Below are positions 1 through 64,000 of a stretch of 64,000 bases of DNA, one piece after another. The stretch spans positions 17,356 through 81,355 of the forward strand of contig JAOAPY010000043.1 in the NCBI GenBank assembly GCA_025463135.1. Direction: 5' to 3'. The first letter of the stretch is position 1, and every line of letters starts with the position of its first letter. The notes under the pieces were generated by a model. It was given only the letters and a program-made list of their open reading frames with translations, had not been told where the DNA came from and made no database searches. This stretch comes from Acidobacteriota bacterium (GTDB lineage: Bacteria; Acidobacteriota; Blastocatellia; Pyrinomonadales; Pyrinomonadaceae). A program made the position numbers and the translations under genes.

Positions 1-2312
1 TCATCCACGTCAACTAAGCCGTCGTTTGGCGTCCACCGGCGTAGCCAGCGACGACTGCGAGCACGCAAAGCTCGAGCAAGGTGAGTGTTCGCTGTCAGCA
101 AATAATGTGCTGCGCCCGTAGCCTCCTCCTTATTCGACTCAACCAAATTCGCAAGCAAAGCCAAGTCATACTCTGCCTCATCAATAGCAGCATTGGGGCG
201 TTCTGGCGCAGGCCAACCAAGGCGCGCTCGCGTCTTTGACTCTGCCCGAGAGGCTATCTCCTCGAAACCAGGCAAGACCCCTTCGGCAGCGCGTAAAGCT
301 TCCAGAGCATAGAAGGATGGAACTCGAGGTCTTGATTGCTGAACGTCAATACGCGGATATGAAAGATAAACCCGGTCTCGGGCGGCGCCGATAGCCAGCC
401 TCAAAGCGAGACGCTCGACTTCCACTCGGTCACGTCGCGTTGGAAGTTCAGTGTCCTTCCGCTGCACGTCTGGCAAGATTGGATCTTCGACAATCTTTCG
501 CGGAAAAATTCTTTCCGCCAAGCCGGGGATAAAAACTACCTGAAAGGAAAGCCCGCGGGCCGCGTCAACCGGTCCTATGAAGACACGACCATAACGCCGT
601 TTTGGTGGCTCCACTCCCAAGTCGTGAAGGCGGGGCTCGAGAATGAGTTGCACTTCGTAGAGATCGACTGGCCCAACCGAGCCCATTGGCTCCAGTTCCG
701 CGAGCGTAGCCATGACACCTCCAGGTTGGCGCAGAGCATTCACAGCCAACTCCCGTAGGTGCGCGAGCCACTCATTCCAATTCGCTTTGACTGGGAGGTC
801 AGCTAACCGTCCAATAAGCGGCAAAGCATATTCTCGCAAAGCGTCGAGGTCGCGAATATCCCTTCTAATAGAATCAACGCGAGCCTCCTCTTCAGACGCA
901 ACGTCTTCAATCCGGAGACGAAACTCATTCGCGAGTCCTTCGAGTCGTCGTGCCCAGCGATCCTTGCCTCCGATCACGGCTGAATCGACGAGCAATCGCT
1001 CCCAACGCGCTGGGGCTCGCAAGGCTCCATCAACAACCGCACTCTTCTCGGGCTCAGCGACAAGATCCGAATCCTCGATCTCGTTTGCTGTCTCGCTGTT
1101 TTCAGCCTCTGTTGTACTTGCTGCCAGCTCATCGATCGGGGCGACCCACTGGGATTCCACATCTTTCTTCGCTGCAGGCGCCGGCATTTGGCCCAGCGAC
1201 AGGTACTCAGCAAACCGTTTCGCCGAGAGTCCATCAGCGGCGCATGCCAGAAGCGCGAGCATGGCACGACCAGCCGGGTCGGGAGCGGTTGTGCCGCGCA
1301 CGAAGTAAGCGGGAATTTCGGCCCGACTGAATGCCTCTTCGAGATGAGATCTGTACTCGCCGGGCGAATTGAGCAGGACCGCCATTTGATCAAATGGCAC
1401 GCCTCGCTCTGCCTCGGCCTGAATGCCTCTAACAATCTCAACACATTCGCGCGGTTCCCCAGGCCAGTTCTGAATCGTCACACTCGACTCGAGCGGAGTA
1501 ATCGGCGGGGAAGAATTCTCGAAGAGATGTTGTTTGGTGAGGGAGAGAGAATTTGTGCCACTCGTCGCACTTGCGTTGCCACGCTTGCAGCGAAATGACT
1601 CTTCCAATGATGAGACTGTACGCTCATCACCCTGCGGCACCGTTGCCAGCACACGCGGCGAACCAGCCGCCAGTTCCTGGACTAATCTGCTCTCCAAGCG
1701 GCCGCGTATAGCAACGTCGAGCAACAAAAGAGGCAGCCCGGCGTAGGGAGCGTTCTCTGGCGAGCTAATTGAATCAATAGCTGCCTTGTACAATGCGGCC
1801 CGGTCGGAGAGTTTCGACTCCAGTAGCTCCTGCTCGACGAGGTTTGCAATCGCAGCGAGATCTTTGCCCCCGCGATCTAGTCGCGCGATCGAGTCGGCGG
1901 CGACCTCATTCATGCGCAACTCTTCCAACGTCTTTGCGACTGCAATGGGAAAGCCCGGCCGTGTTGCCACTCGCTCGAAGTAACTCAGTTCGCCTTCTGA
2001 TTGGAGCGAATGAATAGCGCGCGCCACAACTGCCGTGAATGTGAGATTACTAGCCGGTGCAGTGCCGGACGCAGCAAGAGCATGTTGTGCCAGCCGCGAT
2101 GCAAGAACATTTAGAGTTAGACGTTTGATTCCAAACCAAGCTGCGGACGAGTTCACTACGCCGAGTTGAAAATCCGAAGCGGCTTCCGTTGAATTTGCAA
2201 CAATGAGTATTTCAGTATCGGCGGGATAAGCTAGGACCCAGTTTCGAGCAGTTTGAAGGCGCGCGGCCGCATCACTGGAGACTTCGATTCGCTTTCTCGC
2301 GCTTTTAGTCAT
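1..2312 (-). CDS. AddB-like helicase/nuclease subunit, partial (C-terminus beyond window)
   Basis: Reading the minus strand from the ATG at 2312 gives an open frame of about 770 codons that runs off the left edge. The translation contains a stretch like AVLLNSPGEYRSHLEEAF followed by AYFVRGTTAPDPAGRAMLAL, and later DAARGLSFQVVFIPGLAERIFPR. These resemble the inactivated UvrD-like domains of AddB/RexB-type proteins, which normally end in a PD-(D/E)XK nuclease domain. That end is not in the window. The start lies 37 nt after the stop of the SNF2 helicase gene, so it is probably the distal part of the same operon. No good Shine-Dalgarno is seen at the ATG. Family proteins pair with a helicase to process DNA ends. 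Whether this copy is a housekeeping repair gene or a defence component cannot be told without the sequence to the left. Confidence 0.75.
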   Translation of the reverse strand, partial: MTKSARKRIEVSSDAAARLQTARNWVLAYPADTEILIVANSTEAASDFQLGVVNSSAAWFGIKRLTLNVLASRLAQHALAASGTAPASNLTFTAVVARAIHSLQSEGELSYFERVATRPGFPIAVAKTLEELRMNEVAADSIARLDRGGKDLAAIANLVEQELLESKLSDRAALYKAAIDSISSPENAPYAGLPLLLLDVAIRGRLESRLVQELAAGSPRVLATVPQGDERTVSSLEESFRCKRGNASATSGTNSLSLTKQHLFENSSPPITPLESSVTIQNWPGEPRECVEIVRGIQAEAERGVPFDQMAVLLNSPGEYRSHLEEAFSRAEIPAYFVRGTTAPDPAGRAMLALLACAADGLSAKRFAEYLSLGQMPAPAAKKDVESQWVAPIDELAASTTEAENSETANEIEDSDLVAEPEKSAVVDGALRAPARWERLLVDSAVIGGKDRWARRLEGLANEFRLRIEDVASEEEARVDSIRRDIRDLDALREYALPLIGRLADLPVKANWNEWLAHLRELAVNALRQPGGVMATLAELEPMGSVGPVDLYEVQLILEPRLHDLGVEPPKRRYGRVFIGPVDAARGLSFQVVFIPGLAERIFPRKIVEDPILPDVQRKDTELPTRRDRVEVERLALRLAIGAARDRVYLSYPRIDVQQSRPRVPSFYALEALRAAEGVLPGFEEIASRAESKTRARLGWPAPERPNAAIDEAEYDLALLANLVESNKEEATGAAHYLLTANTHLARALRARSRRWLRRWTPNDGLVDVD

Positions 2313-2349
2313 GAGAACTCGGATTGCTCGACTACAGGGTAAAGGACGT

Positions 2350-5220
2350 TCACGCGCCGTCAATGCTAAGGTTAAAACTTAGCTCTTCTGAAATAGCAGT
2401 AGGCAACTGTACGGCGCAACTCGACTCCGGCGTTATCAACCGAGCAACCGCATCCTGTCCCATTACTACGCGAAACCACCTCTCACGATCTGACATCACT
2501 CGATACTGCCGTTCGTCGGCTGTGCCTGCCAGGTATGGGAGATACACAACTATAGACTCCTTGCCTTCGGCTTTGCAGCCCAGCCGGTCAATACGTCCGG
2601 TACGCTGTTCGATGTTGCTCGGGTTCCAGGCTAGATCGTGGTGAATAACGTGCCGGCAAAATCGCTGCAAGTCGACGCCCTCTCCCATCACTTCACTGCA
2701 AACAAAAATATCAGGGAAGAATGGAGTATTAAACGCTCGCATCAAGCGGGCCCGTGTTTCGCGCTTAGTCGTGCCGGTGGCTACCTGCACGTTGGCGAGC
2801 GTGAGTTTGTCACGATGAACATCGGTATTGCCATCCTCATCATCGGAAACTCCGATGGTTCCTGTTTCAGTTTTCAATGCCGCTTCCAAATAAGGCTCGC
2901 GCTCTGACTCAGAACATTGCTGAGTTAAGAAATCAATGAAGTTATCAAAGCGCTCGCGCCAGGACCCTGCAGATCCCTCGACGTGATCCAAGGTTCTCGC
3001 CACCGCCTCGGCTGGCTTGATTCGATCAACGTCCGCTAGTGGAAAACACCTAATTAGCGTGGTAGAAACGCGCATAAAGCGACGCATCACGGTTATGAGA
3101 GACTCGCGTTGCTCGTCAGACATCTCAACTTTATCAAGTGAAGCAAAATGCCGTTGCACAATCTTGCGGAGTGCACGATCAAGTGCTTTCCTACCGGGCG
3201 AATCAACATCGTCAAAGAAACGTTTTCGTATTCTCTCGAGGAGCCGCTCGACGTCGCCGTCGTTAATATCCTGGCCCGCAATCCGCAGTGCGTTTCGTGC
3301 GCGCACAGCTATGCGTCGCTCAATTTCATCGCTGATATGAATGCGTAGCGCGCGGCAGGTATGCCGATAAAACGCGAAAACAAGTACCTTCTCACCCCCC
3401 TCCCACAGATCGACAACCCTTCGCACCGTTGCAGAGATTTTTGGATGGCCCGCACCACTTGTGCGTTCCAGCGCACTGTCAAATTCAGTTAGGTACCAGC
3501 GAGAGTGTGACAGGTCTGCCAGCCTGGAGGCGGCCTCCTCTTGTTCATCCAATCCAGCTTCCTTACTTTTCCGAGTAAATCGAAATGCCTCGTAGGAGGA
3601 ACAGAGCGCTTCACCCAGCACATCCTTGCTGGGACGGGCTGCACTTCGCGCCGCGAGAAAGAAAGGCAGCAATTGCCCGGATGGGATTGTCAGGCCTCCT
3701 GTTTTCTCAAGTACGTCGATTGCGGCGCCATCTAATCGTTCGCGACGACTAATCTCCGTATGTGGCCAACATGGAGTCTTGTTGTGTCGCACTATCCAGG
3801 GTCCCAAAGCTTTCTCTGCCCACTGTCGACTACTCTTTGCCGCTTCGTAAGCATCTACTACCGCGCTTTGATGATTAGTGAGAGATTCTCGCGGAGAACC
3901 AAGGAGAGACTTCCACCACAAGTCAACGTCATTGTCGACATCACAATCTTCCGGCCGCAAGCAACTCCAACGTCGCTGCAATGCAATCGCGCTACGTTGG
4001 CTCGCGGTTAAACGCTCTCCCAAATTGTCTAGGGACTGTTGAAAAGCTTCGCGACTACCCAACTCAAGAGGTTCCCAACGTATTCCTCCGAACCTTTCCA
4101 GAACGCTCACCAGTTCATGATGTCCAAGTTGAAATGGCGTCGCAGTAAGGAAGAGCATTCGGTCAAAGGCATTTGCCATTGCTCCATCGCCGGTGTGCAG
4201 GTCGCGTTTTGAGTCTGGCGACTGGAGTTGGCGGGCGAGGGCCGTACCAGGATTCTTCAGATGGTGCGCTTCATCAAGGACCAAAAGCGGCGACCGCCAG
4301 CGCGTCTGGGCAAGAACTGCATTCCAAAGCGTTTTCTCGACTTTCAGCAACGTTCTGCGCGCATCACTGATTCGCTCCGATAACCGCTCGCTTGTTCGCA
4401 ATGGCATCTCTGCCAGCGCCTCCGCGATTGGCCTCAGATCAATCCTGCTGATCGCTCTACTCACCGATTTCGGAACAGGATCGTCTTGTAACTGGCGCCG
4501 TTCGTCTCGAAGCGTCGCGTTGTAAATGTCTTTCCAAGCTTCAGGACCTGTTTGCAAGAGTTTCCGCCATAGCTCATCTCCCCAACCGTGAGCACGCTCT
4601 TCACCAATCGCCCACAGTAATTCACCCAGGAATCGAGGAATGTGTTTCTTAACTTGAATGAGTTTGTTCGCGTTGCCGCGAGCATGGCGCCGCAGAGCTT
4701 CCGCAATTAGCGACAGCCGAACCCACTTGTCTGACTGACTCCGACTCATCGCGCCTTGGGCGAGAAAGATAAAGTGACAGCGCTCACGCGGTGAATCATC
4801 TAGCAATTTCATTAGATCCACGCTATGACGGGCCACTCCATATCGAACCGCTGTCGGACGTCTTAACTCCTTTAGTGTTGCTTCGCCTCTCTGTACAGGT
4901 TCGCGATCCTCAAGGTACAGACCGCAAAAAGCATTAAGGTCCTGGACCCACTTATCGATAAGGTTAGCCGGTACCATGACAACTACTGGACCAGTCTTTT
5001 TTCGAACAGCGACGCCATAGGCACACCCCAATGCAACAAACGTCTTTCCCATGCCCACTTCATCGGCCAGGATTACCCCCGGCTGACGACGAAGCCGTCG
5101 CATAATCTCTTCCACCTCTCTCCGTTGCCGCCTTTGATCAGCTTCAGGCACCCGCTCGTTTATTCGAGTGCCCAAGACCAATTCGGATGGAATATCGAAT
5201 AATCTTTCTATCCGTGACAT
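2350..5220 (-). CDS. SNF2-type DEAH helicase (DrmD/RapA-like)
   Basis: The protein has 956 aa. The Walker A motif ADEVGMGKT is at residues 52-60, DEAH is at 316-319 within VLDEAHHLKN, a motif III-like LTATPF follows, and motif VI QRTGRIDRLG is at about 872-881. This is the SNF2/RapA arrangement of two RecA domains separated by a long insert, here rich in helices. SNF2 proteins translocate on double-stranded DNA rather than unwinding it. DISARM class 1 DrmD is a protein of this type and similar length. The start overlaps the end of the PLD gene by 13 nt, which implies translational coupling. Inference: it is a DNA translocase of the defence array. Assignment as DrmD rather than another SNF2 branch would need a tree. 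Confidence 0.85.
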   Translation of the reverse strand: MSRIERLFDIPSELVLGTRINERVPEADQRRQRREVEEIMRRLRRQPGVILADEVGMGKTFVALGCAYGVAVRKKTGPVVVMVPANLIDKWVQDLNAFCGLYLEDREPVQRGEATLKELRRPTAVRYGVARHSVDLMKLLDDSPRERCHFIFLAQGAMSRSQSDKWVRLSLIAEALRRHARGNANKLIQVKKHIPRFLGELLWAIGEERAHGWGDELWRKLLQTGPEAWKDIYNATLRDERRQLQDDPVPKSVSRAISRIDLRPIAEALAEMPLRTSERLSERISDARRTLLKVEKTLWNAVLAQTRWRSPLLVLDEAHHLKNPGTALARQLQSPDSKRDLHTGDGAMANAFDRMLFLTATPFQLGHHELVSVLERFGGIRWEPLELGSREAFQQSLDNLGERLTASQRSAIALQRRWSCLRPEDCDVDNDVDLWWKSLLGSPRESLTNHQSAVVDAYEAAKSSRQWAEKALGPWIVRHNKTPCWPHTEISRRERLDGAAIDVLEKTGGLTIPSGQLLPFFLAARSAARPSKDVLGEALCSSYEAFRFTRKSKEAGLDEQEEAASRLADLSHSRWYLTEFDSALERTSGAGHPKISATVRRVVDLWEGGEKVLVFAFYRHTCRALRIHISDEIERRIAVRARNALRIAGQDINDGDVERLLERIRKRFFDDVDSPGRKALDRALRKIVQRHFASLDKVEMSDEQRESLITVMRRFMRVSTTLIRCFPLADVDRIKPAEAVARTLDHVEGSAGSWRERFDNFIDFLTQQCSESEREPYLEAALKTETGTIGVSDDEDGNTDVHRDKLTLANVQVATGTTKRETRARLMRAFNTPFFPDIFVCSEVMGEGVDLQRFCRHVIHHDLAWNPSNIEQRTGRIDRLGCKAEGKESIVVYLPYLAGTADERQYRVMSDRERWFRVVMGQDAVARLITPESSCAVQLPTAISEELSFNLSIDGA

Positions 5221-7313
5221 TCTTCCAACACTCTTTCCCAGAAACGAATCAGATCTTCCGCAATTCGGTGACGTTGCGGCTCGATCAGGGAGCGAAGCTT
5301 ACTCGCTAGCGAGCCGAGAAAAGGACGGTATTCTTTCTTAAACTCAGATTCAGATAAGGAGCCTTCGGCCGGCTGATACTTCACTTCACGCAGCACGATA
5401 AGGAAATCAACGAGAGTCAATACTCCCTCATCGATTGGTCCATCGGCAGTTACGACCTCACGCACCAGGCGGTCCGCCAACGGCTCAACACCCAACAAAC
5501 CTCGCAGCCTCCATTCCAACGCCAGACGACCGTAGACAGGCCGTTCCAAATTGGCGCGAAGCTGTGCGAGGATCCGCGCCCGTCGACGGACCCGATGCAG
5601 AAACGTAGCCTGCAGGTCATATCGCCGAAGTGGATCCAAGTCTATCGGGGTCGCCGAGTCGAGATCGGCATCAAAACCTTCAGGTGGTTGTTGCTCTTTA
5701 GCCCAGGCACGGAACGCCGCGCTAGGATCGGCTGCCGCGATAATCAATAGCATGTCATCGGCGGTCATGTTCTCCAGTTCCGCGGGTGGCGGCAGTGCCT
5801 GACTATCTTCGACATTGAGTGACAAGAAGGCCTCTCCTTCAGCCCACCTCACCAACAGTCTCGGCGGTGGTTGAACTTCCTTCCATGCAAGTTCGACTAC
5901 GGCTGCGCTGCTTCTTTCTCGCCAGCCTCCGGCCACTAGCAATTCTCGCTCTCCCGATCCGGTCACGTAAATTTGCCATTCTTCAGGCAGACGATCAGAG
6001 TCGAGATGTAGAATGATTACGCGTTCGTCACCCGCTCGATATGTCGCCGAAAGAAATCCTGCAGGTAACAACGGGGCCTTCGCCGTTTCTTCCTCGTCGA
6101 GTTCTGGTCTAGGACCCAGCCACTCCGCGGATTCTGGATCGAGAACCTGCTCCATCTCGGGCCAAACCGAGTCCAGTTGCACTGCCTCACCTTTATTCGT
6201 CACGCGATTTACAACGGTGAGAAGATTTGCCTCGGCATTACGGTACCGATCCACGCCCATGCCGGCACAAGTGAAATTGGACGAGCCAATCATCAGGGCG
6301 GAGTAATGCTCTGAGTGAAACGCTACCAGTTTGGCGTGCCATGGGCGCGAGTTCTTATCTCCGTCAAGCGCCGGCAGCATCTCGACTGTCACATCGCCTT
6401 GATAGGACAACGGTATAAGGAGGAGAGATTTTGGCGCGGCGAGACGCGGCAAGGCAGATGGGTCACTATCGCGGATTGCGGGAACGCAGAATGCGAGTTT
6501 CCGTCGCACGCCGCGCGCCATAAATTTGCACAATGCCGCCGTTACTCGACTTGATTCATCATAGACATCGAAGAATGGTGAAGCGATCCAGGCAGTACTC
6601 GGTGAGGACCCGCGACTCCGGCAAACCTGAATCGCTTGTTCGAGACTACTCTGCGCTGGCTGTGCTGGTTCCACAGATGGAAGTGTAAAAACGAGTTGTC
6701 GCCGGATGGGCTGACGCTGCCTGTTTGGTTTCCACTCACCAATCAGTCTTTCTATCTGATCTAGAAACGATTGAGCTCGTTGAACTTCAGGCAGCCGATC
6801 GCTGGCGCCAGGAACAAGTCCGAGTAGGCTTCTCAGGAATCCTGTTGCCTGCGTGAATATCTCGACATTTCCATCGGCCGGCGTAAGATCAACGCTGCCG
6901 GCAATCTCCTGATTAAACCTATAACCAAATTCCGTGAGATTAGCCGATGCAACCATGATGCGCACGTGGTGATTCCAAGCAAGCAGGCTAAGCTTAGAGT
7001 GCTGTTTGCCCGATCTGAGCCGCACCCGCAACACATCCCAGCGTAGTGAGTGTTCAACTCCACCCTGCGTGTGATCCACCAATACGCCGGCGTAGACACC
7101 ACCTAGCCGGGACTCACGCTCGAGAAGGAACGCGAGATCCTCGCGGTCCGGCTCGGATTCAATGTCAAGAAAACGGCCAAGGCACTGTTCATCAAAGAGG
7201 CCGGGATCAAAAGTATAAGTGGAAGCAAGGCAACCGATCGGATCGCCTGCATCTTGCGGCGGCCGCCACAGATCAAGCATGGCTCCGCTGACGGATGTCT
7301 TGCGCTTGCTCAT
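5208..7313 (-). CDS. Phospholipase D-like protein with two HKD-type motifs
   Basis: The protein has 701 aa. An N-terminal motif HSKLSLL at 105-111, followed by VASANLTEFG at 121-130, matches a PLD half-site. A second copy, HAKLVAF at 326-332 followed by IGSSNFT at 342-348 and a glutamate a few residues later, is the stronger one. Two half-sites in one chain form one active site in this superfamily, which includes nucleases such as Nuc and BfiI. DISARM DrmC is also PLD-like but is usually much shorter, so the long C-terminal helical region (about 450-701) is extra. The ATG overlaps the stop of the upstream 451-aa gene (ATGA), and its own end overlaps the SNF2 start. The likely role is DNA cleavage coupled to the neighbouring translocase, which is inference. 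Confidence 0.8.
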   Translation of the reverse strand: MSKRKTSVSGAMLDLWRPPQDAGDPIGCLASTYTFDPGLFDEQCLGRFLDIESEPDREDLAFLLERESRLGGVYAGVLVDHTQGGVEHSLRWDVLRVRLRSGKQHSKLSLLAWNHHVRIMVASANLTEFGYRFNQEIAGSVDLTPADGNVEIFTQATGFLRSLLGLVPGASDRLPEVQRAQSFLDQIERLIGEWKPNRQRQPIRRQLVFTLPSVEPAQPAQSSLEQAIQVCRSRGSSPSTAWIASPFFDVYDESSRVTAALCKFMARGVRRKLAFCVPAIRDSDPSALPRLAAPKSLLLIPLSYQGDVTVEMLPALDGDKNSRPWHAKLVAFHSEHYSALMIGSSNFTCAGMGVDRYRNAEANLLTVVNRVTNKGEAVQLDSVWPEMEQVLDPESAEWLGPRPELDEEETAKAPLLPAGFLSATYRAGDERVIILHLDSDRLPEEWQIYVTGSGERELLVAGGWRERSSAAVVELAWKEVQPPPRLLVRWAEGEAFLSLNVEDSQALPPPAELENMTADDMLLIIAAADPSAAFRAWAKEQQPPEGFDADLDSATPIDLDPLRRYDLQATFLHRVRRRARILAQLRANLERPVYGRLALEWRLRGLLGVEPLADRLVREVVTADGPIDEGVLTLVDFLIVLREVKYQPAEGSLSESEFKKEYRPFLGSLASKLRSLIEPQRHRIAEDLIRFWERVLEECHG

Positions 7314-8665
7314 GTGAGGTCGCTATGGAAGCGTTGGATGGGCACGCTCCTGTAATCATGAAGATACTTGTTCGGTTGAATATCGCGTCTTTTCTCACGA
7401 TAGGCATGTCGCATGTAGATACGATCCGGGCCAAGTCGATCGAACCAGGACCTCTTACCATTGGCAGATTTGCCGCGCTGAATCTCTTCGTGATGCGCGC
7501 ACAGAGCCAAGGCGCAAGCGCCGGCATCGATCGGCTCTGCAAAAACCCCAAATCGATCATCGAAGAGATTCTGAGCCGACACGCTGGTTATCTTTATTTC
7601 ACCAAGGGCATGATGTGCCGTCGCGAATCGCTTGTGTAAATCTTTCACGCTTTGTAGAAAATCGGGATCATTGGCGATAGCAGTGACTTCGAACCCACGC
7701 GCATCAAGGCTGGTTGCCGCAGCTCTCATGAGATCAAATGCATCTTGTAAGGAACGAGCGAATGCTTCATAACTTCGAATCGCGTGTAAGAGTGAAGCAC
7801 ACGCCGGCTCGCGCTCTTCCAGTAAGTCGTGCAACGACTCTTCCGGTAACTCTCTATTCTCTGACTGTGAAAGGAGTTCCCAGATGGTTGGTAAAACTCC
7901 CAGTCGTCGATCGCTATCGGCAGTTAGCAGATTGCGCAGGGATCGTTTCTCTTGAAACTTGGCACGGGCGGGTGCGAATGCCTCCGCCAACTCCGTCCAT
8001 GCTTCATTTGTCCAATTTGGTTTCGTGCGAGGCGGCTTCTCATTGAGACTGCGTCTTACTGCTGCAGTCCATCTCGAGAGAATTGGTTTAGTCTCACTCA
8101 GCCCACGTAGTCCTAAACCACGCGCCCAGGCGTCGACTAACCCCGCGGCATTCGGACCCGCACCGAGGTGCACATCTACAATTCCGAGGCGTATGGCCAG
8201 CCGTTTGTAAACGCCATGAAAGCCAAAAATTCGAGGTGTCTTTAAATAACTTCGGGAGTCAAGATACCCATGTTGATTAAGCGCACGCCGCGCGACCAAT
8301 GTCCCCGGTATTCCCCAAATCCCCGGATCTTCTCCTTTGGTTCGAATCAACGCTTCTACAACTAGCCACTCCCACAGAAGGTAAGGCGAAGCATCACGAA
8401 GTTCTGGTTTGTCCTCAAGGTCTTCGGTTACGAGCGAACCTACAGCCATCGCGGTAAGAAAACGAATTCGTTGCATCCGTTCCCGCACACCCGGCACTAG
8501 TTGCACGGCTAACTGGTCGGCAATCTGATAAAGTCCCAGCGGATCAAGCGTACCCTCGCTCGCGCCTGGAGGATCGTAGCTGGAAAGAAATGGGAAGGCG
8601 GAGAACATGTGCTTTTGATCCATCGACGTTGTTACCAGTCCTTCAGGGTACTCATGGATCACCAT
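7310..8665 (-). CDS. Unknown protein of the defence array
   Basis: The protein has 451 aa and I do not recognise its family. It is soluble, mostly helical, with no signal peptide or membrane segment. The N-terminal third (about residues 25-180) looks well conserved in style, with SSYDPPGASEGTLDPLG and a GFHGVYKRLAIRLG stretch. Near the C-terminus a short CALCAHHEEIQRGK segment could bind metal. The gene sits 28 nt after the toxin-helicase gene and overlaps the PLD gene by 4 nt, so it is firmly in the operon. A later methionine at residue 15 is an alternative start, and no clear ribosome site decides between them. A role as an adaptor or recognition subunit is only a guess. Confidence 0.7.
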   Translation of the reverse strand: MVIHEYPEGLVTTSMDQKHMFSAFPFLSSYDPPGASEGTLDPLGLYQIADQLAVQLVPGVRERMQRIRFLTAMAVGSLVTEDLEDKPELRDASPYLLWEWLVVEALIRTKGEDPGIWGIPGTLVARRALNQHGYLDSRSYLKTPRIFGFHGVYKRLAIRLGIVDVHLGAGPNAAGLVDAWARGLGLRGLSETKPILSRWTAAVRRSLNEKPPRTKPNWTNEAWTELAEAFAPARAKFQEKRSLRNLLTADSDRRLGVLPTIWELLSQSENRELPEESLHDLLEEREPACASLLHAIRSYEAFARSLQDAFDLMRAAATSLDARGFEVTAIANDPDFLQSVKDLHKRFATAHHALGEIKITSVSAQNLFDDRFGVFAEPIDAGACALALCAHHEEIQRGKSANGKRSWFDRLGPDRIYMRHAYREKRRDIQPNKYLHDYRSVPIQRFHSDLT

Positions 8666-8693
8666 AAGGCGGCGCCCAGGCAGAGGCCGCTGC

Positions 8694-10802
8694 CTACGCT
8701 GATGCTGGCAGGAACCGTAGGAACGGGCTGGGGCTGCCGAAAGAGGTAATGATCAATCTGTCACGGGCTCGCGTAGCTGCGACAAACAGGAGACATCTTT
8801 CTCTGACATCGTTTTCAGTTCTCGCAGTGGCGTCATCTTTGAAAGACGGGGACCAACGCGGCAGCACTCCGTCGTTCATTCCGGCTAAGAGTATGCAGGG
8901 GAATTCCAGCCCTTTAATGCGGTGCATCGTGGACAACCGAATGCCGGGAGTTTCTTCCTCGTCAGCGTTGCCCAGTACGTAAAAGGGAATGCTCATTTCT
9001 TGCATGAAAGACTTATAGGTCTTCACCGCAGCGTTACTTCTCGCTACAATGCACACGTTCTCTGGTGAGCGCTCCTCAAGCAACACTCTTATCGTCTTTT
9101 TGACAAAGTCACCCTCCGCCTCCGCAGTTTCAAAGTGACTCACCTCCGGTGTCGGCCCGGAAAGCAGTGATATGTATCCGTTGAGGTCGTCGCTCCCACC
9201 GTCGAGATTGTCGAAGTCGGTTTTCCCGAGCAGTTTGACCGCCCAGTCGCGGATTTGCTCGGTTGTTCGGTAATTTATGTTCAGCCTGCTGATCCTACCG
9301 AGCACGTCAATGCCACACTTTCCCAGAACTGACTTTCGGTCATAGATGCGCTGGTGGGCGTCACCTACCATAAAAAGGTCATTGGGACCTTCGCGTACTA
9401 ACCGCCGTATAAGTCGGAGCTCCTCGGGATGCAGATCCTGCGTCTCGTCGACGACCACAGCGCGGTACGGAAGAACTGGCTTGTTTTTTTCCAGGTAAAT
9501 GCGTGTATCTCTGATCACGTCGAGCCAGTCACATTTGCCCGACGCATTGATAATCTCCTGAAAACGTTCGAACACCTGCCAGATTCGTGCGCGGTCGGGT
9601 CTTGGAAGCGCCTTGCTGCTTCCGACGCGTGAGAACCGCAGATACTCGTCTTTGCTCCTTATATCATTTGCTCTAACGATGCGTTCCCATTCTTGCCGAA
9701 TGAAAGCCACGTCCCAGACCTGCGCACCGCAGTCTTCTACAGCTTGCTGCCAAGCCAGTCGTAGATCATCTTCGTTAACGATTTCAAACTTGGCCCCCAT
9801 GCCACGCATGAAACCAACAGCCCATGAGTGAAGATTGGTGACTTCGATTCTTGAGGCATAGCTTCCACACAAACTTTTAACATTCTGTTCGACGTTTTTC
9901 GCCAAGTTGATGGAATAAGTCACGAACAGGACACGGTCTTCCGACGCGGGAAAAACGCGAGACGCCAGGTATTTGGCACGGTGCATGGCTACAATGGTTT
10001 TACCTGTACCCGCGCCTCCAAGCACTAATGCTGGTCCTGAGAAGTTCGCATTCACTAAATAGACTTGGCTGGGGTGAAGGAAAACTCTCCACTTTTCCAA
10101 AGGCGCGTCGAGCATCGCGGATAAGTCGTATTGCGACTCAACCGTGGTAAACCTCCGACGCGTGTCTGGATTTTGTAGCGCCTTGTCAAAGTCTTCAGTA
10201 TCGATCTTCTCCGTGGGCGCTGTCCTGAGTGCCGCACGCACTTCGTCGGGAGGAACGCCTTCGGATAACCATATCAGGGCCTCTGCAGCCTCGGTAGGGA
10301 TGTGCTGCGTCAACGCAAGCATTTCTTCTTTTGTTCGCACAGCGCGCACCGTGGGAATCAACACCCTTGGCACGCCGAATGAGAGTAGAAGCTTGGAGCT
10401 AAACTGCGGGAGCAATCCGTGCTGGCTCGGTTCCGACGGGCGGCTGATTGGTACGATAGTTTCAACGGCTGAGACGCTATACACCTGCAAGGCGCCCGTA
10501 GATGGATTAATCTCGAAACTCTTATCCTTGGCCCAGGCCATCGCCTCGTCATGGTGGTCCACCCAAACCAGCACGTAGACATCGCCGGTTTCGGGGTGCA
10601 GGACAATTGCCCGGTAGCTTAGACTGATCCGAACTGTGCGGACCCTCTTGTCTTTCACCCCGTGGATCTTCTCGTAGTTAATGCTTGGGGCTTTCGGGTT
10701 GGTACGGAACTTCTCAGTGAATTCTCGGACCTTCTTCTGCTGCGAGAGGGGGATCCGCGCCAAGGAGTTAAGGAAATCCACCGATAGCGCTACCGTCGGC
10801 AT
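8694..10802 (-). CDS. RelE/ParE-like toxin fold fused to UvrD-type superfamily 1 helicase
   Basis: The protein has 702 aa. Residues 1 to about 95 look like a RelE/ParE toxin fold: LSVDFLNSLARIPLSQQKKV, then KDKRVRTVRISLSYRAIVL and the VDHHDEAMAWA end. The helicase follows with Walker A GGAGTGKT at 262-269, VVVDETQDL near 452, HRIKGLEF late in the chain, and VAATRARDRL near 680. The C-terminal 2B-type domain is short. The ATG lies one base after the stop of the 1,717-aa helicase gene, so translation is coupled. UvrD-type enzymes translocate on single-stranded DNA. The toxin-like part could act as a nuclease or as a nucleic-acid-binding module; its catalytic residues cannot be assigned by eye. 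No separate antitoxin gene is seen nearby. Confidence 0.85.
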   Translation of the reverse strand: MPTVALSVDFLNSLARIPLSQQKKVREFTEKFRTNPKAPSINYEKIHGVKDKRVRTVRISLSYRAIVLHPETGDVYVLVWVDHHDEAMAWAKDKSFEINPSTGALQVYSVSAVETIVPISRPSEPSQHGLLPQFSSKLLLSFGVPRVLIPTVRAVRTKEEMLALTQHIPTEAAEALIWLSEGVPPDEVRAALRTAPTEKIDTEDFDKALQNPDTRRRFTTVESQYDLSAMLDAPLEKWRVFLHPSQVYLVNANFSGPALVLGGAGTGKTIVAMHRAKYLASRVFPASEDRVLFVTYSINLAKNVEQNVKSLCGSYASRIEVTNLHSWAVGFMRGMGAKFEIVNEDDLRLAWQQAVEDCGAQVWDVAFIRQEWERIVRANDIRSKDEYLRFSRVGSSKALPRPDRARIWQVFERFQEIINASGKCDWLDVIRDTRIYLEKNKPVLPYRAVVVDETQDLHPEELRLIRRLVREGPNDLFMVGDAHQRIYDRKSVLGKCGIDVLGRISRLNINYRTTEQIRDWAVKLLGKTDFDNLDGGSDDLNGYISLLSGPTPEVSHFETAEAEGDFVKKTIRVLLEERSPENVCIVARSNAAVKTYKSFMQEMSIPFYVLGNADEEETPGIRLSTMHRIKGLEFPCILLAGMNDGVLPRWSPSFKDDATARTENDVRERCLLFVAATRARDRLIITSFGSPSPFLRFLPASA

Positions 10803-10803
10803 T

Positions 10804-13800
10804 TCAGTTTTCTTCCTTCAGGTGTGTCGCCAGTAAGGAAATGTTTGCGGCGATATCGGCGAGCATAAGGATTTTCCAACCTTTGGCTTCAAAGGCGGGT
10901 GTAGACTCAGACTGTTCTGGAAGGAGTACCGCAAGCTTCTTGTCTAACCAGGCGAGTTCTGCTTGGCCCATGACGGACCCGTTTGCATCTACCAGTTCAT
11001 ACCCGACGTCCGGAAATGGAAGCCCATTGTGTGAGCAATAGTTGATAGCGTTATGGCATCGCTCGTCGCAGTAGGTTCGTAACTCCACGGTTCCCTCTCG
11101 CTGGTCAGATCCATTTGCGTTAGCCCATTGAGGCGTTTCAATTCCAATGAACCCGCCGAGCCACTCGAAGACTTTGCTACGCTTCAAGCGGTCCCAGTAG
11201 AACTGATTGCTGTAGCTCCTTAGGCAGGTGTAGCAACTCCCTTCAGCGTCGCAGAGCGGATTATCGCAGGAGCGAGTTCGCTCAAGCGAGCGCTCAAGAA
11301 TTCTCGGCAAGCGCTCGATGATACGCCGAACGTAACCCGCGCCACCCGGGACTCGGTCATAAACGATTAGCTCGCCCGAAAGGCTGGTACTTGATTGCGA
11401 TTGGTAGGTGGAGTCAAGGTCTGATCTCGGAATCGATAGGACTTCCGCCGCCGCAGATACGAACGCCGTCTGGAATGAAAGCCAGAAGTCACGGTCCGTC
11501 ACATCAGGGGTATGAAGGCGCTCCGCAGCAAAGCGCAATTGCAGTGTGTCGGTTTCGAACTCGTGCGCTAGGTGGGTGCGGAAAATGATCCCGCTGCAAT
11601 TAGTACCCCAAGGAGTCTGATGCGGACGGGCAGGTGTCTTGATATTCTCCTCAAAGTGAACGCCGCAGGTTTTGCAGAGGCGGAACTGCTGGAAACGGTA
11701 ACCCGGGTTAGCACGAAAGAGCTTGCCGTCCTTCCGATACCCGAATGTGATACCGATGCCGCTATCGTGTTCTTTGAAATCCTCCGGTCTAGCTCCACTC
11801 ACAAGGAACAATTCTGTATTTGAAGGAGGGCGTCTTCGATATAGGTTTGGCTCTGGTACGTCGTCGGAGTAGAACGTCTGAAAGCCTTGAGGCTTAATGT
11901 AAATTTGCGGCTGCGAAGGAAGTCCGCATTCACAAACTCGGTCCATTGACTCGCTTTCAAGTTTGGTGACCAGGCGCCGACATTGCCTGCAGTAGCTATA
12001 CTTCCGCACATCAAATCCCTGCGTCGGTCGAAGCACGCCACGACTAGCAAAGAGCCGACCGTCCGCAATGATCTCGGCACCTGGAGCATATTCCGAAATC
12101 CCTACTTCACGGTCCCGCTCTAATCTCATCTTATTTGACCAATCCTTCTGGCGCACAAGGAGACGGATCGTGTCCTGGGGAAAAGCGTAACTAGGAAGCC
12201 AATGAGCACTTGAGAGAAAGTCTATCAAGAACTCCGCCTTCAGCTGACTTATTAGTCTCTCCACCGACTCTTTGGCCCCTGCGATTCTCCTCAGTTCCTG
12301 AGTGGCGGCTTGGCCCTGCTTTGTTGTGAGTTCAGCGAGCTGCAGCTCAAATTCCGCTAACGGTCCGAGGACTCTTTCCTGATTAACCGATTCCATTTGC
12401 CAGCACGACTTTTCAAGACAGTCGTTTGGCGTAAGGTCTGAGCCTTCGGGCAAAATTCGTCGAACGGAATCCGCAAGCGGCGTACGATTATTTTCCACGT
12501 AAGCCCTAAATCGCGCCGCTGGAGCCTCGCACTGATTCGCAGCGCAGAAGAAGTCGGCAACCTTTTCTCCTAGCTTAGGATTTGCAAGTTCGCGAAGGTA
12601 GTGACCTAACAGAAATGAATTTACATGTCTTTGCGCAAGTCTTGTGTTGTTCAAATTGATTACGGGTGCCGGCACCCTGCCACGAACGATGTCACGGGGG
12701 TTGTGGTAATAATACTGATCATGAGGAATAGAGCGCGAGTAGGTTACAGCGTAAGCGGCACCGTCACATCGTCGTCCCGCTCGTCCCGCCCGCTGAATGT
12801 AGTTGCTTGCCGTAGGTGGGACGTTTCGTAGGAAAACAGCTTTGAGCGCGCCGACATCCACACCCATTTCGAAGGTCGTGGAGCTGCTGAGAACATTGAT
12901 CTCACCTTTGACAAATTTCTCCTGGTACTTCTGCCCATGGATGTTGGTCAACTGCGCCGTGTGTTCAGCCACTTCGAGGGCTAGCGGCTCCTTGTTGAGG
13001 AGGCGGTGGCGGTAATGATGATTCGCAAACTTCTTCTCGAGTTCAGTAGCATTGTACGGTTGTAGTTGGCCTTCACATCCGGGAGCGACACACGACCCAG
13101 CGACGTTGAAGATGGTAGTCCGGCCACAGGAGTCGCAGACTAACCAAGGCTTGGCCGTCGTCACATTGATTCTCTCAGAGTCAACTTGGTATTCGCCGCC
13201 AAAGCTTGTTTCCATCAACACCGTAACCCGAAGAGAGTCCCATATTTTTTGCATCAATCCGTCGAGCTGCCGCTCGTCCGCCTCCAAGTCGAGCCCGAAG
13301 AACTTGGCACAAACATTCGCAATGAAACTTGTGGGGATCGTCCGCTTGGTGCGGCGCTTAGCTGTGTAGGGGTTCCAACGGTACCGAGCTCTCCCTTCAA
13401 CCCTGTTGTTGAATTCGTAGTGGAACGCCGCGAAACTCGGCCCTTCGCCGATGTCTTCAATCAAAATACCTGGCTCATCAATGTGGAGAGCGCGACGCAT
13501 CAGGAAGAGCTGCAGTAGTTGCTGGATAAAATCGAAACCAGATTCCTCACCCCGTTCGAATACTTCAGGCAGTTGGGCCGGAAGATCTTCGATGTTCCCG
13601 TCGGTCAAATAAATCTGCGCAGCAGCGATGCCCACGCCTGGCATGTTTAGCCGCTGCCGTGTTGAAGCGCAGAAATGCTGAAGAAGCGACACGTAAGCTT
13701 GACGGCGCAGATTCTTCTTGTCGGCTGGGAGCAGTTGTCGCGTAGGCTTGATCTCATAGCTCAAGACATCGCGCTCCCGATCGTAAGACCGTATCAAAAC

Positions 13801-15957
13801 CAACTGGCGCTTGACCGCCTGACTTACGAACTGGTTTGCCACGTCGCTCAAGCCCACGGGAAGACCCCCGTTCAATTGCTCCTCCAACTTCACCGCGTCA
13901 CATAAAGGCTTCATGTACTCAGTCTCGGCGGTGGTTCGCTTCAGATAGGGCGCGAAGAAAGCGGCACGCTGCCGGCTGTCGGAGAAAGCGAGAAGACGCC
14001 GACCTCTAGCAGGAAGGCTTTCAGGGCGTTCTTCATCTTCGGGCAGATTCCGCATGACTTCCTCAGCCAGTACCGCTGTGGCCGCATCCTCACCGCTTCG
14101 GAAATCGCGGAGCACGCTTGGGTAAGGACGTGAAGTGGTTCCGCAGCGCGAGCAGACCTTCAGTTCGCCACCCTTTGGAGTCAAGTTACGCAGACTCACC
14201 CTAACGGGAGACTTGCAGCACGCTTTGCCTTTCTCCCCCTCATTGAAGCAACCGCAACTCAAGCAAAGCTCGACCTGATCCCCCCCTGAAGATTCAGCTT
14301 CTTCATCTGCTCCCGCTTCCGAAATGGAATTGTCCCAGGTCAGCGAGAGGCGGCGGGCGGCCTCTTCCGGTTGGTCAGACGGCGGCAAGGCCTGCCAAGT
14401 GCTTTCCTCGGTAACGTAGACAGAGACAGCCGGCATGCCACACTGGAAACAGGTGCTAACTGGCACGAGCAAGCTTCCGCAGTTCTCTTCACATCGCGCC
14501 CGGCTTTCGAGGTACAAGCGACTCCAGAAAGTTTTTGGATGGTGTTGCCGCCCATTGCAGGATGGCGCTATGCACAGCGAAGCCCCACTCAACCCGCGAA
14601 AGAAGAAATGGAACCTTGCCGGAACCAAGGGCGGCGCATCATCGCGCTCACGGGCATGAGAGCTGAGAATGAGCAACCACTCCAATGCAAGATGAGTTCG
14701 ATCGCTATCTTCCCCCCATAGGAGTTGACAAAGCGCACCCAAACTATGCGGCCTCTCGCAAACGGCGTCATGGATCTTTTTCAATGGCAGCCAGTCCGCA
14801 AACAACCGATGCAACATATGGTAGCTGGAGGCTTCGGCGACTGCCTGGTCGCTGTTTGGCAGGGTGGAATTCTCTATTAGTTTCCGTAGTTGAGTCGGCT
14901 CATCGAGCGCCGCGATCCATTTGACCAGAGATGCTTCGTCAGGAACCACCTCAAAGATTTCCTCAGGTTTCACCTCGGACAGTTCAGCAGTAAAACTGTG
15001 AACGGTCTTTCCAAAGATGACATCATCAGGTTCGAACTTGGTACCAGTTATCGACTGGCCGAATTCCACAATCGCCGCTCGCGACTCGGCGCTGTCTCCC
15101 TCTGAGAGAGTTGCGCTCGTCAATATGAATTGAAGGTTCCTCTTCTGGTACGTTTGCCGTAGCCGTCGCATGAGCAGTGAAACGTCAATTCCCTGCGCAC
15201 CTGTATAAGTGTGCGCCTCGTCAAGCACCACATACCTCAGAGATTGGTGGCGGAATAGATCGGCATCCCCGGGCCTCAGCAGAAGGTATTCCAACATCGC
15301 GAAGTTAGTAAGTAGGATATGTGGCGGCTGTTCGCGAATTTCGTTGCGTGAATATCTCTCGTTGCGGGCTAACTTGCCTTTCGCATCCTCTGATAGCTTC
15401 AATCGATCCCAGGGAGTGTCGCCGGTGTAACGGCCAAAAGTGATCTCAGGCAGGTCACGAAGCAGTTTCCTCATTCGATCGAGCTGGTCGTTCGCAAGGG
15501 CGTTCATCGGATAAATGACGATAGCCCGTACTCCCTCACCCGGATTCCTCATAACGTCATCGAGGATTGGGAGCAAGAAACACTCCGTTTTGCCGCTGCC
15601 CGTCCCGGTGGCGACAATTAGATTACGGCCTTGCTGGGCCTTCTCGATAGCTACCGCCTGGTGTTCGTAAAGCGACCGCGTCAAGTCGAATTCTCTTTGG
15701 TTGAGTCTCTCAAGTCCTTTCGCAAACCGAGGTACCTCCTTGCGACCAATTAAGTCCACACCGGTGGGGCCTTGTTTGTACGCGGGAATGCTTGTCACCA
15801 AAGGACGTAGTGAGAACACATCTTCCTGTTGGAGTGCCTCCCAAAAAGCTTGGCGCAACTCAGGCTCCGAGTCGGCCACCATATTGGTCGTGAAGAGATA
15901 ACGTCGGTATGTATCGATCAGCGCGCTTGAAAACTGGTGGACATTAATTTCGCGCAT
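10804..15957 (-). CDS. Giant DEAD/DEAH helicase with zinc clusters and DUF1998/MZB end (DrmAB/DruE/MrfA-like)
   Basis: The protein has 1,717 aa. Walker A ATGTGSGKT is at 116-124, followed by VIYPMNALANDQ, VLDEAHTY and LTSATL. Motif VI QRAGRAGRR is near 1056. Several cysteine clusters lie between and around the RecA domains (about 456-520, 563-600 and 938-959). The C-terminus has YDRVPGGAGY and a four-cysteine CDNPLCDAEGSCYTC at about 1563-1577, which is typical of the DUF1998/MZB end of MrfA/YprA helicases. DISARM splits these parts into DrmA and DrmB; Druantia DruE carries them in one chain. The ATG is 3 nt after the stop of the 187-aa gene. It is probably the central motor of the system, acting on DNA in the cytoplasm. 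Confidence 0.88.
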   Translation of the reverse strand: MREINVHQFSSALIDTYRRYLFTTNMVADSEPELRQAFWEALQQEDVFSLRPLVTSIPAYKQGPTGVDLIGRKEVPRFAKGLERLNQREFDLTRSLYEHQAVAIEKAQQGRNLIVATGTGSGKTECFLLPILDDVMRNPGEGVRAIVIYPMNALANDQLDRMRKLLRDLPEITFGRYTGDTPWDRLKLSEDAKGKLARNERYSRNEIREQPPHILLTNFAMLEYLLLRPGDADLFRHQSLRYVVLDEAHTYTGAQGIDVSLLMRRLRQTYQKRNLQFILTSATLSEGDSAESRAAIVEFGQSITGTKFEPDDVIFGKTVHSFTAELSEVKPEEIFEVVPDEASLVKWIAALDEPTQLRKLIENSTLPNSDQAVAEASSYHMLHRLFADWLPLKKIHDAVCERPHSLGALCQLLWGEDSDRTHLALEWLLILSSHARERDDAPPLVPARFHFFFRGLSGASLCIAPSCNGRQHHPKTFWSRLYLESRARCEENCGSLLVPVSTCFQCGMPAVSVYVTEESTWQALPPSDQPEEAARRLSLTWDNSISEAGADEEAESSGGDQVELCLSCGCFNEGEKGKACCKSPVRVSLRNLTPKGGELKVCSRCGTTSRPYPSVLRDFRSGEDAATAVLAEEVMRNLPEDEERPESLPARGRRLLAFSDSRQRAAFFAPYLKRTTAETEYMKPLCDAVKLEEQLNGGLPVGLSDVANQFVSQAVKRQLVLIRSYDRERDVLSYEIKPTRQLLPADKKNLRRQAYVSLLQHFCASTRQRLNMPGVGIAAAQIYLTDGNIEDLPAQLPEVFERGEESGFDFIQQLLQLFLMRRALHIDEPGILIEDIGEGPSFAAFHYEFNNRVEGRARYRWNPYTAKRRTKRTIPTSFIANVCAKFFGLDLEADERQLDGLMQKIWDSLRVTVLMETSFGGEYQVDSERINVTTAKPWLVCDSCGRTTIFNVAGSCVAPGCEGQLQPYNATELEKKFANHHYRHRLLNKEPLALEVAEHTAQLTNIHGQKYQEKFVKGEINVLSSSTTFEMGVDVGALKAVFLRNVPPTASNYIQRAGRAGRRCDGAAYAVTYSRSIPHDQYYYHNPRDIVRGRVPAPVINLNNTRLAQRHVNSFLLGHYLRELANPKLGEKVADFFCAANQCEAPAARFRAYVENNRTPLADSVRRILPEGSDLTPNDCLEKSCWQMESVNQERVLGPLAEFELQLAELTTKQGQAATQELRRIAGAKESVERLISQLKAEFLIDFLSSAHWLPSYAFPQDTIRLLVRQKDWSNKMRLERDREVGISEYAPGAEIIADGRLFASRGVLRPTQGFDVRKYSYCRQCRRLVTKLESESMDRVCECGLPSQPQIYIKPQGFQTFYSDDVPEPNLYRRRPPSNTELFLVSGARPEDFKEHDSGIGITFGYRKDGKLFRANPGYRFQQFRLCKTCGVHFEENIKTPARPHQTPWGTNCSGIIFRTHLAHEFETDTLQLRFAAERLHTPDVTDRDFWLSFQTAFVSAAAEVLSIPRSDLDSTYQSQSSTSLSGELIVYDRVPGGAGYVRRIIERLPRILERSLERTRSCDNPLCDAEGSCYTCLRSYSNQFYWDRLKRSKVFEWLGGFIGIETPQWANANGSDQREGTVELRTYCDERCHNAINYCSHNGLPFPDVGYELVDANGSVMGQAELAWLDKKLAVLLPEQSESTPAFEAKGWKILMLADIAANISLLATHLKEEN

Positions 15958-15960
15958 AAT

Positions 15961-16524
15961 TCAATCCTGATGCTTGAGGCCATAAACGATGAAGGCTGAT
16001 AGTTCGCTGTCGGAGTACAGCCAGTCGGCTGTTGGTGCCACCCGCACAACGATCCTCGTTCTAGGTTGTTCCGTTGAAAACTCCGGCAGCACCCCACGAC
16101 ATGATTGGATGGCACCAGAGAGAATCTGCTCCCACCCGGTGGTCCGTGGGTGGCCGGCTAGTATCGAATCCGGAATGAGAACTGATCTCACTGGTGTTGA
16201 GGATTGTGCACAGCCCGGTTCGCTGCACCGGAATTCAACAACATCACGAAAGCTGACTCCAATGGGGATACAGTCGCACCGAATACAGCGCAGCTCCCAC
16301 TTGATTGTGTTCAGTTGGCGCTGAGTCAACTTATTCTGACGGAACAGCGCAATAACCTCTGAGTCACTGTGACGGCGGTGTCCAGCGGGTATTCCATACA
16401 TACCTAGTAGCTTCCCAACGGCACTCTCGCCTCGTACCTGCCCTAGGAAGGCCTCATCATTCTGCAAGGCGACCGACCTCTTACGCAGATAGACGTTGGA
16501 TCTTAGCTTCAGATTTGATCTCAA
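15961..16524 (-). CDS. Small cysteine-rich protein of the defence array
   Basis: The protein has 187 aa and no family that I recognise. Cysteines at 80, 83, 85, 100 and 105 (LRCIRCDC and RCSEPGC) could form one zinc ribbon. The N-terminus is very basic. There is no signal peptide or membrane segment. Its start overlaps the stop of the Hsp70-like gene by 4 nt, and its stop is 3 nt before the giant helicase, so it is translated with both. A nucleic-acid-binding or bridging role between the ATPase and the helicase would fit but is inference only. Confidence 0.7.
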   Translation of the reverse strand: MRSNLKLRSNVYLRKRSVALQNDEAFLGQVRGESAVGKLLGMYGIPAGHRRHSDSEVIALFRQNKLTQRQLNTIKWELRCIRCDCIPIGVSFRDVVEFRCSEPGCAQSSTPVRSVLIPDSILAGHPRTTGWEQILSGAIQSCRGVLPEFSTEQPRTRIVVRVAPTADWLYSDSELSAFIVYGLKHQD

Positions 16525-17984
16525 GGGTTCTCCTGCGAAATGTCAGAACCGGGTACTTCATACATCCATCGAAGCATGTCATATTTGAAGGACCGCTTCC
16601 GTTGAGGTTTTGCTTCGCTATCGGCGTTCGCTTCGAAGACCAGATCCGAGGTAATGTGGCAATCCAATTCTATGAGTTCATCACGGAAGCCAAAACACGG
16701 TGTGTGCAGCTCACCAATGTGGGTTGCTCTCTCATCGCCATTGCGAGCAGCGAAGTTAAAAGTAGCTGTGGTGGCGTCCTCTACCAAACCAAAGTGCAAT
16801 GTTGAACGCGCGCTTTCTTGTTTGGTATTAACAGGGAAGATAGCGTGGAATTGGTCATCTGACAGAACGACGCCGATGCTCTCTGCCATCCGGTAGCAGC
16901 CCGGATGGGCCGCCACCCAGGCGGCACCGCGCGCTATATCCCAGTCAGCTTCTCGAGGAAAGATGATGTTCGGGTGCGGCCAACGCTGCCGCAGCTCTCG
17001 CTGCAGCAGGCTTAGTTGACTAGTGCCGCCCACAACAATCAGTCTGCCGATCTCTTCCTGCGAGACTCGGGCCGCCTCCACACACTGCAGTAGCATCTCG
17101 AGAGCGCCCGAGACGACATCCTCGAGAATACTGTTAAGCGTCGCTTTCGTGAGAGTCTGAGCGACGAGTGTTAAGCCCGCGTAGCGCCCCAGTTCAATCA
17201 CCGCCTGCGTGGCATCTTCTTGCTGCAATTGCCGTTTCGCCTTTTCAGACTCATTTAGCAGGATGTGGCGCTCTTCGGGAGCGACATTGTCGAAACCGAT
17301 AGTCAGGCCATGTGTCTCGGAAATTTGGCTATGAAGCCATCGCGCTAGCAGATCATCGATGTAATCACCTGCCTTGGGCGAGCCCGCAGTATACCGTTCG
17401 ATGATGCAGCCACTCTTCACCTCGAGGACTGATATGTCCAGCGTACCGCCGCCCCAGTCAAAAACCACCGCGTATCGACAGTGGCGCAATTCCCCAGAGT
17501 GGGCAATGAAGGCGGCTGTGGGCTCGGAGATGAATGAAAGGACTTTGACGCCGGCAGAGTCCGCAGCACTTCGCAAGGTGGCACGTTTGTCCGCATTCAT
17601 CCCGATCGGAATGGCGACCACAGCCTCGCGGAGCGGTGGATTGTTGTCCTCTTCGGCGCGTTGCGCCAAAGCCCTGAACAGCTCACTGGCAATATCTCCG
17701 GCGCGCCACGTTCTGGCGGGAGTGGTCCACAACTGGTCTGAGTCGAGAATGGTTTTCACCGACTCAATTACGAGGTGCATACCGCCTTCGCGAAGGGTAA
17801 TGATCTGGTCTTTGACCTTTTGCCCTGCAGAGACTTCTTGGGTGAGGTTGTCGACTGCGATCACGGAGGGAAATGGGATTGGACCCTTTTCGCCAATTCT
17901 AGTAAAGGACTTTCGCTGGTCATCGTAGACCACAACCGCGCTGTTAGTAGTTCCAAAATCGATGCCGAAGTGTTTTGCCATCAC
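16521..17984 (-). CDS. Hsp70/DnaK-like actin-fold ATPase
   Basis: The protein has 487 aa. It shows the Hsp70 ATPase motifs: phosphate-1 GIDFGTTNS at 7-15, EPTAAF at 154-159, phosphate-2 DWGGGTLD at 176-183 and adenosine motif VVGGTSQL at 317-324. After about residue 370 the chain is not DnaK-like: the usual beta-sandwich substrate domain and lid are missing, and about 115 residues of other sequence follow. DnaK itself is near 640 aa, so this is a specialised member and not the housekeeping chaperone. Start choice is GTG 17984 or ATG 17981; both overlap the stop of the coiled-coil gene. No DnaJ or GrpE gene is nearby. It may act as an ATP-driven switch for assembly of the array proteins (inference). 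Confidence 0.88.
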   Translation of the reverse strand: MMAKHFGIDFGTTNSAVVVYDDQRKSFTRIGEKGPIPFPSVIAVDNLTQEVSAGQKVKDQIITLREGGMHLVIESVKTILDSDQLWTTPARTWRAGDIASELFRALAQRAEEDNNPPLREAVVAIPIGMNADKRATLRSAADSAGVKVLSFISEPTAAFIAHSGELRHCRYAVVFDWGGGTLDISVLEVKSGCIIERYTAGSPKAGDYIDDLLARWLHSQISETHGLTIGFDNVAPEERHILLNESEKAKRQLQQEDATQAVIELGRYAGLTLVAQTLTKATLNSILEDVVSGALEMLLQCVEAARVSQEEIGRLIVVGGTSQLSLLQRELRQRWPHPNIIFPREADWDIARGAAWVAAHPGCYRMAESIGVVLSDDQFHAIFPVNTKQESARSTLHFGLVEDATTATFNFAARNGDERATHIGELHTPCFGFRDELIELDCHITSDLVFEANADSEAKPQRKRSFKYDMLRWMYEVPGSDISQENP

Positions 17985-19531
17985 GCGTCCTTCGAGATGT
18001 CCACACCCGCCTGGTTAAGCTGCGCCTCGACCTGGCCCAACCAACTTCGCAGGAACTCTGAAAGGCGTGAACTCGGCTCTTGGTCGTCGGTAGTCCTCTT
18101 GTTCTTAAAAACTGGGCGCAGAGACCGCGCCAGTTGCGCCTTGAAGCCCTCAAGTCTTACCGCAGCTGTACGTTCGATCTCGTCCTCAAGCTCTCGTCTC
18201 TCGCTCGCCCCGGCCAGTTTCTCTTCGTCAAGTGCTTGCTGCACCTCTTCCCTCTCATGGGCCAGAGAACGCGAAAGCGCCTCAGCAGTCTGTTGAGCTT
18301 TCCGGGTCGACGCAAGCTCGGCCTCAAGCCGTGAAATCGCTGCCCGTAGACCGTCCGCCTTGAGTCTAATTTGTTTGAGTTCGGATTCAAGCTGGTCCTT
18401 ACCCGCCTCTGAGTTTTCCAACGCTTGAAGCATTTGCTCTAGTAGTTCAATTTCGCTTGTCACATAACGAACGTCGTTCTGCAATAGCTCAACACTGGAG
18501 TTTCGCAGCTTAACTTCAGTTTGCTTGCGAGTTATTAGTGCGGTCACAGCGGAACGGAATGACTCTTCGAAAGCAGAATCTGGCGTGCCAGCCTCAGGTA
18601 CAGGCGCCTCTGATGTTGAAGCATCTGGTAAAGCGTCTGTCGTTACTTGCTGAGCAGTCGTGCGAGTCTCGTCGAGGTCAGGTGCGACATTATCTAAATT
18701 GGACACGCCTCGTTGGTCCACATCGCTCGGAGAAGGCAAACGGCGAGTCATCTCTGAAGGTACTTCTGCAGTCAGCTTCGCCAGCTCCGTCTTCCATTGC
18801 TGAGGAAAGTCTTTCGCTATCTCCTTCACCTTTTTCGTCACAAGTTCCCGATCAGCAATATCTATGCTGATGCGTTTCACATTTGATAGAGCCCACCTAG
18901 AAAAATCATACGCAGGACGCTGACTCTTCTTCGCCTTTCCCCCATCCGGCTCAGTCATGGCCTCAACAAAACCCGCCATCAAAACTCGCATCAGAGGCTC
19001 TTCCGGCTCGTCGAAATAAACCCACTCTTTATTTCCGAAACGGCCTCGAAGCAGCTCCTTTTTTTCCTTTGACAGTTGTGGCCAGAAGTCCTCCTCCTTG
19101 CCTTTCTTGCCTCTTGAAATCAGACCTTGGAGTATGTATGCGGCGCTTCGGCGGTCGGTTCGCGCGACCTTGTCCGCAACGGCTGCTTGTCTAGTTTGAC
19201 TTTTCTCCGAGGTTAGCTTGAGCAACTCGGAAACGAGTTGATCTTTTCTATCCGCTGGCAAACTCTGCCAGTGTTTCTCAAACAGAGACTCAACAATTGG
19301 GATCGGCAGATCCTGCGCCAGTGAAAGGATGTTGCCTAGCTCCGCTTGGGTAGATGTGGGAGAGAGCAGAGCCGCAGCCATCATCTCCTCCGCAGCTTTC
19401 GCCGATTCGGGTGGCCATGTCCGTTTTCCACGCGAGACCTCAATCAGAGCGTGCAGCTTGGACAGTGTGGTGTCGTCAGTTGCAACTTGCGCAGTAGAGG
19501 TTGGTTCCGCCGCGACGTTCGATTCAATCAT
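17981..19531 (-). CDS. Coiled-coil protein of the defence array
   Basis: The protein has 516 aa. The N-terminal half (to about 270) is helical with no recognised domain. An acidic, low-complexity linker of Pro/Thr/Ala/Asp residues covers about 260-310. A long coiled coil rich in Glu, Leu, Arg and Gln spans about 337-455, and a short helical tail follows. It has no signal peptide. Its start overlaps the 990-aa gene by 8 nt and its end overlaps the Hsp70-like start, so the three are coupled. A partner or nucleotide-exchange role for the Hsp70-like protein is possible but only inferred from gene order. Confidence 0.75.
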   Translation of the reverse strand: MIESNVAAEPTSTAQVATDDTTLSKLHALIEVSRGKRTWPPESAKAAEEMMAAALLSPTSTQAELGNILSLAQDLPIPIVESLFEKHWQSLPADRKDQLVSELLKLTSEKSQTRQAAVADKVARTDRRSAAYILQGLISRGKKGKEEDFWPQLSKEKKELLRGRFGNKEWVYFDEPEEPLMRVLMAGFVEAMTEPDGGKAKKSQRPAYDFSRWALSNVKRISIDIADRELVTKKVKEIAKDFPQQWKTELAKLTAEVPSEMTRRLPSPSDVDQRGVSNLDNVAPDLDETRTTAQQVTTDALPDASTSEAPVPEAGTPDSAFEESFRSAVTALITRKQTEVKLRNSSVELLQNDVRYVTSEIELLEQMLQALENSEAGKDQLESELKQIRLKADGLRAAISRLEAELASTRKAQQTAEALSRSLAHEREEVQQALDEEKLAGASERRELEDEIERTAAVRLEGFKAQLARSLRPVFKNKRTTDDQEPSSRLSEFLRSWLGQVEAQLNQAGVDISKDA

Positions 19532-22496
19532 GGAGCAGTGCCTCCTCTAACTCGATGTCTTTCTCATGTGGTGTAATGTCTGACAAGCCGAGAGAATCTT
19601 TGTCAGAGTCATAATCGCTGTTGTTTCCACTAAGCTTGCTAAGAACGATATGCAGTTTACCCCAGTGACTGCCTAGTTGGCCCACCAGCTTCTGAGACTC
19701 AGAAAAGAATTGCGGATGATGGGTGTGAAAAAAGATCATCAAGCGCAACGCCGAAGCAATTTCCCAAACGAGCCCCTCAACCGCCACATTGCAGGTCAAC
19801 TCAAGATCCCTAATCGAGCTAAAGAAGTACTCATTAGATTTCTCAACACTGTGGTTGCTGCGGCCTTCGAGGGCATAGTGGTAGTCTTCAGCCGCTTTGG
19901 TTAGGATCTGCCCACCTTGCAATCGACCAATTCTGCTTTGTCTAGCGGCTTGCCAGCGCTGCCGCCTGCAGTGACCGGTCCATTCCACGACCATGCGCTT
20001 GTAATCGCCGAAGCTTCTGCGGTTCCGTAAAGCTCTTATGACTTGCGCGCAGTTGTTGCGCCAGCGCCAGTTCGGCGTGCTTCTGGATTTGGCGATGACG
20101 CGACGCAGTTGAGGCCTGCGACTAAGCAGTAGAGCTGCCATGGCTGGGTTGACGTGCCTATCCTCCTCGACAAAATAACGAGCCTCAACATACCAAGTCA
20201 GCGAGCTGCGCAGATCCCCCTCCAGGAGATTAGAGAGTTCCTCCGACCCTTGCTGCCAATCTAAGATCCGGGCACAGATTTCATAGAAAAGCAGGAAGAC
20301 ATGCAATTGCTCTGGAATCACCAGACCCTGGAGCGAGAAAGGCTTCACAGGCTTCGAGTGCATGTCCCTCATGGCATTAAGAACGACCCGTAGATCGTGT
20401 GGAACACACTCAATCCAAGAACCAAATTCCTCGTCAGGGTCATCGAAAAGTCGTTTCTCGATCAACCTGTCATGGAGAAAAACGATGTCTGAGCAAACAA
20501 CTCGATCGTGAGAAACCCGAACTGCTAAGCGCCCTGCGAGACGGGCGCGCGTTTGGAAAGCATCTCTAATCGAATCGGTTGATACTTCAAGCCGGGAGTT
20601 GCGAGGGACGGGTCCCAGGTCGATGCACTTCACAAAACCTTGCCGGTCCGCAACCCCAAGATCAATTCTTCGGCCGCACTCCGCCGAAGACAGCGAAAGA
20701 GAGACAGTCGAGCGGTCCCTCAGACGATCCTGCCAGACTACTTGTCCTTGAACGATATCGCCTTGAACCGTAAATCTGTGAACTGCCCCAGCAACGTGAA
20801 AGCTAACCGAATTCTGGTATGTGATCTGTCCATCGACGAAATCCAACTTTGGAGGGACTCGCCACTGTCCAGGCCCAATTCTTTCGACGGAGATCTGCTG
20901 CCACTCTGCCCGGAATTTGTCGCCTGGTTCAAGCTCGATAATCAGCGACTGGTCAGGACCATTGAGGCCTATGGGCCACACGAGTTTGGCCTTCGGTAGA
21001 AGGACGTAATCTATTGGGCTTTGCCAAAAGCCTTTCGGAGTTCTTCCCTTAGGCTCAATGTAGATTCGGCCTTGGAGCGGTGGCGAGCCTAACGGTAGAT
21101 GAAAAGTGTCTTGTGAACGGTACAAATGCTCGGGTACTCGATGCTGCCTGGTACCGTCCTCCTGAATTAACACATACCTCTCCGCAAAACCGAGGTTCCA
21201 GTGCTCGATCCTGATTTCCGGCAGTTCCCCGACGAACGCATTGGTCGTATGGGGCAACGGAGGGATCGAGGAGACGAAGCTCAATTCCGGAAAACACTCA
21301 GACACCGAGTCGCCTACCGCGAAACCAATCGACGGCAGCTCAAAACCAGGTGGCAGATCACAATCAAAGACCTTCATGACTAAATGATGAAAACCTGGCA
21401 AGTAGAGATCACCTAAAACCTCGATCACAAACTCCTCAGGAATAGACTCTGCTTCCGGCAAGGCAACAAGGTGTCGGCCCGCCCGAACCTTTCGCATGTT
21501 AGAGTCGATCGAAGATATCTCAAGGCTGCCGTCGTTATTGCGAAACACTGCCCACGATCGCTCTTCAGGCCGCCAGGGCACCATCTTCCAAGTCTCAGTT
21601 TTACCGCTAGGATAAACAATCTTGCCGCCCAGCGAGCCTCCAAAGTCATGCTCCTTGAGCATGTATCGCTTAGCTCTGACTTTGGTGCCGTCGAGCCACT
21701 GATATCTGCCTTCTAGTCCTTTCTCGGAGAACTCAAGTGCCAACCTGAGATTGATTCTGTCCAAAACAAATCTAGGCATCGGGAGGTTGTCAGAGCTTGC
21801 GGCAACTGACGGGAGGCGCGCCATCACCATTCGTATTTTCTTCACCGTCAGCCTAAAGCGAGGCATTAACGTCGAAACGTCAGATTCGTCGAATATACCC
21901 TTTTCGAGGTTGCTGATAATCCGTGCCACGTCTCGACAGTACTCCCAGCCGTTAGTTCGCAAGAAGCTTTTGAGCCAAGGTGACTGCACCGTGGTCTTAT
22001 CGCAGCCCTCCCTGTAATCACTTTCTGAAAACCGAATGCCGTAGGTGCGGATGAGTTCGACAAAGAAGGCGGCGAAAGCGTTCCCCAGTCTGGCCGGCAC
22101 TCCTGCCTGTAGCATGATTGGTCTGACGTAGCGGAAAGGTCCGGGGAGATCTTCAACGTAAAAGTGTCGGCTTAGCAGCCTAAGGATCGGTCCTCCAATT
22201 TCTTCCTGCCAGAGATTGACGTCTTGCAAGGGGCGGCCGAATAACTTGTGAAGCACTTGCCAACGAAAGCCTTCTTCGATTTCATCGGGTGAGTAGTAGG
22301 CTAAATTCACGACAACAACTGCTAAGGCCGCACAAATCTCGTCATCCCAGCCCGCACGCCCAGTGTACTTACCCACCGAGGGAGCCAGTTCACTGATCTC
22401 GTGTTCTGAAACCTCTAGGTCGCCGACGAACCCTACATCACGGAACCGGCTAATCCACTCCTGTCCGCGGGTCTTTATTGTAGCCAGGTCGTACAA
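19524..22496 (-). CDS. Large unknown protein at the head of the defence array
   Basis: The protein has 990 aa. The N-terminal part (about 1-230) is helical and the middle (about 260-700) is beta-rich with many Trp, Tyr and Pro residues. The C-terminal 270 residues are helical and basic around 850-890. No ATPase, nuclease or transmembrane signature is visible. The start is TTG 22496 with GGAG six bases upstream, which decides the start. Position and size recall the large E. coli YjiT/STY4851-type proteins, which also sit in restriction islands, but I could not verify this and hold it loosely. As the first large gene of the operon it may be the recognition or scaffold subunit. Confidence 0.75.
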   Translation of the reverse strand: MYDLATIKTRGQEWISRFRDVGFVGDLEVSEHEISELAPSVGKYTGRAGWDDEICAALAVVVVNLAYYSPDEIEEGFRWQVLHKLFGRPLQDVNLWQEEIGGPILRLLSRHFYVEDLPGPFRYVRPIMLQAGVPARLGNAFAAFFVELIRTYGIRFSESDYREGCDKTTVQSPWLKSFLRTNGWEYCRDVARIISNLEKGIFDESDVSTLMPRFRLTVKKIRMVMARLPSVAASSDNLPMPRFVLDRINLRLALEFSEKGLEGRYQWLDGTKVRAKRYMLKEHDFGGSLGGKIVYPSGKTETWKMVPWRPEERSWAVFRNNDGSLEISSIDSNMRKVRAGRHLVALPEAESIPEEFVIEVLGDLYLPGFHHLVMKVFDCDLPPGFELPSIGFAVGDSVSECFPELSFVSSIPPLPHTTNAFVGELPEIRIEHWNLGFAERYVLIQEDGTRQHRVPEHLYRSQDTFHLPLGSPPLQGRIYIEPKGRTPKGFWQSPIDYVLLPKAKLVWPIGLNGPDQSLIIELEPGDKFRAEWQQISVERIGPGQWRVPPKLDFVDGQITYQNSVSFHVAGAVHRFTVQGDIVQGQVVWQDRLRDRSTVSLSLSSAECGRRIDLGVADRQGFVKCIDLGPVPRNSRLEVSTDSIRDAFQTRARLAGRLAVRVSHDRVVCSDIVFLHDRLIEKRLFDDPDEEFGSWIECVPHDLRVVLNAMRDMHSKPVKPFSLQGLVIPEQLHVFLLFYEICARILDWQQGSEELSNLLEGDLRSSLTWYVEARYFVEEDRHVNPAMAALLLSRRPQLRRVIAKSRSTPNWRWRNNCAQVIRALRNRRSFGDYKRMVVEWTGHCRRQRWQAARQSRIGRLQGGQILTKAAEDYHYALEGRSNHSVEKSNEYFFSSIRDLELTCNVAVEGLVWEIASALRLMIFFHTHHPQFFSESQKLVGQLGSHWGKLHIVLSKLSGNNSDYDSDKDSLGLSDITPHEKDIELEEALLHD

Positions 22497-22662
22497 CTAC
22501 GTCTCCAGTAAGAGTAAACAGCACGCAATTCAACAACACGATGAGACGATCCTTTGGCTCGTTAGTCAAAAGACCCGTGGAATTTTTCCGCACCAAGCGG
22601 AGCGCCTGTGCTAGCCAATCGGAGAAGACATGATAGCGGTAAGGCGCACGCCCAAATCCCAA
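22450..22662 (-). CDS. Possible 70-aa leader protein at the operon head
   Basis: This small frame begins with TTG at 22662. GGAGAG lies six bases upstream (22669-22674) and a sigma-70-like promoter lies just before it. It overlaps the start of the 990-aa gene by 46 nt in another frame. The middle, DWLAQALRLVRKNSTGLL and LIVLLNCVLFTLTGD, looks protein-like with a hydrophobic helix; the tail is less convincing. It may be a real small protein coupled to the big gene or just leader sequence. Confidence 0.35.
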   Translation of the reverse strand: MGFGRAPYRYHVFSDWLAQALRLVRKNSTGLLTNEPKDRLIVLLNCVLFTLTGDVVVRPGYNKDPRTGVD

Positions 22663-22690
22663 TTACCGCTCTCCTGCAACCCTGGAGAAA

Positions 22691-22718
22691 TCAATATTCT
22701 CTAGGTGACAACCATCAA
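22691..22718 (-). promoter_or_regulatory. Possible sigma-70-like promoter of the defence operon
   Basis: On the minus strand TTGATG (22718-22713) and TATTGA (22696-22691) are separated by 16 bp. They lie about 30 nt before the TTG of the possible leader gene. Both hexamers are imperfect, so this is a weak call supported mainly by position. Confidence 0.3.
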
Positions 22719-23180
22719 GCGCGACCCATTGCCTTAAGTATTCGTCGCGGGTGCGGATTAATCCGAGCGCGTTCATCGTCGTTCATGGTGAACCCTCCAA
22801 TTCCGTTCAGCTTAGCACCCGTCGGGCTACCCCGCGCATTAGGGAAGCAGCCGAAGCGCAACTACATCGAGTTGGTGAATTGAATTCATCTGTAATCTCC
22901 GTTATCGAGACGACGCGTTTCTATTCGACTCTCCCCCCATCATCCGATAACAGCAGATTTCGTCCTCCCCAGGAAGGCGCCTGGACGGTTGCCCTCGCTC
23001 GCTTCCCTCCCGCTCGGCGCGCTTCGCAGGGCAACACTTCGCTGACGCTCTCGCTGCCCAGTTGCTGATTCTCTCCAGCGATCAAAAATTAAGCGGAAGC
23101 CAAGGCAATGGACACTTTCGAACAAATCGAAGGGTCAGGGGAGATCCGTCTTCCAAAAGACAAAACTCTGAAAACAGCTA
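22719..23180. other. Divergent intergenic region
   Basis: This stretch of about 460 bp separates the minus-strand array from the plus-strand primase-like gene. I see no convincing gene in it. A plus-strand frame starting at ATG 23108 has a passable ribosome site (GGAAG), but it is in a different frame from the primase-like protein and loses protein character. Promoters for both directions are probably here. Confidence 0.5.
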
Positions 23181-24449
23181 ATGGAGTTCTCACTGAGAAC
23201 TCAGCATCGAGGACAAATGTCAGTTCATATTTCTACCAACCAATGCAGGATCCTCAACTTTCCGCAGCGGCAACGAATCGCTATCAACGGCTTTTGTCGA
23301 GTCAACAAACACCGACGATGCCGGGTTTGCAGGAAACCCGACTGGTGCGGTTTCACCTCCGACGAACAGACCTCCATTTGCATGCGGATCAGCAATGGCT
23401 CCAAGGGCACTGCTCGCAATGGCGGCAATATTTTCCACCACAACCGTCTCTTCCTGGTTGCCAGCCCTCGATTAGCCAGAAAGCAAGCGCCGCCTCCAAT
23501 TGAAATCGCTCCAATCGAGGTTCGAAATGCGGTATACCAAGAACTGATTCGAAGGTCGCCTGCTCTGAAGTGCTATTCCCAGCTTATCCATGGACCAGGA
23601 GGGCTCTTATCAAGAGGACTGCGTGAACCAGAAGCCCAAAACTACGGGGCTCTTCCTCGCACGCAGAAGGAACGTGCGAGTCTGGCTAGTACACTGAACC
23701 AATTTGTTAAGGTCAGGTTTCCTGAGTACGCGCGTCGGAGTACGCTCGTTGCCATAATCGGTGTGCCAGGATTTTCGCAAGACGAAGCAGGCAACGTTCA
23801 ATTATGGAGACCACATAACTACAACATGCCGCTGCTAGTCATCCCCTACCGTGACGATCAAAGCCGAATCCAAGCCTGCCAACTCCGGCTTCATCAAAAC
23901 GATCTTCGCACCGGCGAAAAGAAATACCGATGGCTCGCATGCCCGTTTCCATTTCGGGGCGCGAGTTCGGGGACGCCAATCCACTTCACCTTTAAGCCGG
24001 CTGATTTGTTGTCGGGGAAAACGGTCATCATTACCGAAGGAGCTCTCAAAGCTGAGGTCCTGATATGTCTCAGACCGAAGGCGCGCGTTATTGCTACCAG
24101 CGGCGTTAGCTGCTCCCACGGGGAAATTATCGAGGCGGCCCGCCCTTATAACGCGCTAATCGCCTTTGACGCTGACTATAAAACCAACCCAGCAGTGGCA
24201 CGGCAACTCGCCCGACTGATTGCAGCCAGGGAACAGGACATCGCGGTCCGCAACCTCAAAGCCACTACGAGAATCGTCACCTGGCAACGATACAAAGGGA
24301 TTGATGACGCCATTCTTGCCAACACCTCAATCGAGACAGTGAATATTCTTCAATGGATTTCGACTCTCGAAGGGAGAGCGCGCAAGGAAGTGCAAGAAGT
24401 CTGGGAACACATGCGGTACAGGCCGGCACCAGTTACACCGACCAATTAG
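23181..24449 (+). CDS. Primase-like protein: zinc ribbon plus DUF3854/TOPRIM-like domain
   Basis: The protein has up to 422 aa. C47, C50, C56 and C67 form a zinc ribbon like those of mobile-element primases, with the KPDWC pattern. The C-terminal half has TVIITEGALKAEV, ATSGVSCSHG and NALIAFDADYKTN, which is the TOPRIM-like pattern of DUF3854 proteins found in phage and plasmid replication genes. No helicase domain is attached. The start is uncertain: ATG 23181 has no ribosome site, while ATG 23217 has GAGG close by. The gene stands alone on the plus strand between the array and the integrase region. It is likely a replication relic or functional gene of the island. Confidence 0.75.
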   Translation: MEFSLRTQHRGQMSVHISTNQCRILNFPQRQRIAINGFCRVNKHRRCRVCRKPDWCGFTSDEQTSICMRISNGSKGTARNGGNIFHHNRLFLVASPRLARKQAPPPIEIAPIEVRNAVYQELIRRSPALKCYSQLIHGPGGLLSRGLREPEAQNYGALPRTQKERASLASTLNQFVKVRFPEYARRSTLVAIIGVPGFSQDEAGNVQLWRPHNYNMPLLVIPYRDDQSRIQACQLRLHQNDLRTGEKKYRWLACPFPFRGASSGTPIHFTFKPADLLSGKTVIITEGALKAEVLICLRPKARVIATSGVSCSHGEIIEAARPYNALIAFDADYKTNPAVARQLARLIAAREQDIAVRNLKATTRIVTWQRYKGIDDAILANTSIETVNILQWISTLEGRARKEVQEVWEHMRYRPAPVTPTN

Positions 24450-24520
24450 GATCATCCTCGCGATTCAGATGAATCAAAGATTGCGAAAATGCCCTCGGAG
24501 TTTTGTGTATAGAGTGGAAG

Positions 24521-24581
24521 TAGGCGGTTTCAGCCTAATGAGCCTGAGTATTCTTGTGTATTGATAGGCGGTTTCAGCCTA
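24521..24581. repeat. Two copies of a 17-bp palindrome
   Basis: TAGGCGGTTTCAGCCTA occurs at 24521-24537 and 24565-24581. Each copy is an inverted repeat (TAGGC/GCCTA) preceded by a similar TTGTGTAT stretch. The pair lies just downstream of the primase-like gene and could be protein-binding sites such as iterons, or a terminator. Only two copies are present, so it is not a CRISPR array. Confidence 0.6.
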
Positions 24582-24737
24582 TACATAATCAGATTCTAAA
24601 TGCCTTCTTCACTCTACTTTTTTAAAAGACAGGTGGAATCGGTAAGGTGCGGGGTTTCCCCCCAATGGCTAAGTCGTAAATTGCGGGGATTTCACGCAGT
24701 GGTCGCCAATTCGAGCGCCGGTGTGAACACTATTCAG

Positions 24738-25367
24738 CTAGGCCACCATGATGTCAGTTCCTGGTATGACCTTGAATCCGAGCGAGGCATAATATTTTTT
24801 CAGTTTCGCTAGACTCCTCTTATGATCTCTGCTGAGCTTTCCGATCTGCATCTTTCTGCGCCAAGCAGGATCGTCCAGTTCCGCACCCTCGAATTGTAAG
24901 GGAAAACACTTTAGGGCCACGACGCCGCACCCGTGAGCATACTGTTGCAAACACCGCCGCAGGCACTCCAGTCCAATGTTATTCCCTCTAAACTCTGGAA
25001 GAATTTCAATGCGATCAATGATAAGTAGGTTCAAATCGATAATGTAATCGCCCAGGATTTCTTCCAAATCTGATTTGAATTCCTTAGTGTCATGATCGAT
25101 TAGGGCTGAATAGAACGGCTCTGTTTCTCCCCGAATATCAAAAAGGTCAAAGAGACCAATATTCGTTTCGAGTATGGCACCCATATCCAGATAGTAGAGT
25201 CGGACTTTACCCACGAGCGTGTCCTCATCGCTCGTTTCCTCATAACAGCTAATAGTGCCCTCAATAGAGGTTGCGTAATCCTCGATCTCGTCTCCGGTAG
25301 TCGTTGACGAACTAAAGTGGATCTGCACGTCAGAAACTGTCCGCGCTGTTGTTGCGGTGTTACTCAT
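24738..25367 (-). CDS. GNAT-family N-acetyltransferase
   Basis: The protein has 209 aa. The central IIDRIEILPEFRGNNIGLEC matches motif A of GNAT enzymes (the R/Q-x-x-G-x-G/A acetyl-CoA loop, here RGNNIG). The C-terminal LKKYYASLGFKVIPG matches motif B. The N-terminal 100 residues are acidic and unlike common GNATs. The ATG at 25367 has GGAGAAA eight bases upstream. It is flanked by the primase-like gene and the excisionase gene, on the opposite strand to both. The substrate is unknown. GNATs occur as toxins, resistance enzymes or anti-restriction functions on islands, but no antitoxin partner is seen. Confidence 0.7.
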   Translation of the reverse strand: MSNTATTARTVSDVQIHFSSSTTTGDEIEDYATSIEGTISCYEETSDEDTLVGKVRLYYLDMGAILETNIGLFDLFDIRGETEPFYSALIDHDTKEFKSDLEEILGDYIIDLNLLIIDRIEILPEFRGNNIGLECLRRCLQQYAHGCGVVALKCFPLQFEGAELDDPAWRRKMQIGKLSRDHKRSLAKLKKYYASLGFKVIPGTDIMVA

Positions 25368-25741
25368 TTGTTTGTTTCTCCCGTTCGAATGGAACTTTCA
25401 AGAGCGCCGGTCTTTGACCGGCTGTGATCGGCTAGCACATTCCGTGCCAGTTCATCAGCTCCCTCGACAGCAGAGAGAAGAAGCGGAAATTGCAGGAAAA
25501 ACCAATGGTGAGCTTGAACACGGATCCAAAAAGCAAGTCCCATAGCGGGTTTTCCCCGCACACCGAATCAGCCCACTTCCTAGATCGAGGCTTTTAACCT
25601 CCGTGCCTGAAGGTCGAGCGACCCTTCCCTAACCCAAAAGCTCCGCTTATCAGGTGCCGGGCTTCTCCAACGGCCAAGAAGAAAAGGGGCGGCTGGTTAA
25701 ATCCGAATTTCAGATTAACCAGAAAGATGGAGGACAAACAG
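25368..25741. other. Intergenic region with a GC-rich hairpin
   Basis: This region of about 370 bp lies between the divergent GNAT and excisionase genes. A short hairpin GCGGG/CCCGC with a TTTTC loop is at 25545-25559. I see no further gene. Promoters in both directions would be expected here. Confidence 0.45.
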
Positions 25742-25975
25742 ATGAATGAATCACTTCTTATGAGCTTTGAAGAGGCCGCACGGTTACTCGGAGGGCTACA
25801 CCCAAACACTCTGCGCCAGCGTAAGGCGGGCACGGAGAACCTTACACACGTTACAGGTTTCGGCAGGCGAATAATGCTGCTTCGGGAAGAAGTTAACGCT
25901 CTGATTGAGCTGAAGATTTCCCAAGCACATGCCGGTGAAAGAGATCGTCGGAAAATTCTTCGTATGGTGAGCTAG
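25742..25975 (+). CDS. Excisionase-like helix-turn-helix protein
   Basis: The protein has 77 aa. SFEEAARLLGGLHPNTLRQR is a MerR/excisionase-type helix-turn-helix, followed by a short wing (TGFGRRIMLL) and a basic tail. ATG 25742 is chosen because GGAGG lies eight bases upstream; an ATG 15 bases earlier overlaps that ribosome site. It ends 17 nt before the integrase gene, so the two form an xis-int pair. It probably binds att sites and sets the direction of recombination, or regulates the integrase. Confidence 0.8.
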   Translation: MNESLLMSFEEAARLLGGLHPNTLRQRKAGTENLTHVTGFGRRIMLLREEVNALIELKISQAHAGERDRRKILRMVS

Positions 25976-25992
25976 TCCAAGGAGGAGCCATC

Positions 25993-27087
25993 ATGATCAA
26001 ACAAGTCTATTCCCGTCGACTCAAGAAAAACGTTTACCGGCTTGATACGCGGCTGACTCATGGGATCAGGTTTCGGAGATTCTTTCTGAAGCGTTCCGAC
26101 GCTGAGGCTGTCGCCTACAAGATCAAACACGACGCGACAACGCGACGTTTTGGATTATCCGTAGCCTTAGATCGCCCGATGATGTCCGAGCTGGCCGAGC
26201 GATACGCCGACGACATTCAGAACCCTCGCGAGCAACAGAGGGCAAAGCGAGTACTTGCGGATTTCTGCAAACTACTCACGCCTGGTCTCTGCGTTGATGA
26301 GGTTACGAAGGCTGATTGCAAGAGGTACATCGACAAGCGAATGCGAGATGACTTGAAGCCGCAATCAATCGATCGGGAACTAAGTATTGTTGTGGCTATG
26401 TTCAATCAAGCGGAGAACTACTTCCCTGCCCTGGACCAATGGCGACCGCCACGAATTCCCAGACCAAAGATCATCGACGGTCGGAGAGAAAGAACGTGGA
26501 GCGAACATGAAATCAAAGTGGTCCTGGGCGAGCTGTTTGCACCCAAGCGCGAGGATGAAAACGTGCAGTCAGCGATTGCCCGCAATAGGGTTGGCCGCAA
26601 AGTTCAGTTCTGTCTCTTGAATGGAGTGCGACATAGTGAGATGAATCTCATACCGAAGACGGGCATTGATTGGGAAGCTCGCCAGGTGCGAATCAGACAG
26701 GGCAAGACCGGCAACTACAAAATCATCGGTCCGCTTGGGCCAACTTCGATGGAAATTCTGCGCGAGTTCTACGACGCATCGAAAACAGATCTGGTGTTTT
26801 CACGTAGCGCCAACATCACGCCAAAGTTCTACCGGATTCTCCGAGAGGCTTGTGAACGCGCAGGCGTTCCATACGGCCGTGGCACGCGTGATGGCTTGGT
26901 CCTTCACGATGCCAGACACACCGCCACAACTCATCTGCTTGAAAGCAATGTCAGTCCTAAGACCGTTCAGGAGTGGATGGGCTGGTCCGACAAGGCTTTT
27001 GTTCTCTATTACTCGCACGCCAGTAAAGGATCCAGAGAACAAGCCGGGCAATCGCTGGAGAGGCTTGCAGGGCGGAAGACCGCATGA
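25993..27087 (+). CDS. Tyrosine recombinase / integrase
   Basis: The protein has 364 aa. The catalytic set is visible: R213 (GVRHSE), K238 region (QGKTGN), H305 and R308 (HDARH), a WMGW segment at 328-331 and the nucleophile tyrosine at 339 or 340 (YYSHAS). The N-terminal SAM-like domain covers about 60-145. AAGGAGGAG precedes the ATG. It follows the excisionase-like gene closely. The nearest tRNA is tRNA-Leu at 31,650, about 4.6 kb away, with cargo genes between. It is complete, so the island could still be mobile if both att sites survive. Confidence 0.92.
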   Translation: MIKQVYSRRLKKNVYRLDTRLTHGIRFRRFFLKRSDAEAVAYKIKHDATTRRFGLSVALDRPMMSELAERYADDIQNPREQQRAKRVLADFCKLLTPGLCVDEVTKADCKRYIDKRMRDDLKPQSIDRELSIVVAMFNQAENYFPALDQWRPPRIPRPKIIDGRRERTWSEHEIKVVLGELFAPKREDENVQSAIARNRVGRKVQFCLLNGVRHSEMNLIPKTGIDWEARQVRIRQGKTGNYKIIGPLGPTSMEILREFYDASKTDLVFSRSANITPKFYRILREACERAGVPYGRGTRDGLVLHDARHTATTHLLESNVSPKTVQEWMGWSDKAFVLYYSHASKGSREQAGQSLERLAGRKTA

Positions 27088-27170
27088 GAATTGCGGGCGG
27101 ATAAGAGCGCGGCTCCAAACGCTTTCTCCGATAACAATCTTGGCCCGAGAGACAAAGGGAAACTCACAGT

Positions 27171-28502
27171 TCACCAATAGATTGCCACAAACTCTGAATC
27201 CAAGAATCGCTTTTCAGAAACGTCGGGCGAGGTGCTGTCAGCTAATCCCAATGAAGTAGGCTTTCCCGACAAATCCAGACCGGCATCTACAAGAGCGACA
27301 GCACGGTACTGTGCGATAACTATTCGGTCCAGCTCAAGGTTAAGACGGGCACTTAGGAATGTTGCGATCGAATCGAATGCGTTGCGTCTCTCTTCCAGAC
27401 TGCCAAAGGAATTGCATTGCTTCTCTGAGAGAAGGCCAGCTTGTGATAGTTCGTTGTCACTAATAGTTTGCCCCTGATGGTCTGCCAACAACTTGGCATA
27501 ACCGATCAGAGCATCGCGCATGAGCTTTTTGCGGTCAGTATTTTGCTCCGTCTTACTAGCGTTCACCATAGAAGCGAGCACAACCGAACCAAGGTTGTCT
27601 ACTTCCTTGCCCAATCCAGGTCTTATTAAGTCAAGAATGTGCGCAAGCTTTACCGGCGTCCATGAATTCTGAATGTCATTTTGCGCTAACCTACAAAGAA
27701 CCCTAAAACGAGCATTAGCAAATAAGATGCGCCGGACGTCTTTCCAGAAGAGTGTTTGATCTGCAACGCCAACCAAATACAGTGGACGCGTAGACAGTGC
27801 TTCGGTTTCTGATAGTGCTTTTAGTAGGTTCCGATGAACAATCCATTCTCGATCATCGAACTTCAAGACCATATAATCGACAGCCAAGCCTCTGAGCGGT
27901 ACGAGACCTACAAGTAATTTTTCGAGAACGCGCCCTACAGCTTTCGCTTGAGCTACATTCTTATTTTCAACTCCGAACATTTCGGGATTTGTTTCAATAA
28001 TTTCTAGAATAGCTGAAACCACTGAACTCACCCGAAAAATGTCTTCCGCTTCAAGTTGAACCTCAACTTCTAACAACTGCCCTCTCGCGAGTTTCGACGG
28101 ATCTACTATCCAACCTTCAGCTGCTAGTATTTCCCTCTGGTACATAAGGTCATTCAGACTATTCACTTTGGGCGGCCTCTGCTTTTCAGTGATCGGCCGC
28201 ATCGCGAATGAGTTCATTTCAAGTTCATAGAGTTCCTTAAAGGTGGTCTGTACGGTAGACTTTCGCAATACTTGAGAACCGAGTTCATAACTACCACCCG
28301 CACCCGCAACTTCCGCCTTCAAGGATGCTCGTTCGGTTTCGGTAAATTCCGTCGCCACAGGGCCTAGGCGGGACGCGATCAGACTAAATACGCTTATTTC
28401 GTCCAGGTAAACGAATTCGCGTAGCATCGCTTGCTGTCTCTTGGCTGCGTGCTTTCGCCGTCGTCGTCGTAGCCAAGCCCGGAAACCAGTAATCCAACTC
28501 AA
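27171..28502 (-). CDS. DUF6414-like protein
   Basis: The protein has 443 aa. After a basic N-terminus (RRRRRKHAAKRQQ) comes LREFVYLDEISVFSLIASR, which is the opening pattern I associate with DUF6414 proteins. The rest is mixed alpha/beta with no catalytic motif that I can name. The ATG overlaps the stop of the AAA+ gene by 4 nt, so the two are translated together. The gene is convergent with the integrase, with 83 nt between their ends. DUF6414 has no established function to my knowledge. A defence role together with the ATPase is inference from the location. Confidence 0.7.
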   Translation of the reverse strand: MSWITGFRAWLRRRRRKHAAKRQQAMLREFVYLDEISVFSLIASRLGPVATEFTETERASLKAEVAGAGGSYELGSQVLRKSTVQTTFKELYELEMNSFAMRPITEKQRPPKVNSLNDLMYQREILAAEGWIVDPSKLARGQLLEVEVQLEAEDIFRVSSVVSAILEIIETNPEMFGVENKNVAQAKAVGRVLEKLLVGLVPLRGLAVDYMVLKFDDREWIVHRNLLKALSETEALSTRPLYLVGVADQTLFWKDVRRILFANARFRVLCRLAQNDIQNSWTPVKLAHILDLIRPGLGKEVDNLGSVVLASMVNASKTEQNTDRKKLMRDALIGYAKLLADHQGQTISDNELSQAGLLSEKQCNSFGSLEERRNAFDSIATFLSARLNLELDRIVIAQYRAVALVDAGLDLSGKPTSLGLADSTSPDVSEKRFLDSEFVAIYW

Positions 28503-29731
28503 GTGAGATCACCTCCCAGCACTAGTAGACCTAGTCGGTTCCTATGAGCAGAAACCCGCTCAAAGCCGCCGACGTAATCCTCGGCAATAATCACCGAGCG
28601 GCTATCCTGAACGGCAAGAAGGGCTGCCTCGCTCCAGATTGCTGCGAGTTCTGCTGCCGACCAAGACTCCGTGTTTTGGGCGACTTGCCTATGAGGAAGA
28701 AATCCGTTGATCTTTAGATTGCGAGCTGACGTCTGAAGAATGGCTTCGCGGTCATTACAATTAGGCCAAGGGAAATTAACTTCCCAATCCAATCGACCCG
28801 GTCGTCGAAGAGCTGGATCTATGTCGTGCGGACGGTTGGTTGCAGCAATCACGATGACGTTGTCATTTGGAGTAAAGCCATCCATGAGTGTAAGGAGTTG
28901 AGCGACAACTCTCCGCGAGGCCTCGTGAGAGTCATCGTCACGTTTGCCCGCGACACTGTCAATTTCGTCGAAGAAGATAATCGCTCTACTTTGCTTAGCT
29001 GCATCAGCGAACAACATCCGGAGTATCTCTTCGCTCTGACCGTACCATTTGCTGAAAATCTCGGGACCACTTATCTCGTAAAATACCGCATCCGTGCAAT
29101 TCGCGATGATTCGTGCAAGCATTGTCTTCCCTGTTCCAGGCGGGCCTGTAAAAAGAACTCCTTTAATTGGCCGAGCACCAATTGTTGACAATTCACCCTT
29201 GTACTTAAGGGGTATCTCAATGAGTTCTCTAGCTCGATCAACCACTTGTTGAAGCCCGCCGAAATCTTCAAAAGATTCCCGCTTAGATTCAACCTGCGAC
29301 CTGAACCTAGCGATAGTAGACTCATCGACAGCCGGCAGGTCGACATACCTGATTGGGTCTTCCGCAAGAACTCGCAATATTCCAGAATCACGACACTCAA
29401 CAGTGTTACCCTCACGGTATGTGACATCGTTGCTTGTCGGAAGCATCTTCCAACGTCCATTGGCATCTACAACTGTATTATCCGGTCGCTTCACCTTAAC
29501 CACGCCGACCCACGTTTCCTCTGGCCATAGCTCATTCGGCGCTAACTCAATGTGGTTATCTTCGTGCCGAACGAGTACTACGGAACCGACATCAAACCCA
29601 TCGACTTGGCTGCCATGGGCCGTAGCATTTAGCCCATTGCGAAACTCTAAGTAGAGGATTTCACCATTGGGATCAATTGCTCGGACGCGCGCCACAGTGC
29701 TTGACGGGCTTATCTCTTCAAACGTGCTCAT
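28499..29731 (-). CDS. AAA+ ATPase, Cdc48/proteasomal-ATPase type
   Basis: The protein has 410 aa. The N-terminal 130 residues are beta-rich and may form OB-type folds. The AAA module has Walker A GPPGTGKT at 196-203, an aromatic pore loop KWYG at 228-231, Walker B FFDEID at 253-258, sensor AATN at 296-299 and arginine fingers RRPGR at 309-313. A single classical AAA ring with a C-terminal helical domain is expected, as in proteasomal ATPases and Cdc48. It has no protease domain and no membrane anchor, so it is not FtsH. It is coupled to the DUF6414-like gene and probably unfolds or remodels a target for it. Confidence 0.88.
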   Translation of the reverse strand: MSTFEEISPSSTVARVRAIDPNGEILYLEFRNGLNATAHGSQVDGFDVGSVVLVRHEDNHIELAPNELWPEETWVGVVKVKRPDNTVVDANGRWKMLPTSNDVTYREGNTVECRDSGILRVLAEDPIRYVDLPAVDESTIARFRSQVESKRESFEDFGGLQQVVDRARELIEIPLKYKGELSTIGARPIKGVLFTGPPGTGKTMLARIIANCTDAVFYEISGPEIFSKWYGQSEEILRMLFADAAKQSRAIIFFDEIDSVAGKRDDDSHEASRRVVAQLLTLMDGFTPNDNVIVIAATNRPHDIDPALRRPGRLDWEVNFPWPNCNDREAILQTSARNLKINGFLPHRQVAQNTESWSAAELAAIWSEAALLAVQDSRSVIIAEDYVGGFERVSAHRNRLGLLVLGGDLT

Positions 29732-29805
29732 GGTATTGATGTCTTATCGAGCGCAATTCAACCAGCCTATTCGCGAGTTCGGTGTCAGGGCTACGTCACC
29801 ATGAA

Positions 29806-30168
29806 TTACTGTGCACGGTGAGTTTTCCAAGTCTTAAGCTCAAAGAGTACCGCGCAATCGCCATCCTTATTCCAGATTGTTCTTCCTAATTTCCAATAGA
29901 ACGTATGCGTGCTGGTCGCTCTATCATTAGGAGTTGTCGTGTTTTGACCGTCCTTTGTGCGCAGGGCAAGCCAATCGCCCTTCTTAACCAACTTGGTAGG
30001 GAACCAGTAAATGTGCCGAAGCTCGTTTGATATATGACTGCTGTCGGTGTAGGTAGTGTCGCAAATCATGTAATACGAGAGGTCGTGAACGTCTTCAATC
30101 ACTTCTAACCAGACGACCTCCTCATCCAAATTACCTTTGTCCGCAATTGAATGGATCCTAATGTTCAC
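29806..30168 (-). CDS. Small beta-rich unknown protein
   Basis: The protein has 120 aa from GTG 30168, chosen because GGAGG lies eight bases upstream; an in-frame ATG at 30234 would add 22 residues without protein character. It is rich in Trp, Thr and Tyr, with the conserved-looking end FYWKLGRTIWNKDGDCAVLFE. This pattern resembles small lamin-tail-like or immunoglobulin-like proteins, but I am not sure. It lies upstream of the AAA+ gene on the same strand, 74 nt away, and may belong to the same unit. Confidence 0.65.
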   Translation of the reverse strand: MNIRIHSIADKGNLDEEVVWLEVIEDVHDLSYYMICDTTYTDSSHISNELRHIYWFPTKLVKKGDWLALRTKDGQNTTTPNDRATSTHTFYWKLGRTIWNKDGDCAVLFELKTWKTHRAQ

Positions 30169-30391
30169 CTTTACAACCTCCGTTTTGAAAGACTGATATA
30201 TCACACGCTCGCTGTGGATGCAACGCCGTTGCATGAGTGCAACGTGGGCTTCGCTCTTCGAAAAGGAATCCGCGCTTACCCGGATACTATGTCGAGCTGT
30301 TTGTTGATCTAAGCTAGTTCTTCTCGCTGAGATGGTTGGATCTCTGAAGCTTTGTGAAGTAACGAGTACTTGATCGACTTACTTCGATTCG

Positions 30392-31267
30392 ATGTATCCT
30401 CCAAGCGATGGATCGGGTTTGGATTTGATGAATGCCACTCATATGACTTTTCAACTCGGCGATAGGATTATTTCTGACCGACACCTTAAACTTGCGGGCC
30501 GTCTTTCGGTGTGTCGGAAGCATTACCAGAAAGCTGGCTTCTTGGATGACAATCAACCCGACAGTCCGCTAGCGCAGCATTTCCAATCGAGTCAAGATGC
30601 ACTTCGACGCGGGGCACTCGACATCGCCGAAGTGGAGATATTCAATTTGGCAGCAAAGTTGATGGAGCTTGGCCAGGTAGGAAAGTATGATCCCCAACTC
30701 TTAAGGCGATTCAAGCAGCGTCTAAGAACCCACAGGCTCGATGATTATCTGGGGGTTCAGTGCGAGATTGCCGTTGCTAGCCTTCTACTCGCGAAGAGAT
30801 TTCAGTTCACTTGTCCCGATCCTCCAGATTTTCAAATCAAAGTGGAGGGCTCAGAACAACCTGCATGTATTGAGTGCACGAGCGTTCATATTGAAACGGA
30901 TTCGGATAGAGAACTCATCTACAAAGTAGGCTCGGCGATTAACGCCAAAAAGAAAAAAGAATATTGCCGGGCAGACAGCGCCTTGGTCGTAGACATCACT
31001 AATGTCATGTATCACAGCCATAAGGCCGGATGGAACTTGAACCCCAATGCTATCAAGGAAAACTTTGCCGACCTCGCCTCGGATTCTGGATTTGGGGCAG
31101 TTTTGATTTTGTGCGAGGTTGGAAATCTTGAGAAGGGCCGCATGGAAACTCTATATTCGCGACTGGCCATCGAAAGCCCTTCAGTCGAATTGCAGACTGT
31201 ACTCGATCAGTGTTTCACCGACGGAGAATACTTTGTCACACAAGCGGTGTTCCCTCGAATCAGCTGA
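30392..31267 (+). CDS. Possible PD-(D/E)XK-type nuclease
   Basis: The protein has up to 291 aa. The middle has PPDFQI followed by ACIECTSVHI and a lysine-rich helix (INAKKKKEY), then ALVVDITN. An acidic residue, then E-x-T at the edge of a strand, is a known variant of the PD-(D/E)XK core, so a nuclease fold is plausible. There is no DNA-binding domain that I recognise. Later methionines at residues 13 and 18 are possible starts; no ribosome site decides. It is a single gene on the plus strand between the small beta-rich gene and the island edge. Confidence 0.6.
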   Translation: MYPPSDGSGLDLMNATHMTFQLGDRIISDRHLKLAGRLSVCRKHYQKAGFLDDNQPDSPLAQHFQSSQDALRRGALDIAEVEIFNLAAKLMELGQVGKYDPQLLRRFKQRLRTHRLDDYLGVQCEIAVASLLLAKRFQFTCPDPPDFQIKVEGSEQPACIECTSVHIETDSDRELIYKVGSAINAKKKKEYCRADSALVVDITNVMYHSHKAGWNLNPNAIKENFADLASDSGFGAVLILCEVGNLEKGRMETLYSRLAIESPSVELQTVLDQCFTDGEYFVTQAVFPRIS

Positions 31268-31649
31268 ACTTGCTAGTGTCACCGCCGGCACGCGCGGAAT
31301 GCCGTCACTCCTTCACTAATCGATTCGAGTCCTACAGCTTTAAGAAGCTGGGAGAGTCCCACTGGGGGACTCGAAATAAAAATTTAAGCGTTGGCGCTAA
31401 AGAGACTTAGAGGATCGGCAACTTTTGCGTGTCACAACTGAGTCACACGATTTTGGGTACGGAAAGCACACAATGCACGTAATGCTCTTAAAGCACGTGT
31501 TTGGGAACTCTTTTCGAGTCCCCCTGTCGGACTCGCATGCCAATCCAGAAAAGTCCGCACAAAATTCGCCCTGAAAGGTGACACAAATGGGCACTAAGCG
31601 GACACTAGATTGAAATTTATGCGATTTTGCTGAGGAAAATGAAGATTTA
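31268..31649. other. Island edge with tRNA-like fragments and hairpins
   Basis: This stretch of 382 bp has no gene that I can support. It contains GGGGGACTCGAA at 31364-31375, identical to 12 bases of the adjoining tRNA-Leu 3' half, and TTCGAGTCCCCC at 31513-31524, the same bases inverted. Each sits in a hairpin: GAGTCCC/GGGACTC at 31354-31372 and CGAGTCC/GGACTCG at 31515-31535. They may be scars of recombination at the tRNA or integrase-binding sites. Confidence 0.55.
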
Positions 31650-31734
31650 TGGTGCCGAAGGGGGGACTCGAACCCCCACGAGTTACCTCACACGCCCCTC
31701 AAACGTGCGCGTCTGCCAGTTCCGCCACTTCGGC
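31650..31734 (-). tRNA. tRNA-Leu (anticodon GAG)
   Basis: The minus strand gives an 85-nt class II tRNA with encoded CCA (31650-31652). The acceptor arms are GCCGAAG/CTTCGGC. The anticodon stem CACGT/GCGTG holds loop TTGAGGG with anticodon GAG. A variable arm follows, then the T arm GGGGGTTCGAGTCCCCC. Its 3' end faces the island to the left, as expected for an integration site. Confidence 0.93.
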
Positions 31735-31880
31735 TTAGGTTGTCAGATATCTATTGCAAGAGCCATCTACGAATCGACCTGAACTCTGGTGAGGAGTTGT
31801 ACTGCCTGCCTACCTTGATTTACTGCCTGCGACCATTAGCGATTGATACCGTTGCTACTTAGGCGATGTCTTAGGCGATG

Positions 31881-32324
31881 CTACTTAGGCGATGTCTTTG
31901 GCGATGCCTTGGGCGATGCCTTTGCTGCCGGGCTGGCCGCTGGAGTCGACGCCGGTTTCTTGTTGGCATCGGCCGCAACTGACGCTGTCGGAGAGGGCGA
32001 CGCTATGGTTGCCGGAATGGTTGCCGGAGCTACAGACGGCTTTGGCGACGGTGACGCCACCGGCACACTTTCCGACTGCAAAACTGAATGCGTGCCGTTT
32101 ACTCCCGGCAGCGACAGCGTCAAGGCAATCAACATAAATGCGATCGCAGCACCAATAGTGACCTTCGCCAAAATGTTTTGCGTGCCGCGCGGGCCAAACG
32201 CCGTGCTCGAGACGCTGCTCGTAAACAGAGCGCCGGCATCCGCCTTGCCCGGTTGCAGCAGTATTACAACGATAAGCACCGCACAGGAAAGGATAAACAA
32301 AGCGAATAAGGTATAAGCTAACAA
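31881..32324 (-). CDS. secG: Preprotein translocase subunit SecG
   Basis: The protein has 147 aa. Two membrane helices, LFALFILSCAVLIVVILL at about 6-23 and IGAAIAFMLIALTLSL at about 57-72, flank the cytosolic loop LQPGKADAGALFTSS and FGPRGTQNILAK, which is the SecG signature. The C-terminal 60 residues are a Ser/Pro/Ala/Lys tail ending in SPKASPKTSPK, longer than in most SecG. The start is TTG 32324 with AGGAGA upstream. It is the last gene of the gap-pgk-tpiA-secG order, which is common in bacteria. It assists SecYE-dependent export. Confidence 0.92.
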   Translation of the reverse strand: MLAYTLFALFILSCAVLIVVILLQPGKADAGALFTSSVSSTAFGPRGTQNILAKVTIGAAIAFMLIALTLSLPGVNGTHSVLQSESVPVASPSPKPSVAPATIPATIASPSPTASVAADANKKPASTPAASPAAKASPKASPKTSPK

Positions 32325-32515
32325 CTGATTCTCCTAAATGCCGGAAACTGGAAGCCGTGAACCGTAACAAGCCGATCCTAAGCGCTGTGAACGGTGAACG
32401 GGAAACCGTAGAAGCCGATCTCAAACCTAATGTCGTGCAAGCCGCTCAAAAATCTCGCTATTTCCGTTACCCGTATCCGGCTTGTCACCGTTTACGGTTT
32501 ACGGTTTATTGCTCG
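32325..32515. repeat. Heptamer-like arrays, inverted, between tpiA and secG
   Basis: Variants of CCGTGAA/CGGTGAACGG at 32353-32412 face TTTACGGTTTACGG at 32490-32507 on the other side, in inverted orientation, around a core of about 80 bp. The arrangement resembles the TTTGGTC/GACCAAA arrays elsewhere in this window. Confidence 0.5.
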
Positions 32516-33277
32516 TCACGATTCACGGTAATTCACTATCTGCGCGAAGCTGTCGGCTTTCAAGCTGGCGCCCCCAACGAGTGCCCCGTCGATGTCCTCC
32601 TGGGCCATCAACGCGCCAACGTTATCAGGCTTTACCGAACCACCGTAAAGTATTCTTAGAGCCTGGGCCGCGTCTCTAGAGTGCCCTTCCGCGAAAACGC
32701 GCCGGATAAACGCGTGCATTTCCTGCGCTTGCTCCGGCGTCGCTGTACGTCCCGTACCAATTGCCCAAACAGGCTCGTAGGCAACGATAATACGGTCGAG
32801 GTCTGAGGCTGTCAACCCGCTAAGTCCGCCAGTTAACTGGCCCTTAACCACGGCTTCGGCCGTTCCCTGGTCACGCTGTCCCAGGCTTTCGCCGACGCAC
32901 ATGATAGCTGTCAGGCCGGAAGAAATTGCCGCCTGGACCTTGCGCCGGACCATTGTGTCGGTCTCCGAATAATGTTGGCGGCGTTCGGAATGCCCAATAA
33001 TCACGTAGGCCGCTCCCACATCGCGCAGCATGAATGGCGCAATCTCTCCGGTGTGGGCACCCTCTTCAACTTCAGTGGAGCAGTTCTGTCCGGCGACCTT
33101 GATGTTCGAACCATCGAGTCGATCGACGACTGTTTTAAGGGCGGTAAAAACCGGAGCGATGATTACTTCGCAGTGATTGGCGTTGGCCACCAGCGGTTTT
33201 AGGGCAAGTGCCGTTTGCACCGATTCACCCACGGTCTTGTACATCTTCCAGTTACCAGCAATCACGGGCTTGCGCAT
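32516..33277 (-). CDS. tpiA: Triosephosphate isomerase
   Basis: The protein has 253 aa, the usual length. Family motifs are GNWKMYK at 6-12 with the catalytic lysine, IGHSERR with the catalytic histidine, [12 protein letters not shown] with the catalytic glutamate, and YGGSVKPDN for phosphate binding. It interconverts dihydroxyacetone phosphate and glyceraldehyde 3-phosphate. The gene is downstream of pgk with a spacer of about 255 bp that holds a dispersed inverted-repeat element. AAGGAT lies nine bases before the ATG. Confidence 0.97.
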
Positions 33278-33293
33278 AGTAGGAAATCCTTTT

Positions 33294-33533
33294 CGATCTT
33301 TGGTCTTTGGTCTTTGAGTTTTGAGTTTTGTCAGCAGGCGGTACTGACCTCACCGCTCTCAGTTTAGAAATCGCACTTGTGCGCCCCGTTATGCAAGAAA
33401 CACAAGAGGGACCGAAAATGCATCCTTCCCACTGCCTGGCGGACAAGTCCGCTTCCTAAACAAAATTCAAATCTCCACGCGTTCAAGAAACCAAAGATCA
33501 ACGACCCAAGATCAAAGACCTGAAATCTCAATT
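33294..33533. repeat. Composite repeat element between pgk and tpiA
   Basis: A run of TTTGGTC-type heptamers (33298-33330) and a reverse-complement run (33490-33530) flank an inverted-repeat element at 33362-33461. The ends of that element read GTTTAGAAATCGCACTTG and, reversed, GTTTAGGAAGCGGACTTG. Confidence 0.65.
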
Positions 33534-34745
33534 TCACTCTTTCTCGCTCAACGCATTGACACCTGGCAGCTCTTCTCCCGCCAGGAATTCGAGCGTGGCG
33601 CCGCCGCCGGTGGAAATGTGTGTGATGCGATCGGCGACGCCGGCTTTGGTCACCGCTGCTACCGAATCTCCCCCGCCCACAATCACAGTCGCGCCGCGAT
33701 CCGCCGCTTCAGCGACGGCGTGCGCAATGCCGATAGTCCCCTGATCAAAAGGCGGCTCCTCAAAGACGCCCATCGGCCCATTCCAAATGATGGTGCGCGC
33801 GTCGCGTAGCGCATTGGCAAAGTGCACCACCGTCTCCACGCCAATGTCCAGGCCCGCATGTCCGGCGTTGGTGAACTCGATGGGGATGGTCTTGGAGAGA
33901 ATCTGTTGTCCCTTGATTGGCTCGTAACTATCCACGACCTGATGATCAGTGGGCAAGAGCAAGTCGACCCCAGCGGCTTTTGCGCGCTGTTGGATTTGCG
34001 CCGCGGTGTCGAGCATCTCGTTTTCGACCAGCGATTTTCCCACCGTAAACCCTTCAGCCTTAAAAAAAGTGTAGGCCATCGCGCCGCCGATGAGCAGGCG
34101 ATCAACCTTCCGATCGATTAGAGCGTTAAGTACAGGAATCTTGTCGGACACTTTGGCGCCGCCGAGAATTGCGACGAACGGATGTTCGGGATTGTTGATA
34201 ACGCGCCCCAGATACTCGAGCTCCTTTTCCATCAAGAGCCCGGCTGCCGACTGCGAAACAAACTTTGTAATACCGACAGTTGAAGCATGAGCGCGATGCG
34301 CGGCGCCGAAAGCATCATTGACGTACAGATCGCAGAGGCTTGCCAGCTGTTGCGCGAACGTATCGTCGTTCTTTTCTTCTTCGGCATGAAAGCGCAGGTT
34401 CTCAAGCAGGCAGACATCCCCATCCTGCAAGGCCTTTACTTTTGCTTGCGCCGCGTCGCCAACACAATCCTCGGCGAAGGCGACCTGGCGACCAAGCAGT
34501 TCCGAAAGGTGCGCGGCTACCGGCCGCAAACTGTATTTATCGACGCGCTGTCCTTTGGGCCGGCCCAGATGCGACGCGAGAATAACTCGTGCGCCCTGTT
34601 CGATGGCATAGTTAATCGTAGGCACGGCGGCGCGAATGCGCGTGTCATCGTCAACCTTGCCATCATGTAACGGCACATTAAAATCCACGCGAATGAAAAC
34701 GCGTTGATGGTGAAGGTTGAGATCCTTAATTGAGAGTTTTTGCAT
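33534..34745 (-). CDS. pgk: Phosphoglycerate kinase
   Basis: The protein has 403 aa. Typical signatures are [10 protein letters not shown] near the N-terminus, [28 protein letters not shown] and the C-terminal nucleotide loop GGGDSVAAV followed by [11 protein letters not shown]. It makes ATP from 1,3-bisphosphoglycerate in glycolysis. It lies between gap and tpiA on the same strand, so the three probably form one unit despite spacers of about 225-255 bp. No clear Shine-Dalgarno precedes the ATG. Confidence 0.97.
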
Positions 34746-34787
34746 TAGGACTTTTGTCTTTGGCTCTTCCGTTCTTGACGGCTCTCA

Positions 34788-34878
34788 GTTTAGAGAGCGC
34801 ACTTGTGCGCACGTCGCACGCAATATGTTATGCGGTATGGCATCCGCCGGTTGGCGGACAAGTCTGATGTTCTAAACG
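34788..34878. repeat. Inverted-repeat element between gap and pgk
   Basis: This 91-bp element has ends GTTTAGAGAGCGCACTTG and, reversed, GTTTAGAACATCAGACTTG. It is the same family as 33362-33461, 45418-45484 and 51604-51663. A short heptamer-like run (TTTTGTC, TTTGGC) lies on its left. Confidence 0.65.
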
Positions 34879-34970
34879 AAACAAAACCTCAAAACGATAA
34901 CAGCCCCAGCGCCAGACCCGGAACACAAGAACAAAGGCCAAATACCTGAGATCAAACCAAGCCCTGCCGT

Positions 34971-35978
34971 TTACAGACCCTTTTCCGCAACGTACTTGAT
35001 CAAATCCCTTACGCGGCACGAATAGCCCCACTCGTTGTCATACCACGAAAGGATCTTGATCATGTTGCCGCCGATCACCTTGGTGTATTCCGCATCGACA
35101 ATCGAAGAGTGCGAATTGCCTTTGAAGTCAGCAGAGACCAACGGCTCTTCGCAAAACGAAAGTATGCCGCGCAGTTCGCCCTCGGCGGCCGCCTTCAGCG
35201 CCGCGTTGACCTCTTCGGTGGTGGTGTCCCTCTCAACGTCAATGACAACGTCAACCAGGGAAACATTCGGGGTCGGCACGCGCACCGAAATCCCGTCAAA
35301 CTTTCCCTTTAGTTCGGGCAGCACGAGGGCCACCGCCTTTGCCGCTCCCGTCGAAGTGGGAATCATTGAGAGCGCTGCTGCTCGCGCGCGCCGCAAATCT
35401 TTGTGGGGCAGATCCAGCAATTGCTGGTCGTTGGTATAGGAATGAATGGTCGTCATCTGCGCCGATCGGATGCCAAACTTTTCGTGAATTACTTTGGCCA
35501 CAGGCGCCAAACAGTTGGTCGTACACGAAGCGTTGGAGATGATATGGTGCTCGGCCGCATTGTACTTTTCCTGGTTGACACCCAGCACAATCGTGATGTC
35601 TTCGTCCTTGGCAGGCGCGCTGATGATCACTTTCTTTACGCTGCCATGCAGATGTTTCCTCGCCTCTTCCGCTTTCGTAAAGATGCCGGTCGATTCAATC
35701 ACAATTTCCGCGCCCACCGATTCCCAATCAATAGCTGCGGGGTCGCGCTGGGAAAAGACTCGAAACTCTTCTCCTTCCACGTTGATCCCTGTTTCCGTGG
35801 CCCTTATGTCGTGATTAAGGTTGCCGTGCACTGAATCGTACTTGAGCAGATGGGCCAGTGTCCTGGTATCCGTCAGATCATTCACCGCTACAAAATCGAT
35901 GTCGGAATCTCCCAGCGACGCGCGAAGCACGTTGCGACCAATGCGTCCGAATCCATTGATACCAACCTTGACTGCCAT
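34971..35978 (-). CDS. gap: Glyceraldehyde-3-phosphate dehydrogenase
   Basis: The protein has 335 aa, the usual length. It shows the NAD-binding start [17 protein letters not shown], the active-site segment [13 protein letters not shown] and a C-terminal WYDNEWGYS. It oxidises glyceraldehyde 3-phosphate with NAD and phosphate. AAGGAG lies just upstream of the ATG, so the start is clear. It heads the gap-pgk-tpiA-secG series. Confidence 0.97.
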
Positions 35979-36006
35979 TCTTTTTCTCCTTTACCGATCT
36001 ATCTGA

Positions 36007-36538
36007 AACGATCCTTAGCGCAATCTGACGAGCCACATCCCGGAAACGGGACGTCTTACATCCCAATTCCGAGATTCGAAAGCCGGATGGGAAATCTGCG
36101 TTGAAAGATAAGCAGGAAGATTATTCGTCACATCTGCGAGTGTCAAGTGAGGTCTCGGTGCGGCTCAAGGCGCTAATTTTCCGAGCCTCAGTAGTGCGCG
36201 GTCGACCTTGCGACTCAGACGCACGAATAATCAGCAGAACGTTCTGAGTGGCTCGACCCTTCCGTCGGCAGGGTTTGCACGACATGGGCCGAGAGCACAC
36301 CATCCGCAGAATTTGGATCAAGGCCCGCCATGTCTCCAACAGTGCAAACAACGTGTATATTGAGGTGAACTGTCATTGGCACGCAGGGTGCTGTTGGGAT
36401 CGCCTGGTGCGGCATGTTTTTGAAACCGCAACAGTGTATTAAGCGTAGTATGACTTGATTCAGCGGACTCTGTCAGCGCTGAGCGTATCCCTGACAGCAC
36501 CCGCTTTTCCATCATTGATTCCAAGGAGTTTCGGTCCG
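36007..36538. other. Divergent intergenic region between gap and the TolC-like gene
   Basis: This region of about 530 bp should hold the promoters of both genes. I see no gene, no obvious operator and no strong repeat in it. Confidence 0.5.
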
Positions 36539-38476
36539 ATGCATATGTTTGAACCAGGTAAAGTAATCAGAGTGTTTGTTGCCAGTGCGGTGCTGCTTGT
36601 GCCGAACGCCGGTGTACTTGCGCAAACTCCGTCAGCTACACCACCGCCGCGCAACCCTGCGCAACGCGATGCGACGCGCCCGCCGGGCTCGGAACAGAAC
36701 CCCACAACTCCGCCGGAAACGCGCCCTAACACTCAGAATCCAGCGACACCTCCGGGTTCACAGCAGCCGGCGCCGCAGACGCCGCCAGGATCAACTATTC
36801 CACCACAGACTCCGACGCAACAGAATCAACCGGCGACGGTGCAACCAAATGCTGTTCCCGGGGCGACCCCTTTGCCGGCAGATCAAGTAACCCAGGAACC
36901 CGTGGAACCAAATTTTCCATCGGTGGAACCGCGACCATTACCGCCCATGCCGAATCTGACGCGACTGGGTGTGGTGAGCGGAAACGTGGTGACCATTTCT
37001 CTTAACGAGGCGATACGTCTGGCGCTTGCCAATAATAATGATATTGAAGTTTCGCGCGATGATGTGCGCATCGCGGAATCACAACTGCGCGCTTTTGAAG
37101 GTGTCTACGATCCGTTCTTTACCATCACACCGCAGATCGATACTCGTGTCACGCCAATTCAGAACGTTTTCAGTGGTGCGCCCACAGGCAAGTTGTCAAC
37201 GAGCGTTTTCTCGCTGAGCCCGGCAGTCACCAAGTCATTCAGCAGGGGTGGTGGAACCTACGAACTAAGTTTCAGCAATAACAGGAATACGACCAGCGCC
37301 ACCAGCAGCACGTTGAATCCCTACTACTCTTCTAATCTGGCTTTGACGGTCAGTCAGCCACTGCTGCGTAATCGCTCAATCGACAATAATCGGCGCCAGA
37401 TCAGAATACAAAAGAAGCGCGTCGAACAATCGGATGCTGACTTTCGGCGGCGCACCATCGATGTGATTGCCCAGGTGCAGAGTGCGTATTGGGATCTCGT
37501 GTTTGCGATGCGCGATCAGCAGGTCCAGTTGGACAATGTCAATCTCTCGAGAGAGAACCTGCGACAAATTGAAGCGCAAATCTCGGCTGGAGCCAAGGCC
37601 CCGCTTGATCGCTCTGAGGTTCTGACCGAACTTGCAAATCGTGAATCGGCGCTTTTATCGGCTACGCAGACAGTGTCGATCGCCGAGAATACTTTGAAGC
37701 AGTTGATGCTCAAAGATCCCACGGCCCCGCAGTGGTCCGCACAGATTACGCCGACAGATACACCGGTGGTCGACACGAACCCGGTAAATCTGAATGACGC
37801 CATTACCGAAGCGCGCAAGAACCGCCCCGAACTGCAGCGCCTGCGCCTGCAACGCGACATCAACGGCATCGACTTGCAGTATTTTAGAAATCAGATCAGG
37901 CCGCAGGTTGACCTGGTGGCCACGGTGGCCTCGACGGGACTGGCTGGAACGCCATGTAACGCTGCGGTGACTACTTGTTCCGGAAGTCCACCACCGTTTT
38001 TGGTTGGTGGTTACTTTAAGGACTTGGGAAATCTGGCCAAGTTTCAAACGCGCAACATCACGGTCGGCGTGGCGATTCAGATTCCGCTCCATAACACAAC
38101 GGCGAAAGCAAATCTGGCAGGCGCGCACATTCAACAGGAGCAGCTCGAGGCTTCGGTGCGCTCGACTGAACAAGTGGTCGAGGTAGACGTGCGCAACGCA
38201 GCGCAGAGTGTTGAGTCCGCCAGGCTGCAAGTGCTCACCGCCCGTGATGCGCGGCGCAATGCTGAAATTCAACTCGAGGGTGAACAACGACTCTATTCAG
38301 TCGGCCGCTCGACCACCTATTTATTGATCCAGCGTCAGAATGCGCTGGCCAACGCGCGTGATGCTGAAGTGAGAGCTGAAACCGGTTACAGCAAAGCAGT
38401 CTCGAGCCTCCAGCACGCGACCTCAACTACCCTGCATGCCAACAACGTGATCGTGGACAACCCACTTAAGCCATAG
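36539..38476 (+). CDS. TolC-family outer membrane efflux protein
   Basis: The protein has 645 aa from ATG 36539, chosen because AAGGAG lies eleven bases upstream and a signal peptide follows (VIRVFVASAVLLVPNAGVLA). Residues of about 30-140 are a low-complexity linker of Pro, Gln, Thr and Asn, unusual for TolC. The rest has the two-fold TolC pattern: ISLNEAIRLALANNNDIEV, long amphipathic helices (VQSAYWDLVFA, EARKNRPELQRL) and a second helical repeat. It likely forms the outer membrane channel of an efflux or secretion system, but no inner membrane pump gene is adjacent. Confidence 0.88.
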   Translation: MHMFEPGKVIRVFVASAVLLVPNAGVLAQTPSATPPPRNPAQRDATRPPGSEQNPTTPPETRPNTQNPATPPGSQQPAPQTPPGSTIPPQTPTQQNQPATVQPNAVPGATPLPADQVTQEPVEPNFPSVEPRPLPPMPNLTRLGVVSGNVVTISLNEAIRLALANNNDIEVSRDDVRIAESQLRAFEGVYDPFFTITPQIDTRVTPIQNVFSGAPTGKLSTSVFSLSPAVTKSFSRGGGTYELSFSNNRNTTSATSSTLNPYYSSNLALTVSQPLLRNRSIDNNRRQIRIQKKRVEQSDADFRRRTIDVIAQVQSAYWDLVFAMRDQQVQLDNVNLSRENLRQIEAQISAGAKAPLDRSEVLTELANRESALLSATQTVSIAENTLKQLMLKDPTAPQWSAQITPTDTPVVDTNPVNLNDAITEARKNRPELQRLRLQRDINGIDLQYFRNQIRPQVDLVATVASTGLAGTPCNAAVTTCSGSPPPFLVGGYFKDLGNLAKFQTRNITVGVAIQIPLHNTTAKANLAGAHIQQEQLEASVRSTEQVVEVDVRNAAQSVESARLQVLTARDARRNAEIQLEGEQRLYSVGRSTTYLLIQRQNALANARDAEVRAETGYSKAVSSLQHATSTTLHANNVIVDNPLKP

Positions 38477-38512
38477 CGGTACCGCGATCCCAAAGCGGCG
38501 CTCTTTGATCTT

Positions 38513-38549
38513 GGAGTGCGAAGACAACAGTCCGTTGCCTTCGCACTCC
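38513..38549 (+). terminator. Strong hairpin after the TolC-like gene
   Basis: GGAGTGCGAAG pairs with CTTCGCACTCC around a smaller CAAC/GTTG stem, and ATTATTTTG follows. It begins 36 bases after the stop codon and fits a rho-independent terminator. Confidence 0.7.
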
Positions 38550-38836
38550 ATTATTTTGTGTAGGGGTCGTGGTCGAGGCTGTGTCAAGATTCTCTCTGAT
38601 TCGTGGGACAATGGAACTGCCCAGTACCACCTGCGCAAGCGGGTGTGTCAAGCGATTTGTGAATTACGAATGCGGAATTGTGATTAACTTAAAGAAACGA
38701 ACAATCCGAAACCGGTATGAAGACTTCTTTAAGCTGGATCGTTTTGCCTTTGCGCATCACACTCACGCTCTTTAATTGAATCACGCGAAAGAAGATAGTA
38801 GGCAGTCTGCATCGGCCGATATACAATGCTTCAGGA
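38550..38836. other. Intergenic region upstream of the prepilin peptidase gene
   Basis: This stretch of about 290 bp has no gene that I can support. Short open frames are present on both strands but lack ribosome sites. Confidence 0.4.
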
Positions 38837-39727
38837 ATGAATCCATCTTTGTCATCGCTTCTACCCGACACGCCACTTCCCTTGCCTTTCCTGTTCATAA
38901 TAACCGGCGTTTTTGGCGCCATCATCGGCAGTTTCCTGAATGTGGTAATCCATCGATTGCCGCAGGAAGAGTCGATCGTCTTTCCCAACTCGCGTTGCCC
39001 TTCGTGTACGGCGGCCATAGCCTGGTACGACAACATTCCTGTCTTAAGTTATCTGTTGCTGCGGGGCCAATGCCGCTCATGCAAAACGGGGATCGCGATT
39101 CGTTATCCGGCGGTAGAGTTATTGACGGCCTTGCTATATGTAGCTGTCACCTGGCGTGACGGCCTTTCTTTAGCGCTGCCGTTTGATTTGATCTTCGTGA
39201 GCGCGCTGGTCGCGCTAATTTTCATCGACGCCGAACACATGTTGCTCCCCAACGCGATCACTTATCCGGGGGTAATCTTCGCTTTGGTGGCGCGGCTGGT
39301 GATTCCTCTAGGCGGCGGCGCGCCGCACTTTGACGATCTGGAGCCCTTAACCCGAGGCTTCCTGCACGGCATGCCTTTGTGGGCCGCTTCCGTAATCGGC
39401 GCTGTAATTGGTGGACTAATCGGTGGCGGTTCCCTTTGGCTGATGGGTTGGACCTGGGAAAAACTCCGCGGCATCGAAGCAATGGGACTAGGCGACGTCA
39501 AGATGATGTTTATGGTGGGCGCTTATCTTGGCTGGCGTTTGACGATTCTGACAATCTTTTTCGGGGTGCTGTCGGGCTCGCTGATTGGGATTGCTTTGAT
39601 GGTGCGCCAGGGAAGACGGAATATGCAGATGCTTCTGCCCTTCGGTGTCTTTCTCGGCATCGGCGCTATTGCCGCCCTGCTTATCGGCTCGCAAGTAGTC
39701 GTGTGGTATGCGGGACAGTTTGGGTAG
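38837..39727 (+). CDS. pilD: Prepilin peptidase (type IV leader peptidase family)
   Basis: The protein has 296 aa. It has the N-terminal methylase-type domain with two CxxC pairs, CPSC and CRSC, separated by IAWYDNIPVLSYLLLRGQ, and GAIIGSFLNVVIHRLP before them. The peptidase domain has eight hydrophobic segments and the catalytic aspartates: D in FIDAEHMLLPNAITYPG and in GLGDVKMMFMVG. It cuts and methylates type IV pilin or pseudopilin leaders at the inner membrane. No pilus genes are adjacent. Confidence 0.92.
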   Translation: MNPSLSSLLPDTPLPLPFLFIITGVFGAIIGSFLNVVIHRLPQEESIVFPNSRCPSCTAAIAWYDNIPVLSYLLLRGQCRSCKTGIAIRYPAVELLTALLYVAVTWRDGLSLALPFDLIFVSALVALIFIDAEHMLLPNAITYPGVIFALVARLVIPLGGGAPHFDDLEPLTRGFLHGMPLWAASVIGAVIGGLIGGGSLWLMGWTWEKLRGIEAMGLGDVKMMFMVGAYLGWRLTILTIFFGVLSGSLIGIALMVRQGRRNMQMLLPFGVFLGIGAIAALLIGSQVVVWYAGQFG

Positions 39728-39734
39728 GAAGGTC

Positions 39735-39944
39735 ATTGGACTTTGGACTTTGGTCTTTGGTCTTTGGTCTTTGGTTTTTGGTTTTTGAATAGACGGCGCG
39801 AGGTCATTTTTTAGATTGTGTGTTTATCCCGTTGCGTTCAGTCAATACTATTTGCATCCGCGGGTGGATCTAAACCTGGGGGAATCCAAAAGACCAAAGG
39901 CCTAAAACCAAAGACCAAAGACCTAAGACCCAAGACCTAAAATC
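39735..39944. repeat. Inverted heptanucleotide arrays upstream of the kinase gene
   Basis: TTGGTCT-type heptamers repeat about seven times at 39737-39787, and AAAGACC-type heptamers repeat about eight times in inverted orientation at 39889-39941. Between them lie about 100 bp with TTTTTAGATT and GGATCTAAACC near the two ends. The second array runs to within a few bases of the histidine kinase start codon. Confidence 0.7.
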
Positions 39945-39945
39945 A

Positions 39946-41388
39946 ATGTCCCGCCGCACAACATTTGGCGCTTCGCTGCTAACCGTCTTCTTTATCCTCG
40001 CGGCAACGTTTGCGGTCTTCCTTTACGCGTACGCGCCGGCAACGCCGAATGTACGTGGTCCAATTCTGTTATCGGCATTCGTAATAATTCTGATTGCCAG
40101 CCTGCTTTGCATCCTCTTCTTCCTGCGCTGGATGCTGCGCCCTTACCGGCAACTGGTCGGCGAGGCCGAGCGGGCGCCCGTCACCTCTCACGCCCACAAG
40201 TCGCAGGACGAAGCGCAGTTTGTGCTGGAGACCTTCCAGTCAATCGTGGCCCAACTTCAGGCCCAGCAAAAAGAGCTCGAACGATTGAGCGAACAAGCCA
40301 GCCAGCGCGCCGATTCAGCCGAGCGCTTCAGCGAGCGAATCGTGGCCAGCGTTCCCTCGGGTCTTATTGCTTTCGACGGCACTGGTCACTCGCTGGTAAT
40401 CAATGGACCGGGCCGGGCGCTGTTGGAAATCGAGGGAGAAGGTGTCGGTCAACCTGTTAAAGAGTTATTGAGAAGCCTGCCGCAGCTGGCTGATATCGTC
40501 GAGACCTGTCTGCAGACGGGCATGCTTTTTCGCCGCGAAGAAATCCAAACAATCTCTGAAAGTGGTACCGCCAGGCGATTGGGAGCGACTGTTGCTCCCA
40601 TCGATCTTACCTCCGAGCGCGGCGCCCTCTGCCTGTTGACAGATATTACGGAGGTGACCCAACTGCGAGAGCAGGTGGCGCTCAAACGAAATCTCGAAAG
40701 CCTGGGCGAGATGTCGGCCGGCCTGGCTCATGAATTCAAGAATGCGATCGCCACACTACACGGCTATGCTCAGCTATTGCAGAACCTCGACTTAGACAAC
40801 GCGGGTCGCTCGGCAACTTCATCACTGCTCAATGAGGTCCGTAACCTTTCCGAGATGGTTACGTCTTTTCTGAACTTTGCGCGCCCACAGCCGCTCCAGC
40901 TCGAAGAAATTTCGCTGGCGGAACTGCTGGAAGGCTGCGCCCTGGAATTGAAACCGCTTTACGATACGCAGCGGATAGCATTGAGAATGGAAGCGGTGTC
41001 CACAAACCAGGCGCGACAAATCGTCATACACGCGGACGAGCGCATGCTGCGCCAGGCATTATTGAACCTTTTGCGCAACGGCGCCGAAGCGATTCCCGAA
41101 AACGCAATTGAACGGCAGGTGGTTGTCACGTACTCCAGCGGCCAAGATGCGGGCGGTAATTCATCCGTGGTGCTTGAAATCAAAGACACCGGCACAGGGA
41201 TTCCGGCTACAGATCTGCAACGCATCTTTTTCCCTTTTGTCACCACCAAAGCCAACGGGCACGGTATCGGTCTGGCGCTCGCTCACCGTGTAATCACCGA
41301 ACACGGCGGAACGTTAACCGCGGCGAATGGGAAAGAAGGCGGCGCCGTATTCACCATTCGCCTGCCAGCGTCGCCTTTGGCAGGTTAG
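39946..41388 (+). CDS. Membrane sensor histidine kinase
   Basis: The protein has 480 aa. Two membrane helices lie at about 8-28 and 40-62, with a very short periplasmic loop. A short HAMP-like/coiled segment and a PAS-like domain (about 125-235) follow. The H-box AGLAHEFKNAIATLHG has its histidine near 262. The ATPase domain has LLNLLRNGAEAIP, DTGTGIP and GHGIGLALAHRV. It is of the NtrB/AtoS-like type. No response regulator gene is adjacent, so its partner is unknown. There is no visible ribosome site, because the heptamer array occupies the leader. Confidence 0.9.
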   Translation: MSRRTTFGASLLTVFFILAATFAVFLYAYAPATPNVRGPILLSAFVIILIASLLCILFFLRWMLRPYRQLVGEAERAPVTSHAHKSQDEAQFVLETFQSIVAQLQAQQKELERLSEQASQRADSAERFSERIVASVPSGLIAFDGTGHSLVINGPGRALLEIEGEGVGQPVKELLRSLPQLADIVETCLQTGMLFRREEIQTISESGTARRLGATVAPIDLTSERGALCLLTDITEVTQLREQVALKRNLESLGEMSAGLAHEFKNAIATLHGYAQLLQNLDLDNAGRSATSSLLNEVRNLSEMVTSFLNFARPQPLQLEEISLAELLEGCALELKPLYDTQRIALRMEAVSTNQARQIVIHADERMLRQALLNLLRNGAEAIPENAIERQVVVTYSSGQDAGGNSSVVLEIKDTGTGIPATDLQRIFFPFVTTKANGHGIGLALAHRVITEHGGTLTAANGKEGGAVFTIRLPASPLAG

Positions 41389-41437
41389 CAGGGATTTCAT
41401 TCTGGTCACTGATCCTGTTAGAAGCTCACACAAGGGG

Positions 41438-42430
41438 TTACCCTGGGCTAAGATTTGCGAACGCCTTCGGCGCAAGCGAAGGCCGTACTTGTACGGTGAG
41501 TAAAACAATTTCGGGAACCACGCGAAACCGCACAGGCAAAATGCTGGTGCCGATGCCGGTCGTTACAAATAGGTGATGTTGGTTCTCAAAGACATGGCCC
41601 GCCGCATAACGCTGTCCAAAATTTGACGGTTCGACCGGTCTTCCAATAAAGGGAAAGCTAACCTGGCCGCCATGCGTATGTCCGGCCAACGACAAAGGCA
41701 CGCTTTTAGGCAGGCGCGGAAAGATGTCGGGATTGTGGGTTAACGCGATCACCGCCGCACCCCTGGGAACTTTGTCTATCGTTTCCTGTATGTGTTGTGG
41801 TCGCGTCCACAAATCGGCGAGACCGGCAAGCCAAAGAGAAGTGCCGCCCGTTTTCAACTCCAGGACTTCGTCGTCAAGGACCTTGATTCCCTGGTCCTCG
41901 AGGGCCCGTCGCACTTTCGTGCCGTTGTACCACCAATCATGGTTTCCCAAAACTGAGTAGACACCGAGCGGCGCGTGCAGGTCTTTCAAGAATGCCGCAG
42001 TTACTTCGGGCTCGACGCGGTGGCTGTGCCAACTGTTCGGCGACATATAGTCACCAAGCAGCACTATCAGATCAGGTTGCAGTTGATTTGTTCGGGCAAC
42101 GATCTGCCGCAGCTTCTGATCGTTGATGAAGGGACCGCCCGTATGAATATCTGAAATGATCGCTATCTTGAGACCGCCAAGCTCTGGCGGCCAATTCGCG
42201 ATTTGGACTGTCTCCTGATGTATGATGAGGCGGTTAGGTTCGATCAGAAAAGCATAGAAGGCCAGGCCGCCAAGCAACACCAGAATCGTCGCCAGCGCTA
42301 CTCGAATTCTTTTTTTCCACACCGGAGGGCGGCCCCATTCGGACGGCCCGGGCCGGCTACGCAGCTCATGAAGAAGAAAAAGTACCAATCCCAGCAGACC
42401 GGCGACGCCGATTACAAACGGAATGGTCAT
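41438..42430 (-). CDS. Calcineurin-like metallophosphoesterase
   Basis: The protein has 330 aa. After two N-terminal hydrophobic helices (about 3-18 and 47-67) it has the metallophosphoesterase motifs: SDIHTGG, LLGDYMS, LGNHDWW, LTHNPD and GHTHGGQ. It resembles YaeI-type membrane-bound phosphodiesterases. The substrate is not predictable; lipid or nucleotide phosphodiesters are known for relatives. It lies downstream of the ubiD-like gene, separated by the 72-bp tandem array. Confidence 0.9.
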   Translation of the reverse strand: MTIPFVIGVAGLLGLVLFLLHELRSRPGPSEWGRPPVWKKRIRVALATILVLLGGLAFYAFLIEPNRLIIHQETVQIANWPPELGGLKIAIISDIHTGGPFINDQKLRQIVARTNQLQPDLIVLLGDYMSPNSWHSHRVEPEVTAAFLKDLHAPLGVYSVLGNHDWWYNGTKVRRALEDQGIKVLDDEVLELKTGGTSLWLAGLADLWTRPQHIQETIDKVPRGAAVIALTHNPDIFPRLPKSVPLSLAGHTHGGQVSFPFIGRPVEPSNFGQRYAAGHVFENQHHLFVTTGIGTSILPVRFRVVPEIVLLTVQVRPSLAPKAFANLSPG

Positions 42431-42456
42431 AACAATTCAAGGCCGCCTGAATGTTC

Positions 42457-42762
42457 GACAAACTTCGGTTTGTCGCGGAGTCGCAGCGGCTTCCAATCCA
42501 AACTCACACGATTAACAACCTCATCATGGACAAACTGAAGTTTGTCGCGGAGTCGCAGCGGCTTCCAATTCAAACTCACACGATTAACAACCTCACCATC
42601 GACAAACTGAAGTTTGTCGCGGAGTCGCAGCGGCTTCCAATCCAAACTCACACGATTAACAACCTCACCATCGACAAACTGAAGTTTGTCGCGGAGTCGC
42701 AGCGGCTTCCAATCCAAACTCACACGATTAACAACCTCATCATCGACAAACTGAAGTTTGTC
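42457..42762. repeat. 72-bp tandem repeat array, 4 units plus a partial unit
   Basis: Units start at 42457, 42529, 42601, 42673 and 42745 (partial), each 72 bp. Each begins with a palindrome such as GACAAACTGAAGTTTGTC. The units differ by only a few bases. Because 72 is a multiple of three, both strands stay open (24-residue repeats), but no ribosome site is seen, so these frames are probably not genes. The array sits between two minus-strand genes and would be transcribed if they are co-transcribed. Confidence 0.9.
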
Positions 42763-42780
42763 GGACACTAACCAAAATTT

Positions 42781-44541
42781 TTAAAGCCCGTTCGGAAAGT
42801 ATTCACGCCAGCGATCATCTACCCGTTCCCTGATATCGTCGCGCACCAATAACTCATCGGGAAATCCGGGCTTGGTGCGCGCGTCGATGATTATGGGTCC
42901 ACTGTAGGCGAGGTGATGCCGGACCACCGTAGCTTTGGCAGAATGAATATCCGCCGCCGGTTCGAAGCGCGTCCAGGTGGTCCACAAAAAATCTATGGTC
43001 GAGTGGGCCACGGCCACATCATCATGCAGCACCAACAGCGGCCACTGGGCAAACGCAGGTTCTTTGACCAGCCGCGCCGCCTGGTCCGGGTCTTGATCGT
43101 ACGGAACTCCCTGAAGCACCAGACAGCCCGCACAAAACGCCGCGGCTTTGGAGACGGCGTGCGGCAACTCACCATGAAACTCTCGCGGCAATTCGCGCCG
43201 TGCCGCACCGAGCCCGAGCATGATCGCCTTACTGCCCTCGTTCACCTGGCCGCTGGTGTAGTCGAGAGTGTCCATGGAAACGTTTGCCAGGACGAACAGA
43301 TCCGTTTCCGGAATAAATCGAGCCAGCACATGCTCAAGCAAGGCAGGAAAATTTCGCAGATCCTGCTGCGTGTCGGTCAGGATCAAAAACTTCGTCAAGG
43401 AAAGTTGACCCTCTCCCAGGATCCGAAATGCCGACACCAATGCTTCTCGCCCGTAACGCTCCTGGACCACCGCCGCGCATAACGAATGGAAACCGGTTTC
43501 ACCATAGGTCCAAAGGTCGCGCACGCTCGGCATCACCAAAGGGAACAGGGGCGACAACAGTTCCTGAAGATAATCGCCGATAAAGAAATCCTCCTGTCGC
43601 GGTTTCCCTACCACGGTCGCGGGATAGATCGCATCATGACGATGAAAGACGGCGTCGACGTGAAAGACCGGATAGTCATGTCTTAAGGAGTAGTAGCCGT
43701 AGTGGTCGCCAAATGGTCCTTCCGCTTTGCGCTCATGCGGTCCTACCTGACCAACGAGGGCGAATTCCGCTTCGGCAGCTAAGCGGTGCGCCCCACCTAA
43801 AGGGTTCTTTGTCATCCTGATTTTTTCACCAGCGAGCAACGAAGCCAGCACCAGTTCCGGTACGTCTTCCGGCAAAGGCGCAATCGCCGCGAGGATCAGC
43901 GCGGGTGGACCACCGAGAAAGACCGTCACGGGCAAGGGCTGGCCCAACCTTTCACTTTCGTTGTAATGAAAGCCTCCACCCTTTTGAATCTGCCAGTGCA
44001 GACCGGTTGACTGCGAGTCGTACACCTGCATTCGATAAATGCCCAGATTGTGTTTTTTGGTGGCTGGATTTTCGGTATAGACAAGCGGCAGAGTAATGAA
44101 CGGTCCGCCGTCTTCCTGCCAGGTAGTCAGAACAGGAAGCTCATCAAGTCGCGCCGGCCTGTCGACTACTTCGGTGACAGGCGCACGCGAGGTGTTGCGC
44201 GTTCCCAGTTTGAGAAACTCAACCGCCAGCGAACGGTGCTGCCAAAGCTCAGCCGGTCTTGGAGGCAGCAGGGACTCGGCAATCTGGACCATCTCGCGCA
44301 CCAACCGTTGAGGCTTGGGGCCAAAAGCCAGATCAATTCGTTTCCTGGTACCGAAGAGATTGGTAACAACCGGAAAGCGACTTCCTTTCACTTTCGTGAA
44401 CAGCAAGGCCGGGCCGCCTTGTTCAATTACACGGCGGTGGACTTCAGCAAGTTCGAGATAAGGATCGATTTCGGCTTCAATAGTTACGATGTCTTTTTCG
44501 TGAGCGAGGACGTCGAGATATGTGCGAAGACTGCGGTGCAT
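42781..44541 (-). CDS. ubiD: UbiD-family decarboxylase
   Basis: The protein has 586 aa from ATG 44541. An upstream in-frame ATG at 44580 lies inside a dispersed palindrome and is rejected. It starts SLRTYLDVLAHEKDIVTI and continues with GPALLFTKVKGSRFPVVTNLFGT, the family opening. YRMQVYDSQSTGLHWQ and EAEFALVGQV are also typical, as is the prenylated-flavin pocket region. Enzymes of this family decarboxylate aromatic or unsaturated acids, for example in ubiquinone or menaquinone synthesis, and need a UbiX partner, not seen here. Assignment to quinone synthesis is likely but not proven. Confidence 0.92.
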   Translation of the reverse strand: MHRSLRTYLDVLAHEKDIVTIEAEIDPYLELAEVHRRVIEQGGPALLFTKVKGSRFPVVTNLFGTRKRIDLAFGPKPQRLVREMVQIAESLLPPRPAELWQHRSLAVEFLKLGTRNTSRAPVTEVVDRPARLDELPVLTTWQEDGGPFITLPLVYTENPATKKHNLGIYRMQVYDSQSTGLHWQIQKGGGFHYNESERLGQPLPVTVFLGGPPALILAAIAPLPEDVPELVLASLLAGEKIRMTKNPLGGAHRLAAEAEFALVGQVGPHERKAEGPFGDHYGYYSLRHDYPVFHVDAVFHRHDAIYPATVVGKPRQEDFFIGDYLQELLSPLFPLVMPSVRDLWTYGETGFHSLCAAVVQERYGREALVSAFRILGEGQLSLTKFLILTDTQQDLRNFPALLEHVLARFIPETDLFVLANVSMDTLDYTSGQVNEGSKAIMLGLGAARRELPREFHGELPHAVSKAAAFCAGCLVLQGVPYDQDPDQAARLVKEPAFAQWPLLVLHDDVAVAHSTIDFLWTTWTRFEPAADIHSAKATVVRHHLAYSGPIIIDARTKPGFPDELLVRDDIRERVDDRWREYFPNGL

Positions 44542-44571
44542 TAAGTGAGGGAGTATACCCGCTGCCAAAAT

Positions 44572-44687
44572 GTCCGACAAACTTCAGCTTGTCGTTGAAT
44601 GTACTACAGGCTGCCAGCCTGTAGTTGGACCCTGCACCGATGCTGCTGCCTATATTGCTCAAATCGACAAACTGAAGTTTGTCGGAC
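44572..44687. repeat. Small inverted-repeat element with nested hairpin
   Basis: The ends are GTCCGACAAACTTCAGC at 44572-44588 and its near-inverse at 44666-44687. A further hairpin, CTACAGGCTG/CAGCCTGTAG, lies inside. The ends match the palindromes of the 72-bp array and 48911-48933. Confidence 0.7.
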
Positions 44688-44694
44688 GTTTCAT

Positions 44695-45324
44695 CTATGG
44701 CTGATCCGGAGTGCCGATGGTGCGCGGCCGGGTCTTGGCCGGCGGCTGGGTTTCATCCAAACGATGCTGAATCATCCTCGTCGACGTTCGGGCGGCGTCT
44801 GAGATTTTCGGATCGAACGAATCGTTAAACGGTTTGATTTGATCAAGCGTTTCCGCATTGCCTAATCGGCCTAGAACGTCCAGCAACCGCGGCAGAACTT
44901 TCGGCGGAACGTTTTCCTGTTGCAAAAAGGGATAGAGAAGCGCGGGACTCTCGAGCTGAGTCAAATATCCGGCGGCCTGCTCATGCCGTGATGAATCGAG
45001 ATCGCGGACAATCTGAATGAGCACGAGTGACTTGCCCATGCGGTACAAAGCCCAGTTGAGGGCCAGCCGCACACGCTTGTCTTTCTCCTGCAGCGCATAA
45101 CCCTCGACCAACTTCTTTTGTTCGAGCGCAACGAGACGGGCCAGCGCTTCTGCAGCCGCCTGACGGGTGGCCGGATCGAGGCTCGCAAGTTCTTTGGCAT
45201 ATCGCCCAGAAGCGTTTTGATCAGCCGCGTCATCTTGCCACGTCGAGCGGGCGCGCGCAGCAAACGCCGAAGAGAACAGCAGCAACCCGATCAGGAAGTA
45301 AGAAACCCAACCTTTCGTTTTCAT
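44695..45324 (-). CDS. Secreted HEAT-like repeat protein
   Basis: The protein has 209 aa from ATG 45324, which has GGAGAAG upstream and a signal peptide (GWVSYFLIGLLLFSSAFA). An upstream in-frame start would add 36 residues and bury the signal. The mature part is helical, with repeated LASLDPATRQAAAEALARL and LLDVLGRLGNAETL units, similar to HEAT or Armadillo repeats. The C-terminus is Pro/Thr-rich. It is probably an envelope scaffold protein; no specific function is visible. Confidence 0.75.
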   Translation of the reverse strand: MKTKGWVSYFLIGLLLFSSAFAARARSTWQDDAADQNASGRYAKELASLDPATRQAAAEALARLVALEQKKLVEGYALQEKDKRVRLALNWALYRMGKSLVLIQIVRDLDSSRHEQAAGYLTQLESPALLYPFLQQENVPPKVLPRLLDVLGRLGNAETLDQIKPFNDSFDPKISDAARTSTRMIQHRLDETQPPAKTRPRTIGTPDQP

Positions 45325-45417
45325 AAGAATCTTCTCCGGGAATAAGGCAGTTAGTTGGTGGCGCTCGGTTGGATGCCGAAAACGGTACCAGCGATAGCAA
45401 CTCCGCAGTACGCTGGC

Positions 45418-45484
45418 CGTTAGATAGCACACTTGTGCGCCTAACGTTGAATGCCGTGCAAGCCAGGCGGACGCTTGCTAAACG
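45418..45484. repeat. Inverted-repeat element
   Basis: This 67-bp element begins CGTTAGATAGCACACTTG and ends GGCGGACGCTTGCTAAACG. It is a third member of the family at 33362-33461, 34788-34878 and 51604-51663. Confidence 0.6.
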
Positions 45485-45493
45485 AAATTTATT

Positions 45494-46999
45494 CTATCTC
45501 CCAATCTTACTCGCACGGGTCCGGCTCTTGCGCAGGCCGGCGCTGTTCAAATCAAGCTCTGCGATGGGGATGACCTCGACACCCTTGAACTGTTTTTTTA
45601 GCTGCGGCAGAAACTCTTTGGCGTTACCCACCACTACTATACTTGCTTCGCCGGCCTTCAGGTGCGTGGCTGCGAATCTCTGCACGTCACTCGCGCTGAC
45701 GGCTTGCACGTTATTTACGAACTGATTGGTCTCATCGAGCGAAAGGCCCAGCATGGCGAGAAACCCCACGTCGTTCACCAATCCATTTAGCTGTTCCAGC
45801 TCGCGCGAAAAATTTCCAACCAGCACAGCTTTGCGCGGTACTAACTCAGTTTCAGAAATTGGCGCCGTTGCTAAACGGTTCAACTCACCCAACAGTAATT
45901 CTGCCACTTGCGCGCCGGCGTCGTTCCTGGTTTGCGCGGACGCTACAAAGGGGCCGACTTCGCGGCGCGAGTCAAGGCCGCTCCCAACGCTGTAACTGAG
46001 TCCGCGTTTGATGCGAATCTCCTGATTGAGACGCCCCGAATATCCATCCAGAACCGAGTTGGTAACGATGCCGCTAAAGTAATCCGGATCGCGGCGACTA
46101 ATGCCGGCGCGCGTCACGACAATGGCGGCTTGCTCGGCATCAGGCTTATCGATTACCAGCACCCGGGCTTTGCCGTTCAGCGAACGCCCTGCATGCTGTT
46201 GACCACTCGGTCTTAACCGCAGGGCCGGCCTCTTCCAGTCGCCGAAATACTTGCGCGCGAAACTGAAAGCAAGGTCTGCGCGAATGTCCCCTCCGATCAT
46301 CAGAATCGCGTTGTCAGGCCGGTAGAGGTTCCGGTGCAGGCCGACAATGTCCGCGCGCTTAATCCGCGTCAACGATTCGGGAGTGCCGCCCAGTGGATGG
46401 CCATAAGGTGCGGCGCCGTAGAGAACACGAGCCGCGACAAAACTGGCGATGGCGCCCGGCTCGCTGAGTTGAACATTGAGATAGTCGATGTATTGCTGTC
46501 GCAACCTTTCGATCTCGTCAGCTTTGAAAGTCGGATGGCGGACCGCATCGGCGAGTATCTCCAGCGCCGGACTTATCTTTGACGACATTACGCCGACTGA
46601 GGCAGCCGAGGCATCCCAGCCGGCTTCGGACGATTGCGATCCCCCCAGGGCTTCAATCGCTTCAGCAATCTGTGTCGCGGTCCGCGTCCTGGTACCCAAA
46701 GTCAACAGACTCGCTGTCAGATGGGCGAGTCCGGCGAGTGAGGGCGGATCAACCTCAGCGCCGTTCTTGATTATCAGTTGAGCTGAGACCAAAGGCGTGC
46801 CGGCGCGCTCAATGACGATGACGCGCAAGCCGTTTGTAAAAGTCTGCTCTACCGCGCGGGGAATTTGTAGCGAACGCGGTGCTGCGGGAGGCGGCGGCGT
46901 GGCCTGGGGAGGCTGTGCCTGTGCCTGATCGCCCGCAAAGAAGGAGAGCTCGAGAACAAGCACGGCAAGGACAAGAAACACTTTTCGACTGACGCGCAC
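45494..46999 (-). CDS. M16B peptidase, probably inactive subunit
   Basis: The protein has 501 aa from GTG 46999, with GGGAGG six bases upstream. A signal peptide is followed by a Pro/Gln/Ala linker. The M16 fold is clear (GLRVIVIERAGTPLVSAQL, ARVLYGAAPYGHPLGG, FSFARKYFGDW), but the zinc motif HxxEH is replaced by GLAHLTASLLT, so it cannot bind zinc in the usual way. It follows the active M16 gene with only a 3-nt gap. Such pairs form heterodimers in which the inactive partner helps bind substrate. It acts in the periplasm. Confidence 0.9.
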   Translation of the reverse strand: MRVSRKVFLVLAVLVLELSFFAGDQAQAQPPQATPPPPAAPRSLQIPRAVEQTFTNGLRVIVIERAGTPLVSAQLIIKNGAEVDPPSLAGLAHLTASLLTLGTRTRTATQIAEAIEALGGSQSSEAGWDASAASVGVMSSKISPALEILADAVRHPTFKADEIERLRQQYIDYLNVQLSEPGAIASFVAARVLYGAAPYGHPLGGTPESLTRIKRADIVGLHRNLYRPDNAILMIGGDIRADLAFSFARKYFGDWKRPALRLRPSGQQHAGRSLNGKARVLVIDKPDAEQAAIVVTRAGISRRDPDYFSGIVTNSVLDGYSGRLNQEIRIKRGLSYSVGSGLDSRREVGPFVASAQTRNDAGAQVAELLLGELNRLATAPISETELVPRKAVLVGNFSRELEQLNGLVNDVGFLAMLGLSLDETNQFVNNVQAVSASDVQRFAATHLKAGEASIVVVGNAKEFLPQLKKQFKGVEVIPIAELDLNSAGLRKSRTRASKIGR

Positions 47000-47002
47000 T
47001 GT

Positions 47003-48472
47003 TCACCTCCCTTCTGGTTTACTCTTTGCCGGCTCAGGCAGGTAATACAGCACCAGGCGATTCTCGCTGTTGAAATACTTTTTCATCACCCTCTGGACAT
47101 CGGCGGTGGAAACGGCTTGCAGCCGAACCAGGTCCGTGTTTACGCGATTTGGATCTCCCAGGAGCACCGTCGCCGTACCGAGGGCGAGTGCTTTGCCGTC
47201 ATTGGTCTCTCGCTCCAGTAATTGACTGGTAACGATTTGATTGATGGCCTTATCGAGTTCGGCCTGTGACACCGGAGCGTCCTGCATCTTTTTCACTTCG
47301 GCCAAGAGTGAGGCTTCGACATCTTCCGGCTTCCTGCCGCTGGCGGCAATTGCATTCAGATGAAAGAGACCGACATCCTCGAGCAAATTGGCGGTGGCAC
47401 TGGCGCTCTGCGCGATCTGCTGCTCATAAACCAGTGCGTGATAGAGTCGCGATGACTCACCCGCCGAAAGAATTGTCTGAGCGACGCGCAAGCTCTCAGC
47501 ATCGGCATCGGTGATTGGCGGAGTCAGGTAAGTTATCCCGACGGCAGGCAGTGGTACGTTCGGCCCGTTCTCGGTGAAACGCACTTCCTTTTTTCGCTGC
47601 GGCTCTTTGACAGTGACGCGAGGCAGGGGCGAACCTGGTTTGGCAATTGGCTGCAGGTACTTGTCGATCCAGGTATCGAGCTGCTGCTGATCAAAATCAC
47701 CCACCACAACCAGGGTGGCGTTGTCAGGTCGATAGAAGCTGGCATGGAAAGCCTGAACATCGGCAAGTGCAGCCGCGTTCAGATCTTCGATACTGCCAAT
47801 CGTTGGCCGTTTATACGGATGAGCAGTGAATGACTTCTGCTGCAAAAAGTAATCAAGGCGACCATAGGGTGGCGCAAGGACGGTCTGTCGATACTCTTCC
47901 TTGACAACATCACGTTCCGATTTGAAGTTCTGCGCATCGACATTCAATCCGGAAAGGCGATCGGCCTCCGCCCACAATAACGTTTCCAGGTAGTTCGACG
48001 GCACCACCTCGTAGTACACGGTGGTGTCGTCATTGGTGAAAGCATTATCAAAGCCACCGATGTCTTCCGTAAGCCGGTCCATCATTTCCGACTTCATGTT
48101 GCGAGTGCTTTTGAACATCATGTGCTCGAACAAGTGCGCAAACCCGCTGCGACCCGCGGGATCATCTTTTGAACCCACGTGATACCAGACCTGGATGGCT
48201 ACGGTTGGACTGGTTCGATTCTCGGCGCTCACAATCCGGAGCCCATTCGCAAGGGTGCGCTCGTGAAAATCGAGACGGGGCATCTTGACTTGTCCGCTAA
48301 CAGACTGGCCCGCAACCAATAGCAGCAAGAGACCAGCCGGAACACTTATGCGCCGCAGCCTTGACAGGCGTCGCAACGATTGCGGACAAGTCTTTCTGAA
48401 CGAAGCACAAGCTTCTTTATCGCGGACAAATGTTTTGTGCATCGCTCTGGGAAGGTCCATCGGCACGGGCAT
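47003..48472 (-). CDS. M16 zinc peptidase, active subunit
   Basis: The protein has 489 aa. The zinc motif HLFEH is at 113-117 within GFAHLFEHMMF, with the third ligand glutamate about 75 residues later. The basic N-terminus is followed by a hydrophobic helix (PAGLLLLLVAGQSVSG), so export or membrane anchoring is likely. The second half shows the R/Y segment of the family (LPAVGITYLTPP). It is the upstream partner of the inactive M16B gene. Together they probably degrade peptides in the periplasm. The start at 48472 lacks a clear ribosome site. Confidence 0.92.
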   Translation of the reverse strand: MPVPMDLPRAMHKTFVRDKEACASFRKTCPQSLRRLSRLRRISVPAGLLLLLVAGQSVSGQVKMPRLDFHERTLANGLRIVSAENRTSPTVAIQVWYHVGSKDDPAGRSGFAHLFEHMMFKSTRNMKSEMMDRLTEDIGGFDNAFTNDDTTVYYEVVPSNYLETLLWAEADRLSGLNVDAQNFKSERDVVKEEYRQTVLAPPYGRLDYFLQQKSFTAHPYKRPTIGSIEDLNAAALADVQAFHASFYRPDNATLVVVGDFDQQQLDTWIDKYLQPIAKPGSPLPRVTVKEPQRKKEVRFTENGPNVPLPAVGITYLTPPITDADAESLRVAQTILSAGESSRLYHALVYEQQIAQSASATANLLEDVGLFHLNAIAASGRKPEDVEASLLAEVKKMQDAPVSQAELDKAINQIVTSQLLERETNDGKALALGTATVLLGDPNRVNTDLVRLQAVSTADVQRVMKKYFNSENRLVLYYLPEPAKSKPEGR

Positions 48473-48532
48473 TGGATGAGCGGAGGGCAGACCGGTGTTG
48501 TTCTTCAGGAAAAGTCTTAGGGCCTGGTTGGA

Positions 48533-48823
48533 CTAATCGAGATCCAGCGGGTTTCGATAAATCCTCGTGTCCTTCTCGGCGCGTTTCTTGGCAGCCTGGA
48601 ACTTTTCTTCCAGAATTCGATCACGATCCTTCATGGAACTGAGTTCCTGGGCAAAGATCTGCTCGCGAACCTGTTTCTGTTTATCCAAACCTTTAACCAT
48701 GTCGTCGAACGACGCCAGCGGCTTAGACTTCTCTTCGTGATCGATCATGGCGCCGGTCTCAGCGTCAATGGTCAGCGTTGCCTCGCAACAGGGACAATGA
48801 ATTGTGAACCGAGATGTATCCAT
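48533..48823 (-). CDS. Small zinc-finger-like protein
   Basis: The protein has 96 aa. The N-terminal IHCPCCEATLTIDAETG has one C-P-C-C group, and a long charged helix follows (about 40-85). There is no signal peptide. It is probably a small cytosolic protein with an incomplete zinc ribbon and a coiled-coil tail, function unknown. It lies 61 nt upstream of the M16 peptidase gene on the same strand. Confidence 0.7.
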   Translation of the reverse strand: MDTSRFTIHCPCCEATLTIDAETGAMIDHEEKSKPLASFDDMVKGLDKQKQVREQIFAQELSSMKDRDRILEEKFQAAKKRAEKDTRIYRNPLDLD

Positions 48824-48910
48824 GACTGAAACTCCCGCGGACAGAATGTATCTCAGCGCCAGCGCTTACGAGTATAACATCCGGGCTGCCCGGCAGGCAT
48901 TCCTCCCGAT

Positions 48911-49000
48911 GTCCGGCAAACTTCAGTTTGTCGCGCTTGACGTAGCACAGACTTCAGTCTGTGATTATGGTGGCTGAAATCACAGACTGAGGTCTGTGCT
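48911..49000. repeat. Cluster of palindromes
   Basis: At 48911-48933 there is a GTCCGGCAAACTTCAG-type palindrome. Right after it AGCACAGACTTCAGTCTG (48944-48961) is mirrored at 48983-49000, giving a 23-bp arm hairpin with an 11-base loop. Both belong to dispersed families in this window. Confidence 0.7.
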
Positions 49001-49115
49001 GCCACCTGCCCGTTGCGCGTGGTTTGAATACTGGCCGCCACAATGCTTCAATGAGGCGAACCAAAATTCGCCCCCTGACCAAACGTTACTAAGACGAACA
49101 ACCCAAGGAGTCACT

Positions 49116-49397
49116 ATGAAACAAAGAGTCATGAAGTTCTCGATGCTGGCAGTGTTGGCAGTTTCTTTTGCCTGCGCGTCGGCGGCGGTGCTGGGACAAA
49201 ATAATAATACCAACACTGCCGGCGGCCAGATGAAACAAAGCGGCAAAGAGACCAAAGAAGCTGGGAAGAGCATGGGCCGCCACGTTAAGCACGGCCGGAT
49301 AGTGAAAGGTGGCAAACATTTTGGAAAACACATGGGCCGCGCCGGAAAGCATTTTGGTAAAGGAACCAAGAAGGCCGTCAAGAAGGCCGTCTCCTAA
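49116..49397 (+). CDS. Small secreted basic protein
   Basis: The protein has 93 aa from ATG 49116, with AAGGAG five bases upstream; a longer frame from 48996 lacks a ribosome site. A signal peptide (KFSMLAVLAVSFACASAAVLG) precedes a lysine-, glycine- and histidine-rich chain with repeated KHFGKHMGRAGKHFGK units. It might bind nucleic acid, heme or metal, or act as a cell-surface polycation, but no family is recognised. Confidence 0.75.
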   Translation: MKQRVMKFSMLAVLAVSFACASAAVLGQNNNTNTAGGQMKQSGKETKEAGKSMGRHVKHGRIVKGGKHFGKHMGRAGKHFGKGTKKAVKKAVS

Positions 49398-49434
49398 CAA
49401 CAACTGATCGGCGCTCCTCAAACCCTCCTGGCCT

Positions 49435-49464
49435 GAAAAAAGGCAGCCAGCAATTCTGGCTGCC
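49435..49464 (-). terminator. Bidirectional-looking hairpin between two convergent genes
   Basis: GGCAGCCAG (49442-49450) pairs with CTGGCTGCC (49456-49464). On the minus strand it is followed by CTTTTTTC, a good rho-independent terminator for the lipoprotein gene. It may also stop the plus-strand gene. Confidence 0.75.
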
Positions 49465-49490
49465 TTGGCATGGTCCTTCGTGCGCCATTG

Positions 49491-50042
49491 TTAGGGAGAC
49501 ACTGCGCGCTTGATTGCCTTGCCGGCTTTCTTTGCTCCCGTAGCGGTTTTCTCGGCGACCGTCTTTGCTCCTTCCGCGGTTTTGTCTCCAACCTTTTCAG
49601 CGGCTTCGCCGGTCTTTTCCGCTGCGGTCTTCCCTGCTTCGACGCCCTTCTTTGTTCCCTCCACGGTTTTGTCGGCGACGAACCCGGCAGCACTGGCGAT
49701 GGCATCACCAGTAGCGTCCAGGGCATTGTCGACCTTGCTTGCATCTCTCTCTTCACCGTTGCGCGCATAAACGCGAGTAGTACGCGTGCCGTTGCGTGTG
49801 GTAACCACAACCTTTGATACCCGCGAGTTATCCCTGAAGACACGGGTCTCTGTCTTCACGCCGTTAGCGTCAGTGGTTGTCGTGATTTCGGAATTGTCGG
49901 GCCCCAGTCTGGTTGTCGTCTGCGCCACAACTTCGGAGCCGGCATTCGCATTAGTGTTGGAAGCTTCCTGGTTAGTAGCGCAGCCGGCGAGAAAAGCGCT
50001 GGCTCCCAAGAGGCCAGTGGCGAGTAGTAATCGTTTGCTCAA
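49491..50042 (-). CDS. Lipoprotein with a repetitive alanine/lysine-rich tail
   Basis: The protein has 183 aa from TTG 50042, chosen because GAGGAGG lies seven bases upstream and the lipobox FLAGC follows a short signal peptide. After the cysteine there is a Asn/Thr/Ala-rich linker and a region of 60 residues with Thr and Val strands. The C-terminal 75 residues repeat motifs such as KTAEKTGEAAEK and KTVEGTKKGVEAGKTA, suggesting an amphipathic helix or apolipoprotein-like stretch. Its role is unknown; it is probably anchored to an envelope membrane. Confidence 0.75.
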   Translation of the reverse strand: MSKRLLLATGLLGASAFLAGCATNQEASNTNANAGSEVVAQTTTRLGPDNSEITTTTDANGVKTETRVFRDNSRVSKVVVTTRNGTRTTRVYARNGEERDASKVDNALDATGDAIASAAGFVADKTVEGTKKGVEAGKTAAEKTGEAAEKVGDKTAEGAKTVAEKTATGAKKAGKAIKRAVSP

Positions 50043-50106
50043 ATTCGTATCCTCCTCGGACTTATCATTTACCGAGTAAGGAGCAACCAACGTGCCGCGG
50101 AATCCT

Positions 50107-50207
50107 GGGACCGCACGCGTCCCGCATGCTTAGGCGACGTTAATAGCCTGTTACAGCGCGCCGCGTCTGTGTCGAAACCATTGCACGCAGGATGCGTGCG
50201 GTCCCGG
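50107..50207. repeat. Inverted repeat GGGACCGCACGC family
   Basis: GGGACCGCACGCGTCC at about 50108 is mirrored by GGATGCGTGCGGTCCC at about 50190-50205. A related GGGACCGCACGCCTCC occurs near 63692, so it is a dispersed family. Confidence 0.55.
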
Positions 50208-50271
50208 AAGTTCGTAAAACGGTACGTCTGAAGAGTCGCGCGTTCACTTACAATACGCGCATCTCGTGCCT

Positions 50272-50952
50272 TTACTTCAACCACTTTACGATCTCGTCCA
50301 TGACGAGTTCGTAGACCTGGTCCTGCGGCAGACTCGCGCTCTTTAGAACTTTGAAAGAATGATCGCCTCCCGCCACTTCATAGACAGTGGCAGGCAAACT
50401 TAGTGTTCTTATCACATCGCGTATTTCATCAGTGGTGCCCAAAGCGTCCCGCGAGCCCTGCATAAAGAGCATTGGCGCGCGAATATTATTCAAGTGTTCG
50501 GCCCGGAGTTTCTCGGGTCGTCCGGGCGGATGAAGCGGATAACCGAGGAAGACAAGACCGGTCAAGTCAATATCATTCGCGGCCGCCACCTGCGAAGCAA
50601 TGCGTCCACCCATCGATTTGCCCCCAATCACCAGATCGTTGGCTTTCAGTTTTCGGTGTTGGCGGGCAGCCTCGATAACAGCGTTATAACACAACTCGAG
50701 TTTCGTCTTGTGATCGGGCACGCTCCGACCTTGCTCTTTGTACAGAAAGTTGAAAGTGAGAACATCGAGTCCGCGGGTCGCGAGGCCACCTGCAAAGAGA
50801 CGCATGAAACCGCTGAGCTGATTGGCGCCCGCTCCATGTCCCAGTACGATCGTAGTCCCGATCTTAGTTTTCTTTGCCGCAACGTAGAGCAGCGCCGTAA
50901 CGCTGTCGCGATCAGCAACGCTAACACTGAACGATTCCGGTTCCGTCGTCAT
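50272..50952 (-). CDS. Alpha/beta hydrolase (KANL3/Tex30-like)
   Basis: The protein has 226 aa. The oxyanion region IVLGHGAGAN is followed by the nucleophile elbow GGKSMGG (G-x-S-x-G), an aspartate in MQGSRDALG and the histidine in GGDHSFKV, so the triad is complete. The overall pattern is that of the KANL3/Tex30 or dienelactone hydrolase-like group. It has no signal peptide. Substrate unknown. Confidence 0.85.
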   Translation of the reverse strand: MTTEPESFSVSVADRDSVTALLYVAAKKTKIGTTIVLGHGAGANQLSGFMRLFAGGLATRGLDVLTFNFLYKEQGRSVPDHKTKLELCYNAVIEAARQHRKLKANDLVIGGKSMGGRIASQVAAANDIDLTGLVFLGYPLHPPGRPEKLRAEHLNNIRAPMLFMQGSRDALGTTDEIRDVIRTLSLPATVYEVAGGDHSFKVLKSASLPQDQVYELVMDEIVKWLK

Positions 50953-51139
50953 TTAGCTGACAACCTCCAAAAAGCGATTCGGGCTCACAGGTTCTTGACA
51001 GGTCGGTAAGCTACGAGTCCGATCGCTGGTTGATGTTGCATCAGGATAACGCCGAAGCGGCATTCATGGTAAGCGTTGAGCGCCGTCAATGACGCTCAAC
51101 GAAGGTAGCGGGGGAACGTTGCATTGCATAAGATAGATT

Positions 51140-51514
51140 TTAAGACGGTGTGAAGGCGAGACTATGTAAGGGACCGCTCATTCGCTCCAGGCGAGCCAAA
51201 ATGGCAGTTCGCACTACGTCAGTAAACGATTCGCCATTTTTCCAGGAAAACCTGATCGAACGCAGTCTGCTATCGTAGAAAGGGACCTCGTATTGACCCG
51301 GGCCATCGGCATTGACCTTATAGGCAGTCAACTCAAAAGGAATCAGGTGAGCGCTAAAGAGTTCGTCAAGGGTTTCCTGCACTCTTAGCGTGATGTTGGT
51401 TCGGAGAAGATCTCCGTTGGTGTTGTAGGTGGTCAGCTCAAAAGGCATGAGGTGTTCACTGGAAAGTTCTTCAAAGCTTTCTTGTAGCAGTAACCTTGTG
51501 TTTGCTGTTTTCAT
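51140..51514 (-). CDS. Unknown protein with an internal duplication
   Basis: The protein has 124 aa. The segments LLQESFEELSSEHLMPFELT and VQETLDELFSAHLIPFELTA show that the first half is a tandem duplication of about 35 residues. The rest has SRLRSIRFSWKNGESF and a helical end. No signal peptide and no known family. No clear ribosome site, but the duplicated and conserved-looking pattern supports a real gene. Confidence 0.6.
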   Translation of the reverse strand: MKTANTRLLLQESFEELSSEHLMPFELTTYNTNGDLLRTNITLRVQETLDELFSAHLIPFELTAYKVNADGPGQYEVPFYDSRLRSIRFSWKNGESFTDVVRTAILARLERMSGPLHSLAFTPS

Positions 51515-51875
51515 GTTTACAGGATAGTAGCCACGGCACTAATAGAGGTTGCGACTGAGTTGCGGCTCTGTGTCGGGTAACATCAATGTGACCTGCACTT
51601 CTTTCCGTTTAGAGAGAACATCAGACTTGCCCGCCGGCGTCGGGCACAAGTGCCCTTTCTAAACGAGCATGTAGAATCAACCCTTCTCTCGCAGCAAATT
51701 TTGTTGACTTTCCAAGCATTTTCGACTAGAAGCAAAAGACGAAAAATTGATTGATTAGTCCTTCCGTCATCGCTTTTTGCGGGCTGGCATTATGCCCATG
51801 ATCCTGATTGCCGCTTAATACTTGAATCAAGCGAACTCGACAACTCATCTCAGAACTCTCCAAGGAGCCTTAATC
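51515..51875. other. Intergenic region with an inverted-repeat element
   Basis: This stretch of about 360 bp separates two divergent genes. It holds the fourth copy of the CGTTTAGA...TCTAAACG element at 51604-51663. No gene is supported. Promoters of both genes should be here. Confidence 0.55.
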
Positions 51876-53651
51876 ATGCGTAGAACCCTCGTCGCCCTTT
51901 TGTCCATAACGTTATTAACGGGTGCCCTTTTAGTGTTCCCGGTTAACCAAAGCTTTGTCGCCAGGGCCGATGTTACTGATGGCGAGCGACTGGCCATGTA
52001 TAGCAAACCAGCGGTGGTTCGTTTGATTGTTGGCCCCGAAGGGACCTTCACTTATCAGGATCCACGGTGGAGTTCCGCACGCAACCTGGCATTCAACTAC
52101 GTGGTCTCGGGTTCCGGGTTCTTTATCAGCTCCAATGGATACGTCGCTACCAACGCGCACGTCGCGCAGATGTGGCATGACGGCGAGAGCAAAGCCAAGG
52201 ACCTGCTCCTCACACGATTCATTCTGGCGGTGGGCCGCGCCTTTTACAGTTTGGATCCTCAGAACATGACGCAAAGTCAGTACGATTACATTCGCAAAAA
52301 TGTCTCGGCCCTTAACAACTTCAACATGTATCACCTGGTAGTCATTCCGGACGGTACCGCCATGCCGTTCGAGGACAAGCCTTCCGGCTATGGCGCGCCG
52401 ACCGGTGAGAGCGAGAGCGCGAAAGACGTAGCCATTGTTAAGGTCGAGCTCAAGAACGCGCCGGTGATGATTTTCGGCGATTCAGACAAAGTAAAGGTTT
52501 CCGACTCCGATACCGTCATTGGTTATCCCGGTGTCGCCGACATGGGCGAGTTCAAAAACATTCTGTCACCCAAGGCCCAACTCGAGGCCACCTTCACCTA
52601 CGGCCACATTTCCGCCAACAAGTCGGCGGCCAGCGGGGCTTCGGTCCTGCAGACTGACGCTAATATTGACCACGGCAATTCGGGTGGGCCGGTCCTAAAT
52701 GAAAAGGGCGAAGTGATTGGCCTGGCGACATTTGGTAAGGATTCGCAACACAACTTTGTCGTTACTTCGAACACAGTGATGGAGTTCGTGAAGGCTGTCG
52801 GCGTCGCGAACGAGTTGGGACTGACTGACAAACTTTATCGCGAGGGACTCGATCTCTACTGGCAAAGTCGTTTCCAGGATGCGAAACCCAAGTTCGAACA
52901 AGTGAAAAGGCTTTTCCCGCAACATTCGGAAGTCGACAAGCTGCTGCAAACCAGCGAACAGGCAATCATTGACGGCAAGGACAAGTCGGGCTTTGGCATG
53001 GGCTGGTTGGTTGGCGGTGTGCTGGTAGTTCTCTTTCTGATCATCGCCGTCGTCATCATCGCCGTTGTAGTCTTTCTCTTCCTGCGTAAGCGCGGCAAGA
53101 AACCAGTTAAGGCCGGGGGGATGTCACCAACGTCATCTGCCGGATCTTCTCCGGGGATGAGCAGGCCGGAACCACCCAAACCCAGTCCTGCGGCGTATTC
53201 GCCATCACCGGCAGTTGCGCCAAAGCCACCTCCGGCGCCGGAACCGTACCGTTCGGCGGCAACTCCCAACCCCAACCTGGATCGGACCGTTGATCTTTCA
53301 CAAACGGTCGCCATCGTTCGGCCCAGCGATACTGCACCCATCAGTTATGGCTCGATCAAGTTTGTCTCCGGAGTACTTACCGGACAGAAGTTTGAGGTCA
53401 AGGCCGATGGCGCTTGCGTAGGCCGCGACAGCACTTTGTCGCAAATCGTAGTGGCTGACCCACGCATTTCCAAACGTCATGTCTCGATCGGAGTCAAAGA
53501 CGGCCGCGTGGTGGTCACGGATGAGGGTTCGCGCAACGGGACTTTTCTCAACGATCCAAAGTCAGAGCGGATTACCGAAGCGGTGTTGAATTCCGGTGAT
53601 ACGGTGATCCTGGGTGAGTCGGACGTAGCGCGCTTTGAATACGAGAAGTAG
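51876..53651 (+). CDS. Trypsin-like serine protease with C-terminal FHA domain
   Basis: The protein has 591 aa from ATG 51876, with AAGGAG upstream. A signal peptide (TLVALLSITLLTGALLVFP) is followed by a trypsin-like domain: histidine near 95 (ATNAHVAQ), aspartate near 184 (KDVAIVKV) and serine near 269 (GNSGGPV). A helical region follows, then a membrane helix (about 388-412, WLVGGVLVVLFLIIAVVII), a Pro/Ser-rich linker and a cytosolic FHA domain (about 495-590) with GRDSTLSQI, KRHVSI and GSRNGTFL. The protease is therefore outside and the phosphopeptide-binding FHA inside. This suggests signalling across the membrane with a Ser/Thr kinase, none of which is adjacent. Confidence 0.92.
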   Translation: MRRTLVALLSITLLTGALLVFPVNQSFVARADVTDGERLAMYSKPAVVRLIVGPEGTFTYQDPRWSSARNLAFNYVVSGSGFFISSNGYVATNAHVAQMWHDGESKAKDLLLTRFILAVGRAFYSLDPQNMTQSQYDYIRKNVSALNNFNMYHLVVIPDGTAMPFEDKPSGYGAPTGESESAKDVAIVKVELKNAPVMIFGDSDKVKVSDSDTVIGYPGVADMGEFKNILSPKAQLEATFTYGHISANKSAASGASVLQTDANIDHGNSGGPVLNEKGEVIGLATFGKDSQHNFVVTSNTVMEFVKAVGVANELGLTDKLYREGLDLYWQSRFQDAKPKFEQVKRLFPQHSEVDKLLQTSEQAIIDGKDKSGFGMGWLVGGVLVVLFLIIAVVIIAVVVFLFLRKRGKKPVKAGGMSPTSSAGSSPGMSRPEPPKPSPAAYSPSPAVAPKPPPAPEPYRSAATPNPNLDRTVDLSQTVAIVRPSDTAPISYGSIKFVSGVLTGQKFEVKADGACVGRDSTLSQIVVADPRISKRHVSIGVKDGRVVVTDEGSRNGTFLNDPKSERITEAVLNSGDTVILGESDVARFEYEK

Positions 53652-53822
53652 TAAATATCGAGTGCGCCGACCTGGAGGCGCTTTGGCCGGTCGCGGCCAG
53701 TCGCGACCGGCGTTCGCTGGAATAAAGAATGTACAGCACCGGCCTGTTGCAGATGCGTTAGGCGCAACCTTGGAGTCTGCCCAAAGCCGCAGGCTGGCAG
53801 CCTGTCGTACAAGGTCGTCCTT

Positions 53823-55016
53823 CTATCGTGTCGATAACTCCGCGCAATCCGCTCGCTTTACCGCGTAGCTCCCGTCGATCAACGAAGGACGTTCCCTGAC
53901 GATCAATTCGATCTCCTGTGGACTCTCCGCGTAAGCACACACTTGACGCGCCAGTTGGCGGTACACCCTGACCTCCGGATATGGAGGAACATTCAACTCG
54001 GCCAGCGACCATTCATGAAAGGGCAGCATCAAATCGCCGCGCTTCGTGGCAAACACTTGCTGCTGAGCCGGCAGCGGCAAACGGCCGCGTACCTGCTCTG
54101 TGATTCGCATCACGGCGACGGCGGTGTTACCCGAATAGAGCGCTGCCGACAGGTACATGTCCCACCAACCAAAGAAACTCGAGGCCGGCAACACAGCGCA
54201 TATTACTAGAGCAACTTTTGGCAGATAACCCGGAACATTCAGACGGCGCCAACGCCAGATTTCCGGCGCAGGCGAATGTTGAGACCGCCAGAAGAGCAAG
54301 ACAGCAGTCGCCATCATGGCGACATTCCAGGGCCACACCACGCTGTTGCGTCGGGCCCCGATAAGCAGAATCAGCACGGTGAAGTGGATGAGCAGTGCCA
54401 GCACGACACTCGCCTGACGCGTGCGCCTGATCAGCAATCCAACACCCAGCAGCAGCTCGCAAAGCGCAATAACCAGGGACGCAATGGGCAGGTAGCGCCA
54501 GAGGGTCGCCGGCAGATAGGTGTGCGCCGACTCGAGCAATCCCGGCACGACTTCATGGCCAAAGAACCAGTTCAATTTTTGTACGCCGCTCCAAAAATAA
54601 AGCATCGCGACTATCAACTGGTTTGCTGACAGGATTGTACCGGCGACTTTCTCGTCGTTCTCGTGGCGCGTTCCCGGCTGCCAGAATGCAAGCACGGTCA
54701 GCATCAGGAGGTACTCATAGACCCAGGGCTGTAATCGTGTCTGGTCGACCACGACCAGCAACGCCGTAAACATCACCACGGCAAGGAGGTAGCGACTGGG
54801 CCGCTTACTCACCAGCGAAAGTATGAGAGCGGCGAGCAGTAAAGCCGAAAGGAGATAATCATTGGACCAAACGAAAGCCGGCAAGCCGTTCACCATCGGT
54901 ACTCGTGGAAATGTTCGCCCCAACCCAAACCACAATCGCAATGACATCAGCATGCCGCAGAGATAAGCGCCGGCTATAACTCTGCGCAGATAGCTTAGAC
55001 GCACAACCGTGGTCAC
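53823..55016 (-). CDS. Multi-pass membrane protein, HTTM/DoxX-like
   Basis: The protein has 397 aa with about nine hydrophobic segments between residues 10 and 290 and a soluble C-terminal part. ALLYFWSGVQKLNWFF and LCELLLGVGLLIRRT resemble DoxX and HTTM (vitamin K-dependent carboxylase-like) membrane proteins. Catalytic lysines of true carboxylases cannot be assigned. The start overlaps the stop of the ankyrin gene by 4 nt, so the two are coupled. The function is unknown. Confidence 0.7.
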   Translation of the reverse strand: MTTVVRLSYLRRVIAGAYLCGMLMSLRLWFGLGRTFPRVPMVNGLPAFVWSNDYLLSALLLAALILSLVSKRPSRYLLAVVMFTALLVVVDQTRLQPWVYEYLLMLTVLAFWQPGTRHENDEKVAGTILSANQLIVAMLYFWSGVQKLNWFFGHEVVPGLLESAHTYLPATLWRYLPIASLVIALCELLLGVGLLIRRTRQASVVLALLIHFTVLILLIGARRNSVVWPWNVAMMATAVLLFWRSQHSPAPEIWRWRRLNVPGYLPKVALVICAVLPASSFFGWWDMYLSAALYSGNTAVAVMRITEQVRGRLPLPAQQQVFATKRGDLMLPFHEWSLAELNVPPYPEVRVYRQLARQVCAYAESPQEIELIVRERPSLIDGSYAVKRADCAELSTR

Positions 55017-55822
55017 TTGTGTTTCGCTCCGGCGCTTTCAAGTGTCGTGGTGAGCTTGGCGTCGCCAATTTCTTTGGCAAAGATCAAAGCGGATCTACCG
55101 TAGCGATCAGCCGAATTCACATCCGCGCCTGCCTTGAGCAGCTTTCGCACCACCTCATAATCGATCACATTTCGGTGCGCGTAGTAGAGGTAATACAGCA
55201 ACACCCTGCCTCCCGGAGTGCCATTGCTGCGTACATCTGCTCCCGACGCGAGCAGTGAGTTGATGATTTTCAAATCACCCGTCTTTGCCGCCCACAGTAG
55301 AGCTGGAATGCCAAATTCATCTCTTGCGTTGGCATCGACGCCGGCTTGCAACAGCCTCCGAACGGTTAGCACATCGCCTTGTCTGATAGCCTCGAATAAT
55401 TCTCGCTTCTGTAGTTCGCGCGCCACGGCTTTGCGTTCCGCCGCGGTAACTGGCGCCCTTAGCAGTTCAATTCTAAATGGTCCGTAAATGTTATATTGAG
55501 AATTCTCAGCCGGGATTAAATAATACCTATCGCGACCAAAAAAGGATTTGTCTTCATAGGTAACGTAACCTGGTTTTGAAATCCTCAAACTCAAGGTGTT
55601 GTAATCACCAAATTCTACAGGTAACTTCTCGACGCTGCCCTTTTCATCTGTTTGGTGAGTGCTCGTATTAGTTTCGACCCTGGCGTCGACCACTGGTTTT
55701 CCAGCCGTGTCCAACACCGAAAGAAAACGATAATCAACCGCCCCTTGCGCCTTCGCGACGGGTAGCGGCAGCAAGAGCACGAACAGGCCGGCAATGATGA
55801 AAATCCCGTGACTTACCTGCAT
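55013..55822 (-). CDS. Secreted ankyrin repeat protein with Ig-like N-terminus
   Basis: The protein has 269 aa. A signal peptide (FIIAGLFVLLLPLPVAKA) is followed by a beta domain (about 28-110) like carboxypeptidase regulatory domains: DTAGKPVVDARVETNTS. Ankyrin repeats follow at about 150-265, with VRRLLQAGVDANARDEFGIP and VRKLLKAGADVNSADRYG. It is the second gene of a three-gene set with the Ig-like gene upstream and the membrane protein downstream. It probably binds proteins in the envelope. Confidence 0.85.
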   Translation of the reverse strand: MQVSHGIFIIAGLFVLLLPLPVAKAQGAVDYRFLSVLDTAGKPVVDARVETNTSTHQTDEKGSVEKLPVEFGDYNTLSLRISKPGYVTYEDKSFFGRDRYYLIPAENSQYNIYGPFRIELLRAPVTAAERKAVARELQKRELFEAIRQGDVLTVRRLLQAGVDANARDEFGIPALLWAAKTGDLKIINSLLASGADVRSNGTPGGRVLLYYLYYAHRNVIDYEVVRKLLKAGADVNSADRYGRSALIFAKEIGDAKLTTTLESAGAKHK

Positions 55823-55842
55823 GGTAGTTTCTCCCGGCTTTC

Positions 55843-56361
55843 CTACTCGGCACCCCGCAAACGGAGTGGAGGTGGGGTTGGCCGCCCGCGCGACCTCTCC
55901 CCTAACCCCTCTCCGCTTGTGGAGAGGGGAACAAATTCTCTCCTCATTGCCTTCCTCGGTGGCCTCGACTTAGTGCGCGCCTTGCCCGGCTTTGGCTTTA
56001 GCCTGGATAGAGCAACCAACTTAATTTTTATTTCGGTGTTGTTGTAGTGGCCTGAAGGCTCAAACACGCTCTCATACGTCTGGTAACCTGATTTGATAAC
56101 ACGAATGACGTAGGACCTCTTTCCATCAACGTTCTGAACCAGGCGGGCGCGGCCGCTCCCATCAGTAATCGAGCCGCCCACCTCCGCACCCGACTCGTTG
56201 TAAACGACAGCCGCTGCGCCAACAAGTGGCTTCTTTGTTTCGTCGATTACCTCGGCGAACGCGTATCCCATCGTGGGTAATTGCGCTGACGCGACTGTGG
56301 CGCACGCCAACAAAATGCAGGCCCAAATCATTCCCATCAGCAAGCGCTCGATCCCACGCAT
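55843..56361 (-). CDS. Carboxypeptidase regulatory-like (Ig-like) secreted protein
   Basis: The protein has 172 aa from ATG 56361, with GGAGGAGAA six bases upstream; an upstream in-frame start lies inside an inverted repeat and is rejected. A signal peptide (MIWACILLACATVASA) is followed by one Ig-like fold: VIDETKKPLVGAAAVVYN, GSGRARLVQNVDGKRSYVI and SGYQTYESVFE. The basic, Pro-rich end may be disordered. It precedes the ankyrin gene and is probably co-transcribed with it. Confidence 0.8.
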   Translation of the reverse strand: MRGIERLLMGMIWACILLACATVASAQLPTMGYAFAEVIDETKKPLVGAAAVVYNESGAEVGGSITDGSGRARLVQNVDGKRSYVIRVIKSGYQTYESVFEPSGHYNNTEIKIKLVALSRLKPKPGKARTKSRPPRKAMRREFVPLSTSGEGLGERSRGRPTPPPLRLRGAE

Positions 56362-56393
56362 TGTTTCTCCTCCTGGAAAGTAGCAGAGGCTCG

Positions 56394-56519
56394 TTACAGA
56401 ACCCGGAGCGGGTTGCGACCGGATCCTTCTTTCAAATGAGTTGCTCAAACAGCACTTTCGTGCGAGCGCATGATTGAAGGTTGATTGCAGGATCCGGTCG
56501 CTACGCCCGGTTCTGTAAT
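56394..56519. repeat. Inverted-repeat element AGGATCCGGTCGC family
   Basis: TTACAGAACCCGGAGCGGG (56394-56412), followed by TTGCGACCGGATCCTT, is mirrored by the reverse complement at 56487-56519, about 58 bp further on. A related AGGATCCGGTCGCTACC is at 63749-63765. Confidence 0.65.
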
Positions 56520-56544
56520 GTGCACCGCCACAAGTTCCGCGCGC

Positions 56545-58869
56545 TTACGGTTGCGCTTTCTGCCTTATCAGATCGATCAGCTTTTGGTTACTACTCTTTT
56601 CCGCGAGCGCAAGAGCGTTCTGACCGTCTTTGCCCGTTGCGCCGGTGTCAGCCCCGGCGACGAGCAACGCTCGTATGACTTCCAGGTCTCTGCGCAGCGC
56701 ATTCTTAATGAAATCGTTTTCGCCCGGCTGGTATTCACGGACCGCTGCGATCAAAGCGGTGTCGCCATTGATGTCCTTCGCGTTAACGCGCGTCCCCGCC
56801 TTTAGCAACGCGCTTACGACGTCGAGGTTACCCGATTCAGTGATGGCAGAAATCAAAACCGATCTACCCGCCTCGTCGACTCCATTGACGTCCGCGCCCG
56901 CCGCTACCAGTGCGTGCACGACATTGGGCGCGCTATGGCCGGCGGCCCGTCGAATTGCCGCCAGGAGAACCGCAACTGGCGGGCGCCAATGCGAGTCGTC
57001 GTGTTGCGCGCTGGCGATCAGTCTGTTGATGATCGGCAGACTGCCAGGTCCCGATTTCGCTGCGATGATCGAAAGGGCCGACTCGCCGTCTTCGTTGACT
57101 TCCTTCACTTTGGCGCCGGCAGCAATCAACTCCGTCAGGATGAATTCGTCTGGCTCTGATTCCCTTCTCCAGCGGTCTCCATCCGAGCCGTAGCGGCGAG
57201 CTGCGATGATCAGGGGGGTATCACTGTTATGACTCCGAACATCCACGGTGGCTGACGCGTGGAGCAGAAGGTCCACCATTTCACGACAATTTTTCTCCTG
57301 GTCACCATAGGTCCAGGTTCCCGGAGCGATAGCGACCATAAGTGGCGTGCGGCCCTCCTTATCACGGACGTTGATGTTGGCCCCGGACTTGATTAGGAGG
57401 CGCACGACGGCAGCTCTTCGGCCACCCGCGGCCGCCAAATGCATTGGGGACGCACCGTCCTTATCGGGCACGGTGAGGTTGGCGCCGGCGGCGATCAGGG
57501 TTCGAACTACTTCGTCGCTGCGGTTAAGTATCGCCTCGTTCAGGGCTGTCTTTCCCTGCTTATCCCTCATGTTCACGTCGGCCCCGCCGGCAATCAAACT
57601 CTTCAGCAAATGGAGCTTGTCTTCTTCGGCGTAGACGCCATTACCCCCATCTCGAAAGAGATCCTCCAGAGCATGCATCAAGACGGTCCTGCCCTGATCA
57701 TCTCTGGCGCTTGGATCGGCTCCGGCGGCCATCAACGCCTGGAACAGAGCCTCTCTCTCGGAGGGGAACCGAAATAAACTGTATCCGCTGTAAGTATCAA
57801 GAGCGACGTGTAGCGCCGACCCTTTATTCGGGTCGGCACCGGCTGCGAGCAAAAGCTTAACTGCCTCAATTTGATCCCTGAAAGCCCCGAGGGGATCTCT
57901 CCAGCTGCCCTGAAAGGGCTTTAGCGCATAAAGCAATGCCGTCGACGTGTCATACTGCGCGTTGACATCGGCCCCGGCGGCCAGCAGAACTTTCAAACGC
58001 CTCATTGAGCCTTCGAGCCGCGATCCGCCGGCCGCCATCATCAAGGGCGTAAATCCATTTCGATTCGAGTTGACGTTTGCGCCTGCCTTTAAGAGAAGAT
58101 CTATGACCTCAGCCTCGGTTGCCCGAAGGTTGCTGGTGGTCCCCTCCTTTAGCTTGCCCTGAACCATTTGTCCCGTCATGGTTGCGTAAGCCAGAATCGA
58201 ATCGTTTTTCATATTCACGTGGGCGCCGGCGGCGATCAGCAGTTTGAGGATGCGAACATCGCCGGTCAGAATCGCAGCATCAACCGAGTGATACATGGGA
58301 GTCTGACCTCCGTTGTCCATGCCGCTGGTTTCCAGATCCACGCCGGACGCCAGCAGCACCTTGGCAAGCTGAAGGCGGGCATCCATCTCGGCCTGAAGTC
58401 GTGCGGACGCGACAGTGCTCTGGACTTTCTCGTCCTCACTCTGCAGCGCGCTGACCAGCTGTAGCATGGTGTAGTACCCGACGGCATACTCCCAGATGTA
58501 TCGCCCCACGTTGTCCCTGGCATTCACATCCGCTTTCGCAGCCAACAGCAACTGGGCAGTCCGGGCGTCCCCAACTCGCGCGGCGATCATCAGGGCAGTT
58601 GCGCAAGTCACCATGTGAGGCTCCCAGCCCTCGAAATTGATCTCTGCGCGCGCATTAGGATTCACTCCGGAAGCCAGCAGGTCTTGCACGCTCGCAGAGT
58701 CCTTGAGCTTGATCGCGGCAAACAACTTTTCTTCATTTTTGTTTGTAAGGCAGGCCAGTTCGGCCGCGGCTTTTGAGCCGCGGTTGCCGGGCTGCCTCTG
58801 CGCATGGACGCGCGTCGAAATCCCGAGGGCGATCAGGATGAAAACACACTTGAGCTTATGGCTCGCCAC
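56545..58869 (-). CDS. Large ankyrin repeat protein
   Basis: The protein has 774 aa. A signal peptide (LKCVFILIALGISTRVHA) is followed by about 18-20 ankyrin repeats through the chain, with the regular AAGADVNARD and ALMIAARVGDARTAQLLL forms. It has no enzymatic domain. It is probably a periplasmic or surface protein-binding scaffold. It lies just upstream of the Ig-like gene on the same strand, separated by an inverted-repeat element. Confidence 0.92.
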   Translation of the reverse strand: MASHKLKCVFILIALGISTRVHAQRQPGNRGSKAAAELACLTNKNEEKLFAAIKLKDSASVQDLLASGVNPNARAEINFEGWEPHMVTCATALMIAARVGDARTAQLLLAAKADVNARDNVGRYIWEYAVGYYTMLQLVSALQSEDEKVQSTVASARLQAEMDARLQLAKVLLASGVDLETSGMDNGGQTPMYHSVDAAILTGDVRILKLLIAAGAHVNMKNDSILAYATMTGQMVQGKLKEGTTSNLRATEAEVIDLLLKAGANVNSNRNGFTPLMMAAGGSRLEGSMRRLKVLLAAGADVNAQYDTSTALLYALKPFQGSWRDPLGAFRDQIEAVKLLLAAGADPNKGSALHVALDTYSGYSLFRFPSEREALFQALMAAGADPSARDDQGRTVLMHALEDLFRDGGNGVYAEEDKLHLLKSLIAGGADVNMRDKQGKTALNEAILNRSDEVVRTLIAAGANLTVPDKDGASPMHLAAAGGRRAAVVRLLIKSGANINVRDKEGRTPLMVAIAPGTWTYGDQEKNCREMVDLLLHASATVDVRSHNSDTPLIIAARRYGSDGDRWRRESEPDEFILTELIAAGAKVKEVNEDGESALSIIAAKSGPGSLPIINRLIASAQHDDSHWRPPVAVLLAAIRRAAGHSAPNVVHALVAAGADVNGVDEAGRSVLISAITESGNLDVVSALLKAGTRVNAKDINGDTALIAAVREYQPGENDFIKNALRRDLEVIRALLVAGADTGATGKDGQNALALAEKSSNQKLIDLIRQKAQP

Positions 58870-59314
58870 CGTGCCTCACTTTCTTTTCACATAAACATCG
58901 TCGACCAGAGCCGAGTCAACAAAGTTAAAGTTCTTCCGTGTGCGGATAGCGAAAAAGATTTGTTCACAAGCGACTACTCCATTGAATGTCTGCAAATGAG
59001 ATTCTTCCGAAACGAAATAAACTCAGCCGAGCCGAAGAAGGTATTGCTGCTCAGATTCATTAATCACGAGAATGGTGGCCCAGTACATAACGTGGCTAGA
59101 GCGGACAAGTCGGGAAGGGGACCCTGTCCGCATCTCAAGTTGCATCACCATCAACCTGCGAGCCAGTATCAACTCTCTGGATAGTTAGGGAGTACAATCG
59201 GTCATAAATGTGATGCAACTTGAGGCGGGGACAGGGTCCCCGTCCTGACTGCCCTACACCACGGTGACTGCACGATAGCTGGCCTCTTAGCATTATCCGA
59301 GATAGGATCGCGCC
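58870..59314. other. Intergenic region with a long inverted repeat
   Basis: No gene is supported here. The inverted repeat at 59104-59253 is described separately. The rest is the divergent promoter space of the ankyrin and PEP mutase-like genes. Confidence 0.5.
59104..59253. repeat. Long inverted repeat with GGGGACCCTGTCC arms
   Basis: Arms of about 45 bp at 59104-59148 and 59210-59253 share GGGGACCCTGTCC and CTCAAGTTGCATCAC with a few mismatches. The loop is about 60 bp. It looks like a REP or miniature element. Confidence 0.75.
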
Positions 59315-60163
59315 ATGGACAACGAGGCTTCTCTCCAATCATCCGCCATTGCGAGGTTTCGAGCACTGCACGAGTCAGGGTGTTTTGTATTGCCGAATCC
59401 GTGGGACGTGGGCACAGCTGTTTATTTGCAGCATCTGGGGTTTGCGGCGCTGGCCACCACTTCCGCGGGGTTTGCGTTTTCGCGTGGACTGCCGGACTCG
59501 GTCACGGCGATCTCGCGTGATGCGATGCTCGTGCATATCCGGGAAGTCGTGCGCGCAACAACGCTGCCTGTTAACGCGGATTTCCAAACAGGCTACGCTG
59601 ACCAACCTGAAGGTGTTGCTGAAAGCGTCACTCTCTGTGTTGCAACCGGCGTCGCCGGTCTCTCGATCGAAGACGCCAGCGGTGACCTTACTACGCCGCT
59701 TTACGAATCGGGCCTGGCCGTCGAACGTATTCGCGCCGCACGTAACGCAATCGACGACTCGGGGGTTCCGGTGATCCTCACCGGCCGTTGCGAGGCCTGG
59801 CTGGTGGGTCACGCTGATCCCTTCAGGGTAGCTATGGAACGATTGTCGGTCTATGCCGAAGCGGGGGCCGACTGCCTGTATGCGCCTGGTGTATCCGAAC
59901 CGAATGAGATCGCCGCCATCGTGAAGGCAGTGGCGCCGAAGCCCGTAAACGTGCTGGTCGGCGGACCAAACCCCGCCCTAACGGTTTCACTCCTCGGCGA
60001 TCTCGGTGTGCGTCGGGTGTCTGTCGGTTCTGCCCTGGCGCGCGTCGCGTGGGGTGCCTTCATGCGCGCCGCGCGAAACATCAAAGAGGGAGGTTCTTTC
60101 GATTCATTTGCTGATGCCGCGCCGTTCAATGAACTGGACGATGTCTTTCGCAATAGACAATAG
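59315..60163 (+). CDS. Isocitrate lyase / PEP mutase family protein
   Basis: The protein has 282 aa. NPWDVGTAVYLQHLGF, ATTSAGFAFSRGLPD, VNADFQTGY and GLSIEDASG are family patterns, with magnesium-binding acidic residues in DFQTGY and SIED. The usual carboxyvinyl-carboxyphosphonate mutase-like fold acts on C-C or C-P bonds of 2-oxo acids. The KKCGH motif of true isocitrate lyase is not present (TGRCEAW is found instead), so it is probably a phosphonopyruvate or oxaloacetate type hydrolase or lyase. It is a single gene. Confidence 0.88.
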   Translation: MDNEASLQSSAIARFRALHESGCFVLPNPWDVGTAVYLQHLGFAALATTSAGFAFSRGLPDSVTAISRDAMLVHIREVVRATTLPVNADFQTGYADQPEGVAESVTLCVATGVAGLSIEDASGDLTTPLYESGLAVERIRAARNAIDDSGVPVILTGRCEAWLVGHADPFRVAMERLSVYAEAGADCLYAPGVSEPNEIAAIVKAVAPKPVNVLVGGPNPALTVSLLGDLGVRRVSVGSALARVAWGAFMRAARNIKEGGSFDSFADAAPFNELDDVFRNRQ

Positions 60164-60430
60164 TCATTGTCGTAACGGACGAATGCACGTCCACAATGTT
60201 CCAAGGAAGTGTCACGCTGAATTGTTAATCGAGGTAGTTGTTTACTCTGCCTGGTACCAACACAATCATTGCGTAAATACCAATAAGAATCATCAGGACG
60301 TGAAAGGCAACAAGCCCCCTATTGCCTTTTGTTTGGGTGATCCTTGGTCAGAAGCAAACCCACGTTTAGACCAATCAGTAATACTCCACCGATTGATGAG
60401 TAATTTAGTGAGCGCGCCGACCAGCGCACT

Positions 60431-63400
60431 TCACTTGGGCTCTGCCAACGTTATTGCCGCCAGGCCCGACGCGCGCAGCTCCTGATTTAATGCCGGGACA
60501 TCCTGTGACTTGATCGCCTGCCAGCGAGTGACGAGCATTTGCGCGTCAGTCTGCAGTTCAGCGACAGCCGTCGTCAACTGAGGCGTGGGTGCCACATCGA
60601 CATCCTGAAGCATGTTCAGCAATGTTCGCAGCTTCGCGGTAGTGCTCTGCAACGAGAGTTTGCCGGCTGGATCAGGACGTGCGCTTTCTGATCCCACCAA
60701 CGCCTCAAGCTTCTGGCTCAGTGCGTCCAGATGTGATTTCAGATCTTGAGCTGTGGCATGCGAGCGGGCCTCCGCAAGCTGCGATCTCATTGCCTTGATC
60801 TGATCGCTCGAACCGGCGAAATTGAGCCAGTGATCATAAAGCTGTTTCGACATGCGGAATTGCTCTGCCAGATCGCGAGTGGGCGTCTTCACGCGCGGAT
60901 CCATCTGCACAATCAGCGATTGTGTGTAGCTCCTTCCATCCACGGTCAAAACCACCGAGTATTTGCCGGGCATCACCCAGGGAGAGGTTGGCTCCGGCGC
61001 GGTGTTCCGATACACGGCGGCGATTGGATAAGCAGGTCTTATCCCGGGGACGGGTGCGTAGTGCATGTCCCAGAGAAAACGGTGCATACCCGGATTGCCC
61101 GGCAGTCCCTGCTCCGGTCGCACCCAGTACGCGGGAATCGCCAGCATCGGATCAAGCGCGGGCGCCGGATCAGTGCTCGAATAACGACGCACCACTTGCC
61201 CCGCCCCATTACGTATCTCCAGAGTTACGGGACCGGCGGTCGACCGGCCCAGATAGAAATCAATCACCGCGCCATCGGGTGGGTTCTCTCCCGCGGGTTC
61301 ATCAGGCGGCAGAGGGGTATCGGTGTTCAAGTTCCAACGGACGCGCCACGCGGTCTGAGGCCGGAACAGAGTTGTGTTAACAGACGCCGCCGTTAGCGCT
61401 AGTTGGCGCAGCGGCGTGATGTTGTCGAGGATCCAAAATCCCCGCCCATGAGTGGCGGCACATAAGTCATCGTCTTTGATAATTAGATCGCGCACCGAAC
61501 TGGGGGCCATGTCCAGGCGCAATGATTGCCAGTGCTCGCCGTCGTCGAAAGAGACATGCACGGCGCGTTCGGTGCCCGCAAAAAGCAATCCCTTTCTTTT
61601 CGGATCCTCGCGCACTACATTTACGTTCTCGTTACCTGGTAGCCCGTTGATGATTTCGGTCCAGGTAGCGCCGGAGTCTCGTGTGCGATAGATGTGTGGA
61701 CTAAGGTCATCCAGTCGCAGGGTATTGACAGCCGCATAAGCCGTTCCCGCATCGAAATGACTGGCATCAATGATCGAAATTTTCTGCCAGGGCTTGATCT
61801 GTTTAGGCGTGATATCGATCCAGTGCGCGCCGCCATCAGTAGTCAGATGGACCAGCCCGTCATCCGTTCCCGCCCAGATGCGTTTGCTGTCGAGGGGCGA
61901 GGGCGCCACTGCATAAATAACACCGCGTTGAGTCGGTTGCGCGGTGGGTTGCGAGCGATACTTGCCGACCGTTTCGGGAACTTCAAAACTTTTACGTGTG
62001 AGGTCGGGACTTATCTGCTGCCAGTTTCGACCACCATCTCTGGTCTTCCATAAAGTGTTGGCGGCAAAGTAGAGAACGTGCGGGTCGACGGGCGAAAAGA
62101 TAACCGGCTGAGTACGCAGCATGCGAAAGTCCGGCGCGCGGAAAGGCTTGGGCAAAATATTTTGCGCCTGGGCCGTGCGGCGATCGTAACGCGTGAGCTT
62201 GCCCCCATACACAATGTCCGGATCAAGTGGATCGGCCGTAACATAGCCGTACTCTTCTGCTCCCACCGGATGCCATTCGCGGAAAGTGATCTCGCCGTCG
62301 TTACCGCGGCTCGCAATACAAACTGAACCACTTTCCTGCTGCCCGCTGCACAGACGATATGGAAATGCGTTGTCGGCACTCACATGATAAAGCTGTGCCG
62401 TCGGCTGGTTGTACCAGCTGCTCCAGGATTTCCCACCGTTGACGGTAATGATTGCGCCCTGATCATAGCCGAGCAAAATCACATCTGAATTATGCGGATT
62501 GATCCAGATGTTTTGCGTATCGTCACCACCCGGAGCGCCCCGAAAAGCTGTCCAGGTTTTGCCGCCATCCGTCGATTTCCAACACACCGTGCTGGCCACG
62601 TAGATCACGTCGGGATTCTTTGGATCAATACGTGGTACCGACAGATCGCCGCCGCCGATCCGTCCCGCCGGACGGCCATCGGTCGTAGCGATGGTCCAAC
62701 TGTTGCCGCCATCATCCGACCGGTAAAGGTTAACCAGGCCGGTCGAAGCCACGGAGGCAAACAAATGATTGGGAGAGCTTGCTGAGATCGCCAGGTTCGC
62801 CTGGATTATTCCTTCGGGCAGTCCCTTTCTTAGTTGCTGCCAGCTCTTTCCGCCATCGGTGGTTTTGAATATGCCGCCACCAGTGCCGTTCCAGGCAGCA
62901 TTTTCCCAGGGGCCCTGACGCGCCTCCCAAAGGGCCGCATAAGCAGTTTCAGGATGCGATGGATCGATCAGCACGTCAGCAGCGCCGGTGTTCTCGTCCT
63001 TATATAAAACTTTAGTAAAGCTCTTGCCGCCGTCGGTCGAGCGAAAGATGCCGCGCTCTTCATTTGGTCCGTAAGGATGACCGGCGACGGCCACCAACAG
63101 GTGATCGGGATTACGCGGGTCGACGGCAATCTGTGGGATCTGTTGTCCATCATGCAGCCCCAGATGCGTCCAGGTCTTTCCCGCATCCGTGGATTTGTAA
63201 ACGCCATCGCCGACAGAAAGATCAGGTCGCTGCAGTCCTTCTCCACTGCCAACATAAATGATGTCCGGATCGGAGGCGGCGACTGCTATGCAACCTACGG
63301 ATCCCGTCGCTTGCTCGTCAAAGATCGGAAGCCAGGTGCGGCCATAGTCGGTGGTCTTCCAAACGCCCCCGTTGACCTGCGCGATATAAAAGACATTGGG

Positions 63401-63610
63401 TTGCGAGGGCACACCGGCGACAGCGCGTGTTCGACCACCGCGAAACGGACCAATGCTGCGCCAGTGAAGCGACTGCAACATGCCGGGATCGACCTGAGCT
63501 TTTGCAGATGGAGCGATAGCTGACACGATCAGTATCAATAGCGATAGGTTTACAAGCTGCTTCAGAATTCCTGATTTGTTGCGCAGTAGATCTGACGAGT
63601 GGTTTGTCAT
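60431..63610 (-). CDS. Large secreted beta-propeller protein (sortilin/BNR repeats)
   Basis: The protein has 1,059 aa from ATG 63610; an in-frame start at 63679 lies in an unlikely leader. A signal peptide (LVNLSLLILIVSAIAPSAKA) is followed by repeated Asp-box blades (STDGGKSF, TTDGGKSWQQL, SDDGGNSWT), which form two sortilin-type ten-blade propellers over about 30-760. A C-terminal Ig-like region and a helical end (LAEQFRMSKQLYDHW and on) complete it. Such proteins are often labelled glycosyl hydrolase, but no catalytic residues are evident. Confidence 0.88.
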   Translation of the reverse strand: MTNHSSDLLRNKSGILKQLVNLSLLILIVSAIAPSAKAQVDPGMLQSLHWRSIGPFRGGRTRAVAGVPSQPNVFYIAQVNGGVWKTTDYGRTWLPIFDEQATGSVGCIAVAASDPDIIYVGSGEGLQRPDLSVGDGVYKSTDAGKTWTHLGLHDGQQIPQIAVDPRNPDHLLVAVAGHPYGPNEERGIFRSTDGGKSFTKVLYKDENTGAADVLIDPSHPETAYAALWEARQGPWENAAWNGTGGGIFKTTDGGKSWQQLRKGLPEGIIQANLAISASSPNHLFASVASTGLVNLYRSDDGGNSWTIATTDGRPAGRIGGGDLSVPRIDPKNPDVIYVASTVCWKSTDGGKTWTAFRGAPGGDDTQNIWINPHNSDVILLGYDQGAIITVNGGKSWSSWYNQPTAQLYHVSADNAFPYRLCSGQQESGSVCIASRGNDGEITFREWHPVGAEEYGYVTADPLDPDIVYGGKLTRYDRRTAQAQNILPKPFRAPDFRMLRTQPVIFSPVDPHVLYFAANTLWKTRDGGRNWQQISPDLTRKSFEVPETVGKYRSQPTAQPTQRGVIYAVAPSPLDSKRIWAGTDDGLVHLTTDGGAHWIDITPKQIKPWQKISIIDASHFDAGTAYAAVNTLRLDDLSPHIYRTRDSGATWTEIINGLPGNENVNVVREDPKRKGLLFAGTERAVHVSFDDGEHWQSLRLDMAPSSVRDLIIKDDDLCAATHGRGFWILDNITPLRQLALTAASVNTTLFRPQTAWRVRWNLNTDTPLPPDEPAGENPPDGAVIDFYLGRSTAGPVTLEIRNGAGQVVRRYSSTDPAPALDPMLAIPAYWVRPEQGLPGNPGMHRFLWDMHYAPVPGIRPAYPIAAVYRNTAPEPTSPWVMPGKYSVVLTVDGRSYTQSLIVQMDPRVKTPTRDLAEQFRMSKQLYDHWLNFAGSSDQIKAMRSQLAEARSHATAQDLKSHLDALSQKLEALVGSESARPDPAGKLSLQSTTAKLRTLLNMLQDVDVAPTPQLTTAVAELQTDAQMLVTRWQAIKSQDVPALNQELRASGLAAITLAEPK

Positions 63611-63796
63611 GGTCGTCGAGATGTCTCCGTTTGTTTGGCTGATGTGGTGCGGCAAAATATTATCGCCACAGCTTGTCAATGTCGAACCACCTGGGACCGC
63701 ACGCCTCCGGCGTGCCTGTTACACGAGAAGACTCGCATGCTTGAGTGAAGGATCCGGTCGCTACCGAGACTGTGTGGAAACTCCGACTACCGTGTC

Positions 63797-63930
63797 ATGA
63801 AGTCAGTACCACCTCGCGGTAGCGGGTGGGTAAGTGACGGGGCAGCTATAACGCCGAGAGGATCTGGTTGTGCCCAGCGATCTTGTTGGGAGCAGACCCA
63901 CCCGCTACCGCGTGGTGGTACTGACCTCAT
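63797..63930. repeat. Inverted repeat with 35-bp arms at the right edge
   Basis: ATGAAGTCAGTACCACC (63797-63813) begins one arm, and its reverse complement ends at 63930, with arms of 35 bp and a 64-bp loop. A partial third copy (GTGGTGGTGCTGACCTCAT) lies near 63961-63979. The region 63611-64000 has no gene that I can support. Confidence 0.7.
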
Positions 63931-64000
63931 ACTGCCGATCCGACGGACCTCACGACCCGCGTGGTGGTGCTGACCTCATTGCCTTCGAAGAGGTGCGAGT

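Follow-up and report, generated by a model that had tools for sequence, protein, structure and literature searches.

A candidate composite anti-phage array around a YprA-family helicase in a Pyrinomonadaceae genome

Several described anti-phage systems share components with the locus analysed here. In Druantia III, as presented in the available text of its report, an Ig-domain protein with helical ends (DruH), proposed to bind a phage protein, is paired with a YprA helicase (DruE), for which PLD ends are reported (PMC13192584). ARMADA II, in the available part of its description, carries an ArmD-type gene directly after the YprA helicase ArmC, comprises in addition ArmA (a BrxHII/RapA-like helicase) and ArmB (a PglX-like methyltransferase), and reportedly depends on each of its four Arm genes; the N-terminus of ArmD is called RelE-like (PMC12458937). 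CoCoNuT type III has a defence operon in which an Hsp70-like protein is combined with coiled coils, and the accessible text describes the nucleotide-site motifs of its CnuD as degenerate (PMC11090510). DISARM splits its helicase into DrmA and DrmB and carries a DrmMI or DrmMII methyltransferase. Adjoining PLD and SNF2 genes occur in PDC-M27 and in Zac (ZacABC), which we take to be the same as Azaca. The array described below resembles each of these systems in some respects and is likely a patchwork drawn from several of them.

Extent and gene content of the array

The window, that is, the whole stretch of DNA analysed, covers 64,000 nt (contig JAOAPY010000043.1, positions 17,356-81,355; assembly GCA_025463135.1) of an Acidobacteriota bacterium (Pyrinomonadaceae). 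The initial annotation had recognised ten co-oriented genes over about 22 kb, and all ten were found in the window on the minus strand, at the stated coordinates. The array is longer than that, since it passes the left end of the window, where the AddB-like gene is completed and an AddA-like gene comes next; it comprises eleven minus-strand genes, g10 to g0, over ∼27.0 kb (C45:12814-39851). Among their products are DNA helicases and nuclease-type enzymes as well as an Hsp70-like protein and others without a known family:

g10: 19524..22496, minus strand, 990 aa, TTG start, predicted DruH-like sensor
g9: 17981..19531, minus strand, 516 aa, C-terminal half coiled coil
g8: 16521..17984, minus strand, Hsp70-like protein (HSP70 E 2e-37 over residues 92-358)
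g7: 15961..16524, minus strand, 187 aa, CxxC at residue 80 and further cysteines, putative small Zn ribbon
g6: 10804..15957, minus strand, 1717-aa YprA-family SF2 helicase (DEAD, Helicase_C and MZB in Pfam)
g5: 8694..10802, minus strand, 702 aa, N-terminus of the ArmD kind and UvrD/GajB-like helicase (UvrD-helicase E 2e-24)
g4: 7310..8665, minus strand, 451 aa, against a 432-aa form in the majority of listed relatives; mainly helical by prediction, first gene of the cassette g4-g3-g2
g3: 5208..7313, minus strand, 701-aa PLD-family protein (PLDc_2 E 8e-7)
g2: 2350..5220, minus strand, 956-aa SNF2/RapA-type helicase (SNF2-rel_dom and Helicase_C)
g1: 3..2363 (cut by the window; complete at L002:16398-19718), minus strand, 1106-aa AddB-like helicase-nuclease (PDDEXK_1 E 1e-31; AddB N weak)
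g0: L002:12814-16401, minus strand, 1195-aa AddA-like protein (UvrD E 8e-52; PDDEXK_1 E 3e-7)

Our domain assignments (UvrD_C/AddB, SNF2 with Helicase_C, PLDc_2, UvrD/GajB-like, DEAD with Helicase_C and MZB, HSP70 and coiled coil) agreed with those made earlier. The three proteins that could not be named before are g4, g7 and g10, for which no match was found in Pfam (E 0.1), PADLOC (0.01) or NCBIfam (0.01). Likewise, no methyltransferase had been visible, and none was detected by Pfam in any of the eleven products; the lone "orphan methyltransferase" line of PADLOC is the Hsp70-like g8 (E 0.007 over 58 residues). The small leader gene once thought possible corresponds to a frame of 70 aa with a TTG start (22450-22662), overlapping the beginning of g10, and no support for it was seen, nor was a sigma-70-like promoter seen upstream of the array. 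Seven of the ten junctions overlap, by 4-14 bases, and the other three are gaps of 1, 3 and 28 bases.

Three genes, the coiled-coil g9, the Hsp70-like g8 and the small Cys-containing g7, lie between the sensor candidate and the helicase g6, which is a difference from Druantia III. Only weak SMC/coiled-coil and LmuB matches were obtained for g9. The PDB matches of g8 are DnaK/Hsp70 proteins and fall within residues 2-359. With at most five candidates scored per genome, the 296 other genomes of the phylum yielded no relative of g9 at E 1e-6 and none of g8 at E 1e-50. The combination of an Hsp70-like protein with coiled coils recalls CoCoNuT type III; however, the McrB-type GTPase CnuB was not found in the eleven products among the matches listed, and g8, unlike CnuD, retains Hsp70 nucleotide-site motifs.

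The YprA-family helicase, the candidate sensor and the ArmD-type protein

The best PADLOC matches of g6 are DruE models (DruE1 E 3e-211 vs 6e-18 for DrmA). Its C-terminal domain is short, differs from the end of Druantia III DruE and is related to the C-termini of ArmC, a likeness to ARMADA II, and of ZorE; g6 and ArmC align in pieces only. In the trees g6 forms a lone deep branch. An 18-row tree put it on the Druantia side (split 100), but the AU test did not reject g6 grouped with all ARMADA rows (p 0.243). It falls outside the ARM2 clade (support 100), and placement as sister of ArmC II was rejected (AU p 0.004). The DRU3 clade, also with support 100, excludes g6, and its assignment as a Druantia III DruE gave an AU p of 0.026 (uncorrected; five groups tested). 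These tests place g6 outside both the ArmC of ARMADA II and the DruE of Druantia III, and are compatible with a position at the base of all ARMADA (AU p 0.24). Two further genomes of this family have a related pair of Ig-domain protein and helicase inside CRISPR-Cas operons, directly before cas4-cas1.

The initial annotation had proposed a DISARM-related system. An array of unusual composition, centred on a YprA/MZB helicase and lacking a methyltransferase, was borne out, and with its YprA-family helicase, PLD and SNF2 genes it does recall DISARM class 1. "DISARM-related" is nevertheless not the best name, because the helicase is one chain with an MZB end, its DruE matches far exceed those to DrmA, the PLD and SNF2 genes are cassette-borne, and the UvrD gene alone is clearly ARMADA-type. 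In addition, the split DrmA and DrmB contrast with the one-chain g6, neither DrmMI nor DrmMII is present, and the matches to DrmC and DrmD are weak or partial only. The suspicion that DISARM-related arrays had been proposed recently was right in kind: these are ARMADA, according to the available part of that report (PMC12458937).

The candidate sensor g10 consists of a helical N-terminus (residues 1-226), a beta-rich middle (about 240-675), with Ig-like matches at about residues 400-676, and a helical C-terminus; its AF2 model has a mean pLDDT of 86 and a pTM of only 0.45. The protein is rare, with 17 relatives besides itself, and a search of 297 genomes of the phylum and 162 of the class, two sets that overlap and include its own genome, found no copy elsewhere. 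It is homologous to a protein of ∼1000 aa whose gene immediately precedes that of each of the three best full-length g6 relatives (hhalign Prob 98, E 1e-13, 628 columns), with a score of 115 against less than 25 for reversed and unrelated controls. For two other g6 relatives, G256 and G009, the comparison concerns sizes only, and their upstream genes, of 708 and 731 aa, differ in size from g10.

Direct profile comparison of g10 with DruH gave a match that was not significant, and g10 lies outside the YjiT/STY4851-family (YjiT/DruH) model NF038336, with no match at E 5. A bridge from DruH to family A5 reached Prob 69 (E 4e-5) in one run; re-run with trimmed columns, it gave Prob 1 and Score 30, with controls at 17-25. 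The motif [YF][LV]xx[LI]xxx[GA]G[LIV]P, chosen post hoc from the sequences and counted in the families in a slightly looser form than in the background, occurs at 123 in g10 and at 128 in the island DruH, and is present, at the same N-terminal place, in part of the DruH rows (4 of 9 DruH). If the numbering is the same, substitution of DruH residues at this motif is reported, in the available text, to abolish or alter defence (PMC13192584). In its predicted architecture (AF2 model and Ig-like matches) and in this one motif, g10 resembles the DruH of Druantia III; homology, by way of family A5, is suggestive at best.

The gene g5 starts 1 base after g6. Its product can be aligned with E. coli ArmD over the whole length (43% identity, residues 2-695), and its first 111 residues are 54% identical to the ArmD N-terminus. 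The earlier description of a toxin-fold UvrD helicase holds as to the UvrD helicase, and its label is corrected to ArmD-type, the alignment running over the full length including the N-terminal region; a PDB sequence search recognised no RelE in g5. On this alignment, g5 is a homologue of ARMADA ArmD and the sole gene of the array that is clearly ARMADA-type. An ARMADA II system from which armA and armB were lost would explain this gene and the order of a YprA helicase followed by an ArmD-type gene, as in ArmC-ArmD. We consider such a loss improbable: g6 is not an ArmC II and was rejected as its sister, genes of the ArmA and ArmB types are absent (g2, the sole SNF2 gene, shares 30% with ArmA over 135 residues), and a candidate DruH-like gene is present, together with added Hsp70, PLD-SNF2 and AddAB genes.

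The PLD-SNF2 cassette and the second AddAB-like pair

The PLD and SNF2 genes belong, as judged from gene order across genomes, to a separate conserved three-gene cassette, g4-g3-g2. Its first gene appears to represent an undescribed helical family, with no Pfam match for the member in the window; 795 relatives were found at E 1e-3 among the candidates scored, and the AF2 model (pLDDT 75) had no match in the PDB at E 0.001. Two HxK half-sites are present in g3, with motifs at 105 and 326, and its PADLOC match is ZacB (E 4.5e-10), while g2 matches PDC-M27C (E 4e-40), DrmD (3e-27) and ZacC (2e-26). The adjoining PLD and SNF2 genes therefore resemble those of Azaca and PDC-M27 through ZacB, ZacC and PDC-M27C; in contrast, neither g4 nor 25 relatives matched ZacA, for which PADLOC may hold no model, and beside the strong M27C match that to M27B is weak (0.0013) and M27A was touched by 2 of 26 members of the g4 family (best E 0.009). 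In genome loci, g3 follows g4 in 29 of 30 and g2 follows g3 in 23 of the 26 testable. The cassette occurs without this array in many phyla. Among nine large neighbours, hand-picked from five loci, six match defence models, namely DrmMI (twice), Dsr2, a type IV restriction enzyme, BrxC and mad7.

Relatives of YprA (MrfA), AddAB and UvrD also act in DNA repair, so the genes could form a repair island with no part in defence. Such an origin seems very improbable, given that by model or alignment the genes come closest to DruE and ArmD, that defence genes are among the cassette's neighbours elsewhere, and that an integrase lies next door, at a distance of 3.5 kb.

Since AddAB serves in DNA repair in most bacteria, it is conceivable that g1-g0 is a repair AddAB beside which an island landed, and that the defence array ends at g2. 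Both PD-(D/E)xK motifs (DHKTG and DYKTD) and the Cys pattern (C815 and CxxCx5C in g1) look intact, as this would predict. Against it, a further AddAB-like pair is encoded elsewhere in this genome, at C5 (frames of 1277 and 1305 aa with a 329-aa frame between); it is of a commoner type that several relatives carry, which makes g1-g0 the second pair of the genome. Among 24 other genomes, only G251 has a full-length relative of the g1-g0 type, and g1 overlaps g2 by 14 bases. We regard this origin of g1-g0 as unlikely. With the pair, an end-processing enzyme comparable to RecBCD is encoded inside the array.

A more serious alternative, which we hold to be quite possible though not probable, is that two to four independent defence systems lie end to end in one island and share their direction by chance: a YprA system (g10-g5), the free-standing g4-g3-g2 and a mobile AddAB. 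The rest of the array is absent from the examined flanks of the 30 cassette loci, the cassette being complete in 23 of the 26 far-reaching ones; in G251 an AddAB pair ∼60% identical to g1-g0 stands without the rest; and the widest gap of the array, 28 bases, or 85 if g4 starts where most relatives do, separates g5 from g4. However, the overlaps g2/g1 (14 bases) and g1/g0 (4 bases) mean that the cassette and AddAB, at least, are probably co-translated. Conserved gene order had been put forward as a check on a single system, and the genomes searched yielded the whole array only this once; together with the cassette lacking the rest and the lone AddAB pair of G251, this suggests that the modules may be independent systems placed one after another.

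A composite reading and its implications

On balance, we favour, with modest confidence, the reading of g10-g0 as one composite anti-phage super-operon, in which the YprA helicase g6 and the predicted Ig-domain sensor g10 are joined by ArmD-type, PLD-SNF2 and AddAB-like components. Homology and neighbourhood point to the defence role. First, g10, by analogy with DruH, would bind a phage protein, and the Hsp70-like ATPase g8, with g9 and g7, might act on the g10-g6 assembly by holding or remodelling it, or by presenting it with the phage protein. Second, g6 would then use 3'-tailed replicating phage DNA as its loading site and open that DNA. Unwinding by g5 would proceed from the opened strand, and the RelE-like end of g5 may act on RNA. 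Third, g4-g3-g2 could translocate on duplex DNA, cutting at the PLD site, and AddAB (g1-g0) could destroy the resulting ends.

The available text on Druantia III reports that the system is sensitive to the loss of RecD from its host and that its synergy with Zorya II depends on the host's RecBCD (PMC13192584). Tentatively, the array may belong to an immune class of YprA systems distinct from ARMADA II and Druantia III, in which a portable core of Ig-sensor and helicase joins varied effectors: here an ArmD toxin-helicase, Hsp70/coiled-coil proteins, PLD-SNF2 and its own AddAB, which would make it independent of host end-processing, and CRISPR-Cas operons in the two other genomes.

The g4 family, with its many relatives, is a target for study in any case. 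If the array is one machine, it becomes testable whether the RecD sensitivity of Druantia III and the RecBCD need of the Zorya synergy reflect a need that some systems supply for themselves, and the role of an Hsp70-type ATPase in DNA-targeting immunity could be tested as well. Several defence systems are centred on YprA helicases, and the array may bear on how one helicase family comes to be joined to so many effectors.

Extent of the array and its surroundings

All ten co-oriented genes claimed by the initial annotation were confirmed on the minus strand, with the boundaries assigned to them there. The window corresponds to G000:C45:17356-81355, and genes are numbered in transcription order, starting with g10 and ending with g0. 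Including two genes or parts of genes left of the window, the array is ~27.0 kb long: the contig completes the AddB-like g1 (1106 aa), which the AddA-like g0 (1195 aa) adjoins with a 4-base overlap. Past g0 there are a 274-aa frame without Pfam match and an ABC transporter set, the latter apparently unrelated to the array. On the right-hand side the array is followed by genes for a DUF3854 protein, an integrase, a DUF6414 protein and an AAA ATPase, then by tRNA-Leu and glycolysis genes; the nearest of these occupy the following window positions:

23181-24449: DUF3854 gene, flanked by the array and the integrase
25993-27087: integrase, right of the array
27171-29731: DUF6414 gene and the AAA ATPase gene it overlaps, beside the integrase

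The DUF3854 gene, whose product we take to be Toprim/primase-like, resembles mobile-element cargo, and the DUF6414 and AAA ATPase genes are possibly another defence pair. Several named relatives of the helical protein g4 and the candidate sensor g10 belong to Acidobacteriota, which makes an acidobacterial host likely.

The helicases g6 and g5

The YprA-family helicase g6 carries DEAD, Helicase_C and MZB domains in a single chain (Pfam), and its top PADLOC models were DruE types (best E 3e-211). We compared it with the Druantia III and ARMADA II proteins of the E. coli Zorya-Druantia-ARMADA island, in which Arm names were assigned here from gene order and size as in PMC12458937, as well as with plasmid Druantia III pairs, cyanobacterial and other ARMADA II or Druantia-type loci, and additional genomes. 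ARMADA II and Druantia III each formed one clade (support 100 for both) in a 29-row tree, and g6 fell in neither; in the 18-row tree left after removal of long rows, a split with support 100 assigned g6 to the Druantia side, where its neighbours were the helicases of genomes G075, G331, G256 and G078 (support 82). Grouping of g6 with ArmC II (AU test, p 0.004), with DruE III (p 0.026) or with the G075 and G331 rows alone (p 0.0004) was rejected; grouping with all ARMADA rows was not (p 0.243). Based on these tree positions and AU tests, the best reading of g6 is as an isolated, deeply branching member of the ARMADA/Druantia part of the YprA family. At E 1e-60, matches were present in 17 of 396 phylum genomes, own genome included, the nearest with 34% identity. 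PMC12458937 refers to a branch resembling Druantia III in which the nuclease domain varies or is absent; the G075-type helicases, and perhaps g6 as well, may belong there.

The ArmD-type g5 showed 43% identity to E. coli ArmD over residues 2-695, rising to 54% between its first 111 residues and the ArmD N-terminus. The latter is called RelE-like in the ARMADA paper (PMC12458937); a PDB sequence search with the N-terminal end of g5 recognised no RelE-like part. ArmD lay directly 3' of ArmC in all six ARMADA II loci examined, with a methyltransferase named in four and similar-sized unnamed genes in the other two. A g5 relative (E 1e-70) was found in 20 of 396 phylum genomes, own genome included, and neighbourhoods were compared for 12 of the 19 other loci. 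ArmC was beside ArmD in three, one of them also with ArmB in the stretch covered; two (L128 in G349 and L129 in G211) had the order ArmC1-ArmD-ArmA-ArmB, and seven had other settings. Given these varied settings, ArmD-type proteins are shared parts. L128 and L129 join an ARMADA I-like helicase with ArmD, which PMC12458937 ties to ARMADA type II. In one of the seven other settings, L130 (G179), Pfam identified genes of ResIII type (1023 aa) and for an N6_N4 methylase (955 aa) next to the ArmD-type gene; L131, L132 and L136, compared by gene size with Pfam applied to L130 alone, have genes of similar size. Among the loci examined, no second instance of an ArmD-type gene paired with a g6-type helicase was seen.

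The candidate sensor g10 and the genes that follow it

The g10 protein is rare: 18 proteins, itself included, were among the matches listed (7996 candidates scored, 5.8 billion proteins), and in two overlapping sets, of 297 genomes from the phylum and 162 from the class, it was found in its own genome alone. Its AF2 model (mean pLDDT 86, pTM 0.45) predicted helical N- and C-terminal parts on either side of a beta-rich middle that has Ig-like matches. DruH is described in PMC13192584 as three Ig-like domains flanked by helical ends; a surface in its N-terminal part (about 63-137) is reported to be essential for defence or to modulate it.

Of the helicases compared, those of G075, G307 and G331 gave the three best full-length BLAST matches to g6, and the gene directly upstream of each encodes 991-1013 aa; in G256 and G009 the upstream genes differ from this size. 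These upstream proteins shared 36-71% identity with one another, and only that of G307 matched g10 by BLAST at E 1e-3 (23%, 2e-4). Two of the three plus 13 further relatives made up the A5 family (15 rows), whose profile aligned with that of the g10 family (16 rows) over 628 columns (Prob 98, E 1e-13); a re-run gave Score 115, with reversed and unrelated control profiles below 25.

The island DruH (1119 aa) contains the motif Y128-L-x-T-L-x-x-x-G-G-L-P, and a similar motif occurs in g10 at 123. The pattern was picked after the sequences were seen; a slightly looser form was present in 14/16 g10-family, 15/15 A5 and 4/9 DruH rows, and a stricter form had 0 occurrences in 328,569 background residues. 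Since the DruH profile, set directly against g10, gave no significant match and DruH against A5 varied between runs (Prob 69 in one, Prob 1 with Score 30 in a re-run with trimmed columns), homology of g10 to DruH is plausible, not established.

In G075 and G307 (loci L054/L055 at G075:C5:93000-132000, L063/L064 at G307:C40:40000-75000, L139 and L140), the g10-like and YprA pair lies within CRISPR-Cas operons: type I-G-like effector genes precede it, and a fused cas4-cas1 follows directly. The G075 pair is additionally preceded by Cas10-Csm3-Csm4-CARF-RelE genes. Further downstream are CRISPR repeats with ~72-73 nt spacing, of which G075 has 49 copies and G307 has 4. In G331, the single upstream gene checked had no PADLOC match.

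Between g10 and g6 are placed g9, containing a coiled coil, g8, an Hsp70-type ATPase with nucleotide-site motifs and a short tail, and g7, small and Cys-containing. No relatives of g8 (E 1e-50) or g9 (E 1e-6) were found in 296 other phylum genomes, with up to five candidates scored per genome. CoCoNuT defence operons include Hsp70-like proteins as well (PMC11090510), but a McrB-type partner was not seen in the array.

Modules found elsewhere and a possible mode of action

The g4 family is well conserved (at least 795 proteins), yet g4 of the window matched no Pfam, PADLOC or NCBIfam model. A genome-contig scan gave 30 loci spanning Acidobacteria, Verrucomicrobia, Planctomycetes, Lentisphaerae, Nitrospirae, Gemmatimonadaceae, Chloroflexi and others. 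The PLD protein gene g3 followed g4 in 29 of them, and the SNF2 helicase gene g2 followed g3 in 23 of 26 with enough sequence (absent in L022, L026 and L029; L003, L006, L007 and L013 end too early); some cassette frames were broken in L015, L025 and L032. PADLOC matches for g3 and g2 were ZacB, ZacC and PDC-M27C, Zac presumably meaning Azaca. Azaca is listed with a PLD-like domain in PMC10952713. The window's array was absent from the flanks of the 30 loci (up to 10 kb, shorter at contig ends), which held a UvrD gene before g4 in L018, an AddA-like gene in L009 and a partial YprA-like match in L017. Among nine large neighbours hand-picked from five loci, six matched defence models at E 1e-5.

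The g1-g0 pair is a second AddAB-like set of the genome, because contig C5 carries another (frames of 1277 and 1305 aa, a 329-aa frame between) whose length matches that in several relatives. Both nuclease motifs and the C-CxxCx5C pattern in g1 look intact in sequence. Among 24 other relatives searched, G251 alone had a full-length g0 relative (63%); it adjoins a g1 relative and lacks g2, and an AddAB-like pair of the other type lies nearby.

Since the g4-g3-g2 and g1-g0 modules occur elsewhere without the rest, unity of the array is the weakest point of the one-system reading. The literature search found no published description of this combination among the matches listed, of which papers on ARMADA, Druantia III and CoCoNuT were closest; the words Hsp70, AddAB and Cas4 are absent from the main text of PMC12458937. 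ARMADA II is reported to protect E. coli and to need all four genes (PMC12458937), and Druantia III is described as combining the sensor DruH with the helicase-nuclease DruE acting on ssDNA-containing DNA, as sensitive to RecD loss and as showing RecBCD-dependent synergy with Zorya II (PMC13192584). From this reported behaviour we propose that infection would be sensed through g10, phage DNA opened by g6 and g5 and cut by the PLD-SNF2 cassette, and its destruction finished by AddAB, while Hsp70 might remodel or present.

Within its final ~110 residues, g6 matches two other C-terminal ends, that of ArmC at 36% over 59 residues with E 9e-9 and that of ZorE at E 1e-7. No clear PD-(D/E)xK motif was seen there, so g6 may have no active nuclease of its own. 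The short C-terminal domain common to g6 (residues 1624-1712; gene at window 10804-15957), ArmC and ZorE ties YprA helicases to the Zorya II nickase.
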